A stretch of DNA of 64,000 nt from Plazaster borealis (Eukaryota; Echinodermata; Asteroidea; Forcipulatida; Labidiasteridae), in the NCBI GenBank assembly GCA_021014325.1, contig CM037474.1, forward strand, positions 4,158,488 to 4,222,487, given 5' to 3'. This document shows, one piece after another, positions 1-64,000 of the stretch. Position numbers and translations under genes: made by a program. The notes below the pieces were generated by a model. It saw only the letters and a program-made list of their open reading frames with translations, made no database searches and was not told where the DNA came from. Position 1 is the first letter of the stretch. Each line of letters begins with the position of its first letter.

Positions 1-929
1 TCTCGAGACGCAGACAGCTCGAATGTACAACACGAATATTTATTGCGCAAAATGGTGCAAACATACTGTATATGTACATACACCCACCGTGTGTAACGTA
101 TCCCATTTGAACACAGTAGTTGTAGCGGTTTGCGGCCGGCCAGTGAGACTGCCTGGACGAGTCCATATAATTTTCTGGGGGTGGTTTATATCTTCAACTG
201 TTTTAAATACACTCAATGTTTAGACTAGAGAACTTTTGTATATGACGTTGTGTTGTGTGTAGTTAACTGCTTAAGAAAATTAACAATTTTAAGCAAATGC
301 TCCCGTCCGTCAACCGACGTGATCGTGGCATTCAACTGAGTATTGGCAGTGTTCTAAAAAAAAACTTCGAAAAAGCGTCAGATATCTAGAGGATATAGGG
401 AGGGATGTTTATGTTTTGGGGGTTTTAAAATAAACTTGAACGAAATCACTAAAACAAATTTGATCATTGTTTATTATGTGTTTAGTTATTATTTGTTCGA
501 AGTTTGAAGTTTTCTGCGCTGCAATTTTGCTGAAGTTTGATCGGAAAAACTAGCCAATTTTTTCAATTTTTGAACTAGTTTTTTTTATCTTCGTCTTATG
601 CATTATACTGATTGATTTCTTTGGATCGTTCCTATTTCTTAAAGGTTTTTTGTTCATTTTCGTGTGTAAGTTTGTATCATGCTAAGCATGCTGTCGGTGG
701 GTTCCAGAAACATCAAAGAGTCCCGAGGTTATTTTTCTTTCTTTCATTTTCCGAGGATTCCGGCGAAGTTTGTTAACAACTCTCGAAAGGATTTCAAGTT
801 GTCAAAATGGTCCTTAAATGGTTTATATGATGAGGGGATCACCAACAAAGTTTTTTTTATAAAAGCCTAAATTACTATGAAGTTGTTCATAGATCAAGGG
901 TTGTTACTGCATAGCACCGAAAGAAACAT
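1..929. other. Unannotated AT-rich sequence
   Basis: No coding region, RNA gene or recognisable repeat is visible on either strand. Open frames are at most 66 codons with no recognisable composition. Confidence 0.5.
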
Positions 930-1560
930 AATGGTAGGAAAAACAAAAATAATTCAAATTCACTTGAAATAAATTATTTTGAGCGCTCAAAAATCATTTT
1001 ATTCTCACCATAAAATCATTTTGGTCGCTATCATTTCGTGCTTTCGAAATCATTTTGCTCGGAATCATTTCGAAAGCTCAATTACAAAATTAAGAGCGCT
1101 CGAAATAACTTATTGTAAAAACTAAAAATAAAATATTGCGAAATCGAAACAAGTTGTCGAAATCATTTCTCTCAAAATCATTTCGAACGCTCCAAATAAA
1201 TTATGAAGAGAGCTAAAAATAAATTATTGCAAAATTTCGAAATAAATTATTGCGAAATCATTTTTTGCTCTCAAAATCATTTCGAAAGCTCAACAAAATT
1301 ATTAGAGAGCTCGAAATAACTTATGGCAGAAGCAAAAGAATAAAATGTTTATTGCGAAATCGATTCAAGTTGTCAAAATCATTTCGAACGCTCAAAATAA
1401 TTTATTTGGTGCGCTCGGAGTTAATTATTGCCAGAGCTCGAAATAAATTATTGCAAAAGCTTGAAATAAATTATTGCGAAAATCATTTCGTGTGTTCAAA
1501 ATTATTTCGCTCGAAATCATTTTGAACGCTAAAAATAATTTATTTTAAATGAACAAAATA
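930..1560. repeat. Degenerate AT-rich interspersed tandem repeat
   Basis: Short variants of the words CGAAATAAATTATTGC and AAAATCATTTCGAACGCTC recur more than ten times in alternating order over about 630 bp. The array is imprecise, so unit length cannot be fixed by eye. The 91-codon frame inside it (1250-1525) is a by-product of the repeat and is not called as a gene. Confidence 0.6.
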
Positions 1561-2969
1561 ATTTTGTGAGCACATGTCCCTTTATGGGCTCCTTATAGCC
1601 TCCCTGGCATTTGACTATTTTATGGTTTTCATTGTAAAGCGCATAGAGAATTAAGTGTTAATTATTATGCGCTATATAAATCGAAAGTTATTATTATTAT
1701 TATTATTCCTAGTTGAAGCATTGTTTGCTGCTCATAAAAATGTATCATGATCTACTCATATAAAGAAATACCTACCCTGGTCCATAAAACGACACAAATT
1801 CAATCTTAAACATAAGGGTCTCGAAAAGGCATCAGATAATGGGCGCAATCTTTGAAAATTGCCACTTTTAAAATTCGCGCAAGCCAATTTTAGGACTAAA
1901 GCCCACACAAATAAAAATTGCGCGGCTGAGGCACGTAATTGAAACGAACTACGATTTGCATAAATAATCCGACCATGAGATTTGCTTGTGCTGCCAGTTG
2001 TTCAAACCGGTGTGGCTCAGCTCCGCAAACGTTGTCCTGTCCCTTTTCTCAAGAACTCCCCGGGTCGTCTGAGCTGATATCACTCCCATCAGAAATGCTT
2101 AACGGAAAAACCAATTCTTCGTCAGCACTGTAATATTCTCACAAACCGCTGCTTTTCATTTTGATCAGCTTACGTTTCAGAGATCTGTTTTGCATGTAAT
2201 AAAGCACGTTTGTGTGGGGTTAAACAAAACGAGTCCGCAATATGACGTCACTGTGTTACTTTGATGCTTAAGCGCTTAAGAGCTTTTCGTGAAACTCGGT
2301 GTTTTGCCCATGCAGCGTAGCACGCACAATGTGGTTTTGTTTACATTATGACACAATTGTTATTGAGTACCACTCATTTATGTGAATCATTTCACACCCG
2401 TTTACCTTTCTACAACAAAACAATAATAATGTTAATTTCGTTCAAGTTGGTCTTTAACCTTCAGGAACGAAAGATCTCTCCTGACTAATTAGTACGGACA
2501 GTAAACAAAAACAGAGGAAGAATGTTACATTTATTTCAAAATATTAGTACCCATTTTAGGGGAGACGTTTTGTAATGAATTTCCCACCTGGACACGTTCA
2601 CGCACGTTAGCTGCTGCAATAAATCAAAGAAAAAAATGTCCGGTAATATTTTTAAGCATTCTATATAAAACTATAAAGCAACCTTTAAGAGGAAGGAAAA
2701 TGTCAAATTCTATTTTGTGATGTACTCATTTTTCAATAGATAGAGTCCTTGTGTGAGTAGGGAAAAATTTGCAAGGCTGTCTCGAACCCCACGTTCAAAT
2801 TATGTAAATTGCCATTGTATTCGATACCCTTCCAGAGTGCAAAATTTGTATAGTGTATATATAAAATACCAAACGTATACAAACCCTTTAACATATGAAA
2901 ATGTTTTCAGAGCTGATTTAGAGAGCATTTGACCGATATAAACGTGTGGTGTGGGTTTAAAAAATAAAA
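1561..2969. other. Intergenic, no gene recognised
   Basis: Contains an ATT/TTA microsatellite near 1688-1708 and otherwise unique-looking AT-rich DNA. Nothing supports a gene. Confidence 0.45.
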
Positions 2970-4230
2970 TTACGGTGATCACCTCGTTATTATTCAATCT
3001 TTTTATTTATGATTTATCCCATTCAATTTCCTCAATAGCTGTGTTTTATTTGTGGACGACATTCTTTTGTACCACACTGTAGATAACCCAAATGATGAAC
3101 ATACGCTTCAACTTGACTTAAAGGCCCTGTACACTATTGGTAAGATCGAAAAACACAAACGTTCACAGATTCACACACAACTTACATGATTTAAACTAAG
3201 TAATGGTTGAAAGGGTTCCTTAAAATATTTCTGCCTAAAATGCTATCGTTTCTGAGAAATGAGTAAAACAATAGTTTTTATCACGCGCGATATTTTGAAA
3301 AAAAAAACAGAAAACACATAAGGTCTCTTTTCACTATTTGCTCGTGATCTCGATGACCAATTGATCTCAAACTTTCACAGGTTTGTTTGTTCATGCATAT
3401 TGTTGAATCACGCAAAATGTTGACACTGATTTTGAGCTGTTACCAAAAGTGTACAATACCTTTAAGTAGGCTGAAAAACTGGTCCGATGTCAATGAAATG
3501 ACAGTCAATGTCAGTAAAACCAAAGTATTATGCAAAGCACTAGATGCAGGCAATTCAACCCTCAAATATATCAAGCTTAGGTACACTTCCAATTGAAACT
3601 ACTAAACTGGCTCACAAAATTGACTCCAAACTCTCATTGGCCACACATACCTCATCCGTAGTAGCTATAGAGCCAATCGCATCTTATATTTCGTTGGAAC
3701 AGTTGCCAGGGTTCATGTCCAAAGCCAATTTTTTCGTTGTACAAATCCCTCGTTCTCCCAATCCTATAGAGTATGGTCTTCCAGCATGGCACCCACATAC
3801 CTCATCAGCTCAACAAAATCAGCTTGAAAGGGTACGCGGAGAAATGTCTTACGAGGATAGATTGCAGCACCTTAACGGGTATCCTCTAACAAACAGGCCT
3901 GACTATTTGCTGAGTGCCTTTGTGTTTAAGGTTTTACGTGGCACTACTCACTGCGAATCAATTCTTGCTGGTATTTCCATTAATCCTCGTCATCTTGACT
4001 CGCTCAAATTCCGTCATCTTCCTGCTCGCACTGACTCACTATTCCACTCACCTACCCATCGTTTTCCCAGACTGTGGGATACTTTTCCTCCCCCGCACTC
4101 GGGGGGGGGGGGCTGCTGTGATACATCCTCTCCCGACATTTCTCCGCCATCTAAAAGAGGTTTGTTTAAACCCCGTTTTGCCTTTAGATGTTCACGTGGG
4201 AACATATAGGATGTGAATACAGCCATTGTT
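2970..4230 (+). pseudogene. Decayed non-LTR retrotransposon (LINE) reverse transcriptase, 3' part
   Basis: What is seen: from about 2975 the plus strand reads SLLFNLFIYDLSHSISS. A frame change then leads to LFVDDILLYHTVDNPNDEH (about 3036-3100), which matches the catalytic [FY]xDD block (motif C) of reverse transcriptases. After a 350-bp MITE interruption the reading resumes near 3470 with LKNWSDVNEMTVNVSKTKVL, the palm/thumb region typical of LINEs. It then continues in the 3544-4209 frame with IEYGLPAWHPHTSSAQQNQL and YEDRLQHLNGYPLTNRPDY, the C-terminal region of Jockey/CR1/RTE-like elements. The endonuclease and the N-terminal half of the reverse transcriptase are absent. At least one frameshift and the MITE insertion make it dead. 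The assignment to LINE is firm; the clade is not resolved. Confidence 0.8.
3118..3466. repeat. MITE inserted in the LINE fragment (TTTAAAGG family)
   Basis: Left end TTAAAGGCCCTGTACACTAT and right end AAAGTGTACAATACCTTTAA are inverted repeats of each other. The internal words (GATGACCAATTGATCTCAAA, TTTCACAGGTTTGTTTGTTC) are shared with copies at 6190, 10853, 51241, 58383 and 61291. It splits the reverse-transcriptase sequence right after the [FY]xDD block, so it is younger than the LINE. No transposase is encoded. Confidence 0.8.
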
Positions 4231-5375
4231 TGTGATGAGCATTGAGGTTCGCGTTAATCCTGTTGTTATAGGTAATGCGCGAGGCAGTATACTCCTAGCA
4301 GGTTAATTTGTTGTCCATGACCCGCATGATTTGTCGTCGTTTTTCCCGTGTTTGTTTTTTCTTTTCCTTTGTGATTGGTTTTGTTCCCGTCCTGCATGCT
4401 CCACCATCACTCGCTCAATCTGTTTTTCTCCTATGTTGTCTTTTCCCTCTGCTTTTATTATTTGTTTCTATTATTTATTTGAAAACAAATTCCACTTTTT
4501 ATCACATGTAAATATTTATCTATTATAGGGCCTACTTATTTTTACGTTTGCTATTGTTAACATTTATGTTTTTTGTTTGGATTTCTTCTTTGTAATGATT
4601 GTATGGTTTGTCTCGGTCAAATACATCGTCGGCGATTTCACGAACCGGCGAATCCGCCCACGCAGCTGAAACACAACTGAAGAGTAGCCAGGGAAGACTG
4701 AACCATCTGAGACTGGTCAAGAACGCTTGAAGATGTACCACCAGCAAAATACATAGGCAAAGATGACGTAAGACTGCCCTGGTTCGGAAGAGTAGCCAAA
4801 ACTTTGCAGAAATGTTAAGGACACCAAAAACATTAAGAACATTTAAAAACCCGAAAATGCCACAATGAATAATTTTGGACGGATTCGCCACTTCGTGAAT
4901 ACGCCGACGAAATAATAATAAATAACAATTACAATTTTTTAAATGGAGCGTACACACAATACGCGATTGCAAATGATTGCGCAATACCCATTCGCCCCCC
5001 CCCTGATTGAAATGGAAATAATAAAAAGTTTTCCTTGAAAAAATATACAGCTTGATTATCAGCAATTGAGGGTGGTGCACAGACCCTCTGCTGTATGATT
5101 GTTAAGATGTAAGGATGCAAGACGGACGGGCTTACAAGCCTTACATCTTCCTTCCTTAATTTGTTAAACCATTAATAGTCGCAGACAGTGTTCATGTTTT
5201 GCGTAATCAACCATACACATTAAGTAACAAACGTGAAAATTTTGGCTTAATTCGTTGTTTGAGTTAGGAGAAAAACAAGTGAAAAAACCCTGCACAATTT
5301 TCAGCATGTAAACATATCTTGTCCTTAATTTTGGTTGTATTAACAACCGAAATCAGCTGTGGCGTTTTGTTTATA
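4231..5375. other. Intergenic, no gene recognised
   Basis: The first ~300 bp may be the untranslated tail of the LINE fragment. Poly-purine/pyrimidine runs occur near 4100 and 4995. No gene is supported; the 182-codon minus-strand frame (4532-5080) has low-complexity composition and no recognisable domain. Confidence 0.4.
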
Positions 5376-5765
5376 CTCTCTTAATGTAAAGGAGTGAAAA
5401 ACCACTAAAAAAGAGTGAAACTTCCACTTCCTAATGGAGCCATATTTACGGACAACTCTTGTTGGAGTGGGAAATAAGGGTGATCTTATTTCACTCCACA
5501 AATAGTGGAATTGCGCTATTTTAATTAACGAGTGACAAAAAGAAAACTTCTTTTAAAGAGTGACCAACACCCTAAAAAAAGCTACATGGCTCGTTTTGGA
5601 GTGAAAAAAGAGTGGCAAGAGTGCTTTTAAAAACCGCTTCTAGTGAAGAGTGAAAATAAGAATAAAGCTATCCAGAAGAGTGAAGTTGTGAGCGCAAAAA
5701 AACCCCAATAAAAACAACAACTCTTTTGTCAACGTGAAACCAAATAACAAAAAAAAGTCAGTGAA
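5376..5765. repeat. AGAGTGAA-rich repeat
   Basis: The words AAAGAGTGAA, GGAGTGAAA and CACTCCAC recur about a dozen times in both orientations. This resembles the sequence at 10190-10700, which carries the same AGAGTGA/TCACTC words, so the two are probably parts of one repeat family. Confidence 0.5.
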
Positions 5766-6017
5766 TTTCAATCATTATTGCTGCATCTGTAATTAAAGTT
5801 AAATCGAATTAAATAATATGAACCAATCATCACTGAAAACGTGAAGTTCCTCATGGATGACAATTTGAGAAAAATATATTAAAAATCAAACAAGACATCC
5901 AACATAAATGAAACGAAACTTAATTTCTACAGTTAAGGATAGCAAACAATGTAATTATATTCAACAACAAAAAAAATCAACAGAAACAATAAATTGATGA
6001 ATCTAAATTTATGTGTT

Positions 6018-6765
6018 ACGTCGAGGGTAGGGTACTTAAAGGGGCACTCTCATTGTACGCTGTATATGAAGTTGTCAGGACCCTGACAAGCTGAAATAAA
6101 TTGTGTGTATAATTTAGAGATATAAAATTATTAGTGATATTATGTACATGTACACATCAACACGTCTGAAAGTGCTCGCTGTTGTGTTGTTAAAGGCATC
6201 GTACACGTTTGGTAATTGGAGCCTATTGTTTTTTTTCAAAGTGTAGATATTTACCATAAAACTAACCTGTGAAAATTTAATTTCAAAAGATGGTAGCTTG
6301 GAGCGGTTATGTCCACGCAGGAAGAATAATCTGCATTGGAATACACACCCTGAGAAGCGTTACGCGTAACGCTTCTCAGATTCAAATGTTTGGGGGATAA
6401 AAAGTGATATATTTTTCCATAACCGCAGTACTTCGAAGTGAAAAGTTTCTCAAATCAAAAGCTGCTGTACTTCTTACCGAGTAAGTTTGTTTTGCCATTA
6501 ATTATCAGAGTCATTACCAAACGTGTACGATGCCTTTAATGTTCACAATCCTGCATGTCAAAACCCTGCACAGCAAGACGAGAGTGACACTTTTAAGTGT
6601 GACATTTTGGAGGGTGGAAAACACTTCTTTTCCCAATATTGACATTCAACAAAAACGATAAAGTTATACTACTAAAGTGGGTGTTTCCGAGGTAGGGTCT
6701 ACTTAAAGGGGCACTATTGTCTCACGCTTTTTAAAGTTGTCAGGACACTGACAAGTTAAATGTAC
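6018..6765 (+). repeat. Pair of ~80-bp direct repeats flanking a MITE
   Basis: The segment at about 6018-6105 (GTAGGGTACTTAAAGGGGCA … GTTGTCAGGACCCTGACAAG) recurs at about 6688-6765 (GTAGGGTCTACTTAAAGGGG … GTTGTCAGGACACTGACAAG). A MITE (6190-6540) lies between them. The repeats may be two copies of a small element or a local duplication. Confidence 0.6.
6190..6540. repeat. MITE, TTTAAAGG family, long palindrome
   Basis: The ends TTAAAGGCATCGTACACGTT and AACGTGTACGATGCCTTTAA are perfect inverted repeats. The centre (6350-6379) is a perfect 30-bp palindrome built on GAAGCGTTACGCGTAACGC. The layout matches the copy at 50837-51244. Confidence 0.85.
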
Positions 6766-9700
6766 GCGCCTTCTCAAGATCCTGTAAAGATGACGAGATT
6801 TACTCTAAGTGTTACATTTTGAAGGAGAATGGGATAGCTCTACATTTTATGCATCTTCAGGATTGTACATGCTTGCCAACAAGTATTCAAGAAAAAATGT
6901 TGTGTAGTTAGCAATAAATGCGTAAGATTTGTAATAGATACATGTTCCCCTAAAATTGACATACAGGAATATTAAACCGAATAAACTCACTGGTAGTCGT
7001 CCCATCGCAGTTGTATCCCCTAAATGTTTGTAACATACCCAGCTAAAAATCCATGAACAAATACCTCTCTTAATTGTACAAGGATTGTTAATCAATAAAC
7101 ACCGTTGGTAATGTGTTTGGATATAGTAGCAGTCCTTTATAGCAGAAAGTAGGGATGTTAATGGAACAATATTTAAGTATATTCGCACGTTTATTTAATG
7201 ATATTTTCATAATTCAATCGCCCATTAATAATGACCTGTAATTTTGTATGATACAATATTTACTGGCATCGTCCACTTCTCCGAAGGCCAATATGAATGG
7301 TTTACGGGTTGGGTATAGCAAGCTTCCTTCTTTCTAGCAAACTGTTCAACCCCTATAGTTCTTTCACCGCCCCAGTTTGCTGAAAAGATGTTTAGTTTTC
7401 AAGACTTTTGCAGTAAATTCCTGCAAATTTCAAATTTCAGAAGATACCCAAGGCTTACTATTACGTTCGTCCTTTTCGTTAATAATGTGTGTCATTGAAT
7501 AACAGATTAATTCAAGTTCAGAGTGGATAAGTCCCACGAGAACAACAAGTGCCTCTCGTTAACGGCTACCGGTAATTTTTATGGTGATTATTTTTCATGA
7601 GGTTTAAATGAACACACTTGTTTTTGAAGGCTTTTTAATTACCTGGCATCAATGCTCATACTGATTAATTGCTAAGACTTTAGTTCTTGACAGTTTCATC
7701 ATGAAAGAAAATTACATGTTAATTGGTTACAAATGAGCGTGGTATTGGTAAGCGCTACACAATTCCATTATGTTAGCGTTAACACTTTTATGAGTCAACT
7801 GTGAGGGGGGGGGGAATTATTAATGATTTATATAAACGATTGACTTGACTTATCTAGTTTTATTTTGATGTAACGGTTTTTTTTCTACAAGCACACGCTG
7901 GTGAGCGTTTCCTCTTACCGCATGTTACGGTGTATCGCTTTGGGTGGCTGGGCGGTCCAGTGGCTAAAAGGTTAACATCTCTCCCGGCCTGTATAAGAAA
8001 AAACCAAAGTAAATGAATCAAATTTTCAAAAACATATTTGCTGACGATATTTACTGAGTGTCTTGTGAAAATTGTTTCTATTGACCCCTTGCACCGATGT
8101 CACACTCGCTAATGTCCTGCAACCTTCGCCAAATTGGGAGTCGATGGTAAGCGTGTAAACGCCGCGTCGCCTAAATTGAGCACTACATTGTTTACCGCAC
8201 GGCGACATTGACTAACAAAATAGCGCAACCAAGAATATTGTAGCGATGATGTCAGGTGAATTTGGTCAATTAAGAAAACAAAACTCTGCAACTGTGAGTA
8301 AGCAGTACAAATTTTCTGTGATTTAACACAATGGTTATTGAAATGTTGCTATTTTTTAATTTTTTTATTTAGTTCTATCTTAGATTCAAGAGCAAGTCAC
8401 ATAATGTGCATTAATGTTGCTATTCTGCCATGCAAATGCGAACTCACTGCATGGCTGCTAAAGTACTATTACCCATAGCAACTAATGAGCTGTTCCTATC
8501 AACCATCATACAAAGTGGCCACTATGTTTTAAGCCTGGCGTGTATGCTGACAAACGGAATATAATGTAATATCGTAAATAAATTAGTTGGAATTTGTTTA
8601 TGGATAACTTGCTCCCTTTTCCCTCAACTCAAATTATATTATTAGAAGCAACTTTCCAGTTTCTTTAATATAGTTTCATGTCAACCACAGACACCCACTT
8701 TCTTCTAATCTAAATGAACGTAGCGTTTTTTTTCTATGTAAACAGATAGTCCGCTGCCAGACATGTTTAGCTTACATGTGACATACATGAACGTGTAACC
8801 CGTGTCATTGTACTACACATTGTGTTGTATGCACAGCCACATATAGTAGGCCAATTAACATTTTAATTAAGGCCGAGTAAAAAAACAAACAGGTTTAGCG
8901 TCCGGGTTCCTGAAAAGGGGGACGCCGGAGAGGCTTTTTAATTTTCAAGATGACCGCCATTCTTTTTAAAATTTCGAACAACCATTGCTTTTTCCACGCT
9001 GTTCAACGAACAATAATCAAATAAACATGTTAGACAAAACATTGAACATGTTTACAGTGGTTTTATTTAATAGTTTGTTCAGTATTAAAACCCCTGCTGT
9101 AGCTCACTTTCATAAGAATAAAATGTAAATGTGTACCGGTAACTGAACGATCTGTTCTGAACCGTGTATTACCGGCACAGGCTATAAGTTTTGACTAAAG
9201 TATTATGTTTTCTGATGTATCAGTTCACATTTTGTTTTGTTTTAATATAATTTTGACTTGGTAAAAGTAAAACATAAATCGATGCGCTCCCTCAAAAGGA
9301 AGCAGACGGGGACCCTAAGCATATTTATTTTACTTCGCCTTATTATACACTTTGAATAGACCCTCACTAACTGTAAAATCAATACTAAACTATGAGTATG
9401 GTTGAATCATGGACTCTCATTCTGAACATGCTGTAATGGTGGAATGAAATAGTGTTGTTTCCTTGGAAATGTTTTTAATCGGCTTAAAGTTTAAGTACAC
9501 ATTAATGTCCTTTCTGATGAAGTTAGTCTACCGCCAAAATACATGATTGCAATTACATGTAATGTAATATTACTCGTCGTACAATGTCGTAGTAGCATTC
9601 GTAGTGTGTAAGTAGGCCTAGCCCTCGTTAACAACAACCCTGCGACAACATTTGTTACAATTTAATTAAAACACCCAAATAAGCTTACCTTGAAATGTTT

Positions 9701-10190
9701 TCTAGATTTGTTTGACCCTTGCCCTCATCATGGAAGGCCTCACACTATCTTTGGGTTCGTTACGTAGCTTTAGACTTGTCGTTTCTTTAGAAAATTCGGC
9801 AATCTTTGTTCTTGTGGGCTATATAGTGCAACGCCGCGTTGTACCGTAAAACGTGCGCACAACAAAATGGCGGCCGTTGAAACTTTGCAAAATTGCATGT
9901 CAACAATGATTGGCTCTAGCAAACATGAAATCGTTCTGTGATGGGCTGATTGCGAAAAAAACATAAGTCGCGCGATAGTCAAGTGGGATTTTGGCGAGAA
10001 TAAAAAAGATTCTGCTTTTAGAGGGAAATCACTCCCGGCCAATCGAGTAAAGTCTGTCACAAGATGAGAGGTCGGAAAATGATAAATACAAATTAACCTT
10101 GACATATACTTTTGAATAATTACACCAGCTATACAAGTTTTGCCTACAACCTCTTTACAGGTATTTCTGGATTTTTTTAAGTGTTCCCGA
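6766..10190. other. Gene-poor stretch with no supported gene
   Basis: About 3.4 kb with only short, unconvincing frames on both strands. A G-run lies at 7805-7814. A sequence at about 7925-7990 (GGGCGGTCCAGTGGCTAAAA) resembles a tRNA A-box and could be a SINE remnant, but no B-box follows at the right spacing. Around 9860-10060 the DNA is more GC- and CpG-rich, with an ATG in good context (AACAAAATGGCGGCC) that opens only 24 codons. This could be a promoter fragment, but nothing downstream supports a gene. Confidence 0.4.
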
Positions 10191-10253
10191 GTTTCACTCG
10201 GATGAGTGCGGCTATAATCACTGCCGTGACTGAATTATTTTCACTCCAAAAAG

Positions 10254-10672
10254 AGTGAGTATTTAATCGCTCCAAATATGGAGTGGTGTAAAAACTCACT
10301 CGATAAAGAGTGGCTGACTAAGGCTTTAAGACCAACATTCCAACAACGTGCTGTATTTTCCCGATCGATTCAGAGTGAATTTCACTCCAAAATGAGCGAA
10401 CTTAATATCACTCAAGAGGGAGAGTGAAGTTTTCACTCTCTTGCATTAAGAGAGTAGGTTTTCAGATGCAGTTTTCTCGAATATGATTTCATTTCAGATT
10501 GAAATAGTTAGGTCTAAAAATAGTGAGTATTTGATCGCTCCAAATATGGAGTGGTGTAAAAACTCACTCGATAAAGAGTGGCTGACTAAGGCTCTAAGAC
10601 CAACATTCCAACAACGTGCTGTATTTTCCCGATCGATTCAGAGTGAATTTCACTCCAAAATGAGCGAACTTT
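10254..10672 (+). repeat. Direct duplication of a ~148-bp AGAGTGA-rich unit
   Basis: About 148 bp starting at 10254 (AGTGAGTATTTAATCGCTCC … TCCAAAATGAGCGAACTT) recurs almost base for base from 10522, an offset of 268 bp. Near-identity implies a recent duplication. The 74-codon frame over the second copy (10483-10707) is incidental. Confidence 0.85.
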
Positions 10673-10852
10673 TCTGCAGTTTTCTCGAATATGACTTTTC
10701 AGATTGAAATAGTTACGTCTAACAGAACAAAATGGTTCTAATATGAACTTCATAATCAGAAAGCTTTCAGACTAAAGTTAAAGGGTGATGTTGTTTTAAA
10801 CCTTACCAATCCTGTAACAAATACAATAGCCAGTTAAAACTTCAAGTCCACG

Positions 10853-12347
10853 TTAAAGGCACTGAACACGTTTTGTAATTGTCAAAGACCAGTGTTCTCA
10901 CTTGGTGTATCCCAACATATGCATAAAATAACAAGCCTGTGAAAATTTGTGCTTAATAGACACAATCGGCGACTCCAGCTATCGGTGGTCACGTGACGTA
11001 TAGTGGGTACAGAATCATAACAAACCCTCGCGCGCAGTGTTTAAGCACGGGGAGCTCAATGGGATTGTCGTAGTTTTCTGGCAGGTTGCTTAAAAACATC
11101 GAAGAAAAGCTCTGTTTTAACCATCACCTACTGACTTTTTAACCTACCCACTTGAACAATACACGAACTTGGTTATTTTCAGAGACCTCACCGGAGCCAT
11201 GGGACAAGTTACAGTACACAACGATTCCCTATACCGATTGCTTTCTCTCAGTCCGCCGTAAATAGTTATATTTAGTCCCGCACTCCCATCAACACATCAT
11301 TAATTTTCTGCAGACTGTCTGGGCGGAGCCGGTGCTTGGGCACTCCTCTGGCTTCTGCCTTGGTCCGTCTGTCCTTTCCGTCCGCCCCTCCCGGCCCTCC
11401 CGCGGTTTTTCTTTGCCCCTTCCTCTGTTTTTTCTCTTTTCCCCCCGCCCCTTTCTAAAAAGAACTATACTTGTCGCATCAAACTTCTTTTTTTTTAAAG
11501 CTTGCACTTCATTCTTCATATAAACCATAACAAATTATAAGCCTTTTGAACACCTTGAGTGCGTATAAACCGGTCTTGACTAACTATTTTCTTTGCATGT
11601 CCACAAAAAATCCCTCATTATGATGCCTATATCGAATATCATAAACAAAAATTTGTGGCTTCATGATGATCTCATCCTCTGATTTGCTTGAACACGGCTA
11701 CATGTATGATTTCACTCGTCCCTTTATAAACAAAACTTCCACAGGATTGTTTGTGTGCCACTGTTTTTTGAGCTTTACCAAACCATTTCGACAACGTTTG
11801 AAAATTGCAAAACTGGCCACACTTCCGTCTTTTTTGGCGGATTTTGGCGCTATATAAGTTACGTTATTATTGTTATTAATATTATATTACTTCAGATGGA
11901 TTTAGAAAAGTTAAAATCGTGTTGCAACTTGCAACCAACAAATGCAACATGAATCATGACCCCTTACAGCAGTGGCACTCGGATGCTGCCATGTTTTTCC
12001 ATACACACCGCGCTGTTTGTTTACATTGTATACCCACTATGAGTCACGTGACGCCGGTCGCTGATTGTGTCTATTGGTCATCGAAGTTGCAAGAAAATGA
12101 TGAAAGAAAAACTACACCCTTGTTGTACAAATTTGTGTGCTTTCAGATAGGAATAAAAACTTCTTGCATTAAGTTTTTATTATTTTAGTGAGAAATTACC
12201 TCTTTCTCAAAAACTACGTTACTTCAGAGGGAGTCGTTTTCTACAATGATTTATACTATCAACAGCTCTCCGTTGCTCGTTACCAAGTAAGTTTTTATGC
12301 TAATATTTGTTTTGAGTCATTACCAAACGTGTACGATACCTTTAAAG
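10853..12347. repeat. MITE, TTTAAAGG family, split by a nested element
   Basis: The left part (10853-10956, TTAAAGGCACTGAACACGTT …) and the right part (12074-12347, ending in CCAAACGTGTACGATACCTT) together reproduce the copies at 51241-51618 and 58383-58751. In those copies the two halves are contiguous. The interruption is an independent inverted-repeat element at 10957-12073. Confidence 0.85.
10957..12073. mobile_element. Non-autonomous DNA transposon with ~45-bp inverted ends, nested in a MITE
   Basis: The left end begins TAGACACAATCGGCGAC and includes GTCACGTGACGTATAGTGGG. The right end is its inverted repeat (CCCACTATGAGTCACGTGAC … GCTGATTGTGTCTA). The match extends over about 45 bp with a few mismatches. 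The uninterrupted target is recognisable from the MITE copies at 58383 and 61291. The 1.1-kb interior has pyrimidine-rich stretches (11340-11460) but no transposase-like frame, so it is probably mobilised in trans. The target-site duplication is not clear to me. Confidence 0.75.
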
Positions 12348-13192
12348 CACTTGGACAAACTTACCTGATCGTATGTCAGTAGAGAATATCTGCAGATTCA
12401 CCCGAACTCAATTCTATGAGCAACTTTGAGGGAGATCGCTTCTTTTTATCTGATTTGTTTTCGATTCTAAGTGGTGATGTCGCAGAATACGGGGGAAAAA
12501 TAGATTAGATGCTCAAAAATAGCAACGCACTCTCACTAAGTAAAAGGCATTAACCTAAGCTTTCTTCCATTTTAAGGAGGATTGTACCGAAACTGTCGGC
12601 ATGCGTCTTAAGACTTACTTTTCTTTTTACAAAATCAAGAACAAAAACTATTCGCCTCCTCGCAAAGGTAAAAGTGCAACTTAATCCGAACACTTTTAAG
12701 AGAATTAGTGCAATTTGTTCAACTCAATTACTCTGCATTTGGTGAAAGGTCAATGCATAGGCCTACCTTGAAAAGTTAAAGGCAAACGCAGAAGCATAGT
12801 TTAATGAAAAGAACCTATTTTCTGTAAAGAAATATTTCCCAGATAAAAACTTAAGAATCAAACTTGTTGAGCGATGCTATGATACTACTGTCCGCAAGGG
12901 TGCATCCTCGGGTAACTTTTTCGAGCCATTTTAAGAGTAAGGGACTGTAAATATTAACCTTCTTTATGAAAGTATAAGGTGAAGTTGAAAACCTATAAAG
13001 TCCTTAGATGGGTATGAAAAGTTGCCTTTTTTCAGCACTGAGGTAGGAGTTTGCTGTAGATTTGTACATTTCTATCTAACCCATTAAAAGCTTAGCAGAT
13101 CAAGTTGTTCTTTAATGTTTTCTTCAAATAGTTTTTCCTTATGCCTTATATTACTAATGCCTACAAGAACCATAACAATATGGCCTTGTACA
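12348..13192. other. Intergenic, no gene recognised
   Basis: No coding sequence or repeat that I can name. Confidence 0.45.
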
Positions 13193-13417
13193 CACTGCAA
13201 AAACTTGGTTGTTCAAATTGACACCATGTTGTCACATATAGATACCGAAGAGAGAATCAACATTTACACAACAGGGTGTTACAATAACACTGATTTCTGC
13301 CAAAACAATTACATCTGTGTTACTTTAACACCCTGTGATGTTAATTTTGATTGTCTCTTCGGTATCTATAAGTGACAGCACCCATGGTGTTAATTTTAGC
13401 ATCCCAGTTTTTGCAGT
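13193..13417. repeat. MITE, CACTGCAAAAAC family
   Basis: The ends CACTGCAAAAACTTGG and CCCAGTTTTTGCAGT are inverted repeats. The internal inverted arms GTCACATATAGATACCGAAG and CTTCGGTATCTATAAGTGAC complete a near-palindrome of about 225 bp. A second copy lies at 50243-50470. No coding capacity. Confidence 0.85.
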
Positions 13418-13899
13418 ATAATTAAATGGGTATGAATTATTAAATGTATACGTGGTATAATGCTCATCAAACGCTTGCCACTATGCATGGTTTGGTTATC
13501 GGCGGTTATGAACACAATGCAGCTAGCTCTTTGCGTTGATAAAATGTTGAGCACTTCTCAGTCATGAAAAAGAAAGTCAGTACAGATTGCTTATTGAAGC
13601 TTAGATGCTATGGAAAAAGGGATTTTAATACGGAAAAGCTAGCCCTTCAAAGATAATAGGAAAACATTTATATTGAAGAGGGGTGGGAAATTCAATAGGC
13701 CTATTAATATTAATATTCTCTCATGAATTCATTCTCTCTATTTTTTTTCAACATGGTGGGGGAAAAATGTTGGTTACTACTTTACTAGCGCTGTACTTGT
13801 AGATACTTAAAACTCCATAAAATGTAAATATCCAGAGATTCCAAATGGTAGAAATATCATCATTTCAACATACCTTTTAGTCCGTTTTTCTTTTAACCC

Positions 13900-14110
13900 T
13901 CAGCCCAATATAGGCTGAATAGGGGTATCCCCTCAGTCCGTCCGCCCGTCCGTTCGGCTTTCGTTTCTGGACGGGAACGCAAGTTTAAAGTGACAATTGG
14001 CTTTGTAACTTGGATGTGTGGGTTGCCCTTAAGGAAAGGAAAGTTGGGATTGTTTCGGGGTGAAAAGGTCAAAGGTCAAGGTCGCAATGGTGATTGGTTT
14101 CCGGAAAGTC
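13900..14110 (+). repeat. Low-complexity CCGTCCGTC / AAGGTCAAAGGTCAAGG repeat
   Basis: A CAGTCCGTCCGCCCGTCCG run is followed 130 bp later by AAGGTCAAAGGTCAAGGTCG, the layout of a dispersed repeat. Just before (about 13575-13615) and after (about 14105-14145) is a duplicated ~40-bp word, GTCAGTANACAGATTGCTTN, again suggesting repeat origin. Confidence 0.4.
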
Positions 14111-14239
14111 AGTATACAGATTGCTTGTTGGAGCTTAGATGAAAAAGGATTCTTGAATAAGATGGTATATTTCCATACTTTAAAAAAAGGCCGAAAACAC
14201 CCCTATTTTAAAATAATGGTATAACCCACCCATATACCT

Positions 14240-14390
14240 GGGGGCCTTTCTCAAACCTCGGCTTGGGCCCCGTCTCCCGCTTGTACTTCGTTATACATTT
14301 CTGGAGCAGCGTGTATTTTGCACGCAGTGGTTCGAACATCAGACGGAGCGTGGAGCCGGAGCCCAGGCCGAGGTTTGAGAAAGGCCCCTG
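14240..14390. repeat. Short GC-rich MITE
   Basis: GGGGCCTTTCTCAAACCTCG at the left end and CGAGGTTTGAGAAAGGCCCC at the right end are perfect inverted repeats bounding ~150 bp. It has no coding capacity. Confidence 0.8.
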
Positions 14391-14499
14391 GTGATTATTT
14401 CTATACATTCAATGCAGCCTCTAAGGACCAACCTATCCATAACTGTCAAAGAAAATAATTGTCTATATGCTGTTTAATGGTAACGCGGCCTTGAAAATT

Positions 14500-15095
14500 A
14501 TTGATTTTTTATTTTTATTTTTATTTTATTTTTTTATATTTTTTTTTTTGGGGGGGGGCAAGGCCCATCAAATATTAAAGTATGAAGGAAATCCATTTGT
14601 TGCCAACATTATAAACAAAATCGTTGATATTTACATTCCCTTACTCTTAAATCGCACAGATGCAAACCGGCTACTGTTACATTTGCTTTGCGTTCCTGTC
14701 TGTTTTTGAAAATCTCGGCTAATTTTTTTGATTTTTTTGATTTGATTTTTTTTTTTGGGGGGGGGGGCAAGGCCCATAAAATATATTTTTGCCAACATTT
14801 CAAACTAAATCGTTGATATTTACATTCCGCACAGATGCAAACCGGCTACTGTTACATTTGCTTTGCGTTCCTCTCAGTTTTTGATAATCTCGGCTAATTT
14901 TTTTGATTTCTGATTTTGTTTTTTAATTTTTTTTTTTTTTTTTGGGGGGGGGGCAAGGCCCATCAAATATATTTTTGCCAACATTACAAACAAAATCGTT
15001 GATATTTACATTCCATTACTCTTAATTCGCACAGATGCAAACCGGCTACTGTTACATTTTCTTTGCGTTCCTGGCTGTTTTTGAAAATCTCGGTT
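14500..15095 (+). repeat. Three tandem ~190-bp units with poly-T/poly-G tracts
   Basis: Each unit carries a T-run followed by 9-10 G (at about 14551, 14757 and 14944), then GGCAAGGCCCATCAAATAT, then CAAAATCGTTGATATTTACA, then GATGCAAACCGGCTACTGTT and CTTTGCGTTCCT. The third copy ends near 15095. The copies differ by small indels. The short frames here are repeat artefacts. Confidence 0.85.
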
Positions 15096-16647
15096 TAGAC
15101 TCCGCCGGTTATTTAGAAAACGTGTTCTCCTTACGGGGCTACGAACAGGCAGACAGAGCCTTAGCCAGAGCCTGAGCCGGAGTGGATGGGGCTAGATTTG
15201 AAGCCCAAAGTCATGTTGCTAACCAATCAATACATACATCTAAGCGTGGCTGGAGCACTATGTACGACAACGGTGATTATTAAATCTATATAATAAACAA
15301 CAGCTAACACCATTGAGTTCGAACATTAAGTTGGTTCACTGTTTTATTCTTGAAATATGAGAGAGTTGGGCATTATAAATAATTACATCCTTACAATGAT
15401 AGTATCAAGTTGCAATGTGAAGCACCCAGTCTTCCTTTCCGGTTATTACTAAACTTGGGTTCGCAGTACTGCGCGCTACGATGAGTTTCGATCGATAAGG
15501 TTATCTTTCACAACACCAGGGCAAGCGATTGGCATTATTCGCAGCGTACAAACAGAGTCCTCGTTAGTCGAGGAAAGGAACTATTTTCCAAGTGAAGTGA
15601 AAAATCAAATCTGTAATGGCCCTACAGCCAAATATCTTTCTCATGACATACTCTGACTGTGTGACGAGTTCCATGCATGTATCATCAAAGGCACAATTCC
15701 CCAAAATATCTCCCCTATCTGCTCTGCTATTTCGAAATGTCCTTACAAACTTTTTCGTGTAAGTGTGAAACCTCTCCACGGACTTGTTATATGAACACCC
15801 CTCCCAAGGCAAACTTTCCTCCGTAATGGGAGTTGATGTGAAGAACTAAATTGGTGTACATTCTTCACACCCAGAACGTACTATGATAATGTTATTCAGT
15901 TACAAAAAATATTGCAACAGTTCAATACTTATATTAACAATCAATAATCATTAGGACCAACAACGTCCTATTAAGATTTGGTTTCAAGTTCCCCTTTTAA
16001 GTTTCAAAGACTTAAGTTGATTACTGGTTTGTTGACATTGTAATAAAGTTTGTTTATCAACTCTGTTCATAACTGCAATCATGTTTTTGAGCTGTTTTGA
16101 AATGTTTCTTGTCAAATATAAATTTGAGCTTTGGGTGGATTATAAACAAAATATTTACAGATTCCAACTCAAAACAAAACACTGAGTAATTAATGTAAAT
16201 TTTCATCTCATTTACATGTTTAGCATGAATGCATATTTAGACTTTGAAATATAAACAAATCGCCACGTTTACACAAAAAAATCACCTTGTGCATTCCAGG
16301 GCACTCCATGGCAGGCAAAATACTACACAGATCTTATGGGAAATACGCCCCTTTGTATCATAGTTTTAATACTAATATTGTTTTATTTCCGTTGTCCTAT
16401 TTATTCACCCATCAGTGTTTCCACTGCTATCTCTGGGCTCCTGTTACAAAAATTGCATTATAAAAACAACGCAGGAGAAACTATACGAGTACATCGATAC
16501 AACTAAGAATTATAATATTTAGATTCAGAAATATTGCACGGAAGATAATAGTACAAATAAAAGTGATAATGACAATAATGATAATAGTTGATAAGTTGAT
16601 AAAAATTATTGTACATAAAGAAACCCGCACTTCCTGCTCTGTACATA

Positions 16648-17361
16648 TAGACTGTGCAAGTCTCGCGCGTATCGGAACGAGAAAACATGTCACACGAAGA
16701 ACATTTTTTTCTCTGAAATCAAATCTTTGTTTTAAATTGTGATGATAAATTAGTGATTAAATCTGAACAACAAAAATACTTAGTACATGTTTATAAAATC
16801 AGTTTAAGTTTTTATAAAAAATCAAAAATAATGTATTAATTATTATTGAACCAAAATTAAAACTCTGGGACAAGGATGCTTATTTGATCTTAACTTTTCA
16901 GAAACCACTGACGTGGATTCGCGAAGGTCACACGGGCGTAAAATTAACGCTTGACGCAGTTTATAGAGGACGCTGACGCCTCAACAACCATAGACTGCTA
17001 TGAAAAGGCTTCGCGTTGCAAGTGCAGCATCTGGCGATTATCATTGCGCATCCAAATTAAGCGTTTACATAAGTTTTGTGATCGGAGGTGGGCACAGAAT
17101 TCTTAATTTTTTGCAGCAACCGGAAGCTGAGGTCAAGTTTAATTCTCGGGTTTTCTTCGTTTTATTGTTGAATTGATTTTACTTTCATATTTTGTTATCA
17201 CTAACTATTACATTCCCAACAACATATATATTGTTCATGCTCATAAACCACGTTTAAATAAAATAATTGACAAAACAAAATATTGCCCACGTAAATCTCC
17301 ATATGGTTGGGACCACAATGGTCCCTGAAGTTCAAAATTGCGCGAGACTTGCACAGTCTAT
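16648..17361. mobile_element. Inverted-repeat transposon present only in duplication copy 1
   Basis: The ends TAGACTGTGCAAGTCTCGCG and CGCGAGACTTGCACAGTCTA are inverted repeats. In copy 2 the site is empty (CTCTGTACATATTGCGCCTT near 31548-31567), so it inserted after the duplication or was lost precisely from copy 2. A second member lies in opposite orientation at 59884-60437 and shares GGGACCACAATGGTCCC and the AACCGGAAG…GAGGTCAAG block. No transposase is seen; a TA target is compatible with the flanks. Confidence 0.8.
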
Positions 17362-17419
17362 TGTGACTTCAGGAAGTCCTGGCTTTGTGGCTCTTTTTTA
17401 AACATAATGTCCTGAGTAA

Positions 17420-19923
17420 TAATACAAGAAAATTGGTTTGTATACTTTATTTACATACATGAACGTATATAGAGATCCATATTGAAGTCGTGTCATAACG
17501 CGTACTACATGCGTTACATTTCAAATAATATCAAGGTCTGTACAATTTTGTACGGTTGATTTTTATTTTTGGGATCCTGAATTTCCATGATAATATTAAA
17601 TCATACTGGCGTTAAGCTTGACCTTTTGGCTAACAAAAAATGAATGTGTTTGTTGGAAATGTACAGACTCGTTTATTGTTGACTTCATGCTTCGTGTTTC
17701 AAATTTCCCTCTGAGAGAGTATCAAATACAATTCTCTAGCTTCACCAATTTAACGTGAGGTTGGAGACTTGTATTGTTTTCCCACTTTCATATAAGGACT
17801 ATATCTGTTTTGGAAAATGAGTGCATCACCAAACTGTATTTGAACTTAAAACCCATCCTTAAAGATTGCCTGGAACTGATTTGTATTTAATTGCCTCGTG
17901 TGTCGTGACCCTTTAGACACTTTGCACTGACGTCGTAAGCGTCTACTGTCTGCCCCATGGTCTGATATTGTGAGAGTCAAACTGCATGTAAAGGAATGAG
18001 AATGTGACTCCCAAAATGGCGCACCCAAGATTTTTCGTGCGTGATGACGTCAGGTGGATTTGTGGATCCATGATACCTAATTTCTAAAGGCATTGAGTGT
18101 TGCGTAGCGACGTACTGGCATTAGCGCCGGTGTGGCAGGAGATCCTGTCCCCCCAGAGATTCTGTGTACCCCCCCCCATACGGCGAACTTTGTACAAACT
18201 TCTTCTGATAGCGCCCTCTTTTGAATCATCCTCTTTCAGCCAATGTTAATTTCCCGTTATGGGGGACAGAATCTCAGGGGGACAGTTTTCCCTATGACAC
18301 CGGCTTGGATGTGTCAACTTCTCGGAATGATTACGGACATATAACTCAAAAAAACCAAATTAACTGTAATTGCATTTCTTTAAAGACGTATTGAAGTAAA
18401 GGTTGACCTTCAGTGAACTTTTAATGTATGAACTTCCTGTATTAAACCAGAAGTAATTCACATAGAAGCTTTTGATCCAAATTAGTGCACGACAGACTCA
18501 TCCCCTCCTGTCCAGTTTAACATTATAATGCACTTTAAAATTATGAAGTTTTATCATCCTCATTATCTTATTAATAATCAGTTGATCACTTTCTTAAATA
18601 CATTGCACATAATTATCCCTGCAGGACTTTCACTTTCATCTAAATACTGTATCTGTGTACAGCATAGAGGAAGAGTTTAAGGAAGACTAAATACTGAACT
18701 GGTATTTATAAAGAAAAGTAAATAGTTTCAATATGAAAGCTTGCTGATTATACAATTCATATCAGCACCAATCCTCCAGAGAACTGTCTGAAGTACTGTC
18801 AAAGTCAAGGAAAAGTTACATTTCAAGACCCTTTTAAATGACCTTTGCTTATTTCGATTGCTGCAATCGATATAACCCCGTTATGAACGTGCATGAAATC
18901 TCTGACAAAACACCATTCTGCGTTGTTGTCATTTAAACGAACCACCTAAATACAATGATGAAAGTTTCATTGGCTGGTTGGATGGTGTGTTTATTTAGAA
19001 CTAGAGGATGGGATAAAGTCTACTTCCAAAATCCAATGATGACATTTCCATTTAGGCTTCATTGCGTCAAATATGCTAGGGCCGACGTTTGGCTAATTTG
19101 ACCTGAAAATTTTAGTTTACACTTTAATTAGCTATTTTGATAGATTCGAGAAGTTATAAGCTTTCCTTTAAAGAATTTTACAGTTAAAAGGAATTTAACA
19201 GACAAATCTGCGAATGATAAGTGATATAGTTAAAAACTAGAAATCAATTATTGACCCTGGCATATGCGAAAGGTTTTGTATGTTTTTTGTTTGTTTTTAA
19301 ACATTATTGTCTGTCAAAATTTGTTGGGAGGGAAAAAATTGTAATAATATTAGTAATAATTCATTCGGCGAAATTAAGGCTGTTCAACTTTGAGTGTTAA
19401 TTATTTGGTGTGTTTCTGGCTGTAACTGTTACGTCAAATATTTAGTTTTGTTGAACATGATTCTGCTAGCATGTTAATTATTTCTTGAAACATTTGTAAC
19501 TGAGTGAAGTATACGGAAAGTGTTTAATTTGTTTTAAACATGAGAGCCCAGGAGAGTAAACTATAAAGTCACCAAGGCTTTGGATCAAACTAATGATTCA
19601 GATCGACCAGAAGGAGGATAACACTCAGTGACAGGGTTCATACTTGAGCAGTTTTCTCAAGTCCAGCTTGTGGAAGATACTGCATAAGACTTTATGATAC
19701 ATGTTTTGGGAGTAAATTCATTTCCATCCAACAGTTTCCAATAAACATGATGAGCTTCATTTGCTTCAAATACAGGAAGTACACAGTTGGGCAGAGAAAT
19801 CACAGACTCAATGACATGACAGATTCACATCTGTGAGTAATTCGGAATGAGTTTCTTTTGCTATGAATGAGGAGTCTACAATGTCAAGGCTTCATCCAAA
19901 CTATTGGAAATGGAATTATCAAT
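17420..19923. other. 3' flank of NLR-A (conserved in the second duplication copy)
   Basis: This ~2.5-kb stretch downstream of the NLR-A stop matches 31565-33621 with scattered indels. It contains an inverted-repeat MITE-like element at 18126-18304 (GCCGGTGT … ACACCGGC ends, internal CTGTCCCCC arms) that is badly degraded in copy 2 (32286-32424). The transcript's 3' UTR must start here, but I could not pick a polyadenylation signal with confidence. No other gene is seen. Confidence 0.6.
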
Positions 19924-22397
19924 CTACGTCTGAGGAGTTATAGTCTTCAATATATATGAACTCAAACCGATTGATGCAACAAGTTGCTCAATATCTTCAT
20001 CCGTCAACAGGCATCGGTACATTTTGAGCTCCTGGAGGTGTTTGGCCATTTTCTTCAAATGAAACGCCCATAATGATACACGGACACTTAAAGCATAATT
20101 CATTGACAGATCCAGATGACGTATAGTGGACATGTCACCCACTGACTCAGCAATGGGCTCCATATCGCATTCTTGCAGATTACACCCTTTCAAAGTCAGT
20201 TTATTAAGGTGGTTCATTTTCTTCAAATGCAGAGCCCACGATGATGCATGGCCACCCAAAGAACAATTCTTTGTCAGATCCAGATGAACAAGAGTTGAAA
20301 TGTCACCCAGTGCATTAGCATCTGTACCTACCAATGAACAGTCTATCAAGTAAACATTTTGAAGGCAGTTCATTTTCCCCAATTGAGTACCCCAAGTTGA
20401 TCCGCGGCCACCCAATGCTGCATTTCCTGATACATCTAGATCAACCAGAGTGTCACACATTGACTCGGCAATGGGTGTCACATCTTGAGCTACCAGTGAG
20501 CAAAAACGTAAGCACAGCTTCTGGAGGCATTCCAATGTCTTCAATTGAGAAGCCAACAATGACACAGAGCCACCCAAGGCTTTATTCACTGAGAGGTCTA
20601 GCTCAGCCAATGTTGATGGACTTGCCAACGATGATAGGATTTCTTCAGTAATGGCAGTAGTTAATGAGCTCTTAATCATAGAAAGAGATTGTAAATTACT
20701 CATTAGCTTTAGCGACTTTGCCAAATCTTTTCCAAACCTCTGGAAGTTAACACGATCCATAACCAGTTTCGTAACCTTTGTGAAGTAATCATTTCCTCTA
20801 CTGAGGGCTGTTACACGCTTCAGAAAATAAAATAATGCGTTTGCACTATCATTTTTCCAATACGAAATGTTAATATCACCAGTCAGTACTGAACTGATAA
20901 CATTTGTGGGTGGCAGTTCATGTGACTGACTCTCAAAATAACAAATAATGGCAAGTTGCAAACTTATGTCTTCATGCACCTTCTTTAAAATAAGATTTGT
21001 ACATGTCCTATTGTCTCCACAACAAAATCGGATCAGATAATCATAACGAGAAAGACGGGAAGAACGAGGATGTGTCAAAATGGTACTCTCAGTTAACTCA
21101 GCACCAATCTGATCTAGGGTTCTGTTAAATTCTTCAGAATTTATCAAGCTTTGCCAGTACATCGCTGCGCAATACTCCAAAAACGTGTGGTGTATAAAAG
21201 ACACACGTTGATAAGTGTCAAGCCCATCGATAACCCTCTCGCTAGTGAGGACGCCTGCAATCATCGCTGCAGATAGTGCACTCTTTTCAAAGTCCTCTTC
21301 TTTAAAGGCAAATGACTCATCTTTAGAAAGTAGACGACCTAGAGCAACCTTTCCAATAGAAATCAAAATCTCATATATTGCATCGTCTTTGATGTCTCTT
21401 GTTTTTCTTTTGATTATGTATTTCAGTGTTTTGTTATACAGTTGTGTCATTGTGTCTGGGAGGGTGTTCTCTGCGTCCCATAGCAAACACATTAGCAACA
21501 GTAGCATGGGACTCTTTGCCAAACCAGACAAAGTATCTGATAGACCTATCTGCTCTATAAGCTTGCTAGCCTTGTCATGATCCTCAAGGAAGTATTTGTT
21601 CACATATTCCATTATATCCATATATGAAAACCCCTCAATTGTCACATGAGTATAGGGTTTTTCAACCAATGATGAGTTGACTAATTTGTCAAGGGGAGCA
21701 CGAGATGTAATAACTACCCAACATTCTGTACCCTGCTTTCGATTAAGAACATTGAGAGTCGAACCAAATGAAGATGTGTCAAGCGTAGCGATTTTAAATT
21801 CATCAAACCCATCCAAGAGAATCAATACTTTGTCTTGGTTGTTGTCAATAAACTCTTTCAAAGCAGATTGATCTACAGAGTCTTTGTCTAAGAGGTGATC
21901 AAAGATAGCATCCATTAAGTCTGAACTTTGTTTCAACGAAAGCATTTTTAGTACAAAAACAAGTTCGTACTTATTGAGCTTCTCACTGTAACTCAATGCC
22001 CAATCATAAGCGATTTTTTCAATTAGGGTTGTCTTGCCAATTCCTGCCGATCCGCTTATAACGACACGTTTGATTGGATTTCCCTCCCTTTGTGTCTTAA
22101 ATTGGAAAATCTCTTCATAAGATTGCATCTCACATTTGTCATTCCTTGACTCAAAGTAGGACCTTTCTTTATTCATTTGTTTGTATGATTCCATCTCATT
22201 TTCCTCTGTTTGAATCTTCTCTCTTGTGTCAACTTGTTCAACTAAATGTAGCTTAGTGTAGATTTTCATTATGTGTATCTTATCATCATCAACCCATGGG
22301 AGCATCTGTACATAGCTACCTGTAGTTGTGTACACTTTCTTCAATGCCTCTTTAGCCTTTTTTCCAACAGCTCGAACTTGATCGAGGTCTGGTGTTC
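19924..22397 (-). CDS. NLR-A exon 4: NACHT domain and leucine-rich repeats
   Basis: The acceptor TTCCAACAG precedes GAACACCAGACC at 22397; a split Gly codon joins it to exon 3. Numbered from the Leu codon at 22344, the exon shows the linker typical of invertebrate NLRs (LPWVDDDKIHIMKIYTKL), then Walker A GSAGIGKT (98-105), Walker B LILLDGFDEF (174-183) and the sensor-1 strand WVVITSR (209-215). Winged-helix/NACHT-associated helices follow, with SFIHHTFLEYCAAMYW near 390-405. From about 560, ribonuclease-inhibitor-like LRRs run to the end, in ~54-residue double units with the signature LxxLDLSxNxALGG … CxLxxxDxxPIAES. Four such units are visible, one fewer than in NLR-B. The C-terminal ~12 residues differ from NLR-B because of a small indel near the stop. 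Confidence 0.95.
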
Positions 22398-25300
22398 CTG
22401 TTGGAAAATATCAACAAAACCAAATTTTATCACTATTGCACCCACAACACAAGTGCTTTGAATATATATTATAATCACAAACTTGACGTTTCATTTGTGA
22501 ACCTTACATTAGTCACCTAATTCTGTAAAATCACCCAATTTTTCGACACAACCACACCAGCTGGTTTTTCACCTCTACGTTCAAGTGAAAACGTTTGGGG
22601 GAATGTTAAACCCACAGACATAGGTTTTGTTTCTTTGGAAAAATAACCAAACAATTGATGTTATGAGCTACTGTGTCTCAAGTAGAAGTAGTTTCAGTAA
22701 ATGTCTTTGGCATGACTGGTTCTTATTACGGTAAGTCAACACATATCACTAAATAAGTTGACTTGTGAGAATTTTTTGTTGTTATATCATGGCACTCGCT
22801 GAGCACCGTAGCTTCCATACTTAAAACCCCCTTTTTCCACTTGAACAACAATTTTATTGTCGACATTAAAAGCAGAAATTGGTATCAGGAGCCTTGGATT
22901 TAGGGTTCCTTTTTTTATACTCATAACCTCTGTGCTAATAATAATTTGTATAGTACCTGTTACATTCTGATTGCCTTTTTTGAATCACGGTTATTCCAGT
23001 AGAAGAGCCAAAGATGTCAGTACTTTGTTCCTAAATTGACAAGTTTTGTATATCAACCTGTGATTGGTTTGGACGCAACGCATATACAAGGGAAAGAATT
23101 GTATAAATACCTGTAATATTCTGAGGGACATGTGGATGCACGGTAATTCCAGTAACAGGGCCCAAAAAGACAGCACTACGGTCCCCAATTGACACTCGTT
23201 GTTGAAGATCAGGTTCAATATCTGGTGACATAAATCTTCCGTTTAGGTTCACATTCAAGGGAAAGACACTCATAAATTTGTTTAATTAAGTATTAATAAG
23301 CGTGTTCCAGCTCTTATACAACACTCAAAAATAATAATTTCCTACTATTAAGTAGGATACCAATCACTATCAGTATTTGAGGGCATTCGTGACTTAAAAT
23401 GTGCGTGATACTTTCACGTCAATTCCCGAATATTGACACCACCCTTATGACAATTTTATTCACAATTGACACACTGTGGACACACTGTGGACACACTATG
23501 GACACACTGTGGACACACTGTGGATACACAGAGGACAATCAGTCGACACACTGTGGACACACATAGGACACACTGAGGACACAGTGTGGTCACACTGTGG
23601 TCACACTGTGGGGACACTATGACATTGTACACCACGCATGCATTAACAATATTCAAATTATATAAAATGAACTATTTAACATGTTTTTATTCATGAAAAT
23701 TGAGTAATCGTAATTATTGCAAAACTTGTTTCGTATTTTATGGACAAAACAGCTAAAGTAATTGTTCTCATTTGTCTAAAATCCAAAATTACAAATTTGT
23801 AATTTTTAAAATTAATAGTAATTTATGCACAATAATTTCACAACCATAACTTAATGAGCGCACGAATGAGGGCGCCTTAAATGGGATCCCTGTAGTACCT
23901 AAAAGTAACAGCAGTAAAGTGGTAAGTCTATGCTTGCGTACTGGTGAGTACATAGTTGTGTAATTGTAATACTCGAATGATTGTGTTTAATTGTAATGTA
24001 ATGCTGTTGTCATTGATTACTCCCAATTTGCAATACAAATGCGATACTGGATTTTAAATATTGTGTCATGGGCACACTATGGCAACACTGTGTTTTCTAT
24101 GCGGTCACACTGTGGTGACACTGTGATCTCTATATGGCCACACTATAATGGTAACACTGTGTTTTCTATGCGGTCACATTGTGGTGACACCGTGATGGCC
24201 ACACTATAATGGTAACACTGTGTTTTCTATATGGTCACACTGTGGTGACACTGTGATCTCTACATGGCCACACTATAATGGCAACACTGTGTTTTCTATG
24301 CGGTCACATTGTGGTGACACTGTGATCTCTATATGGCCACACTATAATGGTAACACTGTGTTTTCTATATGGTCACACTGTGGTGACACTGTGATCTCTA
24401 TATGGCCACACTATAATGGTAACGCTGTGTTTTCTATGTGGTCACACTGTGGTGACACTGTGATTTATATATGGGCACACTATGGTAACACTGTGTTTTT
24501 TATGTGGTCACACTGTGGTGACGCTGTGATTTATATATGGGGACACTATAATGGTAACACTGTGTTTTCTATGTGGTCACACTGTGGTGACACTGTGATT
24601 TATATATGGCCACACTATAATGGTAACACTGTGTTTTCTATGTGGTCACACTGTGGTGACACTGTGATTTATATATGGCCACACTATGGTAACACTGTGT
24701 TTTCTATGTGGTCACACTGGTGACGCTGTGATCTCTATATGGCCACACTGTGACGACTCTATGTTCACAATGTTATGACAAATTCAAAATTCATAGTGTC
24801 ACACACAGAGAACACAGTGTGGTCACAGTGTGACCACTGACTGGTTTACACAGATGGTCACTTCACATACAGAAGACCCACAACTGTGGTGAATGGGGGA
24901 AATTTTTAAGGGCATCATAAACTTCATCTTTGACGTCAAAGTTCACGCAAAGTTGCCAAACATTGTCCCACGTCATTAAAATTGACGTTTATAGTTTCCT
25001 TTTCTTGATTTTGCAACCTTGCTTGGATGTGACATCATCAAAAATGTACTTAGATAAAACATTGGAAAATTCTTAACTTTTTTTTATTGTGATCATTAAC
25101 ATCCAATTGTTGAGAATGTTTTTTGAATTAATTTAAAGTACAATTTCAGTCAAGATTAATTGTTAAATTACAATTAGGTCCATACGCCTACCTGTGTTTT
25201 CCGGAGATGGTAACACCGTTTGCTCCCCTTTTAATTAAAAAACACAAATACAAATATTATAAGTAATAACATTCTAGCATCAACAAATTTAAGCATCAGG

Positions 25301-26902
25301 TGCTTGCGTTCTACAAGCATTTTTCCCCACTCAAAAATGCGTGTTTTCAAATCGACATATAAAATTGCAGCAAATTTACAAAATGTATATTTTTTTTATT
25401 AGGCAACCTATGGAAATGGTAATTATATAAAAATGTATTTAACAACTTATATATAAAAACATGTTTTCAGTTCCAAACTGGAGTTTCACCTTTCGTAAAG
25501 TTTATACCAACACCATCCTTTCAGAGATACACTTCCGAATAAAAACTTTTAAGAAAAAGTTGTTGGGGTTTTTAATTTTGAGATCTCCAAACCTCATTGC
25601 TTATTTCGATTGTGGATTATTTGAACATTCATTTTTATTTTGTGTTAAAATAACTTTAGGTGAATTGACTACAGGAAGAAAAAAAATATATTTGAATGCA
25701 TCCAGCAAATTCTCATGATCAAATTTTGCATGAAGTATGATTTCACACTTGGTCTTATTGTCAAGTCTTCCAAACTTCTAATCGAATAAGATTCTTGGTC
25801 TGAACTAGTCCAAGAATAAATATTTTTCCTCAGATAACGAGTTTCAGTGGAGTTTCCAACACTTCTCTCAAATGTAAATAAACTTATTTACCGTTGTATC
25901 TCCGCCAAACGCACAGAAAGCTCACTGTAAAAAAATGAAATGGTTTCGAAGCTGTAAAACGATGAGGCCCAAATACTGCAGTCATATTTTTATTTAAAGA
26001 GCTAATTCATGTTGGTAAAAGCGGGTTTGTATTTACTCGAGGAAAGTATGGCACATTTAATTTTTTTGAACAGGGACAGTGAATTTGTTGAGTTGTATTC
26101 TAAAAGACCCATGAACTTGTTTACTCAAAATGTAAAGCCGACTCAATGATACCTAACGTATTTTGGTTATGTATCATTGTTAAAGGAACGTTACAGAACT
26201 GGTAATTAAAATTTTCTTTAAGATTACAGACTTACATAAAACTTACACGGTCTAATGATGATGATAGTAGAAAACATCCCTAGAAATATTTCTGTCTGAA
26301 ATGCCATATTTGACGAGAAATAAATAAAACTAATTTCCGATTAGAGTTTATCGCTCATGAGCGTTTTATTCATGCATTGTATAACACATGCAAATGTGTA
26401 ATCGTTTTTTCACTATTTTCTCGTAACCCAGATGGCAGATCTATCTCAAACTTCTACAGGTTTGTCAGTTTATGTATATGGTGGATTATATAAAGTGCTT
26501 ACACTGCCAGCAACTGTTTTGTTAGCAAAAACCAGTTCTGTAATGTTCCTTTAAATGTGGGTCACCATGTCCGACACGGTTGTGAACAAGTACTTAGGAG
26601 TGCTTTTTTGGTGGTGGGGGGGGGGGGGGTACACAAGCTGCTTAATTTGTATAACTTCCTAACCTTGGAGCGGATGTATCGTAAACATCTACTATAAAGG
26701 CGTATTGTTTGTCGATTTCGTTGAATGTATGAAAGAGAGAAAAAACGGATCACTCACATAACATTGCTACAATCGTACCAATCATTCCGAAAATAATGCC
26801 TACTACTGTACTATAGCTCCAACCAAGTCCTCCTGTCGTAGCAGTTGTTATTGACACTGTTGTGCCATGTAGGAAAGTTGTGCCCTCTGCTAATGCCGCC
26901 AT
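19924..26902 (-). CDS. NLR-A: NACHT-LRR receptor with N-terminal membrane segment and RHIM-like motif (four coding exons)
   Basis: Gene model from splice signals: exon 1 26902-26758, exon 2 25227-25192, exon 3 23221-23111, exon 4 22397-19924. Every intron is GT–AG (donors GTGAGT, GTAGGC, GTATTT) and phase 1, and all codons join in frame, giving about 921 aa. In order: Thr-rich N-terminus, hydrophobic segment (about 31-48), short acidic/Pro linker (49-60), amyloid-like motif (about 68-95), linker helices, NACHT ATPase (P-loop about 213-220) and LRRs to the C-terminus. NLRs are intracellular sensors that oligomerise through NACHT and signal through their N-terminus. The family role is established; the ligand and the output of this N-terminus are unknown. 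The start ATG has context AAAATGG. All frames are open, so the gene looks functional. Its sister is NLR-B, about 14 kb away in the same orientation. Confidence 0.85.
22398..23110 (-). other. NLR-A intron 3 with a dead duplicate of the motif exon
   Basis: Apart from the pseudo-exon described at 22957-23065, the intron has a ~95-bp segment (about 22425-22520, including CACAACACAAGTGCTTTGAA) that NLR-C keeps and NLR-B has lost. No other feature is seen. Confidence 0.7.
22957..23065 (-). pseudogene. Degenerate second copy of the RHIM-like exon, in NLR-A intron 3
   Basis: Read on the minus strand, the segment aligns with exon 3: …PNQSQVDIQNLSI, then an in-frame TAG, then EQSTDIFGSSTGITVIQK, then a one-base insertion before …QNVTG. 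The splice donor (AACAG|GTACT) survives. The same TAG at the same codon is present in NLR-B (36724-36840), so the exon died before the 13-kb duplication. It shows that this gene family once carried two tandem motif exons. Confidence 0.75.
23111..23221 (-). CDS. NLR-A exon 3: RHIM/amyloid-like motif exon (short form)
   Basis: Bounded by acceptor TATGTCACCAG and donor ACAG|GTATTT; 111 bp, phase 1 at both ends. It encodes DIEPDLQQRVSIGDRSAVFL and then GPVTGITV…PQNITG. The pattern [VM]SIG[DG]xxxxxxLGxxTGxTV is shared by all three copies. It resembles RHIM-type and other amyloid signalling motifs in its Ile-Gly core, polar turn and beta-prone hydrophobic alternation. NLR-A lacks a 23-residue Gln/Ser/Pro-rich linker found in NLR-C and nearly complete in NLR-B, consistent with an in-frame 69-bp deletion. 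That it is an exon is well supported by splice sites and conservation; its function is inference. Confidence 0.75.
23461..23620. repeat. 11-bp minisatellite (GTGGACACACT) in NLR-A intron 2
   Basis: Tandem units of GTGGACACACT with variants (GTGGTCACACT, GTGGATACACA). The expanded equivalent is in NLR-B intron 2 (37500-37740). Because three units make 33 bp, both strands show fake Cys/Val/Ser-rich open frames. Confidence 0.85.
24060..24765. repeat. 69-bp minisatellite in NLR-A intron 2, about 10 units
   Basis: The unit combines ATAATGGTAACACTGTGTTT, CTATGTGGTCACACTGTGGT and GACACTGTGAT; some units are 66 bp for lack of AAT. Unit length is a multiple of three, so an open frame of 167 codons runs through the plus strand, antisense to the NLR transcript. 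GTCAC and GTGAC arms within each unit could form small hairpins. NLR-B has about 16 units. Confidence 0.9.
25192..25227 (-). CDS. NLR-A exon 2: 36-bp linker exon
   Basis: The acceptor TTTTAATTAAAAG and donor ACACAG|GTAGGC bound 36 bp. Spliced in frame it gives WEQTVLPSPENT, joining the hydrophobic segment to the motif exon. The NLR-B version is 54 bp with an internal insertion (WEQRPEDEQTVLPSPENT). NLR-C has an unrelated 48-bp basic exon at this position. So small an exon is supported mainly by phase, conservation and splice signals in both copies. Confidence 0.65.
25450..26750 (-). other. NLR-A intron 1 (25228-26757), interior
   Basis: Unique sequence shared with NLR-B and, in diverged form, NLR-C, plus a MITE at 26180-26555. 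A plus-strand frame of 85 codons (25461-25718) is also open in NLR-B but broken in NLR-C; it has no coding character. Confidence 0.6.
26180..26555. repeat. MITE, AAAGGAACGTTACAGAACTGG family, in NLR-A intron 1
   Basis: The ends TTAAAGGAACGTTACAGAAC and GTTCTGTAATGTTCCTTTAA are inverted repeats. Also present in NLR-B (40703-41050, right end damaged) and absent from NLR-C. A further copy lies at 48432-48801. It has no coding capacity. Confidence 0.85.
26758..26902 (-). CDS. NLR-A exon 1: start codon and N-terminal hydrophobic segment
   Basis: The start ATG is at 26902 and the donor TTAT|GTGAGT follows at 26757. It encodes MAALAEGTTFLHGTTVSITT and then, after a Gly-rich turn, YSTVVGIIFGMIGTIVAML. 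The last ~18 residues are hydrophobic with Gly at 35, 39 and 42, a glycine-zipper-like spacing. The preceding 30 residues are Thr-rich and have one acidic and no basic residue. A polypyrimidine tract plus TTGTAG lies 18 bp upstream of the ATG, so a non-coding exon precedes it (see 27863). The segment could be a membrane anchor or a membrane-inserting helix. A cleaved signal peptide is less likely given the long polar start. Confidence 0.7.
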
Positions 26903-27862
26903 TTTATGAGTGTTGTTCTACAAGAAGAGAGATTAAGTGGTGAGATTTGTATGTGTTCTACCCATTTTCATATTATTGCTCGCACCTAGGATATCTACGG
27001 TTTTTCCTGGAAGGACATAAAATACTCAAATATTCAAGGAAAATGTTACAACATTTCCCCATAGTCGTGACTTAACGTCAAATTTCATGTCTGCGTCATT
27101 TCCCGGTCGCAAATGTACCAGAAATATTTTCTTAGTAAGCTGTGTTGTCTGCTGGGGAGCGGGGTACCATTTGACCATGCCTCGTGACTTTGACTCCTCA
27201 TCTCCCACGTGTCTCGTGAATGGGAACCATGGGTAATCCGAAACGGATCCAAACTACGTTTCCCTGGCTGTATCCTTTTGGGATCACGAAAGCTAAACAC
27301 AAACATTGAGGTGTGACATCACATATGCTCGGACCTTACCTACCTAGCTTACTGAAAAAAATATTCATGGCAGACGTGAATGTTCGCATGCAGGGAAAAG
27401 TCACAGACATGAAAATTTGACATCAAAACTATTCAAAACTTGGGGGGGGGGTTGCTTCATGAATATTGTCGTCAATATTTAAGTCGTTGATGTTCGTTCA
27501 GGCCAACTATAGACTTACTGGTAATTTGGGGGATAAATACATTATTTTGGGTGGTTATTTTAATGTATCGAACCATTCATTCGTGCATTTTATTCAATCT
27601 CATTTGGGGGCGAGCGATGTGAGTGGATGGGGGGGGGCTTCCCCCTCTTCTCCCCTCTGGTTGCGCCACTGCTTGTAGCTGATGCATGGACAGCGGGTTG
27701 TGATATTAATATTGATAATAAGTACCGCTAGTCGATTAATCTTCTTGCTTTTGATACCTGGGAAAACATTATTATTTTTGGAAGGAACCAAGAAAAGTAC
27801 AAACCAGAAGGGGCGTCAAAGGATGGGGAAAGAAAGGGGCAATGGTATCAAGTGTTACTTAC

Positions 27863-27960
27863 CAGAGACCTGTTGATGCCTAGTGTAGTACAGACTGCAG
27901 ATAACTTGAACCAGATCAAACTTCAATAAGGACAAGGTGAAAGATGGTAGAAAATCAAGC
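27863..27960 (-). promoter_or_regulatory. Probable non-coding first exon and promoter side of NLR-A
   Basis: On the minus strand, CAACAGGTCTCTG|GTAAGTAA is a near-perfect splice donor (exon end 27863). It pairs with the acceptor TCTTCTTGTAG just before the start codon at 26902. The same donor exists in NLR-B (exon end 42310) and is deleted from NLR-C. The transcription start is not visible; the 3' boundary given is approximate. I see no convincing TATA box. Confidence 0.55.
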
Positions 27961-27963
27961 TTT

Positions 27964-28825
27964 TCCCCGATTCGGGATTTCAAATAGGCCTATCAGACAA
28001 GAAATTAGAGCATTGAATACAAAAATGCACTAAAGTTTGCCAACACATTTTTGTAACAATCGTCGTTAGATAGGTAAGAATCACTCAATGTATCAACTAG
28101 CTTTTAGTAGGCCCACACAAAATGCCTATACGTAATAACCCGTGTGTTAAAACTGATGGAGGGGCGTTGTCTCGTTCTGGGTTTCCCAAGCAATTCATGT
28201 CACCTGAGCAGCTGTATCGATCATGTGATACCAATCAACCAATCAGTGTGTATAGTTTTTGTGCGGCATTTTCCATACTCTTGTGTATTAATCATGTGAT
28301 GTTTATACCTGAATTTTGACTGTTCAAGCAGAACATTATGCTGAGGTACAAAGGGAGGAATCTGGCTTGTGTATTGGTATGAGGCCGCGGTCAACACCAT
28401 CAAAATGTGGCTATAGAAAACAGCTTTTGTGATACATGATTGGGAATTGGGTAAACTTTGGCTATTATAGCAAACAAAACCTGTTGAATTCCGAATATGA
28501 CTGTTCCCACTTTCAAAAGTGCACACACAGGGGTGATATTAGACTTTCCCCAGTCTCCACATAGAGTACAGCGTAAATGTAGCTTGAAATTGAATTGTGT
28601 GACACTGTTAGTGAATTGTGGGTGTTTTTGTTAATTCCATGAACAGAAAAGATCTCGATGAATTCAACCCACTGCAATTTAATTTTTTTGTTTAAGTCTG
28701 GCAACACTCCAGAGATAAAAGTAGGCCTCATTTCCTCTTCCGAAGGTGACATTTTCCACAATGTGTTCATCGTATATGAAACACATCAATTACATTTTTT
28801 TTGAATAAAAATAATAAAATAATGA
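27964..28825 (-). other. Upstream region of NLR-A, conserved in copy 2
   Basis: Nearly identical to 42411-43267. It should contain the promoter. A minus-strand frame of 101 codons (28221-28526) is open in both copies but begins with GTG, lacks splice context and gives no recognisable protein, so it is not called. Confidence 0.5.
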
Positions 28826-28828
28826 ACA

Positions 28829-28836
28829 GAAATAAG

Positions 28837-28867
<31 letters not shown>

Positions 28868-28915
28868 GTAAATAAGTAAATAAATAAGTAAATAAATAAA
28901 TAAATAAGTAAATAC
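28829..28915 (+). repeat. AAAT/AAGT microsatellite
   Basis: Units of AAAT with interspersed AAGT run for about 85 bp right at the end of duplication copy 1. It lies next to the breakpoint where copy 1 ends and the LINE fragment begins. Confidence 0.9.
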
Positions 28916-28919
28916 ATCA

Positions 28920-30225
28920 GTTACCACTTAGAACTACGCCTTTTTATTCTGAGTCAATCCTTGCCTTCGAAAAATCGGGAGGGAGACTAAATTGTAATTA
29001 TACTAGCTGTCTGGAATCTCATGAAGCCCATTGCTTAAATCTGTTGGGATTACTAAAAATTAAAGATGTGGTTCGTAAAAACAAAATATTGACCTTTCAA
29101 GAAGTCGCTGATAAAGGTGCGATATTTGAATATTAATGCGGGAAGAATTATGGGTAGAATAAACAACCAAATTGATCATGAACTGGTTTGTGACACGAGA
29201 GAGGGTCCCGCGAACCACATCTGTAATTGGATGGTTTTTGAAAATAATAAGGGTGAAAGTGTGCACATTTCTAAAACCACTGCTTAAAGTACTTATGCTA
29301 ATCTCCTTTTAGATATATTTATTGTCCCAAAAGCTCAAAAGAAATGGCAAGAAGTGTTTCATTATGCCTCTCACATTGAGTGGACCATAATTTGGGAGAG
29401 AGGGACCATAAATTGTTGGATTCAGAAGATAAACAGTTTTGGTACAAAGTGAAACATAGAGTGCTTCCTACCAGAGATGTTCTCCTCAAGATACAAAATG
29501 TTCCTGACACTTTATATCCTCTTTGTAAAACTGAGAACGAGTCCCATCAGCATTTTTTTATTTACTGCTCGTGTACAATTAATGCTTGGATTTTTGTCGA
29601 ATGTCTTCCGGCTAAGAAAATACATGGGTAACAAATACTTTTACCTTTCCGACCTTAACTGAATTTTGGGGTATCAGCTTAAATTAGTGCAAAGTGTGGT
29701 TGTTGTCAAAATGCTACGACAAATATGGAATATCAGATGTAAATTAATATTTGACAGTCACACATGTCTTACTGATGTTGACATAATTCAATGTTACAAA
29801 CGGAATTTGAGGGCCTTTCTATTGTTTGAACACAAAAGAATGTGCCATGAAACCTTTAAGGCGGTGCTACACAGCAAACAAAGCGTTGTGTTTCTTTAAT
29901 GATAATGGTGAGTTAAGTTTTGGGTTTTAAAGAGCTTCCTTCTCCTTCAAGTCATTGGGTTTTAGTGTTGTCTCCATTTGTCATTTATGTCACCTTCAAT
30001 TGTATCATCATATTATAATTTAATTATCTATCGTTTGGGTCTTCGTTTCACGTGATTATGTCACGCTAAATTGTATATTATTGCATCTGTTTTTATTTTA
30101 TCTATTTTGTTGTCCTTGATTGCTATTGAATAGCTATATTGCTGGACTGATGTGTGATTGTTTTGTTTATGTTGTTGTTGAACAAATGAAGCTGTATAGC
30201 TTCAATGCAAGAGAAGAAGAAAAAA
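28920..30225 (+). pseudogene. Decayed LINE 3' end between the two duplication copies
   Basis: The plus strand shows LINE C-terminal fragments in changing frames. CLNLLGLLKIKDVVRKNKIL lies near 29030-29090 with FQEVADKGAIFEY and a stop shortly after. At 29380-29631 is QFWYKVKHRVLPTRDVLL, followed by a zinc-knuckle-like pattern C-x6-H-x6-C (LYPLCKTENESHQHFFIYCS), as in the zf-RVT domain at the C-terminus of many LINEs. Trp/Arg-rich coding (QIWNIRCKLIF) continues to about 29899. After that comes an untranslated tail ending in an A-rich run that abuts copy 2 (30226). Stops and frameshifts make it dead. Confidence 0.75.
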
Positions 30226-30239
30226 ATAAACAACAGCTA

Positions 30240-33200
30240 ACACCATTGAGTTCGAACATTAAGTTGGTTCACTATTTTATTCTTGAAATATGAGAGAGTT
30301 GGGCATTAAAATTAATTACATCATTACAATGATATCACCAAGCTGCAATGTGAAGCGTCCAGTTTTCCATTCTGGTTATTACTAAACTTAGGTTCACAAC
30401 ACAGCGCGCTACAAGGAGTTTCGATCGATAAGGCTATACTTTCACAACATCAGGTCAAGCGATCGGCATTATTCGCAGCGTACAAACAGAGTCCTCGCTA
30501 GTCGAGGAAACGAACTGTTTTTCGAGTGAAGGAAACAATCAGATCTGTAATGGCCCTACAGCCAAATATCTTTCTCATGACATACTCTGACTGTGTGCCG
30601 AGTTCCATGCATGTATCACCAAAGGCACAATTCCCCCATCTGCCCTGTTATTTCGAAATGTCCTCAAAAACTTGTTCGTGTAAGTGTGAAACCTCTCCAC
30701 GGACTCGTTATGAAAACCCCTCCCCAAGGCAAACTTTCCTACGTAATGGGAGTTGATGTGAAGAAATAAACTGGTGTATATTCTTCACACCCAGTGATTA
30801 CTATGATATGTTATGCAGTTACAAAAATATTGCAACAGTTCAATACTTATATTAACAATCAATAATCATTAGGACCAACAACGTCCTATTAAGATTTGAT
30901 TTCAAGTTCACCTTTTATGTTTTAAAGCCCTGGTTTGTTGATATTATAATAAAGTTGGTTTATCAACTCTGTTCATAACTGCAATCATGTTTTTGAGCTG
31001 TTTTGAAATTTTCTTGTCAAATATAAGAAAGACATTATGTCCCAATTTGAGCTTTGGGTGGATTATGACCAAAATATTTACAGATTCCGACTCACAAACA
31101 ATTTAAAAACACCGTATAGTTATGTAAATCTTCATCTCATTTACATGTTTAGCATGCATATTCAGACTTTGTAAACAAATCGCCTCGTTTTACACAAAAA
31201 GTCACCTTGTGCATTCCAGGGCACTCCATGGCAGGCAAAATACTACACAGATCTTATGGGAAATATGCCCCTTTGTATCATAGTTTTAGTACTAATGTTG
31301 TTTTATTTCCGTTGTCCTATTTATTCACTCATCAGTGATTCTACTGCTATCTCTGGGCTCCTGTTACCAAATTCCATTATATAAACAACACATGAGAAAC
31401 TATACGAGTACATCGATACAACTAAGAATTATAATATTTAGATTCAGAAATATTGCACGGAAGATAATAGTACAAATAAAAGTGATAATGACAAGAATTA
31501 CAAGAGTTACAAATTATTGTAAATACCAAACAGCTGTACCACTTCCTGCTCTGTACATATTGCGCCTTCAGGAAGTCCTGGCTTTATGGTTATTTTTTAA
31601 ACATATGTCCTGAGTAATAATTCAAGAAAGTTGGTTTGTATACTTTATTTACATACATGAACGTGATAGAGATCCATATTGGAGTCGTGTCATAACGCGT
31701 ACTACATGCGTTACATTTCAAATAATATCAAGGTCTGTACGATTTTGTACGGATACTTTTTTTGGGGATCCTGAATTTCATGATATTAAATCATAATGGC
31801 GTTGAGTTTGACCTTTTGGCTAACGAAAAATGAATGTGTGTGTGGAAATGTACAGACCCGTTTATTGTTGACATCCAATGCTTCGTGTTTCAAATTTCCC
31901 TCTGAGAGAGTATCAAATACAATTCTCTCACTTCACCAGTTTAACGTGAGGTTGGAAACTTGTATTGTTTTCCCACTTTCATGAGGACTATATCTGTTTT
32001 GGAAAATGAGTGCATCACCAAACTGTATTTGAACTTAAAACCCATCCTTAAAGATTGCCTGGAACTGATTTGTATTTAATTGCCTCGTGTGTCGTGACCC
32101 TTTAGACCTCTTGCCCATGGTCTGATATTGTGAGAGTCAAACTGCATGTAAATGAATGAGAATGTGACTCCTAAAATGGTGCAACCAAGATTTATCTTGC
32201 GTGATGACGTCAGGTGGATTTGTGGATCCATGATACCTAATTTCTAAAGGCATTGAGTGTTGCGTAGCGACGTACTGGCATTAGCGCCGGTGTGGCAGTA
32301 GATTCTGTGTGGCAGTAGATTATGTGGTGTCCCCCCCCACCACACCCGAAGATTCTGCCCCCCCCCCATAGCGCCCTCTTTTGAATCATCCTCCTGGGGG
32401 ACAGTTTTCCCTATGACACCGGCTTGGATGTGTCAACTTCTCGGAATGATTAACGACTACGGACATATAACTATAAAATACCAAATTAACTGTAATTGCA
32501 TTTCTTGAAAGACTTATGGACGAAAGGATGAACTTCAGTGAACTTATGAACTTCCTGTATTAAACCGATTATTATTTCGATTGCTGCAATCGATATAACA
32601 CCGTTATGAACGTGAATAAAGTCCCTGACAAACCATTCTGCGTTGTTGTCATTTAAACGGACCTAAATAAAATGATGAAAGTTTCATAGGCTGGTGGTTG
32701 TATGGTGTGTTTATTTAGAACTAGAGGATGGGATAAATAATACTCTTCCAAAATCCAATGATGTAAGTTCCATTAAAGATGCTAGGTCCAAATTTTGGCT
32801 GATTTGACCTGACAATTTAAGTTTAAATTTTAAATAGCTATTTTGATAGATTCGAGAAAGTTATAAGCTTTCCTTTGAGGAATTTTAAAGACGAATCTGC
32901 GAATGATAAGTGATAGTTAATTAACAAATAAAAATCAACTATTGTCCCTGGCATATGCGAAATGTTTTGTATGTTTTTTGTTTGTTTACAGCATTATCTG
33001 TCAAAATTTGTTGGAGGGAAATATTAATAAGAATAATTTATTCGGCGAAATTAAGGCTGTGCAACTTTGAGTGTTAATTATTTGGTGTGTTTCTGGCTGC
33101 AACTATTACGTCAAATATTTAGTTTTGTTGAACATGATTCTGCTATAGCATGTTAATTATAACTTGAAACATTTGTAACTGAATTAAGTATACGGAAAGT

Positions 33201-33621
33201 GTTTCATTTGTTTTAAACATAAGAGCCCAGGAGAGTAAACTATAAAGTCACCAAGGCTTTGGATCAAACTAATGATTCAGATCGACCAGAAGGAGGATAA
33301 CACTCAGTGACAGGGTTCATACTTGAGCAGTTTTCTCAAGTCCAGCTTGTGGAAGATACTGCATAAGACTTTATGATACATCGTTGGTTTTGGGAGTAAA
33401 TTCATTTCCATCCAGCAGTTTCCAATAAACATAATGAGTTTCATTTGCCTCAAATAAAGGAAGTACACAGTTGTGCAGAGAAATCACAGACTCAATGGCA
33501 TGACAGATTCACATCTGTGAGTAATTCGGAATGAGTTTCATTTGCTACGAATGAGGAGTCTACAATGTCAAGGCTTCATCCAAACTATTGGAAATGGAAT
33601 TATCAATCTACGTCTGACGAG
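30240..33621. other. 3' flank of NLR-B
   Basis: Corresponds to 15300-19923 minus the transposon. Contains the ruined MITE-like GCCGGTGT…ACACCGGC element (32286-32424) and C/G homopolymer runs (32331-32370). The words CCAAATATCTTTCTCATGAC and GTGCATTCCAGGGCACTCCA (here near 30565 and 31210) also occur in related form at 57940 and 60890, so part of this flank is itself a dispersed repeat. No other gene is seen. Confidence 0.6.
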
Positions 33622-36251
33622 TTATGACGCTTCGAAATACCGGGTCTTCAATATAGGCGAATTCGAACCGATTACTGCATTAATAATTAGCTCATCTTCA
33701 TCCGTCAACAAGCATCGGTACATTTTGAGCTCCTTAAGGTGTTTGGTCATTTTCTTCAAATGAAACGCCCATAATGATGCACGGCCACTTAAAGCATAAT
33801 TCATTGACAGATCCAGATGACGTAGAGTCGACATGTCACTCACTGACTCAGCAATGGGCTCCATATCGCAACCTTTAAGATTGCACCCTTTCAAAGTCAG
33901 TTTCTTAAGGTGGTTCATTCTCTTCAAATGCTGAGCCCACAATGATGCACGGCGTCCCAAAGCACAATTCCCTGACAGATCCAGATATACCAGAGTGGGC
34001 ACTGACTCAGCAATGGGCTCCATATCGCATTGTCTCAGATTACATATTACAAGTTTCAGCTCCTTAAGGTGGTTCATCCTCTTCAAATGCAGAGCCCACG
34101 ATGATGCATGGCCACCCAAAGCACAATTCCTTGTCAGATCCAGATGAACAAGAGTTGAAATGTCACTCAGTGCCACAACATCTGTGTCTTCCAGTGAACA
34201 GTCTACCAAGTAAATGTTTTGAAGGCATTCCATTTTCCCCAATTGAGGACCCAAAATTGATGCACAGCCACCCAATTTTGTATTTCCTGATACATCTAGA
34301 ACAACCAGAGTGTCACCCACTGACTCGGCAATGGGTGGCACATCTTGAGCTACCAGTGAGCAATGAGCCAAGTACAGCTCCTTGAGGCACTGTAATTTCT
34401 TCAATTGAGGAGCCAACAATGACACATGGCCACCCAAGGTTTGATTCCGTGAGAGGTTTATCTCAGCCAATGTTGATGGACTTGCCAATGATGATAGGAT
34501 TGTGGAAGTTTGGGCAGTAGTTAATGAGCTGTGTTCCAGAGAAAGAGATTGTAAATTACTCATTAGCTTTAGCGATTTTGCCAAATCTTCTCCATACCTC
34601 TGGGAGTTAACACGATCCATAACCAGTTTCGTAACCTCTGTGAAGGAATCATTTCCTCTCCCTAGGGCTGTCACACGCTTCAGAAAATAAAATAATGCGT
34701 TTGCACTATCATTTTTCCAATACGAAATGTTAATATCACCAGTCAGTACTGAACTGATAACATTTGTGGGTGGCAGTTCCTGTGACTGACTCTCAAAATA
34801 ACAAATAATGGCAAGTTGCAAACTCATGTCTTGATGACCCTTTTTTAAAATAAGATTTGTACATGCCTCGTTGTCTCCACAACAAAATCGGAGCAGATAA
34901 TCATAACGAGACAGGTGAGCATGAGGTGTCAACGCGGTACTCTCAGTTAACTCAATATCAATCTGATTTAGGATTCCGTTGAACTTTTCAGTATTTATCA
35001 AGCTTTGCCAGTACATCGCTGCGCAATACTCCAAAAGCGTGTGGTGTATAAAAGACACACGTTGATAAGTGTCAAGCCCATCTATGACCCTCTCGCTAGT
35101 GAGGACGCCTGCAATCATCGCTGCAGATAGTGCACTCTTTTCAAAGTCCTCTTCTCTAAAGGCAAATGACTGATCATTCGAAAGGAGAAGACCTAGAGCA
35201 ACCTTTCCAATAGAAATCAAAGTCTCAGATATTGCATCGTCTTTGATGTGTCTTGTTCTTCTTTTGAATATGTATTTCAGTGCTTTGTTATACAGTCTTG
35301 TCATTGTGTCTGGGAGGGTGTTCTCTGCGTCCCATAGCAAACACATCAGCAGCAGTAGCATGGGACTCTTTGCCAAATCAGACAAGGTATATGAGAGTTC
35401 TATCTGCTCTATAAGCTTGCTAGCCTTGTCATGATCCTTAGGGAAGAATTTGTTCACATAATCCTTTATATCCGTATCAGAAAACCCCTCAACTGCCACA
35501 TGAGTATAGGGCTTTTCAACCAATGATGAGTTGACTAATTTGTCAAGGGGAGGACGGGATGTAATAACTACCCAACATTCTGTGCCCTGCTTTCGATTAA
35601 GAACTTTGAGAATCGAACCAAATGAGGATGTGTCGATTGTAGCGATTTTAAATTCATCAAACCCATCCAAGAGAATCAATACTTTGTCTTGGTTGTTGTC
35701 AACAAACTCTTTCAAAGCAGATTGATCAACAGAGTCTTTGTCTAAGATGTGATCAAAGATAGCATCCACTAAGTCTGAACTTGGTTTCAATGAACGCATT
35801 TTTAGTTCAAAAACAAGTTCGTACTTATTGAGTGTCTCACTGTAACCCAATGCCCAATCATAAGCGATTTGTTCAATTAGGGTTGTCTTGCCAATTCCTG
35901 CCGATCCCCTTATAACGACACGTTTGATTGGATTTCCCTCCCTTTGTGTCTTAAATTGGAAAATCTCTTCATAAGATTGCATCTCACATTTGTCCTTCCT
36001 TGAAACAAAGTAGGACCTTTCTTCATTCATTTGTTGGTATGATTCCATCTCATTTTCCTCTGTTTGAATCTTCTCTCTTGTGTCAACTTGTTCAACTAAA
36101 TGTAGCTTAGTGTAGATTTTCATTATGTGTATCTTATCATCATCAACCCATGGGAGCATCTGTACATAGCTACCTGTAGTTGTGTACACTTTCTTCAATG
36201 CCTCTTTAGCCTTTTTTCCAACAGCTCGAACTTGATCGAGGTCTGGTGTTC
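33622..36251 (-). CDS. NLR-B exon 4: NACHT domain and leucine-rich repeats
   Basis: The acceptor AATTTTCCAACAG ends at 36252. The exon gives 875 residues after the split Gly: TPDLDQVRAVGKKAKEALKK, the linker, Walker A GSAGIGKT, Walker B LILLDGFDEF, WVVITSRPP and the NACHT-associated helices. Five LRR double units then carry LDLSxNxALG. The additional unit lies at about 33880-34040 and contains HLKRMNHLKKLTLKGCNL, most similar to its neighbour. The C-terminus (…ILKTRYFEAS) differs from NLR-A by a short insertion before the stop. The minus-strand reading continues 9 codons upstream of the acceptor only by chance. Confidence 0.95.
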
Positions 36252-39200
36252 CTGTTGGAAAATTACAACAAACCAAATTTTATCACTATTATAATATTCT
36301 TTAAAATCACCAACTTTTTCGAGACAACCACACCTGCTGGTTTTTCACCCCAAGTGAAAATGTTTGGGGGAATGTTAAACCCACAGACCTAGGTTTGGTT
36401 TCTTTGGAAAAATAACCAAAAACTTGATGTTATGAGCTACTGTGTCTCAAGTAGAAGTAGTTTTAGTAAATCTCTTTGGCATGACTGGTTCTTATCACGA
36501 TAAGTCAACACATATCACTATATAAGTTGACTTGGTGAGAATTTTTTGTTGTTATATCATGGCACTCGCTGAGCACCGTAGCTTCCATACTTAAAACCCC
36601 TTTTCCCACTTGAACAACAATTTTATTGTCGACATTAAAAGCAGTAAGTGTATCAGGAGCCTTGGATTTAGGGTTCCTTTTTTTCACTCATAACCTCTGT
36701 GCTAATAATAATTTGTATAGTACCTGTTACATTCTGATTGCCTTTTTGAACCGCGGTGAATTCAGTAGAAGAGCCAAAGATGACAGTACTTTGTTCCTAA
36801 ATTGACACGTTTTGTATATCAACCTGTGATTGGTTTGGACGCAACGCATGTACAAGGGAAAGAATTGTATCAAATACCTGTAACATTCTGAATGACATTT
36901 TGATTTACGGTATTTCCAGTAGCAGGGCCCAAGAAGAAAGTGTTATGATTCCCTCCAATTGACATCTTTTGGACTTCAACCTGTGGTTGGTTTGGACTGA
37001 CTGTATCAACACTAGAAGATTGCTGGCTGGGTTGGTCTTCACGTTCAATATCTGGTGACATAAATCTTCCGTTTAGGTTCACATTCAAGAGAATATGACA
37101 CTCATAAATTTGTTTAATTAAGTATTAATAAGCGTGTTCCAGCTCTTATACAACACTCAAAAATAATAATTTCCTACTATTAAGTAGGATACCAATCACT
37201 ATCAGTATTTGAGGGCATTCGTGACTTAAAATGTGCGTGATACTTGCACGTCAATGCCCGAATATCGACACCACCCTTATGACAATTTACTCCAGTCACC
37301 ACAGCAAACACACTGTGAACACACACGGTCTCAAACAGCTCTGTGTTGCATACAATCTGTGGACATTCCTTTGTTGTTTTCACTTAAGACAAAACACGTT
37401 CTTCAACACTGGTGAAAACACAGCGTGGACGTGTCCAAATAGTGTTTCAAAACCCTGCCTTGTGTTGACCTATTTTGTTCTCAGGTCCACACTTCGTATG
37501 TAATGCTTGCCCACTGTGGACGACACACTGTGATCACGCTGTGGAAACACTGTGGACACACTGTGGACACCCTATGGACACACAGAGGACACACTATTGA
37601 CACACTGTGGACACACTGTGGACATACAGTGGACACACTGTGGATACACAGAGGACACTCAGTGGACACACTGTGGACACACATATGACACACTGAGGAC
37701 ACAGTGTGGACACACTGTGGTCACACTGTGGGGACACTATGATATTGTACACCACGCATATGCATTAAATTGAAAATTGAAAATTAGAAAATTGAGTAAT
37801 CGTAATTATTGCAAAACTTGTTTCGTATTTTATTGACAAAACAGCTAAAGTAATTGTTCTCATTTGTCTAAAATCCAAAATTACAAATTTGTAATATTAA
37901 AAATAATTTATGCACAACCATAACATAATTTCACAACCATAACTTAATGAGCGCACGAATGAGGGCGCCTTAAATGGGATCCCTGTAGTACCTAAAAGTA
38001 ACAGCAGTAAAGTGGTAAGTCTATGCTTGCGTACTGGTGAGTACATAGTTGTGTAAGTGTAAAACTCGAAAGATTGTGTTTAATTGTCATGTAATGGTGT
38101 TGTCATTGATTACTCCCAATTTGCAATACAAATGCGATACTGGATTTTAAATATTGTGCCATGGGCACACTATGGCAACACTGTGTTTTCTATGCGGTCA
38201 CATTGTGGTGACACTGTGATCTCTATATGGCCACACTATAATGGTAACACTGCGTTTTCTATATGGTCACACTGTGGTGACACTGTGATCTCTATATGAC
38301 CACACTATAATGGTAACACTGTGTTCTCTATGTGGTCACACTGTGGTGACACTGTGATTTATATATGGCCACACTATAATGGTAACACTGTGTTTTCTAT
38401 GTGGTCACACTGTGGTGACACTGTGATTTATATATGGGCACACTATGGTAACACTGTGTTTTTTATGTGGTCACACTGTGGTGACACTGTGATTTATATA
38501 TGGGCACACTATAATGGTAACACTGTGTTTTCTATGTGGTCACACTGTGGTGACACTGTGATTTATATATGGGCACACTATAATGGTAACACTGTGTTTT
38601 CTATGTGGTCACACTGTGGTGACACTGTGATTTATATATGGCCACACTATAATGGTAACGCTGTGTTTTCTATGTGGTCACACTGTGGTGACACTGTGAT
38701 CTCTATATGGCCACACTATAATGGTAACACTGCGTTTTCTATATGGTCACACTGTGGTGACACTGTGATCTCTATATGGCCACACTATGGTAACACTGTG
38801 TTCTCTATGTGGTCACACTGTGGTGACACTGTGATTTATATATGGCCACACTATAATGGTAACACTGTGTTTTCTATGTGGTCACACTGTGGTGACGCTG
38901 TGATCTCTATATGGCCACACTATGGTAACGCTGTGTTTTCTATGTGGTCACACTGTGGTGACACTGTGATTTATATATGGGCACACTATGGTAACACTGT
39001 GTTTTTTATGTGGTCACACTGTGGTGACGCTGTGATTCATATATGGGCACACTATAATGGTAACACTGTGTTTTCTATGTGGTGACACTGTGGTGACACT
39101 GTGATCTCTATATGGCCACACTATATTGGTAACACTGTGTTTTCTATGTGGTCACACTGTGGTGACACTGTGATTTATATATGGCCACACTATGGTAACA

Positions 39201-41390
39201 CTGTGTTTTCTATGTGGTCACACTGTGGTGACGCTGTGATCTCTATAATGGCCACACTGTGACGACTCTATGTTCACAATGTTATGACAAATTCAAAATT
39301 CATAGTGTCACACACAGAGAACACAGTGTGGTCACAGTGTGACCACTGACTGGTTTACACAGATGGTCACTTCACATACAGAAGACCCACAACTGTGGTG
39401 ACTGGGGGAAATTTTTAAGGGCATCATAAACTTCATCTTTGACGTCAAAGTTCACGCAAAGTTGCCAAACATTGTCCCACGTCATTAAAATTGACGTTTA
39501 TAGTTTCCTTTTCTTGATTTTGCGACCTTGCTTGGACGTAACATCATCAAAAATGTACTTAGATAAAACATTGGAAAATTCTTAACTTTTTTCTTATTGT
39601 GATCATCAACATCCAATTGTTGAGAATGTTTTTTTAAATAATTTAAAGTACAATTTCAGTCAAGATTAATTGTTAAATCACAATTAGGTCCATACGCCTA
39701 CCTGTGTTTTCCGGAGATGGTAACACCGTTTGCTCATCCTCAGGCCTTTGCTCCCCTTTAATTAAAAAACACAAATACAAATATTATAAATAATAACATT
39801 CTAGCATCAACAAATTTAAGCATCAGGTGCTTGCGTTCTTTATGCATTTTGCCCCACTCAAAAATGCGTGTTTTCAAATCGACATATAAAATTGCAGCAA
39901 TTTTATATTTTGTTTATTAGGCAACCTATGGAAATGTTAATTATATATAAATGTATTTAACAACTTATATATAAAAACATGTTTTCAGTTCCAAACTGGA
40001 GTTTCACCTTTCGTAAAGTTTATACTAACACTATCCTTTCAGAGATACACTTCCGAATAAAAACTTTTAAGAAAAAGTTGTTGGGGTTTTTAAGTTTGAG
40101 ATCTCCAAACCTCATTGCTTATTTCGATTGTGGGTTATTTGAACATTCATTTTTATTTTGTGTTAAAATAACTTTAACTTTAGGTGAATTGACTACAGGA
40201 AGAAAAACAATTATTTGAATGGCATCCAGCAAATTCTCATGATCAAATTTTGCATGAAGTATGATTTCACACTTGGTCTTATTGTCAAGTCTTCCAAACT
40301 TCTAATCGAATCAGATTCTTGGTCTGAACTAGTCCAAGAATAAATATTTTTCCTCAGATCACGAGTTTCAGTGGAGTTTCCAACACTTCTCTCAAATGTA
40401 AATAAACTTATTTACCGTTGCATCTCCGCCAAACGCACAGAAAGCTCACTGTAAAAAAATGAAATGGTTTCGAAGCTGTAAAACGATGAGGCCCAAATAC
40501 TGCAGTCATATTTTTATTTAAAGAGCTAATTCATGTTGGTAAAAGCGGGTTTGTATTTACTCGATGAAAGTATGGCACATTTAATTTTTTTGAACAGGGA
40601 CAGTGAATTTGTTGAGTTGTATTCTAAAAGACCCATGAACTTGTTTACTCAAAATGTAAAGCCGACTCAGTGATACCTAACGTATTTTGGTTATGTATCA
40701 TTGTTAAAGGAACGTTACAGAACTGGTAATTAATTTGTTTTTTAAGACTACAGACTTACATAAAACTTACACGGTCTAATGATGATGATAGTAGAAAACA
40801 TCCCTAGAAATATTTTTGTCTGAAATGCCATATTTGACGAGAAATAAATAAAACTAATTTCCGATTGGAGTTTATCGCTCGTGAGCGTTTTATTCATGCA
40901 TTGTATAACACATGCAAATGTGTAATCGTTTTTTTCACTATTTTCTCGTGACGCAGATGGCCGATCGATCTCAAACTTCTACAGGTTTGTCAGTTTATGT
41001 ATATGGTGGATTATATAAAGTGCTTACACTGCCAGCAAATGTTCCTTTATATGGGCCACCATGTCCGACACGGTTGTGAACAAGTACTTAGGAGTGCTTT
41101 TTTGGTGGTGGGGGGGGGGTACACAAGCTGCTTAATTTGTATAACTTCCTAACCTTGGAGCGGATGTATCGTAAACATCTACTACAAAGGCGTATTGCTT
41201 GTCGATTTCGTTGAATGTATGAAAGAGAAAAAAACCCGGATCACTCACAGATTGCTACAATCGTGCCAATCACACCGAAAATAATGCCTACTACTGCACT
41301 ATAGCTCAAACCAAGTCCTCCTGTCGTAGCAGTTGTTGTTGACACTGTTGTGCCATGTAGGAAAGTTGTGCCATCTGCTAATGCCGCCAT
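33622..41390 (-). CDS. NLR-B: NACHT-LRR receptor with N-terminal membrane segment and RHIM-like motif (four coding exons)
   Basis: Exon 1 41390-41249, exon 2 39755-39702, exon 3 37051-36878, exon 4 36251-33622. All introns are GT–AG and phase 1, and the predicted product is about 999 aa. The domain order is that of NLR-A, but linkers are longer: exon 2 has 18 residues, and exon 3 keeps a Gln/Ser-rich spacer before the motif. The LRR region has five double units rather than four. Every frame is open and the catalytic NACHT motifs are intact, so it is probably functional. The paralogues are nearly identical over the NACHT and differ mainly in LRRs and N-terminal linkers, the pattern expected of receptors that diversify recognition and signalling ends. 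No regulatory site beyond the shared 5' exon is identified. Confidence 0.85.
36252..36877 (-). other. NLR-B intron 3 with the dead second motif exon
   Basis: Contains 36724-36840, the counterpart of the NLR-A pseudo-exon: PNQSQVDIQNVSI, TAG stop, EQSTVIFGSSTEFTAVQK, then GNQNVTG. Unlike NLR-A it has no one-base insertion, but it shares the stop. The intron also lacks a ~95-bp segment that NLR-A and NLR-C have. Confidence 0.7.
36878..37051 (-). CDS. NLR-B exon 3: RHIM/amyloid-like motif exon (long form)
   Basis: 174 bp, acceptor TATGTCACCAG, donor ACAG|GTATTTGA, phase 1-1. It encodes a polar spacer (DIEREDQPSQQSSSVDTVSP…QVEVQK) followed by MSIGGNHNTFFLGPATGNTV and NQNVIQNVTG. IGGNHN is the copy closest to a RHIM core (Ile-Gly, two variable residues, Asn/His, hydrophobic). 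Asn- and Gly-rich turns between short beta-prone stretches suggest an amyloid fold. The motif is conserved in three gene copies while the spacer varies, supporting selection on the motif. The domain name is my inference. Confidence 0.75.
37300..37745. repeat. 11-bp minisatellite (GTGGACACACT) in NLR-B intron 2
   Basis: About 20 units from 37505 to 37740, preceded by a diverged ACACACTGTGAACACAC-like zone. Larger than its NLR-A counterpart (23461-23620). It produces spurious Cys- or His-rich open frames on both strands. Confidence 0.85.
38155..39270. repeat. 69-bp minisatellite in NLR-B intron 2, about 16 units
   Basis: Same unit as at 24060-24765, expanded from about 10 to about 16 copies, with mixed 69- and 66-bp variants (ATATGGCCACACTATAATGG versus ATATGGGCACACTATGG). 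A 254-codon plus-strand frame (38321-39085) exists only because unit length is divisible by three. The order of variant units differs from that in copy 1. Confidence 0.9.
39702..39755 (-). CDS. NLR-B exon 2: 54-bp linker exon
   Basis: The acceptor TTTAATTAAAG and donor ACACAG|GTAGGC bound a sequence encoding WEQRPEDEQTVLPSPENT. It has six more codons than NLR-A exon 2, from a partly repeated GAGCAAA word (WEQ…DEQ). Phase 1 at both ends. Confidence 0.65.
40703..41050. repeat. MITE in NLR-B intron 1, right end damaged
   Basis: Orthologous to the NLR-A copy at 26180-26555. About 30 bp before the right terminus, including most of the inverted repeat, are deleted (GCCAGCAAATGTTCCTTTAT). Confidence 0.85.
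41249..41390 (-). CDS. NLR-B exon 1: start codon and N-terminal hydrophobic segment
   Basis: ATG at 41390; donor ATCT|GTGAGT. It encodes MAALADGTTFLHGTTVSTTT followed by a Gly turn and YSAVVGIIFGVIGTIVAI. It is one codon shorter than NLR-A at the 3' end. The hydrophobic stretch and Gly spacing (G35, G39, G42) are kept despite substitutions (Met to Val, Trp to Leu), which argues for constraint on hydrophobicity rather than on exact residues. Confidence 0.7.
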
Positions 41391-42309
41391 TTTATGAGTA
41401 TTGTTCTACAAGAAGAGAAATTGAGTGGTGAGATTTGTATATGTTCTACCCATTTTCATATTATTGCTCGCACCTAGGATATCTACGGTTTCTCCTGGAA
41501 GGACATCAATTACTTATATATTTAAGTAAAATTTCATGTCTGCGGCTTTCCCCGGTCGCAACATTTGTTTGTTTGTTTGTTTGTTTGGCCTATACCGGAA
41601 ATATTTTCTTGGTAAGCTGTGTTGTCTGCTGGGGAGCCGGGTACCATTTAACCATGCCTAGTGACCTTGACTCCTCATCTCCCACGTGTCTCGTGAATGG
41701 GAACCATGGGTAATCCAAAACGAAACCAAACTACGTTTCCCTGGCTGTATCCTTTTGGGATCACGAAAGCTAAACACAAACATTGAGGTGTGACATCACA
41801 TATGCTCGGACCTTACCTACCTAGCTTACTGAAAAAAATATTCATGGCAGACATGAATGTTCGCATGCAGGGAAAAGTCACATACATGAAAATTTGACAT
41901 GAAAACTATTGGGGGGTGGCTTCATGAATATTGTCGTCAATATTTAAGTCGTTGATGTTCGTTCAGGCCAACTATAGACTTACTGGTAATTTGGGGGATA
42001 AATACATTATTTTGGGTGGCTATTTTAATGTATCGAACCATTCATTTGTGATTTTTCTATTTCGGAGTTCTGAGTGGATGGGGGGGGGGGCTTCCCCCTC
42101 TTCTCCCCTCTGGTTGCGCCACTGCTTGTAGCTGATGCATGGACAGCGGGTTGTGATATTAATATTGATAATAAGTACCACTAGTCGATTAATCTTCTTG
42201 ATATCTGGGAAAACATTATTGTTTTGGGAAGGAACCAAGAATTGTACAAACCACAAGGGGCGTCAAAGGATGGGGAAAGAAAGGGGCAATGATATCAAGT
42301 GTTACTTAC

Positions 42310-42410
42310 CAGAGACCTGTTGATGCCTTGTGTAGTACAGACTGCAGAGATAACTTGAACCAGATCAAACTTCAATAGTGACAAGGTGAATGATGGTAGA
42401 AAATCAAGCT
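42310..42410 (-). promoter_or_regulatory. Probable non-coding first exon of NLR-B
   Basis: Same donor (CAGGTCTCTG|GTAAGTAA, exon end 42310) and same flanks as for NLR-A at 27863. The 5' limit is unknown. Confidence 0.55.
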
Positions 42411-44270
42411 TTTTCCGGATTCGGGATTTCAAATAGGCCTATCAGACAAGAAATTAGAGCATTGAATACGAAAATGCACTAAAGTTTGCCAACACATTTT
42501 TGTAACAATCGTCGTTAGATAGGAAAGAATCACTTAATGTATCAACTAGTTTTTAGTAGGCCTACACATAATGCCTATACGTAATAACCCGTGTGTTAAA
42601 ACTGATGGAGGGGCGTTGTTTCGTTCTGGGTTTCCTAGCAAATCATGTCACCTGCAGCTCCATCGATCATGTGATACCAATCAACCAATCAGTGTGTATA
42701 GTTTTTGTGCGGCATTTTCCATACTCTTGTGCATTAATCATGTGATGTTTATACTTGAATTTTGACTGTTCAAGCAGAACATTATGCTGAGGTACAAAGG
42801 GAGGAATCTGGCTTGTGTATTGGTATGAGGCCGCGATCAACACCATCAAAATGTGGCTATAGAAAACAGCTTTTGTGATACATGATTGGGAATTGGGTAA
42901 ACTTTGGCTATTATAGCAAACAAAACCTGTTGAATTCCGAATATGACTGTTCCCACTTTCAAAAGTGCACACACAGGGGTGATATTAGACTTTCCCCAGT
43001 CTCCACATAGAGTACAGCGTAAATGTAGCTTGAAATTGAATTGTGTGACACTGTTAGTGAATTGTGGGTGTTTTTGTTAATTCCATGAACAGAAAAGATC
43101 TCGATGAATTCAACCCGCTGCAATTAATTTGTTTTGTTTAAGTCTGGCAACACTCCAGAGATAAGAGTAGGCCTCATTTCCTCTGCCGAAGGTGACATTT
43201 TCCACAATGTGTTGATCGTATGAAACACATCAATGACATTTTTTGAATAAAAATAATAAAATAATGAACAGAGTGTCTCACTGTAACCCAATGCCCAATC
43301 ATAAGCGATTTTTTCAATTAGGGTTGTCTTGCCAATTCCTGCCGATCCGCTTATAACGACACGTTTGATTGGATTTCCCTCTCTTTGTGTCTTAAATTGG
43401 AAAATCTCTTCATAAGATTGCATCTCACATTTGTCCTTCCTTGACTCAAAGTAGGACCTTTCTTCATTCATTTGTCTATATGATTCCATCTTATTTTCCT
43501 CTGTTTGAATCTTTTCTCTCGAGTCAACTTGTTCAACTAAACATAGCTTAGTGTAGATGTTCATTATGTGTTTCTTATTATCATCAACCCATGGGAGCAT
43601 CTGTACATAGCTACCTGTAGTTGTGTACACTTTCTTCAATGCCTCTTTAGCCCTTTCTCCAACAGCTCGAACTTGATCGGGGTCTGGTGTTCCAGTTGGA
43701 AAACATCAACAAAACCAAATGTTATCACTATTGCACCCACAACACAAGTGCTTTGAATATATATTATAATCACAAACTTGACGTTTCATTTGTGAACCTT
43801 ACATTAGTCACGTAATTCTGTAAAATCACCAACTTTTTCGACACAACCACACCAGCTGGTTTTTCAACACTAAAGTTCAAGAGAAGCTATTTGGGGGAAT
43901 GTTAAACCCACAAACCTAGGTTTTGTTTCTTTTGAAAAATGACCAAACATATGCAATGAATGTATGAGCTGCAGTGTCTCAAAGTAGAATTGGTTTTTAG
44001 TAAATCTCTTTTGCATGACTGGTTCTTATCACAGTAAGTCAACACATATCACTAAATAAGTTGACTTGGTGAGAATTTTTCTTTGTTATATCATGGCACT
44101 CGCTGAGCACCGTAGCTTCCATACTTAAAACCCCTTTTCCCACTTGAACAACAATTTTCTTGTCGACATTAAAAGCAGAAAGTGGTATCAGGAGCCTTGG
44201 ATTTAGGGTTCCTTTTTATACTAATAACCTCCATGCTAGGAAAAATCTGTATATATATATATATATATAC

Positions 44271-44450
44271 CTGTTACACTCTTATTGACTCTTTGATTCA
44301 CGGTAACTCCAGTAGCATGGCCCAAGACGACAGTACTATGATCCCCAATTGACACATTTTGTACTTCAACCTGTGTTTGGTTTGGACGGACTGTATGAAC
44401 ACGAGACGATTGCTGGCTGGGTTGGTCTTGCTGAAGATCAGGTTCAATAT
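44271..44450 (-). pseudogene. NLR-C exon 3: RHIM-like motif exon, longest form
   Basis: 180 bp with intact acceptor (CTTTCACCAG) and donor (AACAG|GTATAT), open throughout. The spacer is Gln/Ser-rich (PDLQQDQPSQQSSRVHTV) and the motif reads NVSIGDHSTVVLGHATGVTV. That all three copies keep the Ser-Ile-Gly core, the LGxxTG turn and the final VTG helps to delimit the motif. It is listed as pseudogene only because the gene around it is truncated. Confidence 0.7.
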
Positions 44451-44587
44451 CTGGTGAAAGAAAAACATCTAATGAGGTTCACATTCCAGAGAATGACACT
44501 CATACTTGCTAAATTCAAGACAGCGAGTTCCCATAATTCACTGAGTACAATCCACGCGTTTGTTCTCAGCAAATCAAGGCCTTCAGC

Positions 44588-44766
44588 TATAGACCTTTAT
44601 CATGGTGCGGCCATCTTGATTTCCTCCCATTCAACTCAATGTAATCAAACCGAGGCTGGAAGGGGAAATAGTCGGGTTCCTTTTTGTACAATGAATATTA
44701 GCATCCATTAATGTGAAAGGATACAGGGAACATGACCAAGATGGTGGCAGCATGATAAAGGTCTAT
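44588..44766. repeat. Short MITE (ATAGACCTTTATCATG ends) in NLR-C intron 2
   Basis: TATAGACCTTTATCATGGTG at the left end and GCATGATAAAGGTCTAT at the right end are inverted repeats, continued inward by GGCCATCTTG/CCAAGATGG. Absent at the corresponding position of NLR-A and NLR-B. Confidence 0.8.
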
Positions 44767-45044
44767 TGATCTGTCTCTTCTACAGCATCCTCAACTTCAA
44801 TATTGACGTCAATTTCATACCTAACTTTGCCCCATGAAGGTTGACATCAATAATCTCTCCTGATTTTCCGTCCTTTTTTGAATGTAATTAACATGACTTA
44901 AACTCCCATTTAAACTAAAACAGTTTTTGATCATCAACGTCTTTATGATCATCAACATGTAGTTATTTGGAAAGAGTTTTGTGTAAAGTGCACTTCTCAG
45001 TCAAGATTAGTTGTTGAATTCTCCAAGTGAATATAAAAGCCTAC

Positions 45045-45092
45045 CTCTTTCCTCTTGTGACGACCTTGGTGGCTCAATACGTCTTCGCTTCG
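45045..45092 (-). pseudogene. NLR-C exon 2: basic linker exon unlike those of A and B
   Basis: The acceptor TTTTTTCCCCAG and donor AAAGAG|GTAGGC bound 48 bp encoding KRRRIEPPRSSQEER after a split Ser. It keeps phase 1-1 but shares no sequence with WEQ…PSPENT. The KRRR cluster would place positive charge directly after the hydrophobic segment, or could act as a nuclear signal. Confidence 0.6.
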
Positions 45093-47638
45093 CTGGGGAA
45101 AAAACTATTATAAATGATTTCACCTTAATTTAATTTTGGTTTCAAATAAAAGTAGATTTTCGGAATTCGGGAGACTACCAAGTTCTGAAAGAACTGTCCC
45201 GCTTCTTAACTACTACTTGGGCGGGAGGTAGAAAATCGGTCGGGACTACTACTTTCGCTTAGTGGATCAGGGGGACTTCTCGTTATTAACTTCACTACCG
45301 CGGAGTGATGTAGAAATACATATAAACTTAAATATATAAATACATGTTTTCAGTTCCAAAGTGAAGTTTCATCTTTTGTAAAGTTTATGCAAACACCAGC
45401 CTTTCAGAGATACACTTCCGAATTGAAAAGTTTTTAAGAAAAAGATATATATATTTTTTTACATTTTGAGTTCTCCAAATCTCATTGCTTGTTTCGATGT
45501 GGGGGGTTTTTAAAAATAATATATTTTTTAAATTTTAAAAACATTTTAGTTGAATTGACTACAGGAAAAATTACTAGATATTTTTAGGCCGATAATATGG
45601 CACCCAACTAGTTCTTATGATCATATTTTGCACAAATTATGATTCCACACTCGGTTTTATTATCAAGTCTTCCAACCTTTTAATCAAATCATTTCTTGGT
45701 TTGAATTAGAATATATATTTTCCTCAGATAACGAGTTTCAGGAGAGTTTCCAACACTCCTCTCAAATGTCAAAACAATTATTTACCATGGTATCTACACC
45801 AAACGCACAGAAAGCTCACTGCACCTAAAAATGAAATGATTTCAAAGGTGTTAATACCACCAAAGCCGTGAGGCCCAAATATTGCGTTCATATTTTTATT
45901 TAGAATTTAATTCATGCCGAAAAGAGAGGGATTGTATTTACTCTAGGAAAGTATGTCACATTTTATTTTAAACTGTGACCTTTTGAATTGTGAGGTTTTT
46001 CTTTTACTTTGTGAACTAACACGGTCCGCCATTTTGAGGAGTCAAATTTGGTTCTACAAAATGGCAGACCGAGTTAATTCAGTAAGTAAAGGAAAACCAC
46101 ACAATTTCGAGGCATGTGTGGATCATTATATTCTACTTATAAAACATCTTTCCAACCATATTCATTTCATAACAAACGCTTTTTATAGCACAAAGCGCCC
46201 AACCTAAGGCAACGTGAACCCATGAACTTGTTTACTCCGAATAAAAAGCTGACTCAATGATACCTAACTGTTGTTGATAATGGACCAACATGCCCGACAA
46301 GGTTGTGCACGAGTACTTAAGAGTCCTTTTTCTCTTGGTTGGTTTGCACAAGCTGTTTAATGTATCACTTCATAATCTAAGAGCGGATGTATCATGAACA
46401 CCTACTCTGAAGGCTTATGTTTTTCATGGTTGATTGTTTTGTTGTTGACATCAATATTGTTGAATGTATCAAAGAGAGAAAACAGATCACTCACAGGTTG
46501 CTATAATCGCACCAATCACTCCGAAAATAATGCCTACTGTCGAAGCAGTTGTTGTTGACACTGTTGTGCCATGTAGGAAAGTTGTGGCATCTGCTAATGC
46601 CGCCATTTTATGAGTATTGTTCTACAAGAAGAGAGATTAAGTGGTGAGATTTGTATGTGTTCTACCATTAACATATGTTGCTTGCACCTAGAATATCTAC
46701 GGTCACTCATGGAAGGACATAAAATACTTAAATATTCAAGGAAAATGTTACATTATTTCCCCATAGTCGTGACTTTATACGTCAAATTTCATTTCATGTC
46801 TGAGGCTTCCCCGGTCGCAAAATGTACCGGAAATATTGTTTTTAGTAAGCTGTGTTGTCTGGGGAGCCGGGTACCATTTAACCATGCCTAGTGACCTTGA
46901 CTCCTCATCTCCCACGTGTCTCGTGAATGGGAACCATGGGTAATCCAAAACGAAACCAAACTACGTTTCCCTGACTGAGTGTATCCTTTTGGGGATCACT
47001 AGAGAGCTAAACGCAAACATTGAAGTGTGACGTCACCTATGCTCGGGCCTATACCTACATAGCTTATTTCATGGCAGCCATAAACGTTCGCGTGCACAGA
47101 AAAGTCACATAAATGAAAGTTTGACATCAAAAATATTCACAAAGGATGGGGAAAGAAAATCAAGCTTTTTCCGGATTCGGGATTTCAAATATCCCACAAG
47201 AAGTAAGAGCATTGAATATGAAAATGCACTGAAGTTTACAAACACATTTGTAAAAATCGTCGTTAGATAGGAAATAATAAATCACTGTTTCAAAGAATCA
47301 ACTTTCTAGCTTTTAGGCCTCCTAACATAACGCCTACGTAATAACCTGTGTGTTAAAACTGATGGAGGGGCGTTGTCTCGTTTTGGGTTTCCCAATTCAT
47401 GTCACCTGAGCAGCTGCATCGATCATGTGATACCAATCAACCAAACAGTCTGTTTAGTTTTATGCGACATTTTTCGTAATCTTGTTTTTTAATCATTTTT
47501 GCAGATCACACATTGATATTTCCCATAAACATTTTGTTTGACTTTGAAGATTTGTGTTTACTTGAACTTTGTCTGTTCAAACAGTTTAACATCATGCTGA
47601 GGTACAAAGGGAGGAATCTGGCTGGTGCATTGGTATGA

Positions 47639-48431
47639 GTCCCCTATAGTACTGTACGTTCATCCCACTAACTGCGTAGGTAGGGAGCGTAAAATGATAT
47701 TAAAAACGGGGACCCTAGCTGGTGATAATGAGCATTAGCTCTGTGGCCATTTTATTTTGTACAATCTCAGTCGATCTTCCTCCGTAAAAAGTGAAGTAAA
47801 AACAGGCCATTTTTACCTTCATATCATTCTAAGAACTATTGTTGTTCTATTATTCCCTTTTCTGTTGAATTCCCCTGTGGGGTACAAGTTTAACAAAGAA
47901 TTCCTTGTGGGGTCCATTGGTCTGTTGTGTTTTGGACCCCACAAGGATGGGTGGGTATGTCCACACACACACACATGTCTGTAAATCCCGCTTACCGAGG
48001 ACTTCTCTTTGTTCTCCCATTGTTTGGACATGGTTTCCCCATTGGGTTTGTTCACGAAAACGAAGCGAGGGCGTCCTCGCTCTGTCAAACAACCGGATCC
48101 CTTTTGTTAAAGTCCTCGGTTTCAATGGATAGACATGCTCACTCACATACATATGGCAGTTACGGGTTACTTCCAGTGTTGTTCTATTTTTCCCTTTTCT
48201 GAAGAAATTCTATGTGATGGGGTAGCGCTAGAACAAAGAATTACTTGTGTGGTAGCATTGTTCTATTATTAAAAGTACCCCGTAAGTTGGCGTGTGTAAG
48301 GGCTCCCCCAGAAGCACACACGAAAATGTCTAATTACGCCACTGCCTAAAATTCCATGGCATCAGCAAATAATATTAATTTCAATAATGGTCAATACTGT
48401 ACACGTATGAACAAATCATATTTATGTATGC
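47639..48431. other. Intergenic with diverged tandem repeat
   Basis: Around 47830-47960 and 48178-48290 a ~110-bp unit recurs (GTTCTATTATTCCCTTTTCT … AACAAAGAATTCCTTGTGGG). A CACACACA run lies at 47962-47974. Frames on both strands up to 100 codons overlap each other and are not credible genes. Confidence 0.45.
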
Positions 48432-48801
48432 TTAAAGGAACATTACAGAATTGGTTTTTGCTAACAAAACAGTTGCTGGCAGTGTAAGCACTTTATGTTA
48501 TCCACCATATACATAAACTGACAAACCTGTAAAAGTTTGAGATCGATCGGCCATCTGGGTCACGAGAAAATAGTGAAAAACCGATAACACATTTGCATGT
48601 GTTATACAATGCATGAGTAAAACGCTCATGGGCGATAAACTCGGAAATTATTTTTATTTATTTCTCATCAAATATGGCATTTCAGACAGAATTATTTCTA
48701 GGGATGTTTTCTACTATCATCATCATTAGACCGTGTCAGTTTTATGTAAATCTGTGATCTTAAAGAAAATTTTAATTGCCAGTTCTGTAACGTTCCTTTA
48801 A
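48432..48801. repeat. MITE, AAAGGAACGTTACAGAACTGG family
   Basis: Full-length relative of the intron-1 MITEs of NLR-A and NLR-B, with ends TTAAAGGAACATTACAGAAT and CAGTTCTGTAACGTTCCTTT. It lies in inverted internal orientation relative to those copies. Confidence 0.85.
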
Positions 48802-49256
48802 ACATTATCTTCGTGCACAGAAAGTATTGCTGTAAACTAACACTAACAGGGAAGCTTAAAGAGACCACTCGCGGTTTCTGTGTTTCCCGCTACTGATTAT
48901 CATGGCCTTCCTGGTTCTCATATCAGAAAACAATGCAGTTATGATTTGGTTGATCTGATTTTTTTTGATCCGCGACAATTTAATATGAAAACCAAACCGC
49001 AAATTGGAGAGACGTCTTTTCATGGTATATGAGATCTCAGAAGACATCTTAATTATGTACTCTAGGTCTTTCTAGGTTAAGTCCAAAATATGATTCTTAA
49101 TACTGTAAAAAAAAAAATTGTATACTCTAGTCCACTGGGTGGGCTGTACAATCAGCATAATAAAAGCCACTTTAACTTGGCAATAATGATACAGATCGGA
49201 ATTAGAATTTGGGGCGTTTGGAGTGGAAATCAAATATTGTCAGGGTGTTTCCAAAA

Positions 49257-49620
49257 GAGATCCGAGTTCCCGAGATCCGAGTCCCCAGGATCCAAATACC
49301 TGCAATGCGAATCATCGGGATCCGAGTTACCCAGGATCCGAGTCACCGGGTTCCGAGTAAACCAGACATCCGAGTTCCCGAGATCCGAGTCGGGATCCAA
49401 ATACCCGCAATGCGAATCATCGGGATCCGAGTTACCCAGGATCCGAGTCACCGGGTTCCGAGTCCCAGACATCCGAGTTCCCGAGATACGAGTCCCCGGG
49501 ATCCAAACACCCGCAATGCGAATCACCTGGTTCCGAGTAAACCAGGATCCGAGTCACCGGGTTCCGAGTCCCAGACATCCGAGTTCCCGAGATTCGAGTC
49601 CCCAAGATGCACGTCCCCAT
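49257..49620 (+). repeat. CG-rich minisatellite, ~108-bp higher-order unit
   Basis: GAGTTCCCGAGATCCGAGTC and variants recur at about 49263, 49372, 49479 and 49580. Each long unit is made of 10-12-bp sub-units around GGATCCGAGT. It contrasts with its AT-rich surroundings and yields spurious Pro/Ser/Arg-rich frames in all phases on both strands. Confidence 0.85.
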
Positions 49621-50242
49621 ATTTTCATCTATCGAGTCAATGGGGATATAACTATGAAGTCCTCGCGGTCCGAGGTCCGGTACCCTATCACACAAAACCA
49701 ATTAATTGTTCTATATTTAAGAAATTTAGGCAAAGATGTTTTTCGGGTCGGACTTGAAAACCCCCCCAAAAAAAACATCTGAAGTCATCAGATTCCTTTT
49801 GGTTTTTGTTTTTTTTTTCATTTATTTTAATCACAGCTTATGTAGCCCTATATACAGTACTATTGACAGCTTTGTACATGTATTATAATGTTCAATATTA
49901 ATATAAATATCCATATAACGAGCTAGAACCGAAACAATTATTTCGAAACCACTTGATATTATATAACTTGATACATATACTTATTTATACAACGCATTTT
50001 CCTTATAGTTTATCGCAAATAACCGTCTTATTTATTTACAAGGGGAAAATCAGTTCTGCCCCAAAGTATACACAATTGTCTGTACTATAGACCCAACGTT
50101 ATTCATTGGCAAATGATACCGATAATTATCTCTCTCAGAGAAAGTAATGATGCCGTTGAAAAGCACCCCAACTTTTCTCACTAATCTGTCCATGCTCACG
50201 TAGTTGCAGGACAAGTTATTGACAGACCTGTGTATGGTGTTA
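49621..50242. other. Intergenic, no gene recognised
   Basis: AT-rich; no feature supported. Confidence 0.45.
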
Positions 50243-50470
50243 CACGGCAAAAACTGGGGTGTTAAAATTGACACCATGGGTGTTGTCACATTAAAGATAC
50301 CGAAGACAGAATCAAAATTAACATCATAGGGTGTTAGGATAACACCAATGTAATTGTTTTGGCAGAAATTAGTGTTATTAACACCCTGTGGTGTGAATGT
50401 TTTATTAGTTTTTGGTATCTATATGTGACAACACCCATGGTGTCAATTTTAACACCCTAGTTTTTGCAGT
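50243..50470. repeat. MITE, CACTGCAAAAAC family
   Basis: The ends CACGGCAAAAACTGGGGTGT and AACACCCTAGTTTTTGCAGT are inverted repeats, with internal CACCATGGGTGTTGTCACAT arms. Better preserved than the copy at 13193-13417. Confidence 0.9.
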
Positions 50471-50836
50471 GTCGTGAGAGGGGATGTACTCTTTTTGTAC
50501 TCACCTTTGTTCACTATGTCTTTTTGTGTAACACGACATCAAACCATGTAGGTTTTGAGGCATTGCGTGGTGACGTATCAATATTTTTTTGTTTTCCTTC
50601 ATTGAGATGTGCTTCTTGGAAACATATTGCGATCGCATTGAAAATGAGAATTTTGTTGCCAACGGCAACGGCAGAGGTGTATAGCTAGTTTTTCAAAACC
50701 TTGAGGTTTGGGCCAAATTGTTTGATCGATAATTACGAAAAATTCAAAGGTGTCAAAATATTTGAAGTCACAATTAAATGACTGGCTAAAAAAGGGGGTC
50801 CATTGTTGGCGGTAGTAGTCTTGGTCTACGGTAGTC

Positions 50837-51244
50837 TTTAAAGGGATTTTATACGTTTGGTCATTGGAACCCACTGTTTGTTTCAATCCTACATAGTTGT
50901 ATATATATATATATATATACCATAAAACTAACCTGTGAAAATTTCATTTCAAAAGGTGGTAGCATTTTTGAGATATTGCCGAAAATCTGGAGCGGTTATG
51001 TCCACACAGGACGAATAATCTGCACTTGGAATACACAATCTGAGAAACGTTTCTGACAGAAACGCTTCTCAGATTCAAATTTGTTTGGATAAAAACTGAT
51101 ATGTCTTTCCATAACCACATCACTTCAAAGTGAAATGTTTCTCAACATGATTTATACTATCAGAAGCTGCTGTACTTCTTACCAAGTAAGTTTGTATTGC
51201 CATTAGTTTTATGAGTAATTACCAAACGTATACAGACCCTTTAA
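50837..51244. repeat. MITE, TTTAAAGG family (long-palindrome subtype)
   Basis: Ends TTTAAAGGGATTTTATACGT and ACGTATACAGACCCTTTAAA. The internal arms GGAGCGGTTATGTCCACACA and AGAAACGCTTCTCAGATTCA match the copy at 6190-6540. A TA dinucleotide tract lies at 50892-50909. Confidence 0.85.
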
Positions 51245-51618
51245 AGGCACTGTACACGTTTGGTAATTACTAAAAATATATATTACCATAAAAAACTGAC
51301 TTGGTAACGAGCAACAGAGAGCAGTTGATAGTATAAAACATTGTGAGAAACGACTCCCTCTGAAGTAACGTAGTTTTTTGAGAAAGAGGTAATTTCTCAC
51401 TAAAATAATAAAAGACTTCTTGCAAGAAGTTTTTATTCCTATCTGAAAGCACACAAATTTGTACAACAAGGGTGTTTTTTCTTTCATCATTTTCTTGCAA
51501 CTTCGATGACCAATTGAGCCCAAATTTTCACAGGCTTGTTATTTTATGCATATGTTGGGATACACCAAGTGAGAACACTGGTCTTTGACAATTTCCAAAC
51601 GTGTCCAGTGCCTTTAAA
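51241..51618. repeat. MITE, TTTAAAGG family, abutting the previous one
   Basis: Begins TTAAAGGCACTGTACACGTT, overlapping the last bases of the MITE at 50837-51244, and ends AACGTGTCCAGTGCCTTTAA. The interior (CTCTGAAGTAACGTAGTTTT, GATGACCAATTGAGCCCAAA) matches 58383-58751 and the split copy at 10853. Confidence 0.85.
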
Positions 51619-51759
51619 GGAACATCCGAGACTATTTTAATACTGTAGTACAATCCTGATGATTCGCAAATGATCATTGAATGTAAATGTCTATGTCCGA
51701 GATATGATTTGAAAGCCACCGTATAGCGGTCGTTCTGTTTCAAGTTGAAATGCATTCGT

Positions 51760-54700
51760 TCATTGTTGGCTGTTCGCATTTGTAGACAGAGCTTGAGACA
51801 CTGTCCCAGTTACCACATCTCCAGTAACCTCGTTCCCAACGCGGGCAGCGTGTCGCCCCATGCAGAACGCCTCTCGTACCCCTCGACGAAAAGGCTTGTT
51901 CGTAAAGATGTAAACGATCGGATTCACGCAGGAATTCGCCGTAGCTAAGATCACAGTCACGTGGTAGTAGGGAGACTCGAATCCCTCGTGGACACCGAAA
52001 GTATACAGCATGAAAAACATTTGATTGGGGATCCAGCAGATGACGAAGGTTATGACGAATGTCAAAAGGGTGCGAGCCAGTTTCTTGGTTGTCCGGAGTT
52101 GCCACATCTTCTCCTGGTCGGATTGGTTGCGGGCAGATGAAGCTGAGGTGGCAACAAAATAATAAGTGCTATTAAATAAAATATAAAACAGAAATATCAA
52201 TCATAAATATGTAGTGAACGCAAGTGCGCCCTAAATTTTCCTAGGGCCTGATGCAACTTTCTTGTTTGCATATTTACCGTAAAATCTTATAGTTTGCGTC
52301 CGCGACCTCAGGACCTTTCTCTTTTCCATTTTAGCTTTGCGCGGGAGAGAGAAAGCACATTCTTTTATGTAAGTATATTTCTCTCTATTTGTAGGGAGCA
52401 TCTGCCTATGCTCCGAATACTGTTTTCTTTGGGAGGAATAATGTCCTTGAGCTCTCTGTGAGTATGGGGTAACTTTGGCACCCTGGGTAACTTTGGCATT
52501 ATTTTTTTTAACCGGGGGTAAAATCGTGATATGCAGCTTCTATGGTATTATGTTTAGGAAAACAAGTAACCTTTAAAGTTTATATTTGTAATTAATCTAC
52601 CTTTTCAGAGTAAATAATAACATGTTAAAAAAATATTTATACATTTATGTTTTTATGTATGTATTTTTTAATTTAAAAAAAATATATGTATAACGTATTA
52701 ACAAAACATTTTGAACGAGGCTGATTTTTTTAAATCACTTTGCGTGGCATCAAAATATGTAAAGAAAACACACCGTTTACGTCTATATCGAGCTTTTTTT
52801 CTTCTTTTTTCCCTCTATTTAACACAAAACATATAAGCTGCCAAAGTTGCCCCAAACCCAGGGTAACTTTGGCAGCATATTAATTGACCCCCAAGGGGTT
52901 TAATGGAAAAAATAATTCTAATTGTTCATGATCACTAGGGTAGAGGATGCCCCTAATGTCACATAGAAGTTCAAATAAGCATCCAGCTACAACCATGGAA
53001 AAATATTACTGCACCATTCATACAAAAACCTGCCAAAGTTACCCCATTTTACTTTTGTGTATTAAATCATCTTTTTATCAGCGGAATATTGAATTTTGAG
53101 GGTTTGTATCGGATCGGATACACACTATTTATTTAAACATGTAATGTATGTACACTGTATGTAGCCAGCCCCCTGTGGTGACCTTTCAACCCTTACACGT
53201 CACCCACTGGGATGTGCTATTTGTTGAAGGATTAACTTGAACCAATTCAAATGCAGGAGATCCTTAGACGTCATCGTGTGGATTTTGCTGTAATATTGTA
53301 ATGAATGCTCGTCCTTTTTAATTTAGAGGGCCGTACTCATTTATGTGCCTCTGCAGTCATATTTGTTGATTAAATCTGATTTTGAATTCGAGACCTTGCA
53401 TGTCCTCATAAAGCGCAATTCCTGGTGCGGTTTTTATTCCTACATACACGAAGTCCAATAACCAGAGTACGGTACTTATTAATAAACACATGAAAGTAAC
53501 TTGATTCAGTTTTGTTGATGACTTGATTTGTCTACAAGCGACATTTGTCCATGGTCATTTGTCTTTAGTCTAATTGTATTAATAGTCAAAATATTGCGGT
53601 TTTTGTGGATTGGTCAGAAAAACTGATCGACATCCGAGAAGAAAAATAATTGCTGACCGACTTTGGCAAAAAAAGTGACCAACAGTTTGCCACGTTCCGT
53701 AAAATATTAGTCGGTATAGGAAGTTCAGTTTTTAACTTTTAGTGCCAGACAATATTGCATACTTTCACAGATGTGAAATATTTTTCTTTGAAACGTTAAC
53801 TTCTGTTGACGTCATCACGACGTCACATCTGTCGTTTAAATCTTATCGGAGCATTGTACGTTTTGGGGGTTTCGTTTGGAACACTTTAACATGCTGTTTG
53901 AATGTCTCTGTGCTTTGTGTTGGGTAACTTTGGTGCATTGAACCCTACCGTGTCATAATTTCTTTCGGGCATTGATACTTTTGTGTGTGTTTTACACATG
54001 ATAACTTCTTCCCAGCTCTTAACCTTCCAGACCTTGCTTCCTTGTGGGGCCCCTTCGCAGTATCCCCCCATTGTCCATACCTATTCTTTGCTTTAACCCC
54101 ATTATGAATGTTCTACTTCTTATTCTGTAATTTAGATGTTTCGATATTGACCCTCTTGCATCGGCCGCCGTTTCTGAGGTCAAGCAATGGAAACGGGCAA
54201 GCGCGTACGCGCCACGCACCACTCTCAACCAATGGGAGGTTTTCCTTTGATCTCAGTGAGGGCGCTGTTTGAGCTTGTGACGTCATATGAAAAGGGTCTA
54301 AAACATGGGAAATAAGTTGAAGCTGAAGTTGAGTTGCTTTGTTGCACTACTTGCAAGACGGCCCTAAACTCATCACTCTAAACAGAACGCATCCTTTTAC
54401 AGGATTCTAATGCGAACCTAGAGTACACGTTAACAATTACGTCAGCATATACTTACATAATCTTGCTTTAAGGGCCTTCACTTGTCTCTTCAACGTGGCG
54501 ATAACAACCCATTGCACCCAAATCATAAAGAGGAATGGTGCCAAGAAGGTAGAGATGAACAGAGCCAATCCTGTGGCTGCCCGAGACGCGCCATTCGGCC
54601 AGCCAACAAACGTACAACCGGCAACATCCTCTTCGTCGTACACGAACACGATGAATGAAACAGAGAGGGCGCCCATGATCCAACACGCAGCAATCATGAT

Positions 54701-55150
54701 GTATTTGTTTCGTCTGGTGAGCACCAGCTTGTACTTGTGCGGATGAACGATGGCTACGAAGCGCTCCAAGTTGATTGTCACGAGTCCAAAGACAGACGTG
54801 AACGCGCATACCCAGGAAATGTACTGGCTGGTGTAAAACCGGCATCTGAACTCACCGATGAAACCCGGAATTGGGTGTAAATCGCCGGTGGTTGGAACAA
54901 GTTTATACGGTATTACAAGAAGACAAACTAAAAGGTCAACAAAGGATAGGTGCACCAAGAAATCACTGGTGTTTGACCTCAGAGACGGTACACGAAGAAG
55001 TACGAAGGAGGCGAGTAGGTTACCAACGATACCAAGTACACAGATGACACCGTAGAAGGACAACACCAACCAGCTGTTTGCAAAGTTTCCCCAGTAGAAG
55101 GCGCCCTCATTGTCAACACTTCCTCCAGTCTTGTAAGTTGTCTCGGACAT
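51760..55150 (-). CDS. Class A (rhodopsin-like) G-protein-coupled receptor, two exons, complete
   Basis: Exon 1 55150-54457 (start ATGTCC, donor TTAT|GTAAGT) encodes TM1-TM5. Exon 2 52142-51760 (acceptor GCCACCTCAG) encodes TM6, TM7 and the tail. The phase-1 intron of 2.3 kb joins in frame to give 358 aa, a normal size for the family. Hallmarks: GN in TM1 (N44), LSFVDLL in TM2 (D72), the disulfide pair C103/C179, ERF (129-131) in place of DRY, W157 in TM4, P205 in TM5, CWIP (267-270) and NPIVY (305-309), then helix 8 (FRRGVREAF). It should sit in the plasma membrane and couple to G proteins; ERF with NPxxY intact is compatible with signalling. The style is that of a peptide- or amine-type receptor, but I cannot name the ligand. 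The intron holds a MITE (52463-53047). A paralogue starts at 63403. Confidence 0.92.
52463..53047. repeat. Inverted-repeat element GGGGTAACTTTGGCA in the GPCR intron
   Basis: The outer ends ATGGGGTAACTTTGGCACCC and CTGCCAAAGTTACCCCAT are inverted repeats ~585 bp apart. A second GGGTAACTTTGGCA lies at 52485. A tight inverted pair (GCCAAAGTTGCCCC … AGGGTAACTTTGGCAG) lies at 52839-52876. It could be one element containing decayed copies of itself, or two nested elements. Confidence 0.75.
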
Positions 55151-57250
55151 TGTCACTTTGCAGAATTTCTTTTTTTCCCTCCCAAATACAACGATTTAAT
55201 GGACATCAGTCGATTAAGAATTAGACAGCTACTGGAAGGAATCAAAACGTAATACAGTTTGTTAGGAAACAGAAAATTGAATAAAAAGGTAAACTGGAAA
55301 AGGGGAGCGTATGGAAAGCACCGTTAGTAGTATACACCCGTGTTAGCAAAATTTACGACATGAATGTAGTTACGCAAGGATGATTCCATTTTTTAAAGGG
55401 GGTTTGCGTTTAGCGCCATGTTGAATGACAGTGTACAGTAAAACAAATCATGTCATCGATGTTTTTACAAAGTGACAAATGTGACAAAAATTATGAAATT
55501 TGTAAAATAGTTATTGTTGTGAGTCATTTGATCGTTTTTTACGTAATATTTTCGTGATAACACTATAAATTAGCATGACAGATGAATCACATATTTTCAT
55601 TTTTTTGCTTTTATGAAGTGACAAATCAAAATTCGCCACAATATTCATCAAATACATAGCATGGGCACGGTGTCAAAATGGGCGTGGTTAGATTTTTGCG
55701 TTTTTACGAAGTGACAAAACCGTGCATTTACGGTTTGACGAAGTGACAAACCTAAAAAATACATTGGTTTGTACACATCGCAGGTCTGCTTTTTTTACGA
55801 AGGGACAAAAGTGTTTTTAAAAATTAATAACTCAAACAGTTAGACGATCGAAAAAATACTGAAGAATCCAGCTTTATTTTGATAGTTCACTTTTAAAGAA
55901 ATACTAGCAAGAAACAATTTAGTTCAACGTCAAACTTGATTTTCTAAAAACACGTATTTTCCAGTAAAATATTTGCTCTTTGCAAAATATTGTCCCGCTC
56001 GAATGTTCGACTCTATTTTCAATTACTTTAAAAATGTCTCGAAATTATTCAAAGTGTTCAAACAAATATATCAAACGAACGAACTCCATCAACAGTTCGA
56101 GCGAATTTCTATTGTCATTACTGAGAAAATGATTAATTTTAGAGCTAGAGCTAGAGGTTTGTAATTACTTCAAACATTAATTACCATAAGAACTTGGTGA
56201 GAAGCACTGCAGCTGTTGATAGTTTAAACTTACTTCGGTAGAAGCACTGAGAAATGATTCCCTTCGAAGTAATATGGTTTGGGTAATAATATTGTTCACC
56301 CCAAAACTTTTGAATCTGAGAAACGCTGTCACCTCGCTAAAGATGGATAGATTCGATCTTCTTGTGAAAATACTGTGACAGTTTTGTTGCTGTTTTCTTC
56401 AGTAAATATATTATTTTGCCTATAAATAAGCATTACGTTGACAAAAAACAATCTATAAACCCCACCTTTAATGTAGTGAATATGTGGAGCTCTCCACTCA
56501 AGAATAAAATCCTTTCAATTCTACGCTTATCTAATCTTTAAATGTCAAGGTAGAATAAAAAATGCACTGATGAAAACCCCCAAATTATTTACGATTGACG
56601 ATCTAGACATACCTTTGGGCTTTCAAATAGTCTTCAATATCCATACATGACTGGAAGAAGAAAACACAGAAAAAGAATATATCTTGCAACAGCAATACGG
56701 TTTTTAATTCAATTTCCTCGGACAATGTCTATGATGGGGTACCATTTTTTTATTTTTAGAGCAATCACCAAGTCTGAAGCAAATGTTGTTCCTCACAGCC
56801 GGAGTGCGCAATTCGCTCATTGTTTTCGAATGTTTGAGTTCGATTTTAATTGAATAAAATCAAAATTGAAAAACAGGGATATATTTGTTAGGTAAATCGC
56901 GGCTTTTGCGATATGTCACGTAATAGTCCTATTGAAGGTCAAAGTTGAAATTTCTGATACACACACAACATGTGTCATCATTTTAGTCTGGTGCACATTT
57001 TATTTTTTCTGTTTTGTCTGCTTTCTATGACTAGTTTTCCTTTTATCCTTTTGACTTGATGTACAGAATGTCCGCATTTCAGCCCTTGGCTGCCATGTAA
57101 TATTTTTTTAAATTAAATTCTAATAAATAAACCAACAATGAATGAGTGAATGAATGATTGAAAAAAATTGCGCGATGGTAAAGTTATGGCACCTTAAAAT
57201 CTGTAAAAGTCTTTTACAAAAATTAAAATTATCTCTCTTTATTAACAACC
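55151..57250. other. Upstream region of the GPCR gene and intergenic DNA
   Basis: No further coding exon is visible. Five spaced occurrences of TTTACGAAGTGACAAA-like words lie at about 55462-55810. A partial MITE of the TTTAAAGG family (CTTCGGTAGAAGCACTGAGA region) is at about 56165-56350. Promoter elements could not be assigned. Confidence 0.45.
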
Positions 57251-57251
57251 T

Positions 57252-57563
57252 GGGCTCGATTTCACAAAGCATTTAAGCACAAAAACTAGCTAAGCACACT
57301 AGGAAAACTAGGTTACCAGCCAAAATACAATACAGTTACCATTGATGTGACTGGTACCCCACTCATTTCTTGCTTAGCAAAGAAATTTGCTTTGCAAAAT
57401 TTTCTGCTAAACAGCTTTTTGAAATTGGGCCCTCTCGATTTCACAAAGCGTTAAGATTCATCATAAGATGAGTTGTCAGGATTATTGTGAAATCACATTT
57501 TGCTTAGCAGTTAAGATTGATTCGCAGTTAAGATCGATCTTGGTGCTTCGTGAAATCGAGCCC
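57252..57563. repeat. MITE with GGGCTCGATTTCACAAAGC ends
   Basis: The left GGGCTCGATTTCACAAAGC and right GCTTCGTGAAATCGAGCCC ends are inverted repeats. An internal direct copy (CTCGATTTCACAAAGCG at 57434) suggests a composite of two related elements. A shorter relative lies at 61134-61246. Confidence 0.8.
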
Positions 57564-57649
57564 TGAACCATTATTGTTTGTGTTGTGTAAATCTGTTGAA
57601 TAGAAACTAACGGCAGTTGATATAGTACGGCAGGGAGTTGGTTTGATTT

Positions 57650-58025
57650 GTGCCTTTGGTGAGACAAACATTGAATTTGGTACACAGTCAGAGTGTGTTA
57701 CGAGAGAGATATTTGGCTATAAGGCCATCGCAGGTTTGTCCTATAAACAAAATATGGGTAGAATAATGCAGACTTTTTGGTTAATTTGAAAGTTACCTAT
57801 TAATCTACGTCAATTTGATGTCAAGGGATCTGCGGTGGCCCTAAATAGAAATAACAAGCAACGGCAGCCATTTTGACAACATTTTGAACATTGCTTGTTA
57901 TCCTACTTTTTTTTTAAAGGACAAATCCTCTGAGATTGCCCTGTAGCCAAATACCTTTCTGATGACATACTCTGACTGTTTGCAAAATTCCATCATGCTT
58001 GTATCATGAAAGGCACAACCCCAAA
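57650..58025. repeat. Inverted-repeat element related to the NLR 3' flank
   Basis: The left arm (ACACAGTCAGAGTGTGTTAC, ATTTGGCTATAAGGCCATCG) is the inverse of the right arm (CTGTAGCCAAATACCTTTCT, GACATACTCTGACTGT). The right arm is also found at about 15612-15700 and 30545-30630 in the two duplication copies. So this dispersed repeat contributed to the NLR 3' flanks. Confidence 0.65.
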
Positions 58026-58382
58026 TTATTATTTCCCCTACCTGCCCCACTATAAACCTCTAATTTATATTTTGAAAACCTAAAATCACAGTGATTTATA
58101 TGTACGTTGTCTGCTCTACTATAGCTGGCGATCCTTACTGTGATTTTTTTTTGCGAAAATTTAACTTCTCCAATGTTGAAATTTTGACGTACATATTTGG
58201 TAAATTATTTACAGTAAAACACAGAAATAACAGAAGAAAAAAAAGAGAGAATGAAGACATTTATTCTATTACATAGAGGGCGCCTCAATTGACAATTATA
58301 ATAGGAACAATTCTGAACCTACTGTTACAGAAAACATATAAATTAAACCACGCAGACAACAATGTTACTTATCAAATCCGCA

Positions 58383-58751
58383 CTTTAAAGGCACTTAACA
58401 CGTTTGAAAATTGTCAAAGACCAGTGTTCTCATTTGATGTATCCCACCATATGCATAAAATAACAAGCCTGTGAAAATTTGGGCTCAAATGGTCATCGAA
58501 GTTGCAAGAAAATTATGAAAGAAAAAACACCCTTGTTGTACAAATTTGTGTGCTTTCAGATAGAAAGGCTTCAGGCCTGAAGTATTTTATTATTTCAGTG
58601 AGAAATTACCTCTTTCTCAAAAACTACGTTACTTCAGAGGGAGTCGTTTCTCACAATGTTTTATACTATCAACAGCTCTCCGTTGCTCGTGTAAGTTCTT
58701 ATGCTAATTATTATATTTTGAGTAATTACCAAACGCGTTCAGTGCCTTTAA
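58383..58751. repeat. MITE, TTTAAAGG family, uninterrupted copy
   Basis: Ends CTTTAAAGGCACTTAACACG and ACGCGTTCAGTGCCTTTAAG. This is the contiguous form that proves the insertion in the copy at 10853-12347. Confidence 0.85.
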
Positions 58752-59883
58752 GTGACTCGTGTACGGTAGGATTTATAATGAAATATTGTTCCACTGATCT
58801 GTTTACATTTTGTCAGTCCGTGACTGCCGAGAAAAAACGAGAGCAATAGACCGTGTAATAAGTCTCGCGACGATAAGGTCACCATTGAGCTTCCGGGCAC
58901 CTCTGAGCCATAACCTATGGGAGATAAACGTGGGTGCAATTTTGTGTGATTTTTATTTCTGTCAAATCACTTTTTCCAACCCCAAAAACATATTGGTGGA
59001 ATGATTGCATTTAAAACTAGCAACGTAATAAATAACAATAAAATGAAATCTGGAAACTTTAGAGAGAATGTAGAAATAGTTCTCGACCCCCAACATCCGG
59101 CTAGATGTGTCAAATTGCGAATTTACGCCGACTGTTGCGCAAACCGTGTCGACTGCACTAACAAACCGAAGTTAGGTTCGATTTTAAATCAGGAAATTAG
59201 TGCTTCGTTACTTTTAGCGCGAAAACAGACCTTGTGTCGCATGGATTTTACGTGATGCTGCATGGCGTCGCCGGGACAACAACGTCATAGTTTCGCGCGG
59301 TGTGGGTACCGTACCGTACTACTACTAAATGTAGCAGTTTGCTCTAATTTACACGCGTGTACGTCAAGGATCACGACGATCGCCTTTTTATTGCATGTTA
59401 TTTATGGTCAAACGTCAGGCGGAAATTAAGGTCAGCTTTAAAAATAAAAAAATAAAAATCCAAGATTTGCGAAATTGTTTACAATTTACAATTTCTAAAT
59501 GTAGCTTTTTTTTATATTAAAATCACATTCAATGGGTGAAAGTTGTAAAAACATCGCAATACAAGTTCTTTTAAAAAACAACTGCCACAAAACACGCTAA
59601 AAGCATGCTATTGATCGAGGTGTCTGGAAGTCCAGATTCTCGCAAAAGCTTGTACGCTCTCGAGCTCAACTTACACAGTCTATTTGTGACGATTTTAAGC
59701 TGTCAGACAGACTTTGTTTTTTGGTATTAAAACTCGCCCTTTCAAACGATGGTCGGCCGACCATCGTTTCAAATAATGACACAAAATGAACTATCATCTG
59801 GCGAAACGATTTCACTGGATACTTGGGAGTCAAGTAAGTTATTTTGTAGTAACTTGGATTTAAATTTGTTTCATGTCTGCAAT
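58752..59883. other. Intergenic with a perfect 26-bp palindrome
   Basis: No gene recognised. The palindrome at 59744-59769 is centred on GGTCGGCCGACC. A partial CACAGTCTA-type terminus near 59673-59683 suggests a decayed relative of the element that follows. Confidence 0.5.
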
Positions 59884-60437
59884 GAGACTGTGCAAGTCTC
59901 GCACATATTCGAATTTCCGGGACCATTGTGGTCCCAACCATTAAAAAAATAATAATAATACAAATTGTTTCGTCAATTATTTTAGTTTAAAGTAGTTTAT
60001 GGCCATGAAAATTATATATGATGTTGAGAATGTAATTCTATTTCTCAGTGATAAACAATATGAAAGTAAAACCAATTCAACAAAATAACGCAGAAAACCC
60101 GAGAATAAGACTTGACCTCCGTTTCCGGTTACTTGTAACAATATAAGAATGCTGCCCAATGTGCTAGACGTGCACATTCGGGCGTGATTGGCAAATGGGG
60201 TTTGTAACAATAAGCATCCTCGTCCCAAGTTTAAATTTTGTTTCAAGGTTAATTTGATAAATTATGTGTATTATACACAAATTGTTTTTTTTTTAACAAC
60301 TTGCTATGGGTATTTTTATTTTCAAGAATTTTGTATAAATATAATTTTAAAAGAGGTTCTGATTTCATAGAAAAATAAAGTCTTCGTTCGAGTTTTTATT
60401 TTGTTGTTTTCGATATGCGCGAGACTTGCACAGTCTA
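59884..60437. mobile_element. Inverted-repeat transposon, second copy (reverse orientation)
   Basis: Ends GAGACTGTGCAAGTCTCGCA and GCGCGAGACTTGCACAGTCT. Internal blocks (GGGACCATTGTGGTCCCAAC; GACTTGACCTCCGTTTCCGG) match the reverse complement of the element at 16648-17361. No transposase frame. Confidence 0.75.
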
Positions 60438-61133
60438 TTGATTAAACATTTAGCTCAATCATTCATTGGAGTCACGAGGAAACAGTGAGACCCCATTTTA
60501 TGTTTATACTGTTTTTATACATCATAATTCGAGCTGGTAAGATCAAAACCAATTGTTTTACTCAATTTAAAAAAAAACCTATTCTTTTCTGGCAAAAGTA
60601 TTTCAAGGAAAGTTTTCCACCGGGATCCTCTTCATACCATAAAAAGTTAAGTGCAAATCTGTGAACATTTAACATATTCTTTCTTACCAATGCCGTACAC
60701 ACCATAAAGCAATTGAGCGGCCCCTGAAATGTACAGCCTTAGCCTGTGGCCCGGACATAAGAACGTAGCCCCAACATGCACCCAAATTTAACCCGGACTT
60801 AAATCAGATCCGGGCTACATTTTAGGCGAAAGGTTTGGGCTTGCATTTATAGACCATGAAACCTTTGTTAACAAAAAAGAGTGATCTTGTACATTCCAGG
60901 GCATTTCTTGGCAGGCAAGATACTACACTAATCATATGGGTACATTCTGTGCAATAATTTCCACATAAATTCAAGGGTTATAAAAATAACAATTGAACAA
61001 GTTTTGAGATGTGCCCCTTTTTTTCATATCAAAGTTGATAACAAAACAATCAGACAGTACAATCTCCACAAAATATGAGATTTAATGTTGTCTTCCATTG
61101 AGCTGTGTACAAATCATGCCTGTAGGAAGTCCA
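60438..61133. other. Intergenic; dispersed-repeat fragment
   Basis: The stretch near 60885-60945 (TTGTACATTCCAGGGCATTT, GGCAGGCAAGATACTACACT) matches 16285-16340 and 31200-31260 in the NLR 3' flanks, so it belongs to the same uncharacterised repeat. A CCCGGACATAAG/ACCCGGACTTAAA pair lies near 60750-60810. No gene. Confidence 0.5.
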
Positions 61134-61246
61134 GGGGTCGATTTCACAAAACTCTTCCTAAACTTAGGACTAGTCCTAGGCAATAGGCCTATTACTGGTC
61201 TTAACTTCAGATAAGACTAGTCTTATCTCTTTGTGAAATCGGCCCC
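61134..61246. repeat. 113-bp palindromic MITE
   Basis: GGGGTCGATTTCACAAA and TTTGTGAAATCGGCCCC ends bound an almost perfect foldback containing CTTAGGACTAGTCCTAGG and AAGACTAGTCTTA. Confidence 0.85.
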
Positions 61247-61290
61247 AGGCTCTGTGGCTCTTCTGTAAACGTGTGATGTCACAGAAAACA

Positions 61291-61678
61291 TTTAAAGGCA
61301 GTGGACACTATTGGTTATTACTCAAAATAATTATTGGCATTAAACCTTACTTGGTAACGAGTAATGGGAAGCTGTTGATAGTATAAAACATTGTGAGAAA
61401 CGGCTCCCTCTTAAGTAACGTAGTTTTCGAGAAAGAAGTAATTTTCCACGAATTCGATTTCGAGACCTCAGAATTAGATTTTGAGGTCTCGAAATCAAGC
61501 ATCTGAAAGCACACAACTTCGTGTGACAAGGGTGTTTTTTCTTGCATTATTATCTCGCAACTTCGACGACCAATTGAGCTCAAATTTTCACAGGTTTGTT
61601 ATTTTATGCATATGTTGAGATACACCAAGTGAGAAGACTGGTCTTTGACAATTACCAATAGTGTACAGTGTCTTTAAA
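61291..61678. repeat. MITE, TTTAAAGG family (ACTATTGGT ends)
   Basis: Ends TTTAAAGGCAGTGGACACTA and TAGTGTACAGTGTCTTTAAA. The internal CGAGACCTCAGAATTAGATT / TTTTGAGGTCTCGAAATCA foldback is characteristic of this subtype. Confidence 0.85.
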
Positions 61679-62499
61679 CGTTGCAAACAAGACTTACCTC
61701 GTCAAAACTATCTGCCATAGAGCGCTGTTATTAACACAGGTCGCCAGTAACCGACGACAACTGTCCCGCCCAAATTACAGCCTGCTTCTTATAAACGACC
61801 CTCTCTTATTGATGAGTGAAATCATGCAAGAAAATATTTAAATAATAGCAATGTTAAAGTGCGCCGTCTACCTTGTGAAATCGTGCAAGAATATATTTAA
61901 ATAATAACAATGTTAAAGTGCGCAGTCTATCTTGGTAGCCTGTTCCGAGGCGCAGATACTGCAAGATTTTAATGTTCCTGATCACTTGAAATAATCGTGA
62001 CTTCGTTTGGAGACCCGAGTCCAGAGGTTTCCCTACAATTGTCACGAATGAGTAATTTTTGAAATTGTTTCCAAAAAAGCTTTTAACTGGTGCTCCTGTC
62101 CCATTTTCGGCTCACTTAAATGTCTCCAATATTGAGAGGAACATGTAAATTGATGCAGCATTCAACAAAAATGGTTATTTATAGCAAAGTGAAATAAAAT
62201 AATGAAATTCTCTGGGCACATCCTTAGAAAAGAAATCTAATAAAGACATTTAAAAGTAGTAATTTTTTTTTAAACAACAATTCTAATTGCAGACAGGCTT
62301 GACAGAGCATGAGTTGTCCCCTCTCACAGCGCAATATCACTTTTGAAGAAATGGAATGCGAAGAGCCGAAATTCGATTAAATCAACTTCCAAGTTTTGTT
62401 CTTGTCATACATCATTGTGCGTCACCGAAGAATTTACAGACCTATACAAAGTTGTCCATCGATTAGTTTGAATAATAGAATATAACATTTAGCGATGCA
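61679..62499. other. Intergenic, small local duplication
   Basis: A ~55-bp segment (TGCAAGAAAATATTTAAATA … AATGTTAAAGTGCGC) at 61825-61867 is repeated at about 61882-61923. No gene. Confidence 0.5.
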
Positions 62500-62710
62500 C
62501 ACACGATGTTTGTCGACCCGGTAAATCGAGTAGGCGTTCCACCTCTGGGACTGCGGTTTGAATCCCGCCTGTGGCATTCTGTGGATTTGGGTTCTCAGTC
62601 CCTAGCTGATTGTGTGGGGTTTTCCTCCCACATCTAAAACTGAAAACTTTCTTCATTGTCTTCTTTCCATGGGGTTCTTGGCTAGTTTAGTGATTAAGTT
62701 CGCTTTGACT
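62500..62710 (+). repeat. tRNA-derived SINE-like sequence
   Basis: GGTTTGAATCCCGCCTGTGG at about 62552 fits a tRNA B-box. About 40 bp upstream, AATCGAGTAGGCGTTCCACC could be a degraded A-box/anticodon arm. The following ~120 bp (GGTTTTCCTCCCACATCTAA … TCTTCTTTCCATGGGGTTCT) has the look of a SINE body. It does not fold as an intact tRNA, so no tRNA gene is called. Confidence 0.5.
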
Positions 62711-63050
62711 GTGGGTTCAACTTGACCGAAGAAATCCTTGACTCAGCGTTGTTTGAAGAACCCCCACAAGGGCACGTCATTTGGTGCTCGATATGGGGCA
62801 TGGTCAACCCTCCTATAGTGTCTTCATTGTGTTCTGGGAATCTCAGGAATTATTTAGAGGATTTTAAGGTGAGGGTACTTCTGCTCAAGAGGAATAGAGT
62901 GTGTTAAAGTAGAGGAACACTTTGGAGGGACACCCTCTGCCATGTATCGGGCATGGTATAGGGCCTGTGTACCACCCTACTTGTCCAGTTTGTGCTCTCG
63001 TAACGGTGCTTTCTAGCACATTCACAATGAACCAGAACCAAAATCCATTG

Positions 63051-63403
63051 CTACGGATTCAGACTGAACGACGCTGTTGCCCTAGTGCTTAACACATCCA
63101 CCCGGACAGAACGCGTACTCTTGCGGAACGCCTCCCGTATCCCCTTTCGGAAACGCCGGTTCATCATGGTGTAGATGATAGGGTTGACACAGGAGTTACA
63201 CACGGCCAAGATGTTACCCAAATGGTACACAGGCGAGGCAAAGTCCACGTTGAGACCAAGGCTGTACCCTAGGAACATGCCCTGGACCGGAGCCCAGCAG
63301 ACGGCGAAGGTGATGGCGAAGGTCAGGAGGGTCTTGATCAGGGTTTGAGTAGTTCGGAGCTGCCACATCTTACGCTGATCGGCCGGGTTCAAAGCCGAAG
63401 GAA
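63051..63403 (-). CDS. Last exon of a second class A GPCR (partial; first exon outside the window)
   Basis: The acceptor TTATTTATAG precedes TTCCTTCGG at 63403, and the exon ends at the stop at 63051. It encodes about 116 residues. KMWQLRTT and LIKTLLTFAITFAVCWAP lead into TM6 (CWAP), followed by TM7 with NSCVNPIIYTM and helix 8 FRKGIREAF. Intron position and phase (1) are identical to the GPCR at 51760-55150, and sequence identity is obvious (KMWQLRTT, TLLTF, CVNPI, GxREAF). The two are therefore tandem paralogues about 11 kb apart on the same strand. The TM1-TM5 exon is expected on the plus-coordinate side beyond 64000. Confidence 0.9.
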
Positions 63404-63786
63404 CTATAAATAAGAACACAAATAACCGTATTTTCTGTTAAAGATGTAATCGAGGCGTTTGTTTTTCACGCGATCTAACCAAGGAAGATCTTCCTTGGTG
63501 AATATTTCTATAACGAAGCAGCCTGTGTGCACTGACCTCTGTAAGTTAATTTTATCTTTGTTATTGTTTTTCTGTTCCATGTGTACATTGAGTGTCTGTA
63601 CCTTTTTGAAATATTTTTATCGGCAGACTGAACCTTTAGGTTATAGGAAAATTTTATTTTCCTCCTCAGTCTAGCCTTCTCCATATTCTGTATATCTTTT
63701 ATGTGTAATTTTTTATTGGATTTGTGGAGAGAAATAAAATAATAATAATAATAATAAGGCTATAATTAGGTAGAGGATTGGTCCGA
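63404..63786 (-). other. Intron of the second GPCR (window portion)
   Basis: AT-rich, with an AAT microsatellite at about 63736-63758. No exon is seen. Confidence 0.6.
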
Positions 63787-64000
63787 CTTTTCGGTTCGGG
63801 TTACGTTTAGGTCCCAGGGTACATTTAGCTCCGGGGCTACATTTAGTTCCGGAGCTTTATTTTGTTCCGGGGCTACATGTAGTTCCGGGGCTAAATGTAG
63901 TTCCGGGCTACATTTAGTTCTACGGCTACCTTTAGTTCCGGGCTACAATTAGTTCTAGGGCTACATTTAGTTCCGGGGCTATATTTAGTTCCGGAGCTTC
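63787..64000 (+). repeat. 18-bp tandem repeat running off the window edge
   Basis: Units of CGGGGCTACATTTAGTTC with variants (TTCCGGAGC, TTCTAGGGC) repeat about eleven times and continue past the end. It lies inside the intron of the second GPCR. Confidence 0.9.

Follow-up and report, generated by a model that had tools for sequence, protein, structure and literature searches.

Our analysis of a 64,000-nt stretch of the Plazaster borealis genome (C20:4158488-4222487; hereafter the window, in whose own numbering positions without a contig name are given) identifies two neighbouring genes on the minus strand, A (26902-19924) and B (41390-33622). From their sequences we read them, at about even confidence, as tandem NLRs in which a one-helix membrane anchor is combined with a motif that would let activated receptors stack. 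Each gene comprises five predicted exons, with every intron in phase 1, and the predicted splicing gives a frame that is open over 932 codons in A and 1010 codons in B. A preliminary description of this DNA had proposed that, in both genes, an ATG exon leads in frame through a motif exon into NACHT and LRR; this order is borne out as predicted splicing, with the LRR below threshold in A, and the motif letters given in that description are those of our models (VSIGDRSAVFLGPVTGITV in A and MSIGGNHNTFFLGPATGNTV in B). The exons that it named stand, but it had overlooked a 33-nt second exon (LSFLCVWRR[YC]N); because this exon is 33 nt long, the frame is open with or without it. The predicted exons and associated motif-like copies are as follows:

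26758..26902, minus strand: gene A exon 1, containing the ATG, a Thr-rich head and the first half of the helix; open frame, donor GTGAGT, phase 1.
25892..25924, minus strand: gene A exon 2, 33 nt, in which the helix ends and two Arg are added (LSFLCVWRRYN); flanked by AG and GT, with phase 1 on both sides.
25192..25227, minus strand: gene A exon 3, a short linker; exon model.
23111..23221, minus strand: gene A exon 4, the motif exon; exon model and genome motif search.
22977..23072, minus strand: further sequence resembling the motif, situated behind exon 4 of gene A and containing an in-frame TAG, a probable relic; motif search.
19924..22397, minus strand: gene A exon 5, containing the pre-NACHT region, NACHT, helical domains and LRR; Pfam NACHT 9.2e-24, LRR below cut-off.
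41249..41390, minus strand: gene B exon 1; exon model.
40416..40448, minus strand: gene B exon 2, 33 nt (LSFLCVWRRCN); exon model.
39702..39755, minus strand: gene B exon 3, a linker; exon model.
36878..37051, minus strand: gene B exon 4, the motif exon; exon model and genome motif search.
36722..36838, minus strand: further sequence resembling the motif, situated behind exon 4 of gene B and containing an in-frame TAG, a probable relic; motif search.
33622..36251, minus strand: gene B exon 5, containing the pre-NACHT region, NACHT, helical domains and LRR; Pfam NACHT 1.7e-25, LRR over cut-off, AlphaFold2 and Foldseek.

The body encoded by exon 5 is that of an NLR. A NACHT domain with an intact P-loop is certain in both genes, being above the Pfam cut-off in each, and the Pfam families LRR_4, LRR_8 and LRR_1 are above cut-off in B and below it in A. 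An AlphaFold2 model of B exon 5 was obtained with a mean pLDDT of 86.1 and a pTM of 0.80; in a Foldseek search with this model NLRC4 is the top match (1.6e-29), with NLRP3 close behind, and a sequence search of the PDB likewise matches NLRC4 (6.6e-17). The best protein matches of gene B are NLRs of Asterias rubens and A. amurensis, followed by those of Acanthaster and Patiria. Between A and B, dN/dS is 0.60 over 543 codons from the pre-NACHT region to the helical part, 1.04 over 70 codons of the N-terminal region, and 1.28 over 278 codons of the LRR; the last value, given without a significance test, is higher, as expected if the LRR is diversifying.

Exon 1 of gene A has counterparts not only in B but also in two further copies, C and D. 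Copy C (46606-43124, minus strand) comprises the following elements:

46495..46606, minus strand: C exon 1; exon model and recurrence.
45786..45818, minus strand: C exon 2, 33 nt; exon model.
45045..45092, minus strand: C exon 3, unlike those of A and B (identity 0.50 and 0.52); exon model and identity.
44271..44450, minus strand: C exon 4, an open motif exon with a clear polypyrimidine acceptor; exon model and motif search.
43124..43693, minus strand: C NACHT exon, with its acceptor lost and ending early after the P-loop; sequence and Pfam.

We take C to be a pseudogene because the acceptor of its NACHT exon is lost (AACTG in C versus AACAG in A and B) and that exon is shortened. On contig C11 lies paralogue D, with a separate ATG exon, a second exon of 36 nt and a motif exon, all three in phase 1; no location was found for its exon 3. 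The presence of a pseudogene beside A and B, the relic state of the second motif copies and the A-B N-terminal dN/dS of 1.04 over 70 codons are what would be seen if A and B were themselves decaying, functionless duplicates. We consider this very unlikely, since it is at odds with frames open for 932 and 1010 codons and with a dN/dS of 0.60 over the 543 codons from the pre-NACHT region to the helical part.

The N-terminal exons carry no recognisable death-fold domain, as the preliminary description had held, in what was scanned. Specifically, no match to Death, CARD, DED, PYD or TIR was obtained in the joined N-terminal exons of B or in the motif exons of A, B and C, where other families match below threshold only, and nothing in Pfam matched 10 of the 18 ORFs of at least 55 aa upstream of A and B at E ≤ 0.5, in a scan that can miss small or multi-exon domains. 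Nor did Pfam identify an Ig domain in the N-terminal exons of B, whose head has about 30 residues.

In place of such a domain, A and B have a hydrophobic segment some 20 residues long, with basic residues behind it. The maximum 19-residue Kyte-Doolittle mean is 2.59 in A and 2.72 in B with exon 2 included, and 2.03 and 2.15, respectively, without it. Exon 2 is supported by this rise in the hydropathy of the helix, by its equivalent in paralogue D (36 nt, LSFLCAWWRCKK, between AG and GT), and by annotated Asterias proteins, in which a like helix runs directly into a basic stretch (e.g. P0005, ...FGILGFLYNWRRNRRED). Lys and Arg are absent ahead of the helix in A, B and C, with one such residue in D, and number two in A, three in B, six in C and three in D within the 20 residues behind it. 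The helix of A and B is likely a single-pass membrane anchor, with a predicted topology in which the head is outside the cytosol and the NLR body is cytosolic.

A comparable head (Thr-bearing, with [ST]GL, the helix and basic residues) was read by eye in 9 of 90 annotated relatives: Asterias P0003, P0004, P0005, P0008 and P0015, Patiria P0034, P0041 and P0046, and Acanthaster P0061. The head of each of these nine contains an N-glycosylation sequon (six found by script, three by eye), which fits with a head outside the cytosol; the head sequon is absent in A, B, C and D. Searching the 560 Mb of this genome, in 717 contigs, with an Asterias-head query gave six places at E ≤ 10: A, B, an exon of L044 (C20:1172524), and C20:1163938, C22:4291109 and C22:4370260, the last three at the level of the search match. 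In a hydropathy scan upstream of the loci L042, L045 and L062, the hydrophobic ORFs that came up do not resemble the anchor head, and no exon does.

The preliminary description had described this segment as a membrane segment with a glycine zipper and had related it to membrane-damaging effectors. Its membrane segment holds as a prediction, on the strength of hydropathy and basic flank, but its zipper does not: GxxxG is present in A, B and C and absent in paralogue D, so that a glycine zipper is not a feature of the family, and a pore-forming zipper was rejected on this ground. The glycine-spaced sequence of A, B and C (GIIFG) could in principle belong to an effector helix whose insertion or oligomerisation, once the protein is activated, damages the membrane; we regard such a function as highly improbable. 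Because the segment amounts to one complete single-pass helix that basic residues follow, it is likely an anchor and not a membrane-damaging domain. In particular, the helix is unbroken and hydrophobic, and its basic residues are mostly to one side of it, as would be the case for a constitutive anchor; such a head is also retained, without the motif, by relatives.

The motif encoded by exon 4, about 35 residues long and of the form [VM]SIG[DG]...[LM]GxxTGxT, recurs in other sea-star NLRs, where it is likewise ahead of NACHT. A seed profile of 13 motif copies, searched at E ≤ 1 against 90 related annotated proteins and 900 shuffled proteins, gave 12 domains in the former and none in the latter, and all 12 domains are ahead of the NACHT region or P-loop. 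Eight of the matches are strong (iE ≤ 5e-17; P0006, P0007, P0012, P0013, P0014, P0017, P0020 and P0024), and since five of these (P0006, P0007, P0012, P0020 and P0024) are seed members, only P0013, P0014 and P0017, close kin of seed members, are independent; the four weak matches (0.007 to 0.6; P0027, P0028, P0029 and P0064) are all from outside the seed. An iterated profile over the N-terminal regions of 74 of 79 proteins (P0080-P0090 excluded as remote, and five proteins having no N-terminal region of more than 25 aa) yielded 17 proteins with a readable motif, from Asterias, Acanthaster and Patiria, and these carriers show several kinds of N terminus. In that search, one shuffled match among 1480 was obtained at E ≤ 0.02 in round 1 and none in rounds 2-6, inclusion of a protein in the profile inflates its own E-value, and only the 17 readable carriers are counted because rounds 5-6 drifted into the pre-NACHT region. 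A wider form of the motif, read by eye, is approximately [VI]x[IV]xGxxN[PV]xFxGPxxGxTFN. Six of the eight strong carriers are of one NLR kind, which in its longer models has a ubiquitin-like domain (above the Pfam cut-off in P0007, below it in P0006, and precomputed for P0007 and P0013). The motif leads directly into the pre-NACHT region in the Asterias models P0006, P0014 and P0020, and an extra segment is present in P0007 and P0012. A profile search of the PDB with the motif gave no match at E ≤ 10.

A motif query of this genome found at least 14 places; this is a lower bound, because the query missed the copy known from L021/L047, an NLR whose N terminus matches the ubiquitin-like P0006. 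The places comprise two in A, two in B, one each in C, D, L018 and L023, two in L014/L042, two in a fragment at C20:2.974M, and two weak matches. Ten of the 14 are thus in NLR loci or pseudogene C. The two at C20:2.974M are in a presumed NLR fragment: this candidate for a carrier other than an NLR was rejected, and it consists of an exon 3 and motif exons, with no recognisable anchor exon, no NACHT in 9 kb and, by eye, a gag-like ORF downstream. A copy at C20:30.919M is frameshifted and of the ubiquitin-like type, and a copy at C22:4.285M is decayed, with stops.

Anchor and motif exons are both present in A, B and D and in pseudogene C. None of the 90 annotated relatives combines the two in one protein (16 have a hydrophobic N terminus and 17 carry the motif, with no overlap), and a paralogue in this genome, L044/L016, has the anchor exon, with no motif exon found. 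On these distributions, the anchor and motif seem to be modules that combine freely. Since no annotated relative carries both, skipping of the motif exon of A and B is possible; such skipping would keep the frame, because all introns are in phase 1, and would yield the form of the annotated Asterias anchor-NLRs.

It is accordingly conceivable, though we give it clearly less weight than stacking, that A and B are plain membrane-anchored NLRs whose function depends on the anchor, with a motif exon that most transcripts skip or that serves as an inert linker. The annotated Asterias anchor-NLRs, which consist of helix, basic linker and then directly the pre-NACHT region, would be a precedent for this arrangement, and L044/L016 and the uniform intron phase fit with it. 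So does the rate of change of the motif core, for which pairwise dN/dS is near 1 (0.31 to 2.66 for 21 pairs of 7 copies, 29 codons each), so that there is no sign of strong purifying selection on the core among these paralogues. An exon that is skipped or inert fits less well with a motif exon that is open and has good splice signals in all of A, B, C and D, while the second copies behind the motif exons of A and B carry stops, or with annotated models of two Asterias species that keep the motif joined to the pre-NACHT region.

The suggestion in the preliminary description that the motif is RHIM-like is not upheld. The published RHIM core is G-(I,V)-Q-(I,V)-G (PMC7885112, in part) and the RHIM tetrad V/I-Q-V/I-G (PMC12119088, in part). 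In the sea-star motif the position of Q is occupied by S in 16 of 16 copies, one of them a relic, and by Q in none; the tetrad ends in G in 12 of the 16. The Pfam RHIM model gave no match at E ≤ 10 with seven fragments, and a RHIM profile gave five matches in this genome, none over cut-off, the control genomes being prokaryotic and the search therefore being without a positive control. Membership of the RHIM family was rejected on the missing core Q, the silence of Pfam and the lack of an over-threshold RHIM match in the genome.

A separate question is whether the motif is a true NLR amyloid signalling motif of the fungal and bacterial type, in which a cross-beta fold is copied onto a separate effector that carries the same motif. 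Some features of the sequence point that way. Like the RHIM and the fungal PP motif, it is short, glycine-bearing and of mixed hydrophobic and polar character, in a setting of innate immunity or cell death (PMC7885112 and PMC12119088, each in part); hydrophobic residues alternate in it with polar ones, G and N/S being present, and its tetrad differs from that of the RHIM mainly by S for Q, although, unlike the RHIM/PP core, it also has no first G. Like the amyloid motifs of fungal and bacterial NLRs, which are N-terminal to the nucleotide-binding domain (PMC12261475, PMC7889193 and PMC8086366, each in part), it is positioned ahead of NACHT, yet behind a helix and about 100 residues from NACHT. 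In an AlphaFold2 model of P0024, residues 1-90, which include the motif, have block means under 30, as expected for a disordered tail and not a folded domain, a low confidence that the shallow alignment (18 rows) may also explain. On an aggregation scale, the heptad of A and B that scores highest outside the helix is within the motif, whereas in P0024, P0006, P0007 and P0038 other heptads outscore the motif.

The analogy would also call for an effector. According to the parts of PMC12261475, PMC7889193 and PMC8086366 that bear on it, fungal and bacterial motifs pair with an effector that is typically the product of a collocated gene; here, protein and genome searches turned up no effector carrying such a motif, at a low sensitivity, as known copies were missed. 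A search with B residues 1-136 gave no match at E ≤ 10 among 370 candidates and is uninformative, because P0015, P0020 and P0024, which are in the length range, were also missed. With the P0014 motif, two of five candidates matched, and these, the sole carriers without NACHT in the protein search, are P0091 and P0092, two Asterias amurensis isoforms in which an NLR-like N terminus is joined to zinc-finger sequence; they represent perhaps a faulty gene model. With the 14 genome places divided among NLRs or pseudogene C (10), a presumed NLR fragment (two), a frameshifted copy and a decayed copy, and with a motif-core dN/dS near 1, we judge an effector-templating motif of the fungal or bacterial type to be unlikely.

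We return to stacking of the receptors themselves, which we favour for A and B. In this mechanism, the LRR would sense a ligand or a disturbed host factor, and the NACHT domains would assemble into a ring at the membrane. The disordered motif tails, brought close by the ring, could then pair as beta strands, and the paired motifs would hold the complex together and might draw in further NLRs that share the motif, the ubiquitin-like ones among them. For the output, the nearest precedent would be a sea cucumber membrane NLR that acts through caspase and MLKL to give lytic cell death (PMC11932488, in part). A stronger form of the proposal, in which the sea-star motif constitutes an NLR amyloid family distinct from RHIM and, on an anchored NLR, NACHT assembly nucleates cross-beta stacking at the membrane, to which cytosolic NLRs that share the motif are then drawn, is in our view doubtful.

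Membrane NLRs as such have been reported in echinoderms. AjNLRC4 of Apostichopus japonicus was located on the coelomocyte membrane by antibody, and resembles A and B in being an echinoderm NLR at a membrane with a cytosolic NACHT (predicted here); it differs in having two transmembrane segments, extracellular Ig domains and no LRR (PMC8699970, in part), whereas A and B have a single predicted helix behind a head of some 30 residues, together with an LRR and the motif. PMC11932488 connects AjNLRC4 with caspase-1 and lytic death of the MLKL type. AjNLR-new is likewise an echinoderm membrane NLR, but with a NACHT reported as extracellular, an intracellular Ig domain and two transmembrane segments (PMC13133943, in part). 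Closer to A and B are the head-bearing NLRs of Asterias, Patiria and Acanthaster, which share the head, helix, basic flank and NACHT and, in all four that were scanned (P0004, P0005, P0034 and P0061), have an LRR over cut-off; they differ in that their annotated proteins lack the motif, and they carry automatic names such as NLRC4-like and NLRP-like. Conversely, Asterias P0006, P0007, P0012, P0013, P0014 and P0017 have the same motif ahead of the pre-NACHT region, but have a ubiquitin-like domain in longer models and no hydrophobic segment in the first 80 residues. The preliminary description had suggested that no animal NLR family of this exact order is described. Searches of the open-licence PMC literature showed no paper on an NLR of sea stars that combines the motif with an anchor at the N terminus, and to that extent the claim survives for the order of anchor, motif, NACHT and LRR; it does not extend to a membrane NLR, because sea cucumbers have membrane-spanning NLRs (PMC8699970, in part).

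A motif that recurs among sea-star NLRs provides a concrete peptide with which amyloid signalling by animal NLRs becomes testable. It occurs in a group, the Ambulacraria, in which RIPK1 is reported to be without RHIM (PMC11507063, in part), and in which, for echinoderms, no RIPK1 with both RHIM and a death domain was found according to the relevant part of PMC12119088. NLRs are usually pictured as soluble sensors in the cytosol, a view that predicted N-terminal anchors on LRR-bearing NLRs from three genera of sea stars would change. Along genes A and B, identity is highest in introns (0.946-0.975), lower in exon 5 (0.915) and lowest in exon 4 (0.766), in which the linker of A is shorter than those of B and C.

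Comparison of the tandem NLR genes A and B (19924-27010 against 33622-41498) reveals that their introns are more similar than their exons. In particular, intron identity is 0.946-0.975, while exon identity is 0.766 for the motif exon, which carries the short glycine-bearing stretch ahead of NACHT, and 0.915 for exon 5. The higher likeness of the introns could be due to gene conversion, or to selection that acts on the coding sequence. Intron 3 of each gene is partly occupied by a 69-bp minisatellite, which makes up more than half of the difference in intron 3 length between A and B:

24068-24749, 69-bp minisatellite in intron 3 of gene A, 10 copies
38161-39258, 69-bp minisatellite in intron 3 of gene B, 16 copies

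A piece of NLR intron 1 is also present at 48432-48801 on the opposite strand, and shares 93.9% identity with gene A.

In pseudogene C, the third copy in the cluster, the remainder of the NACHT exon is replaced by a sequence (43124-43290) similar to a stretch upstream of gene A (28516-28785). This resemblance suggests that the replacing sequence may be a dispersed repeat, and that it may have caused the breakage of C. The NLR cluster is adjoined by exons of rhodopsin-family GPCR genes:

51763-52200, minus strand, GPCR gene exon (Pfam 7tm_1)
54440-55195, minus strand, GPCR gene exon (Pfam 7tm_1)
63054-63437, minus strand, GPCR gene exon (Pfam 7tm_1)

The motif is also present in an NLR elsewhere on the same contig (L047/L021, C20:30.30M), the N terminus of which matches, along its length, the ubiquitin-like Asterias proteins P0006 and P0007; in the ubiquitin-like part, the alignment by tblastn crosses one stop. 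Two predicted Asterias amurensis isoforms, P0091 and P0092, comprise a motif-bearing NLR N terminus followed by zinc-finger sequence where NACHT is expected; the join is either genuine or an error of the gene model.
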